Origin: Ceraceosorus guamensis
Taxonomy: Eukaryota; Basidiomycota; Exobasidiomycetes; Ceraceosorales; Ceraceosoraceae
NCBI RefSeq assembly: GCF_003144195.1
Contig: NW_020290017.1
Span: 198,038-262,037 of the forward strand
Direction of reading: 5' to 3'
Length of the DNA: 64,000 nucleotides
A program made the position numbers and the translations under genes. Shown here in pieces: positions 1 through 64,000 of the stretch (position 1 is its first letter; every line of letters begins with the position of its first letter). The notes under the pieces were generated by a model, which saw only the letters and a list, made by a program, of their open reading frames with translations, ran no database searches and was not told where the DNA came from.

Positions 1-1533
1 GTCCTTTTGCAGCGTAGCGTGGTCGACGACGCCACTGAGGGTGCGGTGCAGCTCGTTCCTCATCTGCGCGAGCTCCTCATCTCTCCTCTCGAGACAAGCT
101 CGAAGCCGGCGCTCTTTGCGGGTCGAGTTGTCAGGACGCTCCTCCGTCGAGCTCGCTGCATCCTGCTCTGGAGGGTCGTCCATATCCTCGTTGTCTGAAT
201 CATCTTCCTTCTTGACAACCAGAATGATGTGGAGCTGTGCCTTGCGCGCCTTGACAGCGTCTTCACGCTCCTTGAGCCCCTTCTCGCGCTGCACCAGTTC
301 GTGAGCGTGACGAAGCATGTCCAAGCACTGCTCCTCATCTGCGCGAGCTCCTCATCCCTCCTCTCGAGACAAGCTCAAAGCTGGCGCTCTTTGCGGGTCG
401 AGTTGTCAGGACGCTCCTCCGTCGCGCTCGCTGCATTCTCTTCTGGAGGGTCATCCTCGTCGTCTGATATTCCTTCTTGACGACCGGGACGATGTGGAGC
501 TGGGCTTCGCGCGCCTTGACAGCGTCTTCACGCTCCTTGAGCCCCTTCTCGCGCTGCACCAGTTCGTGAGCGTGACGAAGCATGTCCGAGCACTGCTGAC
601 CTCGTTGAACTGCTTCGGTTTCGCGCGCCTGCACCTGGGCAAGCGAGTTGTGGTACGTCTCCAAGTCGGCGCAGAGATCAATTTCGCGCCTTCGAAGCAC
701 ACCGAAAGCCTGCTGGTGGCTTTGCACCTCCCTGGCGAAGTCGCTCTCGCGTTTCTTCATCGTAGCTTGGAGATCAGCGGCAGATTTCTGGTGCAAAGCG
801 ATCTCGCATGCCAGACTATTCTCACGCTCTTGTACTGCCTGCAAGCGAGAGAACAGTTCTTCTGCGCGACTTTGCAGCTGACCATCCTGTTGCTCCACGA
901 TGCTTTGTCGAGCTTGGACGCCCTGCTGCTGTTGAACCAACTCGTGTCGCTGGCACTCGAGACTCTGATGCTGGCTGGCAAGCTCAGTGCGCGTTTGAGC
1001 AAGCACCTGTTGGTGCTCACGAAGATCGTCTCGTTCTTGACAAACAGTCTCTTCTTGCTGGCGAAAAGCCTCTTGTTGTCCCAAAAGAGCTTCGTGGTGC
1101 TGACGAAAAGCCGCTTGCTGAGCTTGCAGAGCTTCCCCCTGCTGACGAAGAGCCTCTTTCTGCTCATCCAGAGCGCGCTGCTGCTGAGCAAAGTCGTTTT
1201 GACGACATGTGCGGTCCCGCTCTTCCTGGGCCTGCTGCTCAATCAGATCGTCCTTGCGCTCTTTGCGCTTTCTGGACAGCTTGTTGTTGAGACGTTTGTC
1301 GAGCGTCTCTAGACCTCCATCGGACGCAAGTTGCTGGACGCGTGCATATGCCGCTCTAGCTGCTTTGTGCTGAGCCAGACTTTGCTTTGTGGGCTGCGTG
1401 GTTGTGGTACGGAGGTCTGAACCAGGTTCTTGCTCCTCTGGGTTAGTGGCGTGAATTGCTGATTTGCTAGTGGCATCGACCGCCTCACGGCGAGCGTCGC
1501 GCCTGATTGATTGGGTCTAGCGCCAGCTGGCAT
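1..1533 (-). CDS. Coiled-coil family gene A, 3' end outside the window
   Basis: No known function. The minus strand is open from about 1516 down to 335, and again, in the outer repeat copy, down to base 1. The N-terminal part is basic with a box reading AARAAYARVQQLASDGG. This box matches boxes in the genes at 26357, 35944 and 40424. A long Gln/Glu/Arg-rich coiled coil follows, with near-heptad repeats such as EALRQQGEALQAQQAAFRQ. The distal part reads RKERRLRACLERRDEEL, closely matching EEKRLRACLEEREEE near the C-terminus of the gene at 35944, so the two are paralogues. No ATG lies in the main frame: the nearest (1531-1533) is in another frame, so a small 5' intron, a frame change or a sequence error is needed. 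A 275-bp tandem duplication near the 3' end puts the inner copy out of frame. Real as a family member; exact ends uncertain. Confidence 0.6.
59..597. repeat. Tandem duplication, 275-bp unit, two copies
   Basis: Copy 1 (about 59-333) and copy 2 (about 334-597) are direct repeats, roughly 90% identical by eye, with a small length difference. Both cover the acidic and RLRACLE-containing tail of coiled-coil gene A. Only the outer copy keeps the family reading frame; the inner copy ends in a different frame shortly after VVKKE. Confidence 0.85.
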
Positions 1534-1679
1534 GGTGAATGTGACAGAGACTGCGCCAGGGGTGAAGTGACGGAGACGAAAGGGTTACGCCAGGGGTGAA
1601 GCAACGGAGGAGAGTTGGCTGCGCCAGATAAGGTTTTCAGAAGCTTTTGCGAGTCTGCACTTGAAGCCTTATTAGACAG

Positions 1680-2850
1680 TAGCTCAATCAGGGAGGGATG
1701 AGGATCTCTGTGGAGGGTGTGAAAGCGTGAATACTGGGTAGTGATGCATTTTCCTGGATTTGGCCGAAGTGTTGCAGCTTGGTCTGTCATTGCTGTGGTT
1801 GCGGTTGTTACATTTGGCTCTGTTCCCAGAGAACAAAGTTGGCAGGCTGATTGTGAGTTGAGTCTTGAGCTCCTGCCTCCTGAGCTTGAAGGAGACATTC
1901 AATTCCACCTCACAAGCCTCTTTGTACCTGTTGAATTGTTCTTGCCAATCTTTTTCCTCCCTCCAGCGCTCCTTACTGATTATCACCTTGGCTTTGTTGA
2001 ACAATCTTACTTGAAAGTCTTGCTTGCATTTCCATGCAACTGGCATACAGCTTTTGCCACATCTCTGCAAGTGGCTTGTCCTGTGCATTGGTGAGGCTCT
2101 GCGCTTCTACAGGAGCTACAAAGCTTGACGCCTTGTGCCTTGGATGATATATTTGATTGGGATGGAACGCTTCCCAAGGAAGCAACTGGGAACCTGGGAA
2201 GTGAAGTCCAAAGAAAGCCTCCGTTTAAGCCAACACAACTGGGATGGAAAGCCCCCTAAGGGTCTGCAAACCTTGACATGTTGTACCTTACATGAGTACT
2301 CTGGTTGGGATGCAAGGCCTCCAAAAGGGGCCATCGGGAGCTTGGGAAGTACAGTCCAAAGAGACCCTCTCACTGGGCAAGCACATTCTCCTGACATAAT
2401 CAGAAGTCTACAGCATTGCAACTTGTTCTACCATTGCTGTAGTTGTGCCATTCAGCTCTTTCCTCAAAGAGCACAGTTGGCATGGCTATCACAGAGCTGA
2501 GTCTCGCTCTCCTGCTACCAGGGCTGAAAGGACGCATGCAGCTCCATTTCTTGTGCTTCTTTCCATTTATCCTGCCACTCCTTTTCTGCCTCCATGCACT
2601 CCTTCCTGTTTGTCTCTTTGGGATTGTTCAGACAGTATTGGCTGAAAGTCTTGCTCATGCTTTTTGTGCAATTGGCAGAGGTCTTTTGCCACATCTCTGC
2701 AAGGTGCTTGTCCTGAGCAACAATCAGCCCCTAAGCTTCTGTAGGGTCTGCAATTTTCAGATGAGAAGTCTTATTGATATTCAGAGCCTCCTAACGGTGC
2801 AATTGAGCAGGTCAAGTGCCAATTGGCATTTCGATCACCACAAAGAAATA
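1680..2850 (-). pseudogene. Two decayed tandem copies of an unknown coiled-coil coding sequence
   Basis: Two segments (about 1840-2110 and 2490-2740) translate on the minus strand to related peptides: AQDKPLAEMWQKLYASC versus AQDKHLAEMWQKTSANC, then EKDWQEQFNRYKEACEVEL versus EKEWQDKWKEAQEMELHASF. Both copies are interrupted, so neither encodes a full protein now. Between them lies a further imperfect direct repeat (about 2157-2219 and 2307-2370). The stretch is visibly poorer in G+C than its neighbours. The peptide is Lys/Glu/Trp-rich and probably helical. I recognise no family; a link to the coiled-coil genes of this window is possible but not shown. Confidence 0.5.
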
Positions 2851-3562
2851 TGAGGTGGGCCAAATGTAAATGGAAGGCAAGTCTACACGCGGCGGTAACT
2901 CATGTGTGAACTTGACACGCAGTGAGCGGAATGTGAAGGCAGAATCGAGTGCGGAGTGTCGAGTGTGCATGAGTGATGGTCTTGTGTTGATTGGCCTCCA
3001 CCGCGCGTCCTAACTCAAAGTCAAGCCGCGCGGTTCACAGTGAATTTTGCTCATCGGGTACTCGTCTACCTGCATTTCTTCTCCTAGACGCGCTGGTGTG
3101 CATCATGATCGAGCGACCATACGAGCCTCGACTTCATCATCCGCTCATGATTCTCTATCCGCTGTTAGATATAGCAGAAGAGTTAATGGTTTGTGAGTAT
3201 CACAAGCGCTGCTTCAACGTGCGCGGCACGCGACACGCGTCGCGTGTTAATTGCGCTTGCTGGTGATGGTGCACCGCACCCTGCAACGCGGTCGGGGCGT
3301 GTGCAGCGAAAGAATTTGGAGGGCTATTTCAGCGATTGGGTGACTCCTCACATCCATCATCACCTCTGATTCCACTGCAGCCCCTTGAACGAGCTCCGGG
3401 GTGCAAGACCAGAGCTTAAGCTCAACGCCGGTCAGTCCAACTTTGCTGCTTCGCGCATTTGTTCTGTGCACATCTATCAGCCAGCTCTCGCCCAAACTCG
3501 GACTCTCGTTGAGAGTGGAGCCGCAACGTCTATCTCTTCATGCCATCGTGGCTAACGACCAC
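2851..3562. other. Intergenic, upstream of the UBR7-like gene
   Basis: No gene seen. It should hold the promoter and 5' UTR of the gene starting at 3563. One ACGCGT site lies at 3235-3240 inside a CG-rich palindromic stretch. No clear TATA box. Confidence 0.5.
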
Positions 3563-5725
3563 ATGTCAGGCCCTTCTGCAGTTGCAGAGACCTCCGCGGA
3601 GCCGTCTACGTCCTCGTCCGTACCAGAGCCGGTACCATCCATTGCTCCTCGAGGTCTGACAGCTTCCGATCTACTAGCGCACGAGGCCGAGCTGGAAAGG
3701 CAGGCCCGGGAAGCTGTTCCTTTCTCATTCAGGTTGGGAGGGTGCACCTATGAAAAGGGGTACATTCGACAACCTGTCTGGGCCTGTAGAACCTGTGGAG
3801 GCGGCGGAGTGTGCGCCGGCTGCGGTGTGGGGTGCCATAGCGGTGAGTCGGACGTGGGTCTGCGAAGTGGGTATCATCAAGCTGACGATGGATGCATGCA
3901 TGCCTATCACGTACTTGAGCAGATCATGACCTGGTAGAACTGTTCGCCAAGCGCAATTTTAGATGCGACTGCGGTACACTTTCCCTCGATCAATCCAAGC
4001 TCAAGCACTCTCACGCCCATGCGCACACGGGAGGTACTACCGTCATGCCCACAGCGTGCAATCTCCGACCATCTCATCTGGCGGTAAGGATAGAGAACGA
4101 CGAGAATCAATATGGCCGGAACTTTGAGGGCAAGTTCTGTAGATGTCAAAGGGGAGAAAAGTACGATCCGCTGGAAGAGGACGAGGTGAGCAAGCAAAGT
4201 TGTGATTTTGGATGCGCATGGGAGCGCAGGTGCATCGTGCATTGAATCTCGGTCGGACCGAAGAGAGACATTCATTGTTAGAGGTCGGCTGCTACCAGGG
4301 TTATCTGACCAGATGAACGCCTCTCCCGTCCGTATAGACGATGTTCCAGTGCCTTGTGTGCGAGGACTGGTTTCACGAGTCCTGCACTAGTCTCCTGGGC
4401 AACTACAAACCGCCAGGTTCGTCCGCAGCAGCAGAGGCAGCGCTTCGACCACAGGACAGCGGCTCAATGAGCAGAGCAGCAGAGACGCAGGCTCATCCAA
4501 CTCCCGTACCTGGCGCAGTCCTGACTGCAAAAGTGACGGAAGCGGCGCAGACCGTAGATCAAGCATCGGGCGCGAATGTCGACACCTGGCCACTCATAGC
4601 ACACGAATCCTTCGACTTGATGATCTGTTCAGCATGCGTCAGGGCGAAAGGCAACGAAGTGCTGCGCCACTACGTAGGAACCAAGGGCTGGGGTGCTGTC
4701 ATCCCGCTGCAAACTATGATTACAGGTCAATCAAAGGAAACGGACATGCTGAATGTGCTGCCCCACGATGCTCCCCAGCTCGATATTCTCGGAGGTACAA
4801 AACGAGGCTGCGCGGTGTGGGGTCTTGAGCTCAACGAAGAGGCTGTGGAGACGCAGACCGCTTCTGAAGAAGCTGTCATGGGCGCTGAGGATGCAGCTGC
4901 AAATGCGGTGACCGACACGGAGCAGACAGCGCACGTGAATTCGAGCACCCAAGTGTCCGAAGAGCGTGACCAGAAATCTGGCTCGACTACGGCAGACAGC
5001 TCCCGGAAGAGGTCCAGTTCTGCAGACTCGTCCGAACAAGGCGCATCCAGCGGAACTCGTCCAGACGATGCCAGCAACAAGCGGCCAAAGATGGAGAGCA
5101 CAATCGCGGAAGCCGACCGAATGCGCGCGAACGACGCTCCAACGCTTGCCGACAAACCGACGCGGCCGTGTACTTTGCCACCACTTCGATCATGGGCTTC
5201 CGAGCGGACAGACCAATTGAAGGATGTTCGACTGGACGTGTTCCTCGCGGAGGACTTCCGGGACAACATTTGCCGCTGCGCTGAGGTGAGCGAGTTTGCA
5301 CACTGATGGCATGCCCGTTTCGTCAAGGAAGTCTTCGTGAATCCTGACATCATTTCTTGCGAAACACGTTGCCTTCTCGTATCCAGTGCCTACCACGATT
5401 TTCACAACTCCCATTCTTGCTCGAGGCCGAGTCCACCTACTCACCCCCTCGATCGCCATCGCCCCAACCAGCAGATGGTGGAGATAATGACGACGCTCGG
5501 TCGGAGGGTGGCAACTCTCAAGCCTCTTCCTCTTACGATCTCGGCCTTGCAGCTCTGCGACAGTTGCCTAGGGAAAGGATGATGCAGACTCTGGAAGCCT
5601 ATACGAGGCTCAGGGACGCGCTGTTTGAGCAGGTGCTCAGACCTCATCAGCTTGCTGGAACGGAAGTGGACGAGAAGAGCATCAGAGACTTCTTCGACAA
5701 GCACAGGGAGGGAGGCGGGACTTGA
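3563..5725 (+). CDS. mlo2: UBR-box/PHD-finger protein, UBR7/Mlo2 family
   Basis: Predicted E3-ligase-like protein of the UBR7 (human)/Mlo2 (fission yeast) family. Family members carry an atypical UBR box plus a PHD finger; human UBR7 is reported to act on histone H2B. Exons 3563-3842, 3923-4185, 4338-5285, 5387-5725; all junctions are GT...AG and keep phase, giving 609 aa. The UBR box (about residues 58-125) has the Cys/His series in GGCTYEKGYIRQPVWACRTC and RNFRCDCGT. The PHD part (about 165-210) contains KFCRCQRG and QCLVCEDWFHESC. The tail keeps the family signature FLLEAESTYSPP. A Ser/Glu-rich linker (about 215-480) separates PHD and tail. The first in-frame ATG is 3563; upstream frame lacks ATG. 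The next gene converges from the right. Confidence 0.93.
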
Positions 5726-6089
5726 TTCCTTGCACTAACGGTCGCACTCCCTGCATGTCCAATGTGGGCCCAGAGCGTGCTTCGCTGGGCCTTCGCTTGC
5801 CCGGCTACTAGCGCTCTTCATTCAAGCTCATCACGGGTGTTTCCATCGACGCTCAATGTCATCAATCATAAGAATGCCATTGTGGATGCGCCTGGAAGGC
5901 GATGCATCGTCTATTGGGAGTCGTCAGATGTACGTGCGGGAAGACCGAGAAAGGTGCGCAGTGCAAGATGTACACAAGAGGCGGATGCGCTTTTGATGCG
6001 GTGCAACCGGTAGAGGAGCCGCAATCTATCAGATGACGAAAAGGCGCGATGGCTACGGGTGATATAGACGAGCCGGTGGATTCAGTGGT
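5726..6089. other. Convergent 3' intergenic spacer
   Basis: Separates the 3' ends of the UBR7-like (+) and New1-like (-) genes. It should contain both polyadenylation regions. No other feature seen. Confidence 0.6.
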
Positions 6090-9000
6090 CTACTTCTTGC
6101 CCTTGACCATGGCGCGGTCGGCGGCTTTCTTGAGGTCACCCTTGACGTCGTCCTTCTCATCGTCCGTGTCGGGTTCTCGAGCACCGCCGTAAATGAGCCA
6201 GTCGTTCAGTCTCTTTTTCCTCCTCTCGGCCTGAGCCTTCTGCTCAGCTCTCGTCAACTTGGTCTTCTTCTTCTTCTCCTTGAAGCCGAGATCGTTACCG
6301 CCGGCACCTTCGTCGCCTGATCCCGCAGGCGTAGCAGCTGCAGAGCTGGCCGGAGTGCCCGCCTTGCTGTTCAACCGAGAAGCGGCACGGCTCGATCCCT
6401 TGGGTGTCTGAGTGCCATTTCCGACAGGTGTGGCCCCACCTGGCGTCGAAGCGTCGTCACCAGCATCCTCGTCGGCGAACGCATCCACCGAGATTCCTCT
6501 CTTGGTGTGCGAGACGATCTTTCCACCTTCGACAGTGACGATTTCGTTGCAGAGTGCATCGACGAATTGCATGTTGTGAGAGATGATGACTACCGCGCCG
6601 GACCACTCTCGGATAGCGACGGACAGACCTCCGAGCGCTTCTCTGTCCAAGAAATTGGTGGGCTCGTCGAGGATCAGAATGTTGGGATTGTTCCACAGAC
6701 TTGCGGCGAGCACAACTTTGACCTGGATGGTGAGAGTGATGACGAGCTCAGCTTTGTCACCGAATCACATCGTTGCCCTCTAGACGCTCACCTTTTGACC
6801 TCCGGACAGACCGCGCATCTCGTTGTGCTCAGCGATGGCCGGGTTGAGACCAACGTCCTCGAGCAGCTTCCTGACCGCAACAGAGTTGAGGTCCTTGCTA
6901 CCAGCACCTTCCCTGGCAGCGACCTCATCATCGAACCGTTGCACGAGCTTTCCGAAACCAAGCTCGGTCAACCTGTCTCTAGAGACCCAGGAGTTGTCCT
7001 TGTGTTGCAGACCTCTCCATTTGATCTCGTAGTTGAAGGTACGTCTCTGCTTCTGGCGACCGACGATTCGCTCCACGATGCGGCTGACGCCTTCCTTGCT
7101 GACGATGGGCTTCTCCAACTGTTCGCGCTCCTCGTCGCTGATGCGGCGGGTAGCGAGCTCGAGAATCTCCTTGTCCATTCCTCCATCGAAACGCCACATG
7201 ATGTACTCGACGGCCGTCTTCTCGAGGTGATGCTCGATGTGGTGGAAGGCGTGCTGAGCGACCATGGACACACGCAGAGAAGGGTGCGAAGTGACCGTAC
7301 CACTGTCTGGAAGGTTCTCCTGAGTCATCAGCTTGATGAGGGTCGATTTTCCAGCTCCGTTGGGTCCGAGAACACCAATGCGGCTCGAAAGACTGACGGC
7401 AATGTTAGCGTTGCTCAAGCTCGGCTTTGCAGCACCAGGGTAGGTGAAGGTGGCATCCTGCACCTTGAGAATGGTACGCGTGTTGGATCGCACACCGGCA
7501 AGGGCCCCAGTAGGTGGAAAGGAGAACTTGATGCTGGTAGCAGCAAGCGAATAGTAAGACTTCGCCTCGGGCTTCTTGCCGACGAAATCGCTCAGGTTGC
7601 CCTTGTAATATTTGATCTTCTTGTTCTCGTAGTGCATAATGTCGGTGCAGACGCTGTCCAAGAAGCCGGAATCGTGACTGACGGTGAGCACAGTGACATT
7701 GGTGTTGGAGACGAGATAGTCCTGCAGCCACTTGACGGAAGCGACGTCAAGGTGATTGGTGGGCTCGTCGAGCAAGAGGATGTCAGCTCCCGTCAGCATA
7801 GCTCTAGCCAGTGCCAACTTCATCTTCCATCCACCAGACAGCGACTCGACACCGTTGTTCCTCCTCTCCTCATCGAAACCGACGTCAGCAAGGGCCTTGT
7901 GTGTGTCGTCCTTGCTCTTTCCGGCTTTCTGGACTCCAGGGTCGGAATGAACATAGTCCACAATCTTCTCGCCGGCACCATCGCCCTGATTGTGCTCCAC
8001 CATGACGGTTCGGACCCCATCAGCTTCGGTAGGGAAGTTCTCCACCTTGCCGTCCCGCATAGCTTTTAGCAGGGTACTCTTACCGCTACCGTTGGTGGCC
8101 ACGATACCGTATCTGTGACCTCTGTGGAGTCTGAGCTTGGTGTGGTTGAGCAAGAGCAGACCGCCGTACGCTAGAGAGAACTGGATGTTGACCAGGCATT
8201 CGCCCGAGATCTCTTCGTCATCCTCTTCAGGCGCACCAAAGCGCTCCTCATCGATCTTGATGTATTGAATTCGAAGTGTATCAGTGACAGCCTGGGCGGA
8301 TTCTTGAGATGCTGTGATGCGCCGCAAGTATGGCAGCACATATGCTTCGTTCCAGGCGCTTGATGCAACCACGCGCTTGTCCGACAAGCGCGCAATCAGA
8401 GCCGCGAGATAGCGGATACCGGTCTGAGCCCACGAGTCCGCAGTTACATCTGCGTGGTCACTCGGCACGTGTCCGACTAAAGCAACATTGATTCGACCAG
8501 CAGCAGCATCCTTGGCAGCTGCAAATGCCTTCGTAGGGTCTTCTTCCTCCTTGGCCTCACCCACAGCCTTGGTAGCCTCGTCCAGAGTGCGAAGGGCACT
8601 TCCAGCGAGCTGCCTAACTTCGGGGAAGGCCGCGCCTTGTGCAATACGTTCCACGCCGGGCTTGAGAGACGGCAGGAAACGAACGGCTGTGTGCGGTTCC
8701 CTGACGAGCTTGGTCAAGTTCTCTACGATGATGCTTGCACTGCGCTGCACTGTCGAGTTCTTCTCGTTGAGGGCACGGACGAGCAAGGGGACCATAATGG
8801 CAAGGGCGGGACCAGTGACTTCAGCGACGAAGGTAGTCGAGGACAAGCGCTTGATGCACTCGGGCACAGTGTCGGGCGCTCTCATTGCCTCGACGAGCGA
8901 TCCCAGGTGGGGTCTGATGTCGTTGTTGTCGATAACTCCACAGACCTTTGTGGTAGTCTTGACGGCTTGCTTGGAGACCTGAGCAGGGCCAAAGGAGGGA

Positions 9001-9637
9001 ATTAGCAGACCGCCACGAATTGCGCGTACAGCCGAAGAATGCGACTTACCTCGCCTTTGGTGTCGCTCATGGCGTTTTTAAGGTGAGGAATGAGCTCTTC
9101 CAGCTGCTCTCCGATCTGCTCAGGGAACGCGTCTGCCAACTTGCTGATACGCTTCAATGCTCCGACTTTGGATTGCCACTTGCTCGCGCTGCTCTCGATC
9201 GTGCCATAGAGGTTTTGAAGCAGCTCCGGTGTGGCTTCAGCAGGAGCCAGAACGAGCAAACTTCCGACTGCGCTCTCAGCCGCCTTTTTGACAGAGTCAA
9301 CCTTGTCAGCGTACAGCTCCAGTAGAGGCGTAAGAGATCCGAGGAACCACGGTTCGGCACCCAATGGGGTGGGGGCATTCTTGCCTCCCACCTTGACAAA
9401 TAGAGCTCCCAATCCGATAGCTGCATTCTCGCGGTCTGTCGCAGATTTCTTGCTGCGCGTAGCGGTCAAGAGAGTCTCAAGAATGTTCTCGCTGTCGAGG
9501 GTGCGGAAACCGTGCTCGTTGACGTGGCTGGCTAAGGTCTCGGCTGCTTGTGCTGCACTCGAAGCATCTGGGGCCTTGAGGAGAGCATCAACGCTGGCGC
9601 TGGCTCCGGCTCCGTTGGTGGTCGCAGTGGGCGACAT
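6090..9637 (-). CDS. NEW1: EF3-like ABC ATPase, New1/Elf1 subfamily
   Basis: Cytosolic ribosome-associated ABC-F-type ATPase. Exons (minus) 9637-9050, 8978-6792, 6722-6090; 1135 aa, in phase. N-terminal HEAT-type repeats (to about residue 430). ABC1 has Walker A ATNGSGKST (about 490), signature LSGGWKMKL and Walker B ILLLDEPTNHLD. ABC2 has Walker A GPNGAGKST (about 740), a chromodomain insert with FNYEIKWRGLQHKDNSW (about 840-885), signature LSGGQKVKV split by the second intron, and ILILDEPTNFLD. The Lys-rich tail contains RRKKRLNDWLIYGG. EF3 itself is the alternative. The canonical chromodomain, AIREWSGAVVIISHN and the WLIYGG tail fit New1/Elf1 better, from memory of those proteins. Yeast New1 acts in translation termination/ribosome recycling; fission yeast Elf1 was linked to mRNA export. 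Start at MSPTATTNG; the frame is open further upstream without a better ATG. Confidence 0.9.
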
Positions 9638-11097
9638 GCTGCGTGCGTGGGAGGGTATACACGTGAAGGAGAGGAAGTGAAAGCAGAAGGGAGCTGCTGA
9701 AGCTGCGTGAGGCGTGCTTATGATGCTTGGTAGAGTGTCAGCCGCTTGGGCAGGAGCGAATTGCTCGGAGTGTAATATGAGCAGGGGTCTGCGTGCGGCA
9801 GACCTGCTCACGTATAGCCGGCCGGACTTTTGGGTCTTTGAGTGGTGATGCAAGAGACAAGGGGACCAGAGACACAAGACCTACACTGCGAGCTGAAGAA
9901 TGGCCAGATGGTGGTTGGTCTGAGTGATATCCATCGACAGGTCAAAGAAGGATGCACGCACCCCCTACTCAAAACTTGACCCCCGAGGCGAGGCATCCTG
10001 GGATCGCAAGCTCACCAAACACCGTCGCTCTCAAATTTTTGAGCACTCACGACCGCGATGCACCAACGCGCGCGCATGAGAGATTTTTTTTGGTTGCAGC
10101 GCCCTGACCGACCCAAATCGGCCTTGCATATGCAACTGCATGGAGACTGCTTGAATGCCTTCACGATAGGCTCAAGCGCCTTTGCGCGCATGATGCATGC
10201 TGCTTGTGGCCGTGCTGCTGCTGCTGCTGCAATCATCACGAAGAAGTCAGCAGCAGCGCAGAGTCAAAGCTATGGTCATGAGTTGACCTTCGCGCGGCGC
10301 ACGTTCGATTTGACGGCCGGTGTATGCTGCAGCATGCATGGCGCCGCGCCCTTCTCGCGCGGCCAGCCAGAGCCGCCCATTTGAAAGCTGGGCCAGATGA
10401 GACGTGCCACGTGTTTGGCGGGCGCGCCCCTCTTAAAACAACATCGTAAATTGAAGTTGAGATTTGAGCCTATGCAAATGCCGCGCTTCACGGGTTTGTA
10501 ATCGAGATTATATACAGCTTGACCTTCAAGCCGGCGTGAGCCGAATCGCCTGCTCACGCACGCGAAGCTTCACGCTCGTCGCGCTTGGCGGAAGTGACTT
10601 GGTGTAGTTGGGATGCCACGAACGACACCAAGGACCGCACAACGCGCCAGCGGTCTTCTTCCTGTCTCCACACACCTCACGCAGCACGTACTCACCACTC
10701 TGCTCTCCACCTTTCTCGAATGTGAGTATCAGTCATTGGCACCAGCAACTTGGGAGATGTATCAGGGACTGGTGCACGCATCAGATTCTAGCTTTTAGGC
10801 GAGGGTGTGACGATCTATCATTCGCGTGGGGTCAGCTAGGCAATACGCGGACACGCGGATACACCGACAGAGTCTCGGCCCTCAATCCACCCACTCTGGG
10901 CTCTCTCTCTCAGCGATGCGAGCTCAGTGCGCGCTGCTACAGGCGCACACTCTGGCCACTGTGCGACAAGGGTGGATTGGGAGAGAGTTGCGCACACTGA
11001 CACGTGGATCGTATCTGGTGCCGGCTTTTCCGCTACGAAGTGACCTAATTCGTTGGCTGAAGATTGACATCACATTTCCAATACATCCCCTTTGCAG
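9638..11097. promoter_or_regulatory. Divergent promoter region, New1-like / COX4
   Basis: About 1.5 kb between two divergent starts. It holds a (GCT/CTG)n run near 10205-10240 and a TATATA at 10509-10514 on the COX4 side. A likely COX4 5'-UTR intron spans 10722-11097 (GTGAGT...TTTGCAG) and ends directly before the ATG. No coding gene recognised. Confidence 0.5.
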
Positions 11098-11960
11098 ATG
11101 TCTCTTCTCTTCCGACTCGCTCTGCGTCAAGCAGCTCGCGCTGTGCCGCGATCGGCCGCCCCCGTGGCCTCGCGCAACCTCAGCATGAGCGCTTTCCTGC
11201 GTTCAAGTGCTCCTCCTATTGCGGTCGGACCAGGTGCTCAGCCGGGTGAAGTGCCCACTGATGAGAACCAATCTACCGGTCTGGAGCGTTTCGAGCTGGA
11301 GCAACGCCTGCAGGGCAAAGAGGCGTTCGACATGCAACCTCTTCAATCTGACCGCATCGGAACCATCTCTAACCCCATCTCGGTCAACAGCGCTGTGAGT
11401 CGTACATGATCTCCAGCACCGCCTAAGCGCTTCGTGAAGCAAGCGCTCACACTCTGACAATCGTGTTCCTTCTTCGCAGTTCCCTGAGCGTGTCATCGGC
11501 TGCTCGGGGAGCCCAGCTGGCTCCCACGACACTCTGTGAGCACACGCAGCACCTTGTAAACAAATCTTCACGCTGCAGGACTGACAAGCTGCCCTGCTCG
11601 CATGCCCGCAGGTACATGCGACTCACTCCCGAGCGCCAGTACCACCGCTGTGGCGAGTGCGGCTCAGGTGAGTGTGCCGAGGGCTTTGATTCGCGGTGGG
11701 GCGGTGGACCTGCGCAGGTCGAGGTTCATGCTGGTGGCTGCACTACGGAAGGAGGGCCACTTGCCGGGAGTCCGCGATGTCAAGCAACATTGATGGGTGA
11801 TACACGATGAAGTGCTGCAGTTGGACGCTGCTAGGTCCAAGTCAGCTGTCCCAAAGCTCCATGGGCGCGAACAAGTGCTGATTGATCCCTTGCTGCATTC
11901 GTTCATCTCGCAGTTTACACTCTCAACTTCACTGGCTCTGCTCACGACGAGCACCACTAA
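11098..11960 (+). CDS. COX4: Cytochrome c oxidase subunit IV/Vb, mitochondrial
   Basis: Nuclear-encoded structural subunit of respiratory complex IV (yeast Cox4, human COX5B), on the matrix side of the inner membrane; it binds one zinc. Exons 11098-11394, 11480-11535, 11612-11667, 11914-11960; phases fit; 151 aa. Residues 1-35 (MSLLFRLALRQAARAVPRS) are a typical Arg-rich mitochondrial presequence. The mature domain has VIGCSGSPAGSHDT followed by HRCGECGSVYTLNF, giving the conserved cysteines for zinc. Length is normal for the family. The last 15 codons lie on a separate small exon, confirmed by the conserved VYxLNF ending and its stop. Convergent with the p-aminobenzoate synthase gene. Confidence 0.95.
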
Positions 11961-12427
11961 GCTACGCGAGAGCGGCGATGGGCACAGACAGGGGTTCGCA
12001 TGCGAGCTGGAGAGGAAGGAGCGTTCCAATCTCGAGATGTGAGCGCTTCTGTCAAATGAAAGTGGAGGCGGTCTGGAAATAGCAAAGACCGCAAAGCAAA
12101 TGCTTCGAACGCTTGAGACAGCTGCCAATAGATAAGTCTCCCAGATCCACAAAGGCGGGCGGAAGGCAGAACGAGTGATTCGCACGCGGATGGATTCGAC
12201 CGCGGTGAGGACGAGGCATGACGAGGATGGGCACACGAGACCGATTGCAGCGAGGCACGGGGAAATTTTTAGGACTTGGTGCACGATTAGAAGGTGACGT
12301 AAAAAGGCAGAGTGATACTGATAGAGTACAGTGTCTGTATTTGGAGAAGTCATTGAGGAACGAGTCTTGCGAGGGCGACCGTAGAATCATGCTGCGGTCT
12401 TGCGGTTCACATGCAACCACTTGGTGC
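11961..12427. other. Convergent 3' intergenic spacer
   Basis: Lies between the 3' ends of COX4 (+) and the p-aminobenzoate synthase gene (-). Nothing else recognised. Confidence 0.6.
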
Positions 12428-15400
12428 TTATACCCGCACGCCCAGCGCTGCGGCCTTGTCGAGGACTTCTTGCCATTCGCGTTCCGGGTCAGAGAGGTAG
12501 GTCACCGCTCCACCCGCGCCGAGTGACATTTCTGATGCACAAAGGACGAACACGCCTCGGTCAGCTGCTGCAACACGACTAGCGGGTGTGGTTCGGGTTT
12601 CCTCACCATGTCCGTCGATGACCAGGGTACGGATGATGACGCTGAAGCATGCGGCACCATCGACGCCCATCCAGCCCAGCGCACCAGCATAAGGACCACG
12701 CGGTCGTCTGCAGAGCTCGGTTTGAGAAGAGCTAGGCGAGCTTTTCGTGGACGCTGGTCCCGATTCAGGGCGATCTCCCGGATCAGCTTCGATCTTTTCG
12801 AGAATCTGAACGCTGCGTCGTTTGGGGGCACCTGTCATAGAGCCTGGAGGGAAGCATCGGCGGACGATGTCGACTGTGTTCCTGATAGGCGATTGTTGTG
12901 AGGACAGCGGTCGGTCGATTGTACCGCGCACCACCGTGACGAGTTGATGGACACTCTCGTAGCTTTCAACCCGCATTAGAGCTGGGACGCAGACGCTGTG
13001 CGCAGAGCAAAAGGACAGCAAGTCTGCTCGAATAAGATCCACAATCTGTGTGCGGGTCAAGATTTCAGTCATGAAAAGCCTGCTGGTTTCGTTTGAATGA
13101 AATGTCCACCATCGACGCACCATCAGATTCTCCGCTCTCTCTTTGGGATCAGCTTGCAGAGCACATCGTCTCTCTGCGTCTGTTCTCTCTCGCCACGCCC
13201 GTGTCTCCACACCTTCTTCAGCCCCACCAGGACGACGTGCGGCTTCTCCCTTGCCCCAGCCTGCGCGGGGCAGGGTGCCCTTGATAGGTCGCATTTCGAC
13301 ATTGCCATGGCTGGACACGCGAAGAAAACACTCGGGAGACGTGGACAAAATCGCCTGACGACCACCGCTTTGTTGCAGCAGGCTGTCTGACTCTCGAGTC
13401 GGAAGGAGCATGTAAGCGGCGTACGGTGCAGGATTTCGGAGACGCAGAGCTTTGTAGAGATCGTAATGATCGTCAATGTCCACCCTGCTTGCTGGTTTAG
13501 ATGGGCTTCCAATGCGACAAGATACTCGAGAGTCAGGTAATCGGCCACGAAATTGAGTGGTCAGGCACAATTCGTAGCTCTCGCCAGCTGCGACCTGTGC
13601 CCGCGCAGCGTCGACTTTCGCTGCATACAGCTTGGCGGGATCGACTGGCTTGAGATTTGCCATGGCCCGAGACAAATGCACTGGATCGGGCCCTCGATGC
13701 GAAGTCTGAACAGGATTGGCTTCCAGGTTGTCGAACGCCTGCGCGACTTCTTCGAACCAAGCATTTGCTTCTGCGTGAGTCAGGCCAAGCTTGATGGCGG
13801 CGGCAGGCGGCGAAGTAGAGGTGGAAAGCTTGCGCAGAGCTTCTTCAAGCTGTGTGAACGAAGGCTGAGATGGTATCACGCCTGCGCTATCGACCGCGAT
13901 CAGGGCATTCGCCGTCCATGTCTGCGTGCGATGATCATATGAGAGGACCTTATTGCACCAGCCAAAGGAAGCGTCTGGTAAACCTCTCTTGCTCTGCAAG
14001 GAGATATGGCCATGCGAACCCCGCATTGCTTCATCCGCAGGCGGAGTGATGTGACCACCTGGACCCGATGCGAAGAGGTGGCTTTGCTCTTGAGGGAGGT
14101 CGCGTAGGGTCTCAGATTGACAAGCATCCAGTCCAAGCGATTCGGTTCCCATCTCGTAGCCCCAGTAGCCTGCCCATCCCGCCTTGAAGGTCGAACCTGC
14201 TGAAATGCAACCGATTTTCGATGCATCGGCGCCGGCGTCAGTCTGACCGACGATTTCGTGCTGAATTCCGTGTAACCAATCCCAGAACGACGGCTCCATG
14301 GTTTGTGCCTTTTCGGCCTGCAATCTACCACTTGACGGAGCTCGGCTGTTGGGAATGGCACAAGGAGCTCCAGCGCGGCTAGCAGGAATGCCCAATTTGT
14401 GTTGAGACACTCGCGCTCCACTGGGCAAAGACAAAGCACGACCATTCTTGCCTTGCAGAATAATTCGCTTCCCCTCCCTGTGATAAGTTACCGCAAAAGT
14501 GGGACATGACATGTATGACATATTCGCTGCGGGGTCGCCAGGCTGGAAGCAATAAAGGTGGCTCTAGTCTGAGAGGCGTTCGCGATGTAAAGACACGGGA
14601 TGGCGTGACTCACTCTTGCGCTGTCGAACCACACAGCGCCGGCGTCGGCAGGAGGGCCATCCTCGACTGCTGGTTCGGACCGACGAAAGAGGGCTTCGAA
14701 AAGTGCCCCGGCGTGATCGCGATAATCAAGTCTCGCAGATGCATCTGACGCTGAGCTACAAATGCTTTTCTGAACAACCTTGAATCTCTTTGGATGTTCG
14801 GTGCGCGTCTGCGTAAGGGGGCGAGATGTGCAATTTGTAGTAGCGCGAGTGTCGTGAGCCAGTAGGGCATCGGGCAGCGGGCATGCTGAAAGCCAAGCGT
14901 CGATCCTATTGCTAACTCTTGATGACGTGCCATTTTGCTGCTCCCAGAACCCATGACACATGCGCAAGAAATTTGAGATGATCGTTGTGCCTGCCAAGGG
15001 TGAGGTTTCGATGCTTTCGGGGTGGAATTGCACACCCCATAGTGGTTCTGTCCGATGCTTGAGTCCCAGCAAGACGCGCTCACTTTGGGCAGACGCAATT
15101 CCCACATTCCGACCCGCATTCACTTTCTCGAGTGAGATCATCGGGAAAGAACCCTCGCGCAGAGAAGCGTTGAAGTGTGGTGTGGGCATCCGAGAGGGAG
15201 CGTCGATCGCCCAAGCCAAAGGTTGCAAGCACGACGGCAGGGCTGGGCACAGGACTGCGGCGTAAGCGGTCATTCTGCAGGACATCTCACCTGTCTGCAA
15301 GATTGACCCCTTGTCTCTACTCACAAGCCTCGTCCACTGTCAGACTGTTGTACCTGACCACCCGCTCTCCAGCGCTCACACCTTCGAAGAGGTCCATACC

Positions 15401-15952
15401 TGCCGCGCCTGACAGTCCGAGATCGAAGACGATCTGGGACGTGACACCATGTTTGATATTCGCAGAACGCCTGACCTTCCCTCCATACAACTGCACAATG
15501 CCTTGATGACCTAGGCAAACTCCAAGTGTAGGAATGGCCTTGCTGCTGGCTCCTTCTGTTCCCTGGGCTTCTGGAAAAAGGTGCCGCAGGAGTCGGAGGG
15601 TCTGCCCAAAATCCGCGTCTACGTCCGGACGGCCCGGACCAGGACTGACGATAATCGCATCGATATAGCTGGCTAGATGTTCATCGAATGATGATGCTTT
15701 GAGCCATGGGTGTTCGTGTGGCAGAACGAGCAATCGAGAGGTGAGCACCGAGCTGATGTGTCTTGTGCGCTTTTCTCTCTCTTCCGGGGAAAGAGCTGCA
15801 AAACAACGTGGACCAGAGTGACACTGAGTGAGTGCCGAGAGCAGCAGAGGAAGCAAGTTCAGCGTGTAAGAGTCGTGATGATCGATGACCAGAATCCGTG
15901 GGGGAATAGATGGTGCAATGCCCGAGCAAGCGCAGCCACCTGGAGTCGACAT
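12428..15952 (-). CDS. ABZ1: Bifunctional p-aminobenzoate (aminodeoxychorismate) synthase
   Basis: Makes 4-amino-4-deoxychorismate from chorismate and glutamine, the first committed step to p-aminobenzoate and folate. Exons (minus) 15952-15325, 15242-14614, 14542-13121, 13045-12428; about 1098 aa. The N-terminal class-I glutamine amidotransferase has ILVIDHHDSYTLNLL, SPGPGRP, the nucleophile in LGVCLGHQG (about residue 147) and the His-Glu pair in GVQFHPES (about 280). The C-terminal PabB-like domain has AGYWGYEMG, STSPECFLRV, MRPIKGTLPR, RAENLM-IVDLIRADLLSFC, FPPGSMTGAPK and DRGVFVLCASE-type motifs. It is longer than yeast Abz1 (about 790 aa) because of low-conservation linkers. The last intron (13046-13120) is 75 nt with no in-frame stop. 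The frame runs open upstream to 16003 but its first ATG is 15952. Confidence 0.92.
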
Positions 15953-16946
15953 GGCGGCGCAGATTGCTGCTCCTGCGGGCAAGAGGGTCCAGCTGCTGAG
16001 CACTGACTAACAGTCGTAAGACATCAGCAGGTCGAGATTGAGACTGTGTCTTGTTTGAGGTGGCAAGATGAGAAGGTGGCAGAGAAGACGCTCATGATCT
16101 TGGCTGCGAGAAGTTGGTGCAGCTCGTGCTCGAACGGGGTGTCATGATACACGATCGGTCGGCCTGGGACTCCTATGCAGGATGTGAGTTTTGGAACTGC
16201 AAGTGAAAGACCGAGACTTTTGCTTTGCCTGATGTATGCGCGGTTTGAAGGGCGAGAGATGGGTGTGAAAACGAGTCACCAAGTCTTCGTGAATGGTGAA
16301 TGGCTGAGAGTGATGCATCATGTATGCGCGAGCTTGAAGGCGCAAATAAGCTGGGAAAAGCCGAAAAAGTCAGGCCGAGGATTGAATCACGTGCCGTCTG
16401 TCTGACTTTATGCATGTTTGGAGTTTGATTTAAACGCAACATTCGAAATCATAATCGAAGTTTATACTAACGGTAAGTGTTGAATTTCAAAGTACACTAC
16501 TTACAGGTGGAATTAGCCGCACCGCTCCGGATCTAGAAATCAAGTCCAAGGCGCCACTTACAAGAGGAACGAAGCGATTCTGAATCACCATTCTGATTCA
16601 AAATTCTTGATTGGCGGCATTCTCGAGTCAATTAGCAACTCCGGGCTGTTCGTCATAAAAGCCACCGACGTATGAGAAACATGCAGCGCAACAAACTCTG
16701 AATGATCCTGCATCGTGCGATCGAGCACAAGGTTTGACTGTCGAAGGTCAGCGGAACTGGCGACCATCAAATGCAACCTCTTCGACTCGAGCTCTGAGCG
16801 GACAGCCCGCCTCCCAAAGCATGCGAGATCATTGTGAGGTCGGCACACACTGAATGCGCGCACTGAATTCAGCGAACTCTCGAGGGCATGCATTCACGAT
16901 TGCTTCACGCAAGTCGTGCACGAGAGCTTCGATGATTTTTGCGCAC
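15953..16946. other. Upstream region of the p-aminobenzoate synthase gene
   Basis: Lies between its start and the 3' end of the Ist3-like gene, which is on the same strand. AT-richer around 16400-16500. No gene recognised; open frames here look random. Confidence 0.5.
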
Positions 16947-18074
16947 CTATCTGCGTCGATGATGCTGCCCCCCGTGCCCATCGAAGCGTCTGACATCTTC
17001 GTCTCGCCGTCTGTCCCGATCTCGTGCGTCGCGGTCTCTTTGCACCGAATGTCGCTGCCGCTCCTCTTCAGCGCTCCCGCTTCTGCTCCTCATGCGTTCT
17101 CGCCGATTCTCCTCCTCGCGCCTGTCACGACTCTCGGAGGTTTGCTTGCCTGCTCTAGCGCTGTCGCTTCTCCCTTCCTTCCTCTCCTTCTTGAAGGCTC
17201 TCTCTTCTCGGATTCGCGCCCGCTCCGCTTTGCGTCGGAGCTTCTCCAGCCTCTCGAGATCATCCGTAGCTTGAGATCTCGACCCGCTTGCAGAGCCATT
17301 GCGTGTTAGGTATCCTGCCATCGGGTCCTCTAGGTCTGGATCGCCTTCTGAAGTGAACTTCGAAGCGGATGGCATAGCCGCAGAGGCTGATATGGGCGGG
17401 GCACAGTCTGCTATTCAGCCTCGCGGATGCAATCGATGAGAAGGCCGCACACTTCCCGGCGAGCCCTGCTACGAACGAGGCGCTGATAGTTCGTGCACAC
17501 CCTCACTCACTATTCAGAACGACTGGCGCAGCATTCCGACTTGGCTCAGTGCGCTCGATCTTATTCCCCTCATCATCCTTTTCGGTTGGCCCTTTGTAGT
17601 CCTTGACGTGATCCACTCGAATGATGCGATCCAGCACTTTGGCGCCATTGAGGTTGTCCACCGCCAGCACTGTACTCCTTTGGTCTTCGTACATCAAGAA
17701 GCCAAAGCCTCTCTTTGCTCCCGTCTCCTTCGCGCGTGGCAAGGATATGTCCAGGATCTCGCCGTACTGGGAGAAGATCGTGATGACATCCCCTTCGGTC
17801 AGGCCCAGCGGCAAACCTCCGACAAAGATGTATGCAGAGTCTGACAAAGAGAATCAGAGTCAGCAGTGGACGACCCTTCCCACCCAAAATTTGGAGATCA
17901 CGCACCTTTGAACTCATCGTGCCAGCTTGCCCCTTCAAGCGCCAGCTTCAGCTCCTGCTCATTGATTCTTTCTGTGCTTCGTATGTTGCTGTACAGATTG
18001 GAAGAAGTGCCGCTCATCGATCAGCGAAGAAGATGAGAGGCCTAGTTGTGACTGGCTGACACCACTCACTTCAT
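16947..18074 (-). CDS. IST3: RNA-binding splicing factor, Ist3/Cwf29/RBMX2 family
   Basis: RRM protein of the RES (retention and splicing) complex, which joins the activated spliceosome; partners include Bud13 and Pml1. Exons (minus) 18074-18070, 17988-17906, 17840-17511, 17347-16947; 272 aa. The first coding exon is only 5 nt (ATGAA); joining gives MNNIRSTERINEQEL, the family's usual N-terminus. The RRM (about residues 30-110) has RNP2 YIFVGGLP and RNP1 KRGFGFLMYE, then STVLAVDNLNG and IRVDHVKDYKG, both hallmarks of this family. The fourth exon supplies GDPDLEDPMAGYL and then an Arg/Asp/Glu-rich tail. A SNIP1/Pml1-like gene, encoding a possible second RES subunit, lies about 42 kb away at 59545. 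Confidence 0.92.
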
Positions 18075-18616
18075 TACAATCGCGCCGAAAGCTGAGTAAG
18101 CGTGCACACACTTCTGTTGAGCTCTCCGATGCGTGAACAGTATACAGGCGCGGCGAGATGCCCACGTGTGCCTCGACTGAGCCAAATCTACAGAGCGGCG
18201 TACGACTAAGTCGGCTCAGCGAAGCACAAGTCAGGCGTGTCTGGTGGTGATGGTGGTGGTAATTGTGATGGTGATGGTGGTCGCGGCGTTACCTTAGAAG
18301 CGCACAGACTCTACGGCCATAGATGCTGCGTGCTGCGCGGAAGATGTCCATCGCGCATATATGCAGGAGCAGCATCGAGTCCGTGCGCTTCGCGCCTCTT
18401 CGCGTCGTGCATTCAAGCCGCGCTCCTGCTGCCTTACGCGTTGCTGCGTTTGCACGCGCTCCACTGATCTGACCCTTCACCACCATCCGTCGGGTGTTCG
18501 AGCAGGTGACAAGGGTGCTCCGCTCACTCTCTGACAGCGGACAACCTCCAATCTCTTGTGCTCTGCACTTCGCAAAGATCTCAGGCTCAACGCACGCTCA
18601 CAAATCCCTTCGCACC
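18075..18616. promoter_or_regulatory. Divergent promoter, Ist3 / prolyl iminopeptidase
   Basis: About 540 bp between divergent starts. It holds a GGT/GAT-rich simple repeat at about 18237-18290. No clear TATA box. Confidence 0.5.
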
Positions 18617-20362
<1,746 letters not shown>

Positions 20363-21290
20363 AGTGTTGCTGAATCTTTCCGCTCGGTCCTGACCGCCGC
20401 CGCTGCAACTTCATCGATACTCTCTCGCTTTGCGGCTCATGCTCACGATATAGCTACTGGCGTCTTCCTGGTCTAGACCCTAACACTTTCGGAACACTAG
20501 CTGGTCGGAACACTCGCCAGCACCTTCGCTGGCGTAACAATTGCTGTTGCTATGATCCTCATTCGAATGACAACCTTTCGACGATCTCGTCTTAGCGATG
20601 ATCCAACGGCGCTTGTCTAGGGTGCGAGCAGTGTCATGAACGGGAGCGCCATGAACCGCTCGCGGCGTTGCGTCTGACTTTGCTGCGATTCTCTCAAGTC
20701 TTGCGTTGCATTCCAGCCACCGCTCCTTGCCTTCTTCCAAGTTCGATGTCTTTCCTGATCGGTACTTAGTAGTGCTCGCATCCGCAAGGTCGCATTTTGG
20801 ATTCTCCTCGACCTCGCGGCCCCCGGTTCACTCGTGGCTTTCTGTTTGGCTGACAGCTTGGGCTTGGTTGGAGGGTAGGCCCGTGTAGGCTGGTGCGCGG
20901 ATGTGCCTGTTCACATCATCAGTATGCATCATCTGTCGTTACAGGTCCCTCATTGGTTCTGGCTCCGCGGGACGAGGTGCTGCACTTCGCACGCCTACAT
21001 CATTGCAGAGCATACTGCACGTGTTTGAGCTCTCGAAAGTGCTCGTTGATGATTAACAAGGCGCAGGAAGGTAGGGTACGCGCTTCGCGCATACACATGG
21101 ACGCAGCCTGATTGATCTTGGTGCGCCATCGTCCTTCGACGGCCACAGATAGGCAAGCTTCTGCGCAAAAGCTTGTGCTGAGTGATTTGTAGATCGGCCT
21201 TCGCTCAAAGGGCACGGAAGCTAAGGAGCAAAAAAGGAAGGGGAAGTGTGGAAGGTTTTGACTGGTCCTGCGAGAGTGCCTTCTCTACCA
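20363..21290. other. Intergenic, no gene recognised
   Basis: Start of a gene-poor stretch after the iminopeptidase. Open frames are short and resemble no known protein. Confidence 0.5.
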
Positions 21291-21528
21291 TCCGGCAGGT
21301 GTCAAGCTCGGGCCCGGAGGCCTGGCTTTTGACGACCCATCGGGTTCGAGGTGGNNNNNNNNNNNNNNNNNNNNNNNNNNNNNNNNNNNNNNNNNNNNNN
21401 NNNNNNNNNNNNNNNNNNNNNNNNNNNNNNNNNNNNNNNNNNNNNNNNNNNNNNNNNNNNNNNNTCCGGCAGGTGTCAAGCTCGGGCCCGGAGGCCTGGC
21501 TTTTGACGACCCATCGGGTTCGAGGTGG
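21291..21528. other. Assembly gap with identical 64-bp flanks
   Basis: 110 N at 21355-21464. The 64 bp before the gap (21291-21354) are identical to the 64 bp after it (21465-21528). This is what two contig ends overlapping at the same locus would give, so the gap may be artificial and one copy spurious. A true tandem repeat spanning the gap is the alternative. Confidence 0.9.
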
Positions 21529-21620
21529 TCTCTGATCAAGGGTGGCATCTTCAGTTGCAGAGCCCGGACTCGAGTGTTGCCCGCAGGCATACTTCAAGAT
21601 CGATATGCAGTGAAGATTGT

Positions 21621-21710
21621 TGCCGTCGAGGGATTCGAACCCACGACGTTCTGGTTCTCAAACCAGATTTGAGTAAGCGCTCACGCGCTCGCCAACTTCG
21701 CCATCCCGGC
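21621..21710 (-). tRNA. tRNA-like unit a (isotype unresolved)
   Basis: About 90 nt. A-box-like TGGCGAAGTTGGCG; D arm with stem GCG/CGC and the GG of the D loop. Perfect B box GGTTCGAATCC. A 7-bp stem with loop TGAG just before the T arm could be a class-II (Leu/Ser) variable arm. Problems: only the outer four acceptor pairs form (GCCG/CGGC), and no canonical 5-bp/7-nt anticodon arm with T33 can be drawn. A hairpin AGCGC-N4-GCGCT sits at positions 22-35. It could be a tRNA gene with an odd intron, a class-II tRNA, or a tRNA-derived pseudogene. Confidence 0.45.
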
Positions 21711-24700
21711 GCGGTGAAAGAAATCTCGTGAGGACGCACCTCTTAAGCTACAATCTTCCGCGCGCGCGTGCCCGAGTCGCGTTGTGCAGGTGCTTGCATG
21801 GGGAGCCCTTCACATTGGAACGCTCGGGAAATACCGTCTCGTTTCGTAGAGACCCGCTGTCTCTCGAGGACAGCATCTTAGGAGGCGCTATATGGCAGTT
21901 CTGTGTGCCAAGCTCTATCGAACTTGATGAGAGAGTGCCCCACATCACTAGCTCGAGTGGACCCGTGAGGTCGTAGAAAAGCCGCTCGTTGGAGGTCGCT
22001 TTGCGTCAATCCGATATGAATTTTGAAGGCCATTCTGGTTGTCTCACGTAGCTATGATGCAGGGACACAATCTGGCCCGCACGGCTCATGCTGCTCCTTG
22101 AGCATCGGTTGAGAGCGCGCTGAGCGCGCCAGAAATCGTTTGCATCAGCTGGCCGATGCTAGCCGCGCGACCGTTTAGGGCTACCTGAATGCGGCGCGCA
22201 ATCCAGTGCTCAACTCACCTGGCTACCGCTCATGGCGCAACAAATGGCGACTCGAACTGGATTTCTCGTGGGTCGGACCCGGTCGCAGACGTCCTTTTGT
22301 GCGAGTCCATGCCTCGCAAAGACCTTGAGTGGCGCGACCTGCTGTCAGGGCTCGCTCTTAACGCGCTCGGTAGTTGCGAGGTGCCGCATAGGACGCGTCT
22401 AAATATTGGCCGGGCGCAAAAGCGGCTGCCTCAAGACAGCCCTCACTGCAAAGTGGGGGCAGTGTGTTATAGTGAGCCGGGGGTGGAGCCCATTCGGCTG
22501 CGTAGGCGGTGTAGACGTCGGAACCAGCATGAGGAAGACACGTCGATTATGACGATCGAGTGCGCAATGGGCGAACCTCGGCGATAAGAAATCGAAATCG
22601 CCAGATGTGTCCGTATTCTGCTGATTGCACCGGCAGTCTCGATTGGAAAGAAGGCGCTGTTGGCGACACTCAAAGCTCGGCAAGTGTAGCACTCGAGCGC
22701 GCCCGAGACTTTCCGCGATCTTCCATCATACGACGGTGGAGTCACGCTTTCTGCGCTCGCAGTCTGAGGAGAGAAACGGCCATAGTGGTGAGTCATGAGG
22801 CTGCAGCGGAAGCGCTTGTGTGATGCTGCCGAGGGAAGAGAGTGTGGTTGGTCGTGGGAACAGGCCATCTGAGTGTCTTTGGTGGCATCGATCTCGTGTC
22901 CGAGTTCCGCGGAGGGAGCAGGTCAAGCGGCGATGTAATGGCTGAAGAGACTGGCATCCCGCCCCGACTGGTGACCTTTCCACGACAGCCGGATGTCGCA
23001 AGCTGAGACTAGTTCTATAAGATGACGGACCTGGCAAGTCGCTGCTGACAGAGGACATTACAATGTCCTACGACAGTGTGCCAGCGCGGTAGCCTGGCGA
23101 TCTCTCTTCCCCTGTCCGCTTGACACACCGAACGCCTGTGTTTCGAAAAGCCTCTCCCATGTGAGGGCTGACCGCTCGCTTGCCCGTGACTCTTTCCGGT
23201 ACAGACCTTCCTGCTTTCTTTTCTCGTCTTATCCATCTCGAGTGTGCTCGCAAGACGCAGACGAGCGCTCATTCTCTTTCGAGCATCTACGTGGCGTTCT
23301 CCATGCATTCGGTATGGCTCTGAAGGCTTTTTTGGTGAAAGAGCTTTGCGAGCCACATCAGCGTTTCTGAGCCGATGCTGTATCTGCGATTTTCTTCACA
23401 TCGCCATGCTACTCAGTAGCTCGGCCAGGACGTGGAGGCTGTCAAGGGGCAGGAAGGGCGTCAAGATGAAGTACGATGAGCTGGGCCAGGCGTGCACTGG
23501 TTCTGGGAAGAATGTGACGTGAGCCGCGAGCATTTCGAATGACGGGGCCATGGATAGTCCGACAGATCATCGTGATAGTGTCAGGAAGAGAATGAAATCC
23601 CGATCGGCATAGAGCGATGAAAATCGTCAGCGTTGATCAGCTCGTGCGCGCGATTCAGGCGAGAAGCGTGCGCACTAGGTGAGATGGAGTCCTCCGTGTC
23701 GGGTCAAGAGCATGAAAAATCCTAATTCGCATCCAAGGCACTGCCTCCTCGCTCCGCCTGTTCCGAAGGACCTGATCAATTTTCTTGGTCGACCGCTTCT
23801 TCCTCTCATCTCAGTCGCGTGTCCCTACGATTGCACAGGTCCTGTCGCCATGGATGCAAAGACCTTGCTAGTGAAGATGCCTCCTTCGTTCGTGATCCAG
23901 TGATCGGAGGCTTGAGCTGCTTGCTCCACAGCCTCGTATTAAGGACTCTTCGATAATCAAAGTCCCACACAGGGCGAGTGAGGACGCCGTGTGTGCTCTC
24001 CCCTTCCAGATTCATTTGAACCTACGGTATGTACAAGCGATAATGTAGCTCTCGAGCGATTCCAACATCGCCTGCCGAGAGACGAGCGTCGTGCTCTTGC
24101 CTGAGCATCGTCGACCCTCGAGCTGCCAAAGGCAGGCCATTCCCTTCACAAGACCTTTCCTCGCCTTCAATTGGGCCGTCTAGACAGATGCTTGCTCAAG
24201 GAAGTGGGCTGCGCAAGGCGCAGGCATTGGGGCAATGGTTGGAGGGACGTGAAAGTCGGAAGAGGTCGGTGAAGGCCCTAACCGGAGCCGAGGATTTGGC
24301 GTTAGTCAGCCTCGCCCGCTTCCTGGGCCTTCTGACGCTCCTCCCAATCAGACTCACAAGTTGTGTCCGAGGCTGTATGATGCGCTTGCTCGCCTCACGA
24401 CGGTGCTGTTGGTCGCGCAACGCGTGTTTCTTTTCTAGGGTCCCAAGGCAGGCGCATCGCTCGCTTGGCTCGCACGCGTCAGCGTTCAGCTTAGCTGCTG
24501 TTGACGCACACTGAGCAAAAGCTCGTAGCTCGTAGGCGCGTTCATATTGGAGCAAGCGTGGTGTAGCGAGCGTGCCTTCCAATCCTTTTTGAGATGGCAA
24601 AGCTTGAAAGAAAGAGATGTTATCTGCGCTCCGAAAGACCAGGCCTCCATTTCGTATGCCCGAGTGTCGACCCAGAAGAGTGCAGCCCGTGAAGCGACCT

Positions 24701-26356
24701 TCGACGAAGCTATGAATCCCTGGTTCACTGCCGAAGTAGTTGGTCTGCTCGCAGCAGCGAGCCTCGTCGTGACAGCGCCGAGGTGGTTCTCTCTTTCACA
24801 AGAGGCCCATGAATGCACTAACCCAAGGCGTAGCCCTCGCGCTCACCTGTTATACGGTATTCTCAGGCCAGCGATATGAACGTTCTCGGAGAGCCGACGA
24901 CTTCACGGCCGACGCCTGCGCCCAGACCTCGGGGCAAGCTAGAAGTCCTTGACCGCGGCCAAAGCACACCTTAAGCGCAAGTCCGCGCGCCCGTAATGCT
25001 AACTTTTTCGATGCTTGTGCCTCCCTGCACGTGCTTCTTGAAAGCCGGCGGCGATATGGAATTACTGCGTGTCAGCCCTCAAGAAGGATGGTCCCCCTCC
25101 TTGCCTTGTCCATCGCCTGCTTGCCCCTCTTCTCGCGCGCGCCTGAGATTCGCAGCCTGCGATGGCAGCGTAGGATGGCGTGCGGAATGTGGAGCCGTCG
25201 GGGGCGGTATGAGCTGCTCATTGCGCTCTGAATGCTGTGCGAGTGTCCCATATGTGTTTTGCCATCTATGTCGGAAGTTCAAAGGACTTTCGGTGGCAAT
25301 TCCCGCGTGTGTATGCGTCCATGCTGAAGCTTGGCCTGCGGATGTACAGAGCTTCTGGTTGCAAAAGGAAAGGCTTGGGAAAAGCCCTGAAGGAGGTCCA
25401 CAACGAGAGTGTCCCTGCCAAACGGGGTGGGTGCACCCGATTTACAGCATCATTCTAATTGTTGATATGCTGAGACGACTCTAGTGGTTGTGAGGGAGCT
25501 CCATCACACATCTCACCCATGCTGCACTCGATCATGACTCGTGACTCTTGACTCTGACTGTGCTGCAACTCGACCAACTCGACGGTGAAAAATCGCGCTG
25601 CAGGATCACGTGAGTTCCTGAACTCAAATTGCACGTGCACAGACGGAAAATTAGAAGACGCGCGTGCCTAGCTCGCATCAGCTGTGCATGGGCGGGGCTG
25701 CGCGCGCTATCATGCAGCTGTATCCAATCCACATTCAGATTGTGATTCAATTCACGCGATTATTGTGATTGTTTGCCCGGCCGCCACAATCACCCCGCGG
25801 CGGCAACACGCGGTGCCGCTGCATGCACCAGCAGGAACAGATGATGTGGAGCGTTCGCGGACCCGCGCGGTGGCCGATAGCCCAGCCCGTCGGTTTCCGA
25901 TGTACCTTCTGTCCGAAGACTCACACCCATCACTTTAGCTGCCTGCCGGTTATCATTCTTTGGCCGCCGCAAGAACTTACCTAGCGCACACCGGAGTACA
26001 CCCTTGTCCCGCAATTTCGGGGTGTCCGCCACTGCAACGACTCGTCCGAGCAAGCTCGCATACGCTCAGTCGATGTTCATTGAGAGTCTCGACTCACGAG
26101 TACGCAATTGGACTACAAGAACACGATGGACCTCTTGCAAAGCCACCGTGGCTTAATCACTAGAAATGCTTGATATTGCAGTGCCGCGAACTGCTAGGGG
26201 AAGGGTTAGAAAGTACTATACATTTGGGTAGCGGAAAGTACTGATAGAGCGCCGGTGAAAGCTGTCGATGCGCGGCGACTTCATACACTCGATAAGGAGG
26301 TGAACAGGTACACTACGGCGGATGAGATCTACCTGAATCCGCTTGATGGCAAGAGC
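21711..26356. other. Gene-poor region, no gene recognised
   Basis: About 4.6 kb. Open frames up to about 160 codons (for example 24996-25484) show no recognisable domain, no conserved splice structure and Cys/Ser-rich composition typical of chance frames. The right end has a GACTC/CGTGACTC-type motif cluster (about 25523-25565). Downstream (minus-sense) flank of coiled-coil gene B. Nothing mobile recognised. Confidence 0.45.
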
Positions 26357-27343
26357 TTACAGCTGCATGCTGTCGAGCACGGAGCCCACGCTCTCTGCGT
26401 TGTTGGAGCGAAGAATGCGAAGAAGTCTCGCTTCACGCGTCTGAGCCTCGCGCAGCTTTTGCTCGTGAATTCTTTGCTCATGAGCCTTCTCTCGCCTGTG
26501 ATCATTCTCGCGCTCCGTCAAAAAGCTCTCTTGTCGGGCGAGATCGCGACTCTGTTTCTGCTGTGCTCGTTGGACCTGACCTTGAATCGCCTCGCGTTGA
26601 GCAACCTCGTCCTCACGATGCTGAACCGAGGCTTCGCGGCGTTCGACTTCCTCACGATGAGTCGCCGAGCGGCGCTCGCTCTGGCGCACTGCAAACTCGC
26701 GCTGATCAACGTTGAGCTGGCGGTCTCGGATCGCCTGCTCCCTTTCCGTGACCACCCTATCTCGCTCCGCCAAATTTGCGTCGCGGGCTGAAGCGTGGAA
26801 GTTGAGATCATCTTCACGCCGGTCCAGTCCCGTCTGACGCTCACGCAGGCTGTCGTCCCGGCCACGACGCTGGTCTTCAAGGGTTGAGAGCCTTGCTTCA
26901 TATTCTTGTTCGCGCATCGTTAAGGCGTTCTCTCGGGTAGCAAGGGCTTCTCGCTGCTGGCGCTGAGATGCCTCGGTGTGTCTAACAGCCTCTTCGCCAA
27001 TCCTTAGGATGTTCTCTCGGGCAGCGAGGGCTTCTTGCTGCTGGCGCTGAGATGCCTCGGTGTGTCTAACAGCCTCTTCGCGAAGCCGCAGCTGCTCCTC
27101 TCTTTCCTGGCTTTCGTCGTGTCCACGGCGAGCTGCTGCCCTCTGGATGGCTGCGTAAGCCGCCGCGTAGGCCATTGCTAGGCCATTCCTCTGATTCGGA
27201 GTGATTTCAGAGCCGTGAGTCTCGATGACAGAAGTAATGTCCGCTTCGCTTCTGGCATCTAGTGTCGTGGCTGATGCTTCACGCTGCTTGCGCTTCGCGC
27301 GCCTGCTTTGGTGTCCGTCGCGTGTGGTAACCTGCGTGTCCAT
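26357..27343 (-). CDS. Coiled-coil family gene B
   Basis: Function unknown; single exon, 328 aa. Basic start (MDTQVTTRDGHQSRRAKRKQ), then the family box ITPNQRNGLAMAYAAAYAAIQ at about residues 45-68. The rest is almost uninterrupted charged coiled coil rich in Arg, Glu and Gln. Two copies of a 28-residue unit (EEAVRHTEASQRQQ...) follow each other at about residues 88-143, encoded by two nearly identical 84-bp DNA units (26927-27010, 27011-27094). No signal peptide, membrane segment or cysteine cluster. The C-terminus ESVGSVLDSMQL resembles PSAVAAAMSGMQV of the gene at 34825, suggesting a shared end motif. It could be structural or nuclear (basic N-terminus), but no role can be assigned. Confidence 0.75.
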   Translation of the reverse strand: MDTQVTTRDGHQSRRAKRKQREASATTLDARSEADITSVIETHGSEITPNQRNGLAMAYAAAYAAIQRAAARRGHDESQEREEQLRLREEAVRHTEASQRQQQEALAARENILRIGEEAVRHTEASQRQQREALATRENALTMREQEYEARLSTLEDQRRGRDDSLRERQTGLDRREDDLNFHASARDANLAERDRVVTEREQAIRDRQLNVDQREFAVRQSERRSATHREEVERREASVQHREDEVAQREAIQGQVQRAQQKQSRDLARQESFLTERENDHRREKAHEQRIHEQKLREAQTREARLLRILRSNNAESVGSVLDSMQL

Positions 27344-28465
27344 CTTGGCGTTTGCAGGAACAGCTCCCTGACGGCAGCAGTATCAAAGACAGGACTCAGC
27401 AGGGTGATTCGCTTCGTATACATGTTGCAAAACGAGCGTCGATGCTCACTGTTGCTCACCGCGGGACCGACTGCCTCCTTTCGTCCTGTCTCAAGCTACT
27501 CCACCACCTAGCCTCTACTGCTGAAGCTGACTTGGGCGTGGGCTCTCCAATGCGACGATGTCAATGAGCTGTCGAGCTAAGCTGATGATGGAGTTTGAAG
27601 TCACGGATGAGGGCCAGCTGAATTGATGTGCCCGCGCTGTCTTGTTTGAGCTGATATGCTTTGAGTGGGTTGGTAGGACTGTTGGGGTGTCTGCGAGGGC
27701 ACTCCAAGACGCAAATCAGTGAGCAATCCAAGGTCGGGCCCGGCAGCTCGAAGCAGCGCACAACGCTCACACAACGCTCACCTGAAGACCGTTCCGAGTT
27801 GCGCTCTGAGGCCCCAGATGAGTCAACAGTAGTATGCTTACTCAAATGTCGCTGGTGGAGTGGAAGAGCTAAGCAGAAAGCCCAGCGTCGTCTCCGAGGC
27901 AGACGTGCGTTTGCATGAGTGCGCACGGACATGGACGCGCAGGCATACCCATGCATGCACACACGCATCCACGCGGACGTGCGAGTCGTCAGTCTATGAC
28001 TGCTGCTGTCTGTGCCAAGCGACCAATTCAGCGTCTATTCCTCACTTTCGAGTCCTTTCTCGCACGGAACGCGTAGGTATCGTATCAGGCGCGGAGAGAT
28101 CGATGTATTGAGGAGAGAGGGTATGCACCCCGATGTAGGATGTACATATCTTGTATGAATGTTGACGCGCGTCCATGGAAGGCGTGCACGGGACAGTAGA
28201 GAAGAGAGGCATCACGATGAAGACTGTCGTGACTGTCTGTATGGCCATTCACAATCCAATTCACGATTCGGCACAGCTCAGCAAATGTTGACAGCCGCGT
28301 ACGTTCACTGAAGGGCTCAGCTGTCTCGGTGTGTCAAATCAAGAGCGAGACGAACGAGGCGCGGGGAGGCGCGGAGTCTTAGAAGAAGACGTCCAGCGAT
28401 GGGACGAGAAGCGGTCAGAGCGAGACGAACGAGCGAGATGGCGAGAAGACATTCCGAAAGCTCCC
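27344..28465. other. Intergenic between coiled-coil genes B and C
   Basis: Promoter side of gene B and 3' side of gene C. No gene recognised. Short CATGCATGCACACACGCATCC-like alternating purine/pyrimidine DNA near 27945-27975. Confidence 0.45.
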
Positions 28466-29593
28466 TCAAGACGTCTTCTTGCTGGCGTCTTTCAGCTGCT
28501 CGTCACGGATGCTTTCAAGGGCGCGGTCCACCTCGTCCAGATTGATCTTCGATGAGCTGGGCAGCTGCTCACCAGCACGGAGATCCCCTCTGAACGGTTC
28601 ATGAAAGAGCTTGCTTGTCTTGGCTTCCTTGGTGAGTTTCTCAATATTCTCCCAGAACCCTGGGGGAGTGGGAGGAAAGAAGGCTGGAGACTTGATCCCT
28701 CCGTCACTGCAGACCGATCCAAGCTCTGCTGCCTCCTGGGGCGGTGGCTCAGACACCTCCGACTGAGCATCGGCATTGTCTTCTCGATGGGCATTGTCTT
28801 CTCGATCCGCCGTTGCCGGCGCCATGTCGGTGTCAATGATGACGCGACTCGCTCCCTCCATGGACTGCTCGATCTGAGTTTTGATACCATCTAGCTCAGT
28901 TTGCGCCGATCGAAACTTCCTCACAAGGTCCCCCAGAGTCTGAAACAGCGACTCCTCCACCTCAGGCAAACGCCTCTGGAACTCTTGATCCAATGCTTGT
29001 TGCGCCTCTACTTTCAGGCGCTCTTGAATGCTTGCGCGACCCACCATGAGCTCGTGGTCCATGCGCCTCTCTGCTTCCCTTTGGGCTGTAGTGATTCGTA
29101 GGGCCTGTGCAGCTGATGATGATTCAAGTTGCTTGTCCAAACGCGCTTTGTTCTGTGCGCGACCCATCTGGAATTCTTCCTCAAGCTTGCGGTTCTGCTC
29201 TGCGCGAACGGTCTCCATTTCCCTCTCAAGCTTGCGCTCCTTCTCTGCGCGAACGGTCTCCATTTCCCTCTCAAGCTTGCGCTCCTCCTCTGCGCGAGCG
29301 GTCTCCATTTCCCCTTCAAGCTTGTGCTTCAGCTCTGCGCGAACGGTCTCAGATTCTCCTTTAAGCTTGAGGTTCAGCTCTGCGCGAACGGTCTCAGATT
29401 CTCCTTTAAGCTTGAGGTTCAGCTCTGCGCGACCGACTTCCAGCTCGTGGTCGAGTGTTTGCTTAGCATCTGCGCAGGCTTTTGCTTGAGCCAGCCCCAG
29501 CAGGTTTTGGTAGGCCTTGTGGGCGCCTCTGTGGTGTTGCTTTGTCGAGCTGCCGTCATTGGCGCTTTCCAGTTTGTGATGCTTGCGTGCCAT
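28466..29593 (-). CDS. Coiled-coil family gene C (15-residue repeats)
   Basis: Function unknown; single exon, 375 aa from the ATG at 29593 (MARKHHKLES), chosen because genes D and F also begin MAR plus basic residues. The frame is open a further 138 nt upstream, into an 88-bp DNA repeat. A family-like box GAHKAYQNLLGLAQAKA lies at about residues 20-36. A coiled coil follows, with about six 15-residue repeats of the type RAELNLKLKGESETV / RAEKERKLEREMETV, nearly identical at DNA level (about 29155-29430). The C-terminal third is acidic and Pro-rich, with FFPPTPPGFWENIEKL, and unlike the other members. No membrane segment or signal peptide. Confidence 0.75.
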   Translation of the reverse strand: MARKHHKLESANDGSSTKQHHRGAHKAYQNLLGLAQAKACADAKQTLDHELEVGRAELNLKLKGESETVRAELNLKLKGESETVRAELKHKLEGEMETARAEEERKLEREMETVRAEKERKLEREMETVRAEQNRKLEEEFQMGRAQNKARLDKQLESSSAAQALRITTAQREAERRMDHELMVGRASIQERLKVEAQQALDQEFQRRLPEVEESLFQTLGDLVRKFRSAQTELDGIKTQIEQSMEGASRVIIDTDMAPATADREDNAHREDNADAQSEVSEPPPQEAAELGSVCSDGGIKSPAFFPPTPPGFWENIEKLTKEAKTSKLFHEPFRGDLRAGEQLPSSSKINLDEVDRALESIRDEQLKDASKKTS

Positions 29594-29621
29594 CTTTGAG
29601 TGCGCGACTGGATCGAGCCGC

Positions 29622-29797
29622 TGAAGTAGGAGCCGTCGGGCACGGAGCTGCTGACAGACTACTCGTTGAACGCGAGTCGAAGCGGCGTGATGTGATCTGT
29701 AGCTCTCGTTGAAGTAGGAGCCGTCGGGCACGGAGCTGCTGACAGACTACTCGTTGAACGCGAGTCGAAGGCGTGTGATGTGATCTGTAGATCTCGA
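29622..29797. repeat. Tandem 88-bp direct repeat upstream of gene C
   Basis: Two adjacent copies (29622-29709 and 29710-29797) starting TGAAGTAGGAGCCGTCGGG, nearly identical. They lie immediately 5' of the chosen start of coiled-coil gene C, so they may be promoter or 5' UTR. Confidence 0.85.
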
Positions 29798-31180
29798 GGG
29801 AAGCTGAAGATGTGTTGAACAAGCGAGAGCGAGCTGAGGATGTGTTGCAGAGGAACGAGCGAGCTGATGATGGTGTCGACAGTCGCGGATGATGGTGTCC
29901 CAAGGCGCGGGTGAGGGCTAGCGGAGATGCGCTACCAGGCCTTGCACGCGGCGCACGCCTTTCCACACCCATCCAGAGCGTTGGTCATGCGATGCGAGGG
30001 CCCAGTAGAGCAGCAGCAGTCAGCATCGTGATTGGTTCTGAGTGCTGAGTGCTGAGTTGCGATCGTGAGAAGCGCCCGTTAGCGTCGAGTCCGTTGAGAG
30101 TTGCATGGTCATGCACGATGCCCCGCCGCTGGTGGTGGCACGCCAGCGCGGCAGTAGTTGGAGACAGCGCGCGAAATAGAGGCGTGTGTGAGTCTTCTCA
30201 GTGGAGCTGGCAATGCACAAGAGTTCGTGATTGGAATGAGCGTCGAGTCAGCACGCTTCTCATTACATCTTGGGTCATTTGGCTCGGAGTCGGGAATGTG
30301 CAGGATTGTAAAAGTCTCGAATCAAGAATCTTGTGTGGCTGCCGTAGGCTTCTTCACGCGAGAAAGCTCATCATGCGATCGAAAGTCGTGATCACATGCT
30401 TTTGCACTTTCGACGAAATAAAAACGTGATTTTGCGATCCAATCGTCAATTTTGAATTTTCATTCAACGTCTCGATCAAATCAAGAACATCAGCATTCAA
30501 GTCATGAATTATGAATCAATCATTAATTTACAACCAATTGACTTACGATCTACAATTTGAACTCACATTGTAGTCTTTACCCAGCGCCGGTCTTTTCATA
30601 CTCTTGACTCACGACTTCAGACGAGGCACGGCTAGACGCTTCAGAAGACATACAAGATATAGGTGATTGAATTCAGAATCGTGACTCACAAATCCAAATT
30701 GCCATTAAGGCGCGAGGCGCTTCACGTGACCCGAAAGCGCAGCGCCCGCGCCGCGTCATATTCACGTTGTGCCTCGCCTGCGCCTGACCACCGGCGGTCC
30801 TCCTCGTCATCAACGAATCGTGAGGGTGAATATGAACGGATCACTGACCATCATCCCTCCGATGTCAAAGCCCCGAGGTCACTTCATTCGTCCATTTGAC
30901 AACTCGACACAAGTGAAATGCCGGCATCATCGAGCCAATTGAGCCGGGGAGACAGCGAAGCAGCAAACGAGCTAGACTCTACGCGTCTCGTCGGAGATGT
31001 ACACGACTCCGAGCACCTGCAATGATTGTCGGAGTTGGAATCATCTCTGGATGCGCATCCAAGTGGGAACTACGCCTGCAATGCCTCCAACATCTCCTTG
31101 CATCCAACACGCTCACGCGGACGCTAAAATCGCCAGAAAATAGGTGCATATATACCCATGTATGCCCTCTTTGCATCACT
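29798..31180. other. Intergenic, AT-rich in part
   Basis: No gene recognised. 30420-30620 is AT-rich with many AATCA/GACTC-type words (for example TTGACTCACGACTTCAG near 30603). Contains the rest of the gene C upstream region. Confidence 0.45.
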
Positions 31181-31273
31181 ACTCCTATGGTCTAGTTGTT
31201 AGCGCATGTGCGCTAGTGGCAGTCGCTTCTCCCTAAGTGGTTACAGGTTGTCGGTTCGATTCCGGCAAGGAGA
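31181..31273 (+). tRNA. tRNA-like unit b (isotype unresolved)
   Basis: About 93 nt. A-box-like TGGTCTAGTTG, resembling tRNA-Glu/Asp genes; perfect B box GGTTCGATTCC. Acceptor strands ACTCCTA/AAGGAGA pair at five central positions. A hairpin AGCGC-ATGT-GCGCT lies at 31201-31214, exactly where the D-arm 3' strand should be. It is bounded by CTAGT direct repeats, whose excision would restore a perfect TGGTCTAGTGG A box. No canonical anticodon arm is visible, so introns or decay must be invoked. Confidence 0.5.
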
Positions 31274-31984
31274 AGCAGCTGCGAAACTATGAGGATCCAA
31301 GGCTGATCTCGAGCGGTTCATTGGTCGTCTTAGTCCCTTCGGGTGGGCCAAGGTTCAATCGTTGGCGCGAGGACAGGGAAGCCTCCAACATTAGTTTTGC
31401 CACTCATTCCCCCATTTTTTTTTTTTCCTTCGTCAGAGCCCCGCTGTCAAGCGAAGCGGCTCTTGTGGTGAGCACATGTTGTGTTGCACTGCACATCGAC
31501 GCTTCCAATTGGCAGTGACGACCTTGGATTGAGAAGAGGGGAGTCTGGTCACGCCATTTTGCACGGGTTCAGCTCAAGCTCGATGTGAGTAGCAAGCAAG
31601 TGCCTGAAGCTGCCTCTTCCTGCTCGTCTGACGACCACCTTTGCCGACGGTCCTCACTAGCAACGCTCATTCACAATTCTGAACTGAAGGCTCTCTCCAT
31701 CTCCTTTCACCTCTTCTATAGTGGTGACGGTCAGCTTATTCGGGATGTGGAGGCGCAGAGTAAGGGACTGGAAAAGGTCATGCCAGGCCATCACTTTCAT
31801 GCGCCGCGTCACCTGAGCACAGCGCTCCGCTTCACTTCTCTACGGCGTGCTTTTCGATCTTCTCAAGAGAGAGGCTATCAAGACTCATTCGCCCTTGCTG
31901 TGCCATCTCAAACAAGCGTCAACACACACAAGACCTACGTATCGGGGCGCGGTCGGGATCGCCATCACTGAGCGTCGCTCAACA
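31274..31984. other. Intergenic, no gene recognised
   Basis: A T12 run near 31418-31429 follows tRNA-like unit b; it is 145 nt away, so too far to be its terminator unless the transcript is extended. The plus-strand open frame at 31585-31971 has no recognisable domain. Confidence 0.45.
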
Positions 31985-32330
31985 TATGTCAGTCGAGTGC
32001 AGCAGCTGGGAATATGATGGATTGCTATGATGATCGTAGTGAAGAAGGAAGAGAAGGCGCTAGTCAAGCGTTGTATGAAGCTAAGATAAAGCGCATGTCG
32101 CGTGCCAGCAGCGACAATGCTACTCGATGCTAGACCACTCTCAATCTCCTTCTCGACGGCGATATAGCGCTCGTGTAAGGTGTCCCGTATTGAGCGCACA
32201 GTCCCCTTCTCTGCATGAGGTACCCAAACGGTCTGAGTAAGCGCATCGGCCCCCATTGTATGCATGTATATAAGTCTCTCCCAGTTCCTTCAGTCGGATC
32301 CCCGCTCGATGCGAATTTGATCCCTTCTCA
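31985..32330 (-). pseudogene. Decayed relative of the adjacent unknown gene (32370-33773)
   Basis: On the minus strand the segment ATCAAATTCGC ... GACTTATATACATGCATA (about 32230-32310) aligns with 33415-33485 inside the next gene. The peptides that follow keep a similar spacing: GTVRSIRDTLHERY versus GTVYLIQDIASEIS. No complete frame is seen, so it reads as a truncated duplicate. Confidence 0.45.
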
Positions 32331-32369
32331 CAACACCCCGAACCCCTTCGTCAGCCTTGAATGAGCCAA

Positions 32370-33773
32370 TCACTCTTCTTGAGAATCGTGCCTCTTCCAC
32401 TGCTTCTGCTCCTGACCCAGTGATACTGTCGCGTGACCAATGTTCGAACTGACAACAGGACCAGAATCGGTGAAAGCAACGTCGTCATTCGGACTGGAGC
32501 CAGGAGCAGGAACGGTGGTAGCGACGATCTCCCTCGGACTAAAGACGGAAGCAGAAGAGGTGGAAGTGACGCCAGCTCGTGTCGTCACTTCCACCTCTTC
32601 TGCTGCCGTCTTGGTCTGCGGTGCGTTCGTGCTGTGATCCGAAGAAGCCGGTGCGAGTCCCAGGCGCAGAGAGAGCATGTAATTCGTCGAGGACAGAGGA
32701 AGACCTGTGCTTTGCACGGTTCGAGTGTGCTTGTTAGGCGCACTATTCCCTGAAGGACCGGCAACTTGATGAGCATCAGGTTGATCCGACGCTTTGCGTT
32801 TCACGCCAGTCGGTGCGAGAAAGCTGCCCGACTCGCTCAACTGCGAGGAAAGGGGAGAGGGGCCGACGAGTATGGCGCTGCCGGTAGAGGACTGAGAGCC
32901 ACCCGATCGACCTAGACTTTGACTCAAGCTCCTGCTGACCGCTGGCGTAGACCCGCGCCGGACGAGATGCCACAAATAGGGGTTGAGCCTAGTGACAGGC
33001 CCGTGCAAGGCCGCCTGCTGGAGATGAGGGTGGTCGTACTCCCGTTTCTCAAGATCGGTGTTTCTGGTCCACTTGTAGCTCCAGGGCTTCCATCGGGGCA
33101 CAAGGTTCTCCAGCCACGTCTTAGGCTTTTGGGTTTCGAATTTTCTGCTTGCCTCGCGTAACTCGTTCTTGGCTACCAAAAGCTGTAGTTGTAGATGCTG
33201 GATTTTGACCAGACGATCATAGGCGATTCTGCTTTCGGATGCGCAGCGCAATGAACCGACACCGACAGTGACTTTGCTTCGGGCGAGGTCCAGCGCCGGT
33301 TTCCAAAGCGTGGCTCGAGTTGTTGTCTTATTCCTGAGGCGGGAGATCTCGCTGGCTATGTCTTGTATCAAGTACACGGTCCCTTTTAGGCAGCTGAGCG
33401 GTCCGAGGAGCGCACAGGCCTCTATTCTATGCATGTATATAAGTCGCTTCCTTGAGTCGAGCTCCGAATTGAAGCGAATTTGATGGGATCTTCCAACATG
33501 TTGTTCGTCGTTCATGAGAGGGCCAAGAACGCCCATTCGCGTTGTCACGTCCTCAGAGATTGCCAACTTCGCCTGAAACACCACCAGCGCGAATGCAGGT
33601 TCGGCGTCGGAAGGCTCACAATCGTTCAAATTGGCGTCATCGATGAAATGCTGCTTGGCAGCCTGGTCGAAGCGCTCCCAAAGTAGTGAGGCTAGCTCAG
33701 CTTGGCAATATAACTCTAGTGACGTTCGAAACCATACGTCTGCCGCAGCAGCAATGGGTTTGGATAGTCGCAT
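32370..33773 (-). CDS. Hypothetical protein of unknown family
   Basis: Single exon, 467 aa from the first ATG (33773). I recognise no domain. The N-terminal half (about 1-260) looks folded and helical: AAAADVWFRTSLELYCQAELASLL, a Leu-rich stretch and a short coiled coil (RIAYDRLVKIQHLQLQLL). The middle has WLENLVPRWKPWSYKW. The C-terminal half is Ser/Thr/Pro-rich and disordered, with a possible nuclear signal VKRKASDQPD. It is not clearly a member of the neighbouring coiled-coil family. A 53-bp inverted repeat sits in the disordered part (32551-32603). The frame is open to 33878 but without an earlier ATG. Confidence 0.55.
   Translation of the reverse strand: MRLSKPIAAAADVWFRTSLELYCQAELASLLWERFDQAAKQHFIDDANLNDCEPSDAEPAFALVVFQAKLAISEDVTTRMGVLGPLMNDEQHVGRSHQIRFNSELDSRKRLIYMHRIEACALLGPLSCLKGTVYLIQDIASEISRLRNKTTTRATLWKPALDLARSKVTVGVGSLRCASESRIAYDRLVKIQHLQLQLLVAKNELREASRKFETQKPKTWLENLVPRWKPWSYKWTRNTDLEKREYDHPHLQQAALHGPVTRLNPYLWHLVRRGSTPAVSRSLSQSLGRSGGSQSSTGSAILVGPSPLSSQLSESGSFLAPTGVKRKASDQPDAHQVAGPSGNSAPNKHTRTVQSTGLPLSSTNYMLSLRLGLAPASSDHSTNAPQTKTAAEEVEVTTRAGVTSTSSASVFSPREIVATTVPAPGSSPNDDVAFTDSGPVVSSNIGHATVSLGQEQKQWKRHDSQEE
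32551..32603. repeat. Perfect inverted repeat, 21-bp arms, 11-nt loop
   Basis: Arms 32551-32571 and 32583-32603 are exact reverse complements (left arm starts GCAGAAGAGGTGGAAG). It lies inside the coding frame of the unknown gene and encodes AAEEVEVTTRAGVTSTSSA-like peptide. It could form a cruciform or a strong RNA hairpin. Confidence 0.9.
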
Positions 33774-34824
33774 CTTGTCGAGGCGACGAAACGTATGAGC
33801 TAGATTGTGATCAGCATGGTTGGGGCTTTGAGGGAGGAGTATTGAGGTGGTTGAGGGAGCGACGCTCGCTTCTCTCAAAGCGATAGAGAAGTCTTTCTCT
33901 CAAGATGTCGAATGCGGCTCTGACGATCTGGAGTTGTGGGGAATACAGTTACAAGTAATAGTCAGCGGGGATTGGCAAGAGAGTAGCCGGCATGGCAACA
34001 ATCAATAGCCGAATTGTGAGTGTGAGAGACTCATCAGGCTGCCGTCCAGCAGGTATTGTGCGATGCATAGCATATATGCAGGCCGAGTCGTGAGAGGCGC
34101 AGTCATGAGTGAAGCGCGCCACGTGGCTGGGCCGCGCACCCAGAATTGCGTCATGGCGGACCAATCGCATTCATGATTGAGTCATGAGTCACTTTGACTC
34201 ACGACTCATGACTCGTGAGTGAATCTGGATCACGAATTACGAATGTTCGGCTTCCATCACAAACTCTCCACACATCAGCTGCCGGCCATACGTCCACTCG
34301 ATCGCACCTGATTTGGTCAGTCTTCGCCCTTCCGCGCATCAGTTGCTCATCGACCTGCAAGCTACACTTGCTTTCATCGATACGTACTCTACCAGCAGAC
34401 ATGAGAATTACTTAAGTTCCTGGTGAGTAGCCAGTCATTGTGCAACTGTTCAAGTGCACATACATGGCTGACATGAAGAGAGTCACAATTCTGTTCTTAC
34501 TACAGCAGCTCCAACCCAACACGACCATACTTGACTCTCAACGTGCTACTCACAGGTCGGGCAATCGCACTCGGAACCTTTGGCGGAAACGTGCTCGCAA
34601 ACCTTCCTGGCCCGGAATCGTTCTGCTGATTTTGGAACGCTGGAGCAGTCTGGAAGGTACTCGTCAGCTTACTGGTGAGTACGTGCTCGGCAACGGCAAC
34701 ATGTACGCTGCTTCTTTTGACGCAGGCATCGATCTCTTTCTCTTGGTCTGACTGGAACAGGCCAAAAGAGTCCTCTGCTGCCTAGAGCATCGCTCTACCC
34801 ACGTCACGAGACCTCAGTGCTACA
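33774..34824. other. Divergent spacer between the unknown gene and coiled-coil gene D
   Basis: No gene recognised. Dense GACTC motif cluster at about 34164-34250 (GAGTCATGAGTC, GACTCACGACTCATGACTC), partly palindromic. Confidence 0.45.
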
Positions 34825-35259
34825 ATGGCGCGCAACAAACGCCGCAACCGTCCGGCCAACGAGCACGATCTCGCAGAAATACAACGCGAGTTCGATCGCG
34901 CTGCTCCCAGTGAGATGGAGATTGATGAGGAGTTCAAAGCTGTCCGCGAGGCTATGCCGGAGCCTTTGACGGACCAACAAGAACGCATGGCGGAGAAAAA
35001 TTTTCGCAAAGCTATCTCTGGCCTTCAAAAGGCTGGTGCTTCTTTCGTCCAGCAGAGGAGAATGGTGAAGATCTTCGAGCGCGAGAAGAAGGTGCAGAAG
35101 CAGGAGGAAGCCGTAGCCAAGAGGGAGGAAGAGGTCAAGGCCAGGGAGGAGAAGGCAGATGCCCGGGATGCGGCCTTCACCAAATCCCGCCTCCAAGCCA
35201 TTGCTGGCGCAGATACGCCTTCGGCTGTTGCCGCCGCCATGAGCGGCATGCAAGTCTGA
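34825..35259 (+). CDS. Coiled-coil family gene D (short member)
   Basis: Function unknown; single exon, 144 aa, the shortest member. Basic start MARNKRRNRPANEHD, family box LTDQQERMAEKNFRKAISGLQ at about residues 48-68, then one coiled coil (FEREKKVQKQEEAVAKREEE). It ends PSAVAAAMSGMQV, similar to the end of gene B. With the box near the middle and both ends matching longer relatives, it looks like a minimal form of the family lacking the expanded repeat tract. The ATG is the first in frame; the preceding bases ACA at -3 are acceptable for a fungal start. Confidence 0.7.
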   Translation: MARNKRRNRPANEHDLAEIQREFDRAAPSEMEIDEEFKAVREAMPEPLTDQQERMAEKNFRKAISGLQKAGASFVQQRRMVKIFEREKKVQKQEEAVAKREEEVKAREEKADARDAAFTKSRLQAIAGADTPSAVAAAMSGMQV

Positions 35260-35943
35260 ACGGTAAGTCGAGAGCAGGCACTACCTTACCTGACAACGAG
35301 GAAGATAAAATTGGCCTCAGGTCATCAGGTTTCTCGAAAGTCGTGTTCACAAGGTCATCAGTTCACAAGGTCACTCCGTCCGCACAGTCAGTCATCCCCT
35401 CTTCCTCCATTCGCACCTCTCGACACCCAACTCGAGGATCTGGCTAGTTCTCTACTCGCTGACTGTAGAACATGTATCCCAGCATTGTTGTCGAATCTAT
35501 CAAGTACTCAACGTCGCGCATTTGGTCACGGTCCACTCTCGAGGTCAGGCTGTGACCGTCTGAGTCACACTGCCCACCGCCCGAGAACCGTGTCTTCTTT
35601 ACGCTTTCTCTGCAGCGAAGGTTGCGATACTCGGTGATTTTTGGCATGGTCACTCACATTGAGTATTGACCTCGCATGAAAGCTCCAGGTTCATTCTTCC
35701 CGTGAGCACTGCGCGCGGATAAGATACATGTATTTTGCAACGGTCAAGAGAAAAAGTCACAAGGATGCTGCTCGGGAACGCTTCAATTAGAAGAAGGCAA
35801 ACACTTCTGGCTCCTATGGACTGACTACGTCAACACCGATGGTCTTGAACAACGTCGAATGGCCGACGCGCTTACCTCGGACCTTTTGGCCGAGATCAGA
35901 GAGTTTCGCGTGGTCGCCCCGATTTGTCTCACGACGCTCGGAC
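35260..35943. other. Convergent spacer between coiled-coil genes D and E
   Basis: No gene recognised; imperfect short repeats of GTCATCAG/TTCACAAGGTCA near 35320-35390. Confidence 0.45.
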
Positions 35944-37368
35944 CTAATCTTCGGGAATGGCCTCCTGAGAAGCAGAAGAATCGTTTTCGGCCTCGCTGCC
36001 CGAGTTCTGAAGGCCGAAACCTCCCGCCAGTGCTTCTGTGAGCTCATCCACTCTGTTGATGCAGCACTGGGCGTGCATCGCTTGCAGGTCCAAATTCTCC
36101 TTCCTAGCGAAGTCAAGCCACTCGCGGTCACTCCGAGCTTTATGACCCAATCGGCAGTAGTGGTCTTGAAGCTCCGCGAGCGCTCGAGAGACCGGGGAGC
36201 GATTGTGCCAGAGTTGTGTGCGCAAAGCGTCGCACTCTTCCTCCCTCTCCTCCAGACAAGCCCGGAGGCGCTTCTCCTCCGAGCCTGGGCTGCTCGACTG
36301 CGGTTGCTCGGATTCTTGCCTCACATGTACCCCCGTCATGTCGTCCACTTCGACTTTGACGCGTGGATCGGGGCCGTCGGTCTGTGGTGCTGTATGAGGC
36401 TCCACGATTTCGAAGTCCAGATCTTCTTCAACTTTGACGCGAGGAACGTCGGCCTCCACGCGAGGGGCACGACGCACCTCCACAATCTCAAAGTCAGGCA
36501 CCATATCAGCTTCGATGATGTCCGTTCTTGACTCCGCAGTGGGCGGGGAGCGGTGCTGGGCAGCCTGTCGCTCGCGTTCGGCAAGCTGGCGCTCACGCTC
36601 GTCAAGCTCATGGTCCCGCTGACGTACGAGAGGCTCAGCGCCGAGAACGCGATTGTACTCCGCCTCTCGACCTTCGAGAGCCATTTGTCGTGAGCGGAGG
36701 CTCGTCTCCCATTCCCTCGCTTGCTGGTCCAGAGCTTGCCGAAAGTTGTTGGCGAGCTGCTGCTGCAAGCTGGTGGCGGCGTTGAGTTCCTGATCGCGCG
36801 TCGCAAGGCTTTGCTCGCAGTGGGCTTGATGCTCAGCGCAGGCGGCCTGCTGCTGAGCAAGCCTTTGCTCTGCGTCACAGAGTTGTTGGCGCTGCTGATC
36901 AAGGTAGCCCTGCTTCGCATTCGCCTCCTTCACCTGCGTCTCTAGACTCTGGTGGAGAGCGCGCTTTTGAGTGTCTTCGTAGGCATTGAGCTCCTCTCGA
37001 AGCTTAGCCCACTCGTTCTTCTTGACTGCGGCAAGCTCCTCGTCCAACGCTTCACGTCGAGCCTGCGCCTCTTTCGCCAAGTCGCTCTCGAGCTCGGCCC
37101 ATGCTTTGACTCTCTCGCTGCCCGTCTCTTCTTCGAGCTTTCGCTGGTTTGCCTGGCGGCGAGATGCGAGACCATGCTGAGAAGCGATCTTCTGAATGCG
37201 CGTGTATGCTGCTTCAGCGGCTTTGCGGTCGCTTGCGTTTTGCTTTGAGCGCTGCTTCGAAGTGACCGAGCTACTGGACCCCGCAACTTGGTCCGTCTCC
37301 TCTGCCTCGGGGCTTGTCTCGCCTAGCGCCGCTCGCTGATGCTTCTTGGCTCTCCATTCCTTGCGCAT
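35944..37368 (-). CDS. Coiled-coil family gene E, with repeated VKVE motifs
   Basis: Function unknown; single exon, 474 aa. Basic start MRKEWRAKKHQRAALG; family box DRKAAEAAYTRIQKIASQHG at about residues 48-67. A long coiled coil rich in Glu/Arg/Gln/Ala follows (to about 290). Next comes an acidic linker with a twice-repeated module: DFEIVE followed by PRVKVE (about 300-360). VKVE fits the SUMO-attachment consensus and the hydrophobic DFEIVE resembles a SUMO-interacting stretch; both are inferences. The C-terminal domain EEKRLRACLEEREEE matches the distal part of gene A. Ends with an acidic Ser-rich tail. No membrane segment. Confidence 0.75.
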   Translation of the reverse strand: MRKEWRAKKHQRAALGETSPEAEETDQVAGSSSSVTSKQRSKQNASDRKAAEAAYTRIQKIASQHGLASRRQANQRKLEEETGSERVKAWAELESDLAKEAQARREALDEELAAVKKNEWAKLREELNAYEDTQKRALHQSLETQVKEANAKQGYLDQQRQQLCDAEQRLAQQQAACAEHQAHCEQSLATRDQELNAATSLQQQLANNFRQALDQQAREWETSLRSRQMALEGREAEYNRVLGAEPLVRQRDHELDERERQLAERERQAAQHRSPPTAESRTDIIEADMVPDFEIVEVRRAPRVEADVPRVKVEEDLDFEIVEPHTAPQTDGPDPRVKVEVDDMTGVHVRQESEQPQSSSPGSEEKRLRACLEEREEECDALRTQLWHNRSPVSRALAELQDHYCRLGHKARSDREWLDFARKENLDLQAMHAQCCINRVDELTEALAGGFGLQNSGSEAENDSSASQEAIPED

Positions 37369-40300
37369 CCTTACGATAAGTACGGTGAGACGATACGTAG
37401 GAAGAGAAAGTCAGAAGCTGGCGTGGAGACAAGACAATCGAGTGTCAGCAAGCGCATCGTCTTTTCCGCAAGAAGCCGATGTCAGCTACTCACATAGAGG
37501 AAGCTGGTTTCCGACCTTCGATCAGAATGGGTCGACCGCGAATGTGGTTCAGCAGTGATGCGTACTGAGCACCGAGCCTGACCGAGATTGAATGGCGAAG
37601 GACACTGAGGATGAGCAGAGACTGGTGCCTAGCGGGGACTGGTGGCGAGTGGGGACTGATGGCGAGCGGGGACTAATGGAGAGCGGACAGCGAGGACGAA
37701 TGGAGACTGATGCTGGACGGGGACTGATGCTGGACGGAAACTGATGCTGGTCGGGGACTGATGCTGATCGGGAACTGACACTCGTCGGAGAGTGAGGCTG
37801 ATGGGAGACTGATGATGATCGACAATGATGGTGACGCAAGAGTTCTAATGAAAGCGCGACGGTGGTGAACCCGGGATGATAGTGAACGGACACAGAGTAC
37901 CGACACTCTTCTGTACAAGTGGTTGCGCTTCTCGGTGCTTATGGTCTACAGCGAAGAAAAGGTTAGGCAGCAAAGGTTTGAGGCTTCGCGTAAGCTTTGA
38001 CTTCGTCAATATGACGCTCAGGGCTTTTTGACTCTGTGCTTTGGAGTCGAGGTGAGGACAGAAATGAGAAAGATGCAGAATCATAAGAGTTGTGGATAGG
38101 CCTCAAGTATCGAAGCTCAAAACAGTCATGAATCTGCAGCCGTAAGTGACAGATTTGAAGGCATGGCGGACCCTCAGTCACGAGTGCGACTAGACGTGAC
38201 ACGATCGAGCCAAACACTCACGCTTCGATCGGGAGTGCTGGGTGTCGAGCATGGCGTGAACCCCTCGCATGGAGGGCAGCCGCTCGGTGCCGCTGCCGCG
38301 GCTAGCTCGCGCGCCGCGCACCCTGCCTGCACCGCCTCGTGTGCACTTGGCGGTTTGGCCGCCCGCTCGGTAGAGAAGCGCTCAGCGCTCGTGCCTTCAC
38401 TCACGGCTGCTGGCAGCAGCCTGACATGCCATGACCGCTAGGTCTGAGGAGCTTCATGCTCGGATAGCTTGATAGGCAGCCAGAAGAAGACCAGGACAAT
38501 CTTTGCCAAGCCAGCACATCCAAGAGGACGCTGATGTTGCTTGGCCTTGAAATGCGCCCTGAACGCATATAAGCGATGTGAATGAATGTCCGCCTCGCTG
38601 GAGCAAGACGCTACAGTTTAGCCCGAAGCGCTCTTCTTAGTGCGTGAGCCAGAGGACAATTTATCGTAATTCCTTTCAAGTAAAGCATCATTTCTAGACG
38701 TCACGTTTGATTGGTGGCTGTTGCTTTATTTTGAAGAGACGATTTCAGGACCTCGGTGTCCTCTGTTCACGTGATCGGTGCTTGCTGTGAGAGCAGATAA
38801 GATTCGTGCCGACTGGGGGTCCACGTAAAGGGTTTGGCAGGAGTATATATATATATACACGTATGAGAACGGGTCCGTTCCTCGCTTAGACTGCTCAGCT
38901 GTCTCGAGCACCAGCGCACGGGGCGCTCATGCATCCTTATTTGAAGACAAACCTTTGCATGCTCTGCCGAGTCGTTGAAAGATGGGCCGCGCTTATATGC
39001 CGAGAGTGGCCGAATCAAAATGACACACACACCCCGCGCTGGAACCTCGACGTTAATTTGCTTTTCATTCCCTTTCCAATTTGAGCCGCTTAGCCCCGCA
39101 AGTCTCGTCATCGTCATGTGTTTAGAACGCCGCATCGGAAAAGCAGGCGGTACATATACTGGTTTCACTTGTCCGTGCCTGAATCTACCTGTAAGTTGAC
39201 TGAACCGCGCCAAGGCGTCTCTACCCGCAGACGGCGCTGAAGGAAGCCCCCCGAGGGCGCGAGGAGTGTGCAAGTCGACGGATTACCGAGACTCAGACCT
39301 CGACAATTGCTCAGTTCCGTTACTGCTCACAAACGAGAGGCGTGCATTCAAGATTTCGGCAACCTAATCCAAATGCGGACAAAGTGAGCGGCGGTCCCGC
39401 CTTCCAGCCGCAAATTCAACGCCAGATCTTGTCTCTCAAGATTGACGAACGTTGCGCGCGCGGATTCTTGCAGCTTCTATTGCGCGCACCACTTTGAGAC
39501 ATATCTCGCCGCAAAATCTGCCCTCGTGAGCCTGCACTCGTAGCCGAGCATTCTCCTCCGCATCCCATATTACACGTTCGAGCACAAGCAACAACGGCAT
39601 CTTGCCGCGAATGTCGAGTATATGGCTGTTCTGCGCCCGCTTCGAGCACTCCTACCTCTCCATGATGCATCTTCTGCCCGCAATGGTCCCGCATCATTCT
39701 GGTTCACACGCAGACAGCGTTCAAGTAAGCAGATCGCCACAAAAGCTGCGCAGAGCAAACACAAGTTTTGATGGAGAGATCGCGCGCGCAAAGGCGCGCG
39801 GCATAGGGCGGTAGTAGCCCTACCGCACACCCGACTCGATGGTTCACGAAGGAGACGTATCCATATTTGGATGGTGGGCGCGCTTTTCGCGCGTGTGCTC
39901 GTACATGAACTTGTAAGTATCGAATGAGTCACTCTGCGGTGAGAGCGAGTTTGTGGAGTCAGAGACAAAGGTCGGGTCGCAAGTAACGACCGCGCGCGCC
40001 GGGAAGGAGGGGGGAAAGTAGGGCAATAGGGTCCGCGTCACATTGGCGAGGAGTGACAGAGACGGAGCGGTCCTCAGAAGATATTCTACGAAAGTGTGTG
40101 GATGGCGACTGCGGACGATGGGTCGGTAGTAAACTTGGTACGGAAGACGTTCGGGTGGCTGAGACTTGACGGATCCTGACGCGCACGTCACGGACGAAGC
40201 ACCACGGGTGCGGACGGACCGAGACCGTGATTGCTCAGAACAGCGGCGCTTGGGAGTACGACTCGGAAGCAGTGCAGACCTAGTTGAAAGGTGGATGCTG

Positions 40301-40423
40301 ACATGATGCCAGATCTTGAGGCGAAGCGCCTTGTAGATCTAGATCGCGAAGGCGATTATTTCTCAGCGACGAAGGTCGTGCACTTGCTATGAGCATTGCA
40401 CATGGACGGAGCACTCACTCAGC
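37369..40423. other. Gene-poor spacer between coiled-coil genes E and F
   Basis: About 3 kb without a recognisable gene. Contains the minisatellite at 37620-37830, a TATATATATATACA run near 38846-38859, and GC-rich stretches (38270-38370). Open frames of up to about 170 codons have no domain. Confidence 0.45.
37620..37830. repeat. Minisatellite, about 17-bp unit
   Basis: Imperfect tandem units of the type GGGGACTGATGCTGGAC repeat roughly 11-12 times, more diverged toward both ends. It lies upstream of coiled-coil gene E (minus strand), about 250 bp from its start. Confidence 0.8.
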
Positions 40424-41743
40424 TTATGGCGAGGATGGGGCCTCAGCTGGAGGCTGTGGAGTCCCGACTTCGGTGTCGGCGGAGACTTGGCGCCCGTGAG
40501 CAGATGCTGGAGCGTTGTGCGCCACGACCAACGCAGTGCCGATGTCCTCGAGGTCGAAAGTTGGCGTCTCGGGAGCGTGAGGAATTTGGCGGAATTGCGG
40601 GGTCGGCGAGTACCGTGGACTCCCCATCTCACTGGGGTCCTCCATGAGGAGCCGGCCGCCATACGCCGCTTGCGGCTGATCAACCGTGGTACCCGGCGCC
40701 GCATCCACCGTGCTCCTCTGAAACCTCGCTCGCCACTCAGGGTTCACCCACTCTTCTGCATCCGCTTCTGTCTCCACCTCCATCTCTTGACCAGCCTCTT
40801 GCGCTCCCGCCGGTTGTGCACGGCCATTCATGAGCCACCAAGCAGGGAGAATGGGCACTGTGTCCTGCGCTCGCTGTTCTGAAAGCTCCTCCTCCGCTTC
40901 CTCCATGCGAAGCTCCAGCTGGCGAGCAAGCTCGTCATCGACCCTCTCGCACTCTTGGGTCCAACGCTGGGCCAGAGCTGTTTCGACCTCCTCCTTCCTT
41001 TGCTGACTGTAGGCGTTGAGCTGCTGGTCCAGCTCATGTCTGTGCTGGGCGAATTCGCGATTGATGCGACTGTTCTCGCGCGCGCGGGTCTCTGCTACCT
41101 CGCCAGCCAAAGTCGCTTCGGCCTGCTGACGTCGCTCCGCAACGTCTTGATCGATCCGCTGACGGATGTCAGCAGCCTCTTCCTGAATCCGCTGCCGAGA
41201 TCCAGCAGCCTCTTCCTGAATCCGCTGCCGAGATCCAGCAGCCTCTTCCTGAATCCGCTGACGGAGGTCAGCAGCCTCTTCCTGAATCCGCTGACGGAGG
41301 TCAGCAGCCTCTTCCTCCATCCGCTGACGGAGGTCACGAGCCTCTTTCTCCATCCGCTGACGGAGGTCAGCGGCCTCTTCCTCAATCCGCTGACGTAGGT
41401 CAGAAGCCTCTTGATCCATCCGCTGACGGAGTCCAGCAGCCTCCTCGGCGATCTGCTGACGACCATCAGCAGCTTCACGTTCCAGGATGGCCTGGATTTC
41501 CTCGCGACCAGCTTGGAGAAGGCGCTCCAATTGAGCAGTGGCGCGCTCCTTCGCATTTTGATCCGCGAGCTTCTGTGCGTCGGCCAAGCGGTTCTGATAA
41601 GCTACCTGAATTCCAGCCCTTTGTTGGGGGGTCAGGCGCGGTTCGGTGGAGGCGATGGTGTCACTGGTGACTCGGTTGTCTCCAGACTCGCGCTCGCCCT
41701 CGTCGATGGGTGCTTGAGACTTTCTGTGACGTGAACGCGCCAT
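40424..41743 (-). CDS. Coiled-coil family gene F (11-residue repeats)
   Basis: Function unknown; single exon, 439 aa from the ATG at 41743 (MARSRHRKSQAPID), matching the MAR-basic starts of genes C and D. The frame is open 87 nt further upstream. Family box LTPQQRAGIQVAYQNRLADA at about residues 38-57. About ten 11-residue repeats of the type LRQRIEEEAAD / SRQRIQEEAAG follow (encoded about 41150-41450 by near-identical 33-bp units). An 11-residue period is typical of hendecad (right-handed) coiled coils. Then comes an acidic C-terminal third with AEEWVNPEWRARFQRS and Pro/Ser-rich sequence. No signal peptide or membrane segment. Confidence 0.75.
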   Translation of the reverse strand: MARSRHRKSQAPIDEGERESGDNRVTSDTIASTEPRLTPQQRAGIQVAYQNRLADAQKLADQNAKERATAQLERLLQAGREEIQAILEREAADGRQQIAEEAAGLRQRMDQEASDLRQRIEEEAADLRQRMEKEARDLRQRMEEEAADLRQRIQEEAADLRQRIQEEAAGSRQRIQEEAAGSRQRIQEEAADIRQRIDQDVAERRQQAEATLAGEVAETRARENSRINREFAQHRHELDQQLNAYSQQRKEEVETALAQRWTQECERVDDELARQLELRMEEAEEELSEQRAQDTVPILPAWWLMNGRAQPAGAQEAGQEMEVETEADAEEWVNPEWRARFQRSTVDAAPGTTVDQPQAAYGGRLLMEDPSEMGSPRYSPTPQFRQIPHAPETPTFDLEDIGTALVVAHNAPASAHGRQVSADTEVGTPQPPAEAPSSP

Positions 41744-43405
41744 CGTTGCGGATCTGTGTGTAAGAAAGGCGGCAGAATCTTCATCAGCTCCGGTGCCTTG
41801 CGTTCGCTCTACCCGACATCTAACATTCAACCACCAGCTTTGAGCACATCACTCACCTGTCGCGGAGGGTGCTTGTATCTGTTGGCAGAGTGATCTTGCT
41901 CTATGTCCAGAAGCCTGGTACGTCGTTGGCGTATATACGGGCCGCGCTCGACCTAGTAGGCCTACAGTCGATGTGACCGAGTCGAAAGATGCTTGGTTTA
42001 GGAATGTGAGCGGTGATGATCGGCCGGACAAATGCTTTCGGAGAGAAGCAGGTGAAGCTGGCTCGTAGCTGGTAAGAGTGCTTGGCAATGTCCCGCAAGG
42101 GTGTTCAAAGACTCATACGGACAGAGCAACGACGTAGTGGTGTGAGTTTCCGAAGGTCGAGACATAGCGAGATGTTGTAGAATGTCATACATGGCGATTC
42201 ACGATTGCTGGGCCTACTACTGGGCCATGACCTTGAAGGCACGCCGCTGTGCGGTGTGGTGCTGAGCGGCACGACCCCTTGCATGGCGAGCATCTGTCGC
42301 CAGTAAAAGTGGTAGCAGCGTAGGTGCATGCACGCAAGCGCGATCGATGAGCCACGGCGAACGTTGATCGCGGCGCGTGGCCCTTCCGCTATCCTCGCAT
42401 CCCGCAAACGAGCTGTGCGTTGCATTTGAGCTTTGTTGCTGGTGTGGAAGCAGCGTACATATTTTAGACGAGCCTTGAATGTGTCGTGGTCTTGCTCTCA
42501 GCATCAACGAGGGACAGCGTGCAGTCCCCGGCGAGCTAGTGACTATTGGGTCAAGCTCCTAGCGGCACTCTTGACTCGTGACTTGCGGAATCGTCCATCG
42601 TGGGTGTGCTATCCCCGCGCAGGAGTGACTCTTCCCAATCACGTGAATGTGTGAGCAACGAGAAAGCTTGGTAGGAGAAGAAGAAGGCGCTGGCGCGCAT
42701 GCGTCATCGCGGCGTGGCGCCGGCACCGTCGCGTGGATCACGTGGGTGTCGCTCGGCACGAGCCATCCCTCACTTCGCGAAGTCGAGTGAGTCGTGCGCG
42801 CAGCCTAGCTGAAGCCAGCAGAGTGGGTCTTGAGTCACGAGTCTTGGGTCATGGAAGTTTGAGTGGTGAGTGGGGATCGTATCGCGTTGCAGCTTGAGAT
42901 GATGTTCTCGTGCGAGTCAGCAAGCCACGCATCGCCATGGGGCGCGCAGTGTGCCCGAAGGCGAGAGTCACGAGTGGCACGGGAAGCAAGTAAGTTGCCC
43001 ATTTCGCAGTGAGCTCAACTTCTTCATGATGCTGTCCATCGTACCTTCCGCTTCGGCTTACGGAACACCTACTGTCCTGTGATGATAGCATTCATCTTCT
43101 CCTTTGCCTCGGTCTTCTCTTGACTTCAACTCCGGCATGTCAGCAGTCTTGCGCCTTCGTGTGACACGCTCAGCACGTGCAGTAGCTCAAGCTTCCTCGA
43201 CGCTCTCAGCTTCAACCCTCGCTCGAGTTTCTTGCCGCCAGAACGATATTGACGTCTCTTGAAGCCGAGGGGGAGTCGATCTTGACTTAGAACCGCGGAC
43301 CTTGCGGGATCTGCGTAGGCATCGAGAGGCAAGTGCTTCCATCCGGAGTCCGGAAAAAAACGCGTATTGTACTTGAAAAGCGGCACGCGTCCTACCACGC
43401 ATACC
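41744..43405. other. Intergenic, no gene recognised
   Basis: Upstream region of coiled-coil gene F and further spacer. GACTC-type words recur at 42568-42582 and 42825-42855. Open frames are short. Confidence 0.45.
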
Positions 43406-43502
43406 GCACCGATAGCCTAGGGGGCTTAGCGCACAAGCGCTAGTAGTAGCCTGTTGTAGTCTGAACAACAGAACCTGCTCGGTTCGATTCCGAGCAGAGT
43501 CG
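43406..43502 (+). tRNA. tRNA-like unit c (isotype unresolved)
   Basis: About 97 nt. A-box-like TAGCCTAGGGGG; perfect B box GGTTCGATTCC within an extended 8-bp T-arm stem (CTGCTCGG/CCGAGCAG). A 7-bp stem CTGTTGT/ACAACAG with a 7-nt loop precedes the T arm and could be a class-II variable arm. It carries the same hairpin AGCGC-ACAA-GCGCT (43428-43441). The flanks do not form a convincing acceptor stem, so this is the weakest of the three as a functional tRNA. Confidence 0.4.
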
Positions 43503-46500
43503 CTACGCCAAAGACCGTCCAGACATTCCCGAACACGTCGGAGAGCATGCCAGAGGAGAGTTCGCAACAGATCCCGCGGCAAGACGCTCCTGCACCCGCG
43601 AAGGAAGAGCCTGGACAACCATTGGTTTTTGCTTCGCATTTCTTTTTTGCCTTACAGCCGTGCATCCGACCATTCACGAATGCATCCGCGTCGCTTCCTT
43701 TCCATTGGAGGTGCGAGAGGCACGTGAGCATGCAGGCATTTGGCGACATCGAGGATGCAGGTGTTCTTCTGCTTTGGATGTCATCGAGCAGTAATTCACT
43801 GGTGATCACCAGCCAGCTAGCCAGCACTGCCTCTGCCGTCGTCAGCACCACTGCGTCCGCACTCTTGCGCAAACCAACCTCGCCATCCTCCAAAGTTCGA
43901 GCCGTCCCAAGTCGGCACAAGTGCAAGACGCAAGACGCCAAAGCCGCCACACTGACTCGAGACTTGGGGTTGAGGTGATAGGCAGCGCCCGGCTCGCCTC
44001 GCTGTAAGTGCTGACTCTTCACGGCTACGGTGCTAATTCTAGCTTACACTTCGTGCTATCTTCGGTCGTGGTTGAGTTGGATTTCCAGCTCGATGACACC
44101 GCCCCACCAAATTGGCATCCAGCATCGCGGCTACATGTTTAGCACTTTGCTCCTCGCCCAGCGTAGGAGCATCCATGACGCCATTCGGCGACGGGCATCG
44201 AGAGAAAGATTGGAAGCGGCATGGCCCGCGGCCGGGCCTATGAATGTCACTCTGTGGCCAAAGGCGCGAGGAAATTGCCGTAGGTTTGGCCTTACATGCG
44301 CACGCGTCCAGTGAGCGTTCTTGAGGGAGAAGCATCCTATGTCTCCCACACTCGTAGGCTCTCCTCGACACTTGAGGCGGTGAAGAGCTTCGACCAGCGG
44401 AGCAGGAGCGTGCTTGAGGGGCTGCCAGCAGGGGAATTTGGCCGCCCTCTCAGCCACATCAGCGCTGGCTGGGAAGAACGCGGTATGTGTCCAGTGTCCC
44501 CTGGCGGGGCAGCGTAGGTGTCTTGATGCTCACATCGACCTTATGCTCGCTGCTGTATCCCCACATCGGACGCAGGGGTTGCCTAGGCGATGGGCAGATG
44601 GAAACACTGTGCGAGAAAGAGGCGCATCGAGCACGCGCGGATGGATCACAGTGGCCCAACCTACCCACAAGTGAGGCACTCGATCGACCGACTTGGCAAT
44701 GTCGGGCAGCGTGCGCTCACACATGCCGGGCTGGACACACCTTCAGGATGCGTAAAGGGCAGGGATGTTTCGGCAGCCGAATGGAGGGTGGTAGTCCTTG
44801 CAATGTGGTGGAAGAGTGGGGAGAGCGGGAAAGAAGCAAAAGTGGCAGGATAAAGTTTGGATGCAATCCGCAATCTTGCTGCAATCCGGTCGAAAGCGTG
44901 GGAGATACCCCTTGAACGCTCTCAAAGAACGAGTCCCGGATCAACGGCACCGGACCAGCGCAAGGGCTAGGTCAGGGGTACTGCACGAAAGTTGCAGGAG
45001 CAGGAGAAACAACGCCGGCGCTGCGGTCTTGGATTTGTGGACTGCTGATATCTGGCCGGTGAAGAGTCTTAGACTAGCAGAAAAGCATGCAAAAAAGGCA
45101 GGAGGAACCAGAAGGCTCATGGGATTCTCAGCTCCGTTGCTGCTGCCCAGAGCTGCCGTTTTAAGTGGCGTGATGCCGGCGTGCTGCGAGCCCACAGTAG
45201 TCGCACGCACCTCTTTGCACCGACTAGGGCATCTGAATCTATTGACTGTGCGGGCGACTAGTGCCGGGACGGCGAGGTGCGTCTGCGGCACCGGCCTGTG
45301 CTTCTGCATTGCACCGAGGCAGCCTAGCTCCTATTCAGCTTGTCAGCACGCGCTGGTGCTTCAGAGGACTTCGCTTGCATGGTCAGACAGGCTGCAGATG
45401 CGTGGGGCCGCACCGGTCGGAGGAGGCGGGGCTGCGAAGAGGAGCTCGTAAGCAAGGCGGATGGACCGCGCGCCTCGCTTCGCAAGGAAGGTCGGAAGCG
45501 CGCCTCCATCAGAGCACGCATCCACGTGCACGACTACACATCCGATTACCTTGCTGCTGCGTGCGTCGCGGATCCGGACCGCAGATTTCAAACAGGACTA
45601 ACATGATCATCCACTAGCACACCATGAGCACAGCGGGGACACGAACGAAGCGCTGCAAGGAAACTGTACAAACGCGGGGGCTCGGGCCAGCGGAACGCGA
45701 TTCCCGCTATTGCCGTGTGTGCTCGCACTCAAGACTGCGAAATCCCGGCGCGTGAAGCACGTGACGCGTTCAAACCTGCAGCCTTCTTCCTTGTTCGACC
45801 TGCTGAGTGAACGCGTCGCGTCGGACATCAATTAACGCGTCATGACACGCGTCATCCGCGCCGACGACGCGTCTTAGCAAACCAAGCCGACCATTCTCCT
45901 TCTCGACCCCTCTATCTCGAGACCACGTTCCCTACTCCTACGATGGGTTGGCGTCCAGGGGCAGAGTAGTCCGACCCAAATCTCAACGTGATCAGCACCA
46001 CGTCGCTACTTGGCCCTCGCGAGGAAGCTCATGCTGCATTCGCATTGCCTATGGGAGACGTGAATCAGCCGGTCTGACCACCTCTCGCAGCGTATTGTGC
46101 TTGCGATTGAGATCAGTGCACCATGCCGTACAATATGGCCTGGGTGTGTGAGTGATTGTTTGGGCGTGTGAGGTTTGATTGGAGTCTACGTGTACCTATG
46201 CGCATGCTGCCAACGATCTTGAGCGGCAGCAGCGTGACGATGCGGGCCATTTTGACTGTTGTGGTGCCTCGCGTGCGTGTAGCGAGTTTGCAGCAGCAAG
46301 CAGCAGCAGCAGCAGCAGCAGCTAGCCGCAAAGAAGTTTCGCCCCGCGCTGCTGCGCTGCGTTGATGCGCGCCCAAAGTTGGTCACAATCACACCTCATG
46401 CGCGCGCGCGCGTCGGGCAGGGTACACCTTCACTCACGTCCATCACATCACACTCATCACCCCGGTCCAACATCGCCGAACTCGCCCCTCCGTCTCTTCA

Positions 46501-46777
46501 CGGAACCACCTCTGTGGCTGTCCGATACAACGCCACACATAGAAGATCGCTATCGTGATTGCTCAGGTTGACTCATTCCTCAGACCACTCGCAGCGCGCG
46601 CACCTCTCCCACCAACTCGCGGCACTCAGCACGCTGCCTGTGCTGAGCGAGAGCATCCGCGCCGACTTCCCCCAGCGCGCACTGTCTGCTATAAGCTGCT
46701 TCCAACATTCGCTTCTACCACTGCCCTCCGCCTCACTTTCGGTTTGCACTGCTGCTTACTCCTTTGGCTACCCGACC
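43503..46777. other. Spacer upstream of the Whi5/Nrm1-like gene
   Basis: About 3.3 kb. No gene recognised; frames at 43547-43978 (+), 43426-44022 (-) and 44798-45451 (+) have no domain or homologue I know. A CAG run lies at about 46291-46320. The ACGCGT cluster is listed separately. Confidence 0.45.
45764..45872. promoter_or_regulatory. Cluster of five ACGCGT (MCB/MBF-type) sites
   Basis: ACGCGT at 45764, 45811, 45835, 45847 and 45867 within 109 bp. In fungi this is the core recognised by MBF (Mbp1/Res-type) at G1/S promoters. It lies about 0.9-1.0 kb upstream of the Whi5/Nrm1-like start codon, the next gene on the right. Random expectation for a 6-mer is about one per 4 kb. Confidence 0.6.
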
Positions 46778-49223
46778 ATGCGCAGCTACGAGATTGAACA
46801 GGTGAGTGCACAGCACTTCGAAGGGCAGCTCTGTCACATCGGACGCACGCCTAGCGCAGTGACCTGATCCACCTTTTCCTACATTGCCATTCACTTAGGC
46901 TGCGCATGCGTTCCGCGCTCGGCTGGAGCTGGCCTCGCTGAAAGCGGCGCGAGGTTGGGCTGCACTTAGCGTAGAGGAGCTGGATGGCTCCACGCCCACC
47001 ACATCGTCCTTCGCGCAGATCTCGGGATCATCGGCGGGAAGCCGCGCATCGTCGAAGGCAGATGAGGAGCTTGATATGAGTGCAAGTGCTGGGACTGGCG
47101 CTCGGGATTCAGGACCTGAGAGAGGTGGGAGGGTTGGGCTGGGAATCGGACCTAATGCACCGCATAGTGTCCACATCAACTCACCCTCGCGAGACCAGTC
47201 GACTTCTGGCCAATCACAATGTAATCTCGGTGCAAAGGCACCTGCAACGCCCCACGATAACACCCTGACATCGTCTCCCAAGCAGCGCTCCGTCGCATCC
47301 ACTACTACTGCTGCATCGCCGGACTTGTTCGCCATGGTGCTGGGAGACGCCAACCTCACCATCAATGCGACTAAGCCCGAGTCTCCCTCGACTCCCGCCA
47401 CGCCTACAAAGTCTTTCCCGGTCAAAGGGACCTCTCGGGCCCTGCACATGCTCGCTTCGTCCCCACAGCTGGGCTCCACTGCAAGGACTGGCGGTACCGG
47501 TCGGATTCCACCACACTTTGATCCCCACAACAGCACCGAATCACATCCCCGCACTCCAGCTCACGGCTCTTCTTCCAGACGCCAGACCCTTGCCAGTCCT
47601 GCCCTCGATTCTCACAAACGGGCTCCTTCTGGAACAGCACCCAACACGCCAAGTCGCGGTACGCTCCCCAATGGTCATGCAGCCAGCTCTTTAGCCTATG
47701 ATCTCGGACTGGCACGGGAATCAGGAACACCTAAGCGGACTGCTACTCTCAACAGCGAGGACTTTGGCAACCTCAGCGTTCGTGCCAAGCAGCAAGGTCG
47801 CGTTAGCGCCAGAAAGGAGGGATTGGTCAACCAAACCCAGTCAGAGACGGATAGGGTGGCAGCAGTGTTGGCGTCTATGGCAGACAAGAGGGCGGACTCG
47901 TCGATGAGCCCACCTAGCAAGCCAAGAGAGATGACGCCCGGCAGAGCTCCATTCGGCGGCTCGGGCGGTGCGATTACTCGAGCAAATGGGTCTTTTGCCG
48001 ATCCCAACAGCTTCACGCTGCGAGGAAGGACGCCAAGTGGCGATCCACATACACCATCTATGCGGTCCAAGGGCGGCGCTGTCATCGGCAAAAGTCCGAG
48101 TGGCCCACACTCGGTCAAACATTCAGAGAGTCCTCGCAGCCGTTACCGCTCGCACGAACACGAAGATGGAGAAACAGCTGCTCAACTGATGCTTTATCTC
48201 GCACACTCCCCGAGCCCAGCCCAGGAAGCCAAGTTTAAAGGCGCCACACCGAGCCTTCGGAACGATCTCAGGCCTTCTGCTACCTCGCAAAGACTTGCGC
48301 ATGCAGTCGTCAATCGGTCGAGCGGAAGCAGCGGAGAGGGCGCGGTCAGAGCTAGGAGCACCATTGGACGAGCTCTATGGTCAGATAGCGAAGACGAGCC
48401 CAACTCGGATGGCATGTATGCTAGCGAGCCTTCTTCACAGGAGAGCACTGCCAGCCGTCTGGCACCTGCGGCCCCACTCAGCTTCGACGCTTTGCCTCGC
48501 AGCCGAAACGGTATTGACCACATTGCCACTGGTCAGATGGCAGAGGCAGCATTCCAGGATGGTGACAAGCTATCTCAAGGTGTCGGAGGTGCGGATGGTG
48601 ATCATGACATGAGCGAGCCAGAGCGCCGCTCATCGACCGCGAGCATGTCGACTTCGCCAGACCGGTCTTCGAGCTCTCAGAGAGCGCCCACCACACCACC
48701 TCGCGTACTGGAAGCGCCGACCACGCCTGGTGCGCCTGGACCTAAGCGAGCAGTGGACTTGACCAATCCATCCGACTTTTCGTTGCAAGACTTCCTCAAC
48801 GTTAGCCCTTCGCCCAAGCCTCGGTCCAGGCTGCACTCGGGGCAATTCACGCCATCCAGTACCCAGCTCGAAGGCGGTGTCTGGCTCGATGCTCCCACTT
48901 CGAGCTGGAATCTCGGTCACGCGGACGAGGCTGTGCAGGGCGGACCCGATAGCCTTGCTACCATGCTCAACACGCAACTCCAAAACGGAGTACCCTTGCA
49001 TGCGCATGCTACACCTCCCAGACCCCTTCGGTCGCGCTTCTCCACCCTCGATCACTCTCAAGACGGATTCAGGAGCCTGTTGGACTCGGGCTTCTCGATG
49101 AGCGGTGCTGGACACCTGCACAAGAGTCCTCGTCTAAGGGAGATGGGCGAAGAGGAAGATACCCCGTCGAAGAAGAGACGCAGGATCGGACTGTTCCCGT
49201 TGAACGAGGAAGCGTCCGAGTGA
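46778..49223 (+). CDS. Whi5/Nrm1-like G1/S transcriptional repressor
   Basis: Likely inhibitor of the SBF/MBF G1/S factors (Whi5/Nrm1 family), nuclear. Exons 46778-46801 and 46899-49223; 782 aa. The intron splits MRSYEIEQ from AAHAFRARLELASLKAARGW, which resembles the Whi5-family N-terminal helix (L-x-x-R-L-x-L-A-x-x-K). At about residues 434-448 is AAQLMLYLAHSPSPA, fitting the GTB motif (G1/S transcription factor binding). Most of the rest is disordered, Ser/Thr/Pro-rich, with more than twenty SP/TP sites, fitting CDK control as known for Whi5. A basic patch SKKRRRIGLF near the end is a probable nuclear signal. It is far longer than yeast Whi5 (295 aa). Family assignment rests on two short motifs, so moderate. 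Confidence 0.7.
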
Positions 49224-50075
49224 AGGCGACTCGCTCCATCTACGGCTCATTGCTGCGTCCACGTCCTGCAAATTCTACCATGCTCGGTGTCTGTTCTAAA
49301 CGTCTTCTTCGCGCTCGAGACTTTCCTCGCGCCTTCGTCACTATCCCCCTCAAAGACTTTTCTCGACTAAGCTCTGTAGCAAGATTTCTCTTACCCCACC
49401 GATCGTCTTCTCTCTCTCTCTTCGAAACTTCATCGCGTCATGCCACGTCTAGAGCTCTCTACGAACCCAAATCTGCTCTTTGCTTGCTTTTGCTTCACCT
49501 TTCTTTTTTTTTTTTTTGTCCCCTTCTTCCCCTTCTTGTATCGCTTCTTGCTACTCTTGTACCCCTAGATGTGCCGTGCTTTCCTGCGCCGTTTCCCATC
49601 GGTGACTCAATACGAGATGTGCCGCTAAGGAAGGATGGTATCGACTGACTGCGTGCTGGGGAATTTCTCTTCTCAACGAGGCATCAGGTAGGTAGAGGAT
49701 CATGCTGCGGTTCGTGCATGGCCGTGCACTCGCACCGCAATACAAGTCGATGATTCACGCTGGGGAGTATCAGCGAAGACGGTGACAGACATGAATTGAT
49801 AAAGACGATGGAATCTCGCTATGGCGGGATGCCTCACTAGATGAACAAGACGAGAGAGAGTGTGTCGGTGAGATTGTGAGGAGCGGACGTGTGATTCGGT
49901 GAACAGGCGATGTGGAGGGTGAGAGATGGAAGGCTAGTGGAGACTTGAGCATTCGGGTCTTTACGTCGATGAAGATATCTGCAAAAGAGAAATGTAGCGG
50001 GGCGCCTGAACTGCGGATACAGCGCCACGCGGAAGGTGCCGGAGAATGGCGGGCCGGACTAGGTAGCAGTCATGC
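49224..50075. other. Convergent 3' spacer
   Basis: Between the 3' ends of the Whi5-like (+) and LtrA-like (-) genes. Contains pyrimidine-rich DNA and a long T run near 49502-49518, probably in the 3' UTR of the former. Confidence 0.5.
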
Positions 50076-53000
50076 TCAAGTAGCAGCGTAAGCCCACCTC
50101 TGACCGCTCGAGACGTGCTTAGCTTCGATGTTTCCAAGCTGACTCTCCACTCCCACATCTTCCTCTCCGATTTCTTCTCCCGTAAGGTCTTCCCAAGCGT
50201 GCCAGCTGTCCCTCTTGCCAGGTGCTCGGACGGCGTAGTCCTTGTCGATGAGCTTCCTGCTAAGGTGCAGCAGCTCGCTCGGGTTGCGACCATGGCCCAT
50301 ACCCCAGCGAGATTCCGAAGCTTGTGAAGCACGCCTCTTCTCGCCACCTGCACCGTCCGTGAGGCGCTCCATGGGAATCTCCTTGTCTGACGAAGTGCCC
50401 GAGCCGCCGGATGCGATCCGCTGCGAGGTGCTGCTGTAAGAGTCCTGGTGCGCTTTGGAGCGCGCCTCCCGCAAGGCTTCCGCTCGCTCGTGGTCGTACA
50501 CTCTACCCACTGCGCCGAGCTTGCCAAAGGTCTCGGTGAATACCTGGATGACGAGCAAGGCGGCGTATGTGCCGAGGAAGCCAACGCTAGTCCAGCCTTC
50601 GTGCAAAGGAAAGAGAGCGAATGCGATGGCGAGACCAAAGCGCTGGGCGATACGCCACCAGTGGGGAACGAGCGACGAGCCGTAGACGTCGAGCGAGCCA
50701 TGGAGCAGGCCGAGCAGACCAAAGCAGACCTATTGACGCAGCGCACTACGGATCAGCGACGAACGCGGGGTGGGGGGCCATAGCAACAACGCGAGCACTC
50801 ACCATGACGGTAGACATTGATCCAGCAAAGAACCACAAGAAGCCCTGCTCGACTTCGTGCTCGCCTACCAGCTTGGCCAGCGCCGAAGCCAGCAAGATCA
50901 GAGCAGCGCAAAGAGGGAAGTGCACATGAGTCCAAGAAATGGAGTGCAGCCAATGCCGCCTGAGGGCGTGGACGAAGGTGCGACTGGCATCCGCATCAAA
51001 GTAGAGCCAGATGATGCTGAAAGCGATGGTGATTGCAAGAGCGGATCGCCAGAATTTGTCATGTGGTCCAATGTCTCCGCCCGATGCCGTGTATGAGGAG
51101 ACGATGAGGATCTCTCCGGTGACCAAAATGACGAAGAGTGTCATGCGCTCCATTAGATGCTCGAGCGATAGCGCGGGCTACATGTATGGTGATGAATAGC
51201 GTCAGCCAGGAGCTTCGGGTGGATAAAGCAGCAATTTCGACTCACGATGAAGGTCTTCTTGCCGGCGTGTTTGGCCTTGCCGTGCGCCATCTGTAGCGCA
51301 GCAGCAACGACATATCGACTGCTGAGTTCTGCTACGACACCGGCGCACGAGAAGCCGAGGATAAGGCGTGGCGAGGTGACGAACATCAGAGGCAAGTAGA
51401 TGAAGGCGATAAAGACGAGAGAGATGGTGTTGAGCCACATTGCCTTTCTGAAGCGAGGCAGCAGCAGACCGTAGACGAAGAGCAAAGCAAGACGGAAGAG
51501 CTTTGCGACGAGGTAGAAGCCGATGGCTGCTTGAAGAGCCTTGTGATAGCCTTCTGCAAACCAGTACTGGGAATTGCCGATCTGTCTCACGACTTCGAGT
51601 TCGGGCCCTTCACCACCACCAGCTCGAGCGAGCAAAGTGATGCCGCCACGAACTGCAAAATCGACCACCCGCCTTTCGACTGAGTGCGTCTCGCCTCCAT
51701 CGCCACCTGCCGAGCCTGGCGCCTCGATGACCACGCCGCTTCCTTCGCTTTGCCCATCATGACTCGCTTCACCGCCAGTGGCTGACTCTCCATGACCAGC
51801 TTCGGCTCCGTGATATGGTTCGATCTTGACACCAGTAGCGTTGGCAGCGTAGCCTGACAACAGGATCATGATGAGCAAAATGTAGACTCGCTGCCAGACG
51901 TCATCGGTACCACTCGTGTTGATGTATGCTCGCGTGTCGGTCCAGATGCTCCAGGCTGGAAAGAATGCTAGCACGAACTGCGCGATGGAGATCACAAGGT
52001 GAGTCTATAAAATCATATGCGGCGCAGGCAGTACGCTCACCTTTAGGACATTGAGACCATTGGCGTGCTCAGCAGCGCCATCAGCGAGCGCATGGCACAC
52101 GCCAACAAAGACAAGATCGAAGAAAAGCTCGAAGCGAGAGGGCTGAGGTGGAGGTCAGAGTTCCCAAAACCGTCAGCTTCAGAGTAGAACGGGACGCTTC
52201 GCAGGCCTGGACGCACCTCACGTTCATCGCACTCGCGATACAGCTGACCATCATAGAGCCACTGGCGGACGAGAGGTCGCTTGAACAAGTGACTCATTCG
52301 AATGGGTACCTTTTCATTGATATCGTCCTGCATCGGGAGCAAGGTGTTGCAAAGCGGATCAGCCCCAATGTCAACAGATTGCCTTTGACGCTAATCTTCA
52401 CTGGCACTGCGCGACTCACAATGTGGTCCTTGGCATCTCCGTCCTTCTTTCCGTGCGCCATGTCAAAGACGGACTGCTTGCTCTGATCCACAGTCATTTG
52501 TTGGGCGGGACCATGACGCGCGCCCGAGCCGACCAGGTGCTGCTGACTCGATGCAGCCTCGCCTCCGTATGCAAATTGGGTGTTGTGACTTCCAACGCTG
52601 GGTCTGTAACCATGGCTGGTAGCAGCAGAGGCTGGGACTCCACTGTGCTCAGTGTAATGTTGTCCCTCCATCAAAGGACTCTTCTGCGCCTGAGTATCAC
52701 CTGCTTCTACCGCTTCCTCTTCTTGTTCCTGCATCACTTCGTTCTGAACGGGTAGCTGTGTAGGTCTCCTGAGACCGCCCGACTGCTGTTGCTGTTGAGC
52801 CGAGGCACCATGAGAGGATCTGTGCGTGGGAGAGCGGCCAAGGTTGACATGGTGCCATCCACCGCTCGCCCTACGATTGTGACCATCGTCGTCGTAGTTG
52901 GGATGATGATGATGAGAGGAGCGATGCGAAGCGTGGTGCCCACCATGACCAGATGCCTCGGCTGGATTCTCCTCGTCCGGCTCTTGGGCCATGGCTCCAC

Positions 53001-53121
53001 CATGAGCCCAGAGTCCATACGACTGATTGGGATCCTCGATGATCGGGCTCTCCGGTTGGGATTCGCCGGTCGCTTGCCGCGTCGGCTGCCTTAAAGTCGA
53101 TCGTCTTCTGTACGCCGACAT
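50076..53121 (-). CDS. LtrA-family (low temperature requirement A) membrane protein
   Basis: Multi-pass membrane protein of the LtrA family, whose function is poorly known. Exons (minus) 53121-52420, 52327-52217, 52142-52041, 52004-51246, 51177-50803, 50729-50076; all in phase; 900 aa. Residues 1-235 are hydrophilic, His/Gln/Ser-rich and probably cytosolic. The family core follows: QLYRECDEREPSRFELFFDL and VFVGVCHALADG, then about 8-10 hydrophobic segments, including FFPAWSIWTDTRAYIN, VYILLIMILLSGYAANATG, RLALLFVYGLLL and LEHLMERMTLFVILVTGE (the second conserved family motif). A soluble Gly/Glu-rich loop of about 90 residues and a hydrophilic tail of about 150 residues are unusual next to bacterial LtrA (about 390 aa). 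Exact 3' end not confirmed by a conserved motif. Confidence 0.85.
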
Positions 53122-56100
53122 GCTGGATGTATGCGTTTACTGCAGATGGTGTGAGGGTGCGGATGATCGCGCGAGACCTGGTCAACAGGCTCGATATGTA
53201 GTCTTTGGACGGAATGCTCAAAGAGCTTGTGCGCAGGGTGGATGAGAGCCCCTGACTTCTAGCCAGGAAGATCGATTGTCACCCAGTGGTTGCGGACGAG
53301 TTCCGCAGACCGGTGGACAATAGAATGAGTGCAGCGCTGCTTTATCGACGCCAGGTGCTGGGTGTGATTGCACCAGCTGACTATATAAGAGCAGTCTATG
53401 CTGAAGAGCGGGCGGAGGGGCGCAAGGAAGCGCTCTCCGACAATTCGAGCTGAATTGTGATCGAGGTTTCGAATACCTGGGGTAGAAGGCGTTATAAAAG
53501 TGACGCTTTCCAGCTCTTGTCGCTTGATGATGATTTCGAAGCGTTTGCGTGCGCAAAAGTTGGGTGAGATGACGCAGCCGAACGTGCAACGCCCTGACCG
53601 CCGCCGGTGGCTGTTGGCGTAGACAAGCAGGAGGGCGGGCGGCGAACCTGACTCGAGCTTGAGGAGGACGATGGAGCGAAGCGTGTGTGGACAATTGGCT
53701 GGCGTGGCTTGGAGGTATGTGGTGGAGTTGAGAGAGGCAATGTGCGCTGATGAGGACAATGAGCTGAGGCTGCTGTGTCACGCGAAGAGCGATGTGCTTG
53801 CTGCGTGTTGAGTCGCTGGATATCTGCTGCACAAACTCGTGACTGAAGAAATCCTGAGCATGCACATTCACGCCCTGATCGTCATGAGCGGTCCATGCGT
53901 CGCGAGGGGTGTTTGTGGCTGGGGTATATATGTGACTGTGACGTCCTCAGCTGGAGCACCATGCTGCAGACACCTTGCGCGCATGAGAGCAATAAGCTCT
54001 TCCTCACTCATGCAAGCCATGGCCCGCGCGTATCTGCATTTAGAAATCATCATACTCGTGAATGTATCAGCTAGCATCGATCGAGGCGAGATTCGTGATT
54101 CGTGATTCGCGATCGCAAAAGTGAAGCGCATGAACGAGAAAGCGCATGCACGCGCATCATCCACCCCATGCATGGCAGCAGTCCAACACTCGAACACTCG
54201 CGCGATTGTGACTCAAGACTCGGCATTCACATTGGAGCGGTGCGTGCACTGTGAGCGTGTTCGCTCGCTTGGAACACGCGAGGCAGAAACGCAGAGAATT
54301 CCTCGCAGGGCCTTTTGGAACACACAGCGCGACTTGGCTGGGTTTGGTGCTGCGTGCATGATTTGACGCCCTTCAGCCCCGCCATCCGCTGCACGCGGTC
54401 CCTGATGATGATGGGGGCGCGGCGCGGCGCGGCGCAGCTGTGAGCAATATAGGGCGTGATGCAAACAGCTCACGCGCGCGGTATGCAGCAGCAGCACGCA
54501 TCATGCAGCAGCTATATAGGAGCGAGCGCGCAGCGCGGTCCCAATTAATAATCTCCTTTCAAATTTCACGTACAATGCGAACCCCCCAGCTAGAGAATCT
54601 TTGAATTTTGAATGCGGCGCACGTCCCGCATGGCAGTGCATGGTGCTCCGATACATGCAGTCAAAGTATTCAAGCCCGATTCAAGATTGGGAGGAATAAG
54701 CCGCAAAGGGCTACACCAGCACGGTCGTAAAAGTCTTGGGCCAAGCTGGGCGTGCTTAGATCTGCGGTACTGTAGTTAGCGATAAAAGTGGAGTCGAAGG
54801 AGAGGATCCGCGGCGTGCAAGATGAAGGACAGACTCTGTCCTGTCCCCCTCATGCCGACATCGAGCAGGCGAGCCTTCGCGACTGCATGCCATCACAGCA
54901 TCAGAACCAGCAAGCGTTCTTGCGGACTTGCGGGTGCGTCCTGGCGCCCTTCCATTCACGCTCCGCCCATCTTGGAACGTGAGCTAATTCGGCAAATAAT
55001 ACACTTGCGCACATATCGACCTACAAATGCGAGACACAGCGCACAAATTCTTCCGTCACATATCTGCTCAGCAGACGACGTTGAAGGCCTTTGTATAGCC
55101 GTAAGCGACCTTTTGTGCTAAACTGCAAGCTGCGCGCGCAGCCCGCACTAGTCCAAGCTTTCTTTCTTCCCGCCTACTCCGCCCGCATTGAAGCTCTTGG
55201 CGGTGCGTTATCGCCCTACAGTGCGCACGCAGAGCAAAGGCAAGGCAAAGCAGTCTGCCAGATTTCTTAAGCATACAGAGGTGCGTTCACGATTGGTCAT
55301 CAATGCGATCACAATCTGCTTGTGGGTGTTGACCTCATGCACAAAGAGCCTGGTCCACAAGGCAGCTAGCTGTGTGTGTGTGTGTGGGCTTCGAGCTCGC
55401 GCTGATGTAGCTGATGCTGATTGCTGCATGGATGGATGGGCCTTGGGCGCAAGTTTTCGGCGTCGGGCGCTCCAACGTGACGCGCCACAAGCGCCGCGCG
55501 TGGTCGGGCTGGGCTGAGAGCCGAGCTCGGCATGCGCCATGCATGGTGCCGGACGGCGCACGCCCGTAGCCTGAATCACAAGTCACGTGAACTTTGCGAT
55601 TGTTGGATGGGGACGATGATTCTTCTCGTCTTCGCTTCCAACCTTGCACGCTTGACTCGACTCGGACACCCTCATCTCGGGACTGTGCTCTGTATCGGCT
55701 AGAGAAATCCAGATTGGAGCATGTCCGTGTATATTTGTGATTCTCTGAGGCTTGGAGGCCGCAAGTCATGGAGTGCAGGGCACTTGAACTCAAAACTCAA
55801 GACTCTCAAGACTCAAATCCTTGATTTGATTCAAGACTCGAATCTTGAATCAAGAATCAAGAATCCGAACTTCAAATTTGCATCATGTGTGGTGGTGGCC
55901 ACCAGGCGACCGGAATCTCAGGTCTTGATGAGCTCGAGGGCCGTATAGCTGGAACCGTGATGATGAAGAATGCATGTCTCCAAAGAGAGAGAAGCGCACG
56001 CCGACACTCATCAACTCTTTAGCACGCTCCTCCGCCCGCCTTTTGCTTCGAAGATCCTGCTTCTGGTTGTTGAACTCGAGGTGCGGCAAGCAGCTAGGTA

Positions 56101-56754
56101 TCAGGACACAGGCCGATCAAGCCGACGCGAAGTGACGCGTGCGCGAAAGGTCACAAGCATGCTGCACCCGCTGGTACGTACAGTCACGAGCCGTGAGTAC
56201 TTGGTTGCCACGCAGCAGCGATCATGCAGCAGCAGCAGCAGCAGCCGGTCAAGTCACGCGTAGTCGTGAGTGGAGGGTCCAGCGAGCCCAGCAGCGGGCG
56301 GGGGCAAGCAAGGCATGCCATGCCGATGCTCGGTCGCAAGGAACGCACGCAGCACGCCCGCGCACCGCCCCGCCGCTGCACCCACGCTGCAATCGAGGGC
56401 AAGCCACCGAATGCGAAATTGCGCACGACCCGGCGGAAGGAAGGTCCGGCCGAGCTATAGGCCCTCCCATCAGCTAGACAGTTAAGCGAGCGCTACGTAG
56501 CGCTCATGTCGCTCATTTTCACTCCACCACGCTCGCATTCTTCTTTTTCTGCCGAGTATCGCGGGAGGCGCAGGGTGAAGAGATTCGTTAAGGAATCCTT
56601 GCCTTTGTTGGTGACTTGGATCGATCTGGAGGTGCGTGCTCATTCTCCGCACCAAACGCCTGCGACGCTTCACAAGGAAGGAGCGTCACACTTCACGCCC
56701 ATCCCTCACCCAATTCTTCAGCTTCATCTGCTATTCTCATCGCCTACGCGCAAG
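53122..56754. promoter_or_regulatory. Long divergent region, LtrA-like / NADH dehydrogenase
   Basis: About 3.6 kb between divergent starts. A TATATAAG lies at 53383-53390. Several GATTC/GACTC clusters occur (54088-54118; 55785-55875, the densest in the window). CAG/GCA runs lie at 54483-54497 and 56213-56245, and a (GT)n run near 55371-55386. No coding gene recognised. Part of the right end may be the 5' UTR of the NADH dehydrogenase gene: an in-frame ATG at 56506 offers a longer alternative start. Confidence 0.5.
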
Positions 56755-59363
56755 ATGCTTCCCAGCAATTGTGCCCTCGCTGGGCCTCGGACATTGGTCT
56801 CCACCCTATCAAGACCGGCGAGATTTGCCCTTCCCACTCGCTCGCCTTTGCCCGCTGCCAGACTCCTCGTTCGATGCCGCTCACCCTCCACCATCCGCCT
56901 GGCATCCACAGAAGTGCCGGGAGCATCCACACCCAAAAGCAATACCAAGCGATCTTTTCCCGTCCGAGCATTCAGGTTCACAGTCTTTACAGCGGGCAGC
57001 GTGGTGTTCGGCCTGACCACCGTGCTGGGAGTCATCTTGGCTCATGATGCGCTGACATACAGAGAGAGTCATCTGGATGGTGTACCGACCAGTCCACTGG
57101 CGCTCCATCCCTTGCCTGGTGGACCGAAAGGACTGCCCGTCGTCTCGCACTGGGTCGAGGGAGAGGAGGACGAGCGAGCGAAGCGCATCTCCCAGAAGGA
57201 GAGGCTGGTCGTTGTTGGCGGAGGCTGGGGAGGTGAGTGGCCGTGGGACGTGGAGGACCACTGCGCATGATATCTGCGTCGATCATCTAACGCCTCATTG
57301 CCTCTTGTGGGACTTGCAGCTGTGTCGCTGCTCAGCACGCTGGATCCAGAAAAGTATCAAGTGACGGTGGTCGCACCGTCCAATTTCTACCTCTTCACTC
57401 CGCTGCTGCCTTCAGCTACAGTCGGCACAGTCGAGCCGAGATCTCTGGTAGAGCCTCTCAGAAAGGTCATTGCTCGTCACCATGGTCATTACGTTCAGGG
57501 AAGGGCAGTGGATGCGGTGATGGGCGAGGCTATGCCTGCAGACAGGGGCGGCTCAGACAGATTGCTGGAGGTGGAAGTCATCAACGATCACACTGCGCTC
57601 GAGGGACCGGGAGAGCAAGGCGCGGGTGGAAAGAGGGTGTACATACCCTATGACAGGCTTGTAGTGGCGGTGGGTAGCGTCACAAACACGCACGGCGTGC
57701 CTGGTTTGGAACACTGCTTCCACCTCAAGACTGTGCAAGACGCCAGGCGCATCCGTAGCCACATCATGGGTGAGTTGGCTGTGCCTCGGAGAGCAGTGCA
57801 TCAATGGAGCATTCTATATCCTCTCAATCAAAACGACCTCAATATTTTTGCATTGCAGACAATCTCGAGATCGCGAGTCTGCCCACGACGACACAGGAAG
57901 AGCGCGATCGCCTGCTCAGCTTCGTCATTTCGGGTGGTGGGCCAACTGGAGTCGAGACAGCTGCAGAGATCTACGACATGCTGAACGAGGATGTGTTGGA
58001 CTACTTTCCCAAACTCTTGCGGGCTTCAGCCAAGGTGCACTTGATCCAAAGTCGAGAGCACATTCTGAACACCTACTCCGAAGCTATCTCTCAATTTGCA
58101 GAGAAGAAGTTTGCGAGGGATGAAGTCGACATCATCACTTCTGCGCGCGTCAAGAGGGTGGAGAAGGACAAGGTCGTGTACACCAAGAAGGACCCCGAGA
58201 CTGGGAAAGTCACCGAGTACGAAGTGCCCTCCGGATTCACGCTGTGGAGCACTGGCATTGCCATGTCCCCCTTCACCAAGCGATTGACGGAATTGCTACC
58301 GAACCAAAGCCACCTGAAGGCTCTGCAGATAGACAGCCATCTTAGAGTCAAGGGCGCGCCGCTCGGTTCGGTGTATGCGCTTGGAGACGCGAGCACCATT
58401 GACACTAGGCTCATCGACTATCTCTACGAGTTCGTCGACAAATGCGACACGGATCGTAAGTGTCGCAATGTACAGCATGCGGTGGTCGGTAGCAGGTTCA
58501 GCTGACCATCGACTCCTCTGTTGCTAGACGACGGCAAGCTCACCATGCCCGAATTCCAGGCGCTTGCGAACGAAGTTGGTGTGAGTACGCACTGATCGCA
58601 CACTCAAGCTGGCTAGCGCACGCTTATCCACGCTTTGCCGCTCGAATACCGCTCAGCGCAAATTCCCGATTGCGTCCAAGCACTTTCAAAAGCTTCAGGA
58701 CATGTTTGAGAAGTACGATGTGGACCACGATGGAAAGCTGAACCTCAACGAGATTGCGAGCATGTTCTTGGAGACGCAAAACAAGATGACGGCGCTGCCC
58801 GCCACTGCTCAGGTCGCCTCTCAGCAAGGAGCGTATCTAGCACGGAAGCTGAACAAGTTGGCGAGGAAGCGAGATGCTGGAGAGGATATGAATCCTCACG
58901 ATGCGGAAGACGTGTTCGATGTCGACGAAACTTATTACAAGCCCTTCAAGTACACCAACCTTGGAAGCTTGGCCTATGTGGGCAACGCGGCAGCTTTCGA
59001 TCTGCCCCTGCCCGAACCCTTGGGAAGCCTTGCTGGTGGTCTCCTCGCCATGTACGCTTGGCGCAGCTTCTACCTCTCGTGAGTGCGAAAGTTGCACAGT
59101 GCGGCTGGCTGTGTTGGGCTTCCTGACCGACATTCCGCTGCGATGATCCAACAGAGAGCAAGTGAGCACCAGAACACGCCTGCTGCTTCTGATGGACTAC
59201 GTTGTGAGTTTTGATCCCGAGCGTGCAGTCTCGACTCGAGAATCTTGGTGTATGCGCTCCCGTGTGCGCTCCCCATACGATTTGCTGACATCTGATGCAT
59301 CCGACTTGCTCGTACTTCCAAAAGCGACGCGGTCTTTACGGAAGAGATCTGTCTCGTCTCTAG
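56755..59363 (+). CDS. NDE1: External alternative NADH:ubiquinone oxidoreductase with EF hands
   Basis: Single-polypeptide NDH-2 flavoenzyme, oxidising cytosolic NADH at the outer face of the inner mitochondrial membrane without proton pumping. Exons 56755-57232, 57320-57769, 57859-58455, 58528-58580, 58657-59078, 59155-59203, 59325-59363; phases fit; 695 aa. Arg-rich presequence (MLPSNCALAGPRTLVSTLSR), then a membrane segment VFGLTTVLGVILAHDAL. FAD site VVVGGGWGAVSLL and FYLFTPLLPSATVGT; NAD site FVISGGGPTGVETAAEI. Two EF-hand loops, DTDHDGKLTMPE and DVDHDGKLNLNE, suggest calcium control as known for Neurospora NDE1. Ends with the family's VSTRTRLLLLMDYV-RRGLYGRDLS. Start chosen for the presequence; 56506 is an in-frame alternative. 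Confidence 0.95.
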
Positions 59364-59544
59364 ATGCTTCTTCCGTCCGAACACTTTATGCACGTCCGCT
59401 CGTCTCCAAAGCGCTCATGGCATTCGAATTCCCATTTGCGGTGGATGTAAATTACGTAGAAATTACACGCAGTGGTCCACAGAACTCGCGTATTTCTGTG
59501 GATCGAGATTGCAGTGATGACCTCAGTCTCGTCCTCGAGCCTCC

Positions 59545-60842
59545 TCACTCCTCGCAAAGCAGCGTCCACTCCCTCTCGCTCGCTCCGAACTTGATCGTGT
59601 CGCCCGAAAGGAGCTCGTAGTATCTGGCAGGCTGCAACTCTGTCCCATTGAGCGTCGTTCCGTTTGCTGATTCCAAGTCGAGCAGAAAGGGGCTGGATTG
59701 GGCAAACAAGCGAATGTGCGCGTCAGCGTTCGTTCGTATGCTGTGACACACCGCTTTGTGCAGGCTTTGCGAGAACTTGGCACGCGTAACCTCCCCTTTG
59801 CGGGACTTCCTTGCGCCCCGTCCCGATGCCAAACCCCAGACCTGGCGCGGACCTGAGTCGATCAAAGATAGACGAAATGCTCACTTGATGTTCTTGCTCT
59901 CGTCTCCGAATTCGTTGCGCTTGATGACGAGCCTGTACTGCAGCACTGCGTGCTGCTTGGAGACGCTGGGGTGCTCCACTGGTATGTCTGCTACGGCTCG
60001 ATCTCTGCCTAGTAGGTAGACGGACTGACGAGAGATGTGGAGAAGATCTGGGATGAGGATGACGGGAGCGGACAACGACGATTGTGGTGTGAGCACGGGC
60101 AGCCAAACATGTGCGCATGTGTTCTAGCACACCGATTTGTCCTCGTGCAGCTACTCTCAGCTTGAGCATTCCTCATTTGTGTACTGTGCAGCCGCGGTGC
60201 AGACTCACCAATCTCCTTGCCATCCTTGTAGACGTAGCACCTCCACTTTTTCTTCGGTTTCCTAGCCTCGGGAGGTTCGTGGTACTTGAGAGCCACGCCA
60301 TTCACATTGTTACTGGCTGCAGCCAACAATCCGGAGCTTTCAAAGTTGGGCTGCGAGTCCTTGTCCTTGTCAATGTGACTGTCTCCAGCGCTGCTAACTG
60401 CCTGGCCCTGCGCATTTCGCGAATCGTACGCTCGTCGTTCGCGCGCTCGGTCTCGCTCCCAGTAGCCAGGCGAGCGAGAGCGGGACCGAGAGCGAGGAGG
60501 AGGTCGCGCTCTGCTTTCTCTATAGCTGGATGAAGGACCGCTTCGAAAAGCTTCTTCTCCTTCTCGATCTCGATCGGAACGTCTGCTCCTGCCATCGCCG
60601 TGACCCTCTGGCTGTCTGCTGGTGGATCCTTCGCCGGTGTCCCATCTGCTCTCTTTTCCCCTCCCGTGCGCATCTCTGCTCCTCCCATTCGCGCGATCCG
60701 TATGTTGACCGCTCTGCACAGGTACGGTGTGGCGATCCTGACCTCGCTCATGCCTGCGAGAAGGGCTCTGACGCAAAGGTCTGTATGCTTCTTCTTCCTC
60801 CCATCGAGACTTGCGCCTGGCTTGGTCGCGGGAGAAGGACAT
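59545..60842 (-). CDS. PML1: FHA-domain protein, SNIP1/Pml1 family
   Basis: Nuclear FHA protein; yeast Pml1 is the third subunit of the RES pre-mRNA retention and splicing complex, and SNIP1 is its human relative. Exons (minus) 60842-60209, 60047-59885, 59692-59545; 314 aa, in phase. Residues 1-190 are Arg/Ser/Asp/Glu-rich, RS-like. The FHA part begins WRCYVYKDGKEIDLLHISRQ and continues YLLGRDRAVADIPVEHPSVS, KQHAVLQYR, LLDLESANGTTLNG and ARYYELLSGDTIKFG. The core phosphopeptide-binding residues (GR, S-K-H, N-G-T) are all present. The third exon was placed by the conserved NGT block. It is tail-to-tail with the NADH dehydrogenase gene (181 bp between stops). A partner RES gene, Ist3-like, is at 16947. 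Confidence 0.93.
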
Positions 60843-61552
60843 GCTCAAAGGTCTGATGGAGAAGGAACAATGTGAAACGGGTTTGATCGACTTGTCTGGA
60901 AAGATGTACCGCGATGTTGAGCGCAGCTGCCGAGAAGCCCCTGTCGTGGGTAGATTGGGTCTGTGTGACCTTGATGTGCGCGAGAGCGGGACAAGAAGCT
61001 TCCTTTCGAGGTTTGCAGCTTCGGTCGCCAAGCCGATCATCCACCCAAGGTAGAACGCACGCGGTGCAGCACGTGATCATGGTTAGGTGTGCACAGCGCG
61101 TGAGCTGCGCGACGCGTAAATCGCGAATGTGAATGCGAATGGCGTGAAATCAGCAGGAATGCGCAGACTTGACCGCGTTCTCCATGCGTGCATACACGCT
61201 GCCTTTTGCAACGCAGAAGAGCAGCGCCACACGCCTTTGGACAAGATCACCCTCATCCCGCACACCACACTCGGACCGTCGCTCTCCTCCTCGAGCTTCT
61301 GGCACTCTCGCTGTTTCATTGGCTGATCTCCGACTCGCCCTCAGCTCCTCTTGACCGCCCGCTCAGTCGGATCGTCTCCGTTCCTTAGCGGCGACGCTCC
61401 ACCTGACCAACTCACACCTCGCTCTTCCGCTGTGGTTCTTGCCTGCAGACACTCCCATCGTCCCTGCTGCGCCACAATGTCTGTAGCTCTGGCACCAAAC
61501 ATCTCACATCTGGACATCTAGCTCACTCACGCCAGGCGCTCGACTATAAGCC
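60843..61552. promoter_or_regulatory. Divergent promoter, Pml1-like / acidic bZIP-like gene
   Basis: About 710 bp between divergent starts. No clear TATA box and no extra gene. Open frames on both strands here are chance. Confidence 0.5.
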
Positions 61553-64000
61553 ATGGTCGAAGATAGGATGCTTGCTCCGCGCACCCCAGGAGCGTTTCCA
61601 AGCGCGCCCATCAGCATGCAGTCGCCCGCATCTTTCTTTGGGAATAGCATGATGGAGCTGGCAGCTATGCCCAGTCTCGCCTCTTCGTCCTCCGCTGCTG
61701 CTGTGAGCCCCAGACCGGATCGATCCATGCCACCTCCAAACAGCGTCAGCAGTCGTAGAGCAACCCCTTCGAATTCTAACAAGGGCACGCCCGAATGGAG
61801 GGGCGATGACCTTCAAAAACTGCGCAATATGGCCTCGGGCGCTTCGGTCACTTCTGTGGAGGGCGATGAAGACGATGATGACGACGAAGATGAAGATGAA
61901 GAGGAGGAGGAAGAGGAGGAGGATGAAGGCGAGGAGGGGGACGAAGGAGAGCCAATGCCAGAAGGGGTCAATACGGGAGGGCCCATGTCCTCGCCTGTTG
62001 ATGAAGAGGCAGGAAGCGAAGGGGAGGCTGAAGATGTGCCAGAAGTGATGACCTACCTGGACGATCCCAATTTCTTGCAGAGTCTCTTGCAACCTACGCC
62101 CATGGATGATGGATCTGGTCTGACCCCAGGCGGAACACATGCAGCGCCCACACCCGGTGCGCAAGCTATCGACAAGGCTATAGCTGTGATTTCCAATGTG
62201 ATGGGTGCACTCACCTCCACTGCGGCATCGGAGGAAGCTCAAGCGGAGAATGAGGTGCAATCTAGGAAACGCACACGTCGCACCACTGCCGGTCACTCTT
62301 CCGATCCTAATCAGACTCAAGAGGCCATTCCTGCCTACTTGCAGGTGAGTAGCACCTCTCTCGTCGGACTGGACCATCAAGCGTAGTGTTCTGATCTTTC
62401 GTGCTGGTTTCGCTTGCAGCCGATCGTCTTGGAGCAAATGAAGGTGGTGGCCAACCTCACAGGTCAACCCATGTCTGCTAGTGGTGACATTCGGTGGCAA
62501 GATGCTGTCAATGTCCTCAACACCTTGCTCGACTTGTGCGGAAAGAGGGGCCAAACTACCGGGTCTGCGCTCGGAAACCGCGCAAGCGTGACGTCTTCTT
62601 CCGCCGCACCGTGGCAAGCTTCAATGCCCGGCCCTTTGGGATGTGTGCAATGGTCCAGCAACCAGGGCATGGGCCCTTCTTTGGCAGGTACATCGAGTAA
62701 CGCGACTCAATTTCAGGAGCACACTGCATTCGATCCCACATTCTCATTCTTGGATGTACCCTATGGCGACGAGGATGACCCTATGGACCCAGATTGGAGC
62801 GCTGCCGTGCATGAGTATGTCTCCAAGAATATTCCTAGTACCTCTGCGGCGCGAAGCACATCCCTGTCCAGGCCTCTGACCCCATCTCAGCTGCAGAATC
62901 AGGCCACGCCATTTCCTATTTCGCACGATGCCACTGCGCAGTCGCAAAAGGACCATTATGCTCTGGAGGCCCGCACAATGTACACTCCAGCTAGCGGCCA
63001 CAGTGCGACGCCTCGCAGTAATCATGCTCCGGCTCCTCAAGAAGGCAACCCAGCCGCAGGCATGTCTACTGCTGCCCAGAATACGCACTCTTTGCCGCGA
63101 GATCTTCAGCGTGTGGTCGATGGGTCAGCAAATATGAACATGCTTGGATGTATGCAACCAGATCGATCTGATCAAGCTGGACGCGAGAACGGGGCTACGG
63201 AGACCGCAGCATCGGTCTTGAACATCGCCACTGATTTTACACAACGGCCGAAAGCCGGCCTCCGGCCGCGCGTCGTGGAGAGAAGCGCATCTCCCGAAAC
63301 GAGCAGGAAAGGCAAAGCTCGCGAAACGACTTCCGAGTCGCAAGACTTTCCTGTGCTCATGGACGAGGAGGAGCTCACAATTGCTCTCAGGGCTAGAGAA
63401 GCGGAGAGAAAGAGGCTGGGAAGAGAGCGCGCCAGAGCACGATTACAAGCAGAAGCGCCAGAGTCCCAGGTGCAAGTTCGAGGGAGACCTGCATTGTCTC
63501 CTGAGATCAAGCAAGCTAGGAAGAGGGAGCGGAACAGATTGCAGGCGCAGAGAAGGAGAGAAAAGGCACAAGAGGACGAAAGGAGGCTGTTGCGCATAGC
63601 CAGAGGAGAGGTGGACATGCCTAATTTGGGCACGAGGGACGATGTGGCGGAGTTGAGAGCGGAGAACAGGATGTTGAGGGCGGAGATGGAGAGGCTTCGA
63701 GAAGAGAATGCTAGACTCAGAGCGGATCTGGTCGCGAATCAAGCGCCGCCAACTCGATTTGCGGAAAGTGCGAGGAGCCGCTGGACCGACTATGAGCGTT
63801 CTAGGGTGCCTGCTCGTCGAGCACCACCGCAGCACGACTGGCAGAGAGACGTGCGAAGCAGGTCGGGCTACGCTTACAATGACGCGTACGACCGACGAGA
63901 CGCGCGAGAGGATTCGTACTATGCACCAGGAGCTTATGATGATGAGGCGGATGATGGACGGAGCTTCTACGATGAAGAGGATGAGGACGAAGAGCAGGAG
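61553..64000 (+). CDS. Acidic, bZIP-like protein, truncated by window edge
   Basis: Unknown protein, probably nuclear. Exons 61553-62344 and 62420 to beyond 64000 (frame open to the last base); at least 791 residues. In order: a Ser/Pro-rich start; a run of about 30 Asp/Glu (about 105-135); YLDDPNFLQSLLQPTP; a predicted structured part PIVLEQMKVVANLTGQPM then WQDAVNVLNTLLDLCGK (about 265-310); a long Ser/Thr/Gln-rich linker; a basic stretch ARKRERNRLQAQRRREK (about 637-653); and a leucine-heptad coil AELRAENRMLRAEMERLREE (about 680-700). The basic-plus-zipper order resembles bZIP, but about 25 residues separate the two and the N-x-x-A-A core is altered (NRLQA), so true bZIP DNA binding is uncertain. 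The visible part ends in an acidic Tyr/Asp-rich tail. Confidence 0.75.

Follow-up and report, generated by a model that had tools for sequence, protein, structure and literature searches.

Fungi have orphan gene families, tandemly duplicated, that encode helical or coiled-coil proteins, and hendecad coiled coils are commonly built of 11-residue units. The locus described here resembles those fungal families in its clustered and divergent paralogues, its repeat turnover and one copy that appears to be decaying, and it differs from them in that no named family with the present N-terminal box was found among the libraries and literature searched. A second likeness is to apolipoproteins A1/A4/E (PF01442), against which the 11-residue helical repeat units of one gene, termed F below, produce a score. 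However, this score is below the curated cut-off and is obtained for F alone, the box and tails lie outside the match, and no leader is apparent by eye. A third likeness, drawn by description only, is to Rsp3 of Ustilago maydis, which is reported to be a secreted, length-polymorphic, repetitive effector (PMC5923269). The present proteins are also repetitive and fungal and, unlike Rsp3, they are leaderless by eye.

The window, that is, the whole stretch of DNA analysed, is 64,000 nucleotides long. Its Pfam-recognised frames encode elongation factor 3 (HEAT, ABC and chromo domains) and an NDH2-type dehydrogenase carrying an EF hand, and further frames are recognised as chorismate-binding and glutamine amidotransferase. 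Elongation factor 3 is a pointer to fungi, and the window is fungal. The genes under study, with D as a marginal member, are as follows:

335..1516, minus strand: gene A, long frame, with the box and a helical/coil region; its first ATG is at residue 253, and it is pseudogenic in appearance
1..333, minus strand: the C-terminal block (RLRACLE) of gene A, which lies in another frame, in the second duplication copy, and runs off the window
57..597, minus strand: tandem duplication in gene A, copies of 266 and 276 bp, across which the frame is lost
26357..27343, minus strand: gene B (328 aa), in which a basic tail and the box precede an 84-bp (28-aa) repeat and the end is DSMQL
28466..29593, minus strand: gene C (375 aa), which starts with MAR from the ATG at 29593 and has the box, repeats of 45 bp (15 aa) and a proline-rich/acidic tail
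34825..35259, plus strand: gene D (144 aa), a marginal member that starts with MAR and whose end, SGMQV, resembles that of B
35944..37368, minus strand: gene E (474 aa), with the box, a helix predicted at 43-269, an acidic stretch of low confidence at 270-360 and a C-terminal region at 361-450 that is helical
40424..41743, minus strand: gene F (439 aa), which starts with MAR from the ATG at 41743 and has the box, repeats of 33 bp (11 aa) and a proline-rich/acidic tail

An earlier note on this DNA had described these as intronless genes, unlike every conserved gene in the window, often with a MAR-type start. The frames of B, C, D, E and F are indeed each uninterrupted, but so is a 774-codon frame at 46899-49220, whose match to Whi5 is weak and under Pfam's cut-off. 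The MAR start is found only in C, D and F, as B begins with MDT and E with MRK, and the starts first given for C and F were wrong and are corrected in the list. Gene A had been taken as a single gene at 1-1533. It is not one intact frame, since the first methionine of the long frame is residue 253 and the C-terminal block lies in another frame. The two duplication copies are identical at 249 of 266 aligned bases and differ by indels of 4 and 6 bases, which shifted the C-terminal block out of the frame of the box. Gene A looks like a decaying, broken copy, although the frame break may instead be an assembly or sequencing error.

It is very probable, judging by their sequences, that A, B, C, E and F are related as one family. 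The proposed box, of the type [LI]TxxQRxxxxxAYxxxxxxxQxLA, was assessed with a leave-one-out, two-block profile, and the number of shuffles out of 400 that reached the real score was 1 for A, 0 for B, 2 for C, 18 for D, 0 for E and 0 for F. With shuffles that preserve the heptad pattern, the corresponding numbers were 1, 0, 1, 18, 0 and 0. The best matches of C and F fall exactly where the box had been proposed, the second block of B and of E is off by one residue, the first block of A is displaced by +4 residues, and the best match of D lies away from its proposed box. When the nearest relative was removed from the profile as well, the counts were 0/400 for E, 1/400 for A, 9/400 for F and 28/400 for C. 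By this profile, the box stands in five of the six genes, and D is both less distinct from shuffles and off register.

A leave-one-out hidden Markov model (HMM), which is stricter, gives 18.7 bits for A (0 and 0 of 500 shuffles), 14.1 bits for B (0 and 0) and 10.2 bits for E (0 and 1). The result is weak for C (4.2 bits, 5 and 4 of 500), and the model fails for F (0.7 bits, 82 and 88) and for D (-1.7 bits, 357 and 357). When it was run over 1348 six-frame ORFs, the best ORF outside the training set was the gene left out in the case of A, B and E but not of C; neither F nor D was among the best 12 listed. No further convincing family members were found in the window by six-frame search. Two ORFs at 61086-61340 and 55071-55286 scored at most 7.2 bits, and 16992-17249 matched the C-terminal block of A with an E-value of 0.008; these are taken as the product of composition and not as members of the family.

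Comparison of the N-termini in pairs links the same genes. A-E (Z 11.4), C-F (Z 7.6) and B-E (Z 6.0) were each reached by 0/1000 shuffles and B-F (Z 4.0) by 1/1000, and these four pairs form a single chain that runs through all five genes other than D. The other 11 of the 15 pairs are led by E-F at 36/1000, and the remainder are at 72/1000 or worse. Many residues that are identical and degenerate are encoded by a different codon in the two members of a pair (14/25 in A-E, 16/27 in B-E, 14/19 in B-F and 14/20 in C-F), as are 11/20 in the C-terminal block of A compared with E. This use of different synonymous codons indicates likeness at the protein level and, in the four N-terminal pairs, counts against recent copying of the DNA as its cause.

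Two similarities at the other end of the proteins, also put forward earlier, were borne out. The C-terminal block common to A and E has a Z of 6.3 (0/1000 shuffles), and the ends of B and D have a Z of 4.4 (0/1000, and 4/2000 on repetition) against shuffles that destroy any coil pattern. The membership of D is marginal and rests on this resemblance to B. The proposed family of paralogues headed by a box is supported for the other five genes and doubtful for D (18/400 and -1.7 bits).

These proteins have a common layout, in which a basic tail is followed by a short box heading a long predicted helix, and then by tandem repeats. The repeat unit differs by gene, with 28 residues in B, 15 in C and 11 in F. 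The tails of C, E and F are acidic or proline-rich, and E, and in part A, have an additional helical C-terminal region. The N-termini are basic and polar and, judged by eye, have no hydrophobic leader. Candidate psiKxE and SIM-like motifs were seen in A and E.

A long coiled coil had been proposed for the whole set, and it is plausible from the predictions for part of it. In F the hydrophobic periodicity has its peak at 3.695, a height that 0/500 shuffles reached; the peak lies at 3.755 in C (9/500) and, marginally, at 3.51 in A (26/500). In B, D and E the periodicity is not above that of shuffles (389, 309 and 215 of 500), which leaves B and D without support. For E, AlphaFold2 predicts one helix at 43-269, with pLDDT >90 at about residues 91-230, followed by an acidic stretch of low confidence and then by a C-terminal region that is again helical. 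The overall pTM is 0.28, and that of the C-terminal piece modelled alone is 0.34; the alignments under the two models are very shallow, with 6 and 2 sequences. A Foldseek search of the C-terminal model against the PDB gave 9 matches, the best with an E-value of 5.8, and these were rejected.

The explanation preferred here, which is held tentatively, is that of a fast-diverging local family of intracellular helical-rod proteins acting as scaffolds or tethers, under birth-and-death evolution. In this explanation, the local paralogues A, B, C, E, F and perhaps D would arise by duplication and then decay, and each protein has a basic N-terminal tail and, where its long helical region begins, a box of ~35 residues. 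The products would be intracellular helical rods, paired as coiled coils, in which the box may initiate or steer pairing and the coil may serve as a spacer that is free to drift in length. The basic tail and the variable ends would contact partners, and binding of this kind would amount to scaffold or tether action; this role is read from the anatomy of the proteins and is no firmer than the explanation as a whole. From its sequences, the family appears otherwise ordinary in kind and undescribed among the libraries and literature searched.

A further reading, which is improbable, would make these proteins clade-specific, still-diversifying coiled-coil recognition or drive proteins. The box would decide the pairing partners, and the register (units of 11 residues in F, of 15 in C and of 28 in B) and the ends would change too fast for sister proteins to go on cross-pairing.

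If the genes are expressed and orthologues exist, they would provide a compact case in which paralogues keep a short head segment as the helical rod shifts its repeat register. Such a case would allow the speed at which coiled-coil pairing specificity changes after duplication to be tested.

Among the other explanations, the one that survives best, although it is unlikely, is that of fast-evolving recognition or selfish genes (self/non-self, drive or host interaction), with selection diversifying the lengths of the coils and the ends. The strong divergence of the clustered paralogues, the broken-looking copy and the repeat turnover would all be expected of such genes; however, relaxed constraint accounts for the identical pattern, and no known domain was found in the proteins. 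For all six genes, nothing scored over cut-off in Pfam or NCBIfam and nothing was found in PHROGs at 0.01, with A queried as its long frame only and C without its first residue; Pfam gave only sub-cut-off matches at E-values up to 1, and a match of A to NCBIfam TrlF was rejected (20.3 bits, cut-off 350). No positive support for the self/non-self or nuclear roles suggested earlier came out of the analysis. In the literature, going by titles and the openings of abstracts, no description of such a family was found. Pattern matches for E, B, F and a separate unknown frame, gene H (32370-33773, minus strand, with a short diverged copy adjoining), numbered 0, 2, 3 and 2 in viral contigs, and none was confirmed. 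The A/E alignment gave 86 pattern matches in contigs of prokaryote genomes, none of them confirmed, and tblastn with E alone found no relative in phages. Because the genome collections searched were viral, prokaryote and phage and none was fungal, these absences say little about the spread of the family.

It is somewhat less likely still that the frames are remnants of mobile elements or domesticated ORFs with a gag- or ORF1-like coiled coil. Uninterrupted frames within a block, from ~20.4 to 46 kb, in which no conserved gene was recognised would fit such an origin. Against this, a Pfam scan of 10 further ORFs, 9 of them inside the block, gave no domain, and self-BLAST of the window revealed no nucleotide repeats common to the family genes. 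When their flanks were compared, the only similarity lay upstream of B and C, in two short matches that overlap (59 bp with 71% identity and 41 bp with 78%). The region had been called a repeat-rich block, and this is accurate mainly for repeats within and just beside the ORFs, but not for repeats shared between the family genes.

Equally improbable is that these proteins, or at least F, are amphipathic helices that bind lipids or membranes in the manner of apolipoproteins. F matches the Pfam Apolipoprotein model with 53.1 bits (E 4.4e-14), as well as six apolipoprotein sequences in the PDB (best 3.3e-11). These were the only PDB matches to pass 0.001, the queries being E, a profile of the six N-termini, the C-terminus of E, and F. 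However, the score of F does not reach the model's cut-off of 90 bits, its match is centred on the repeat region, none of the other five genes matches PF01442 at E-values up to 1, and the 11-residue units are also usual in hendecad coiled coils. The N-terminal profile separately gave 13 PDB matches with E-values of 0.26-0.58, of which twelve were 14-3-3 entries or fusions and the other was a lamin; all are taken as chance.

Least probable of all is that no family exists and that the frames are unrelated low-complexity helical ORFs, alike by common composition: 11 of 15 N-terminal pairs do fall at 36/1000 or are non-significant, and the leave-one-out HMM fails for D and F, but, with the box in alignment, A-E, B-E and C-F were reached by 0/1000 shuffles of matched composition, and A, B, C, E and F by only 0-2/400 plain and 0-1/400 heptad-preserving shuffles.

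Several features bear on whether these frames are genes. An A is found at -3 of all five ATG starts of B-F, compared to 147 of 664 intergenic ATGs. Tandem periods are a multiple of 3 in 6/6 arrays inside ORFs B-F compared to 2/8 outside (Fisher P 0.0097), where arrays are those found by TRF, an overlapping array is counted once, and outside means beyond the ORFs sorted as genes. The P value becomes 0.028 if a 3-bp array at 46290 is counted as outside, and 0.060 if the 265-bp array of A is also counted as inside. The codon scores of the sense frames of the six genes, 0.030-0.060, are no lower than the maximum among 54 intergenic frames (0.030). However, each of the six genes has one antisense frame that outscores its sense frame, so codon usage does not decide. 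The dN/dS of the repeat units is ~0.7 in F, where third-position change is greater, 1.3 in C and 1.2 in B, over few sites, and the repeat units would thus be under at most mild constraint.

Outside the coding frames, Rfam and ARAGORN found nothing in the window, and AP-1-like sites (18 seen, 13 expected) gave nothing. A TCACGA-type element occurs 25 times compared to 7.5 expected, and was picked after being seen. Finally, splice-like GTRAGT sites are present within 200 bp upstream of D, E and F (3 in sense, 0 in antisense, and ~0.9 expected from the intergenic rate). The excess is not significant and the sequence is suggestive of candidate 5′-UTR introns in these three genes.

Judging from its sequence, gene H, a frame separate from the putative family of long helical proteins (genes A-F), is a second unknown gene that is locally duplicated within the block lacking recognised conserved genes. 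The features concerned are as follows.

32370-33773, minus strand: gene H, for which no Pfam match was found
32229-32321: partial copy of the gene H coding sequence, a short way past its stop
29622-29914 and 37620-37821: tandem arrays a short way upstream of family members C and E
1772-2087 and 2416-2719: duplicated 0.3-kb segment upstream of gene A, its two copies 70% identical
21355-21464: run of N, 110 bases

The partial copy repeats the H segment 33399-33484 with 75.5% identity over 94 columns, and features an IYMH motif. The arrays beside C and E have periods of 88, 30, 22 and 17/51.

Near gene A, the ORF at 1684-2106 (minus strand) gave no match in a Pfam scan. ARAGORN found no tRNA in the window; 21620-21710 (minus strand) resembles a tRNA T-arm by eye. 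The N run is flanked by identical 64-bp copies (21291-21354 and 21465-21528), which are probably an assembly artefact.
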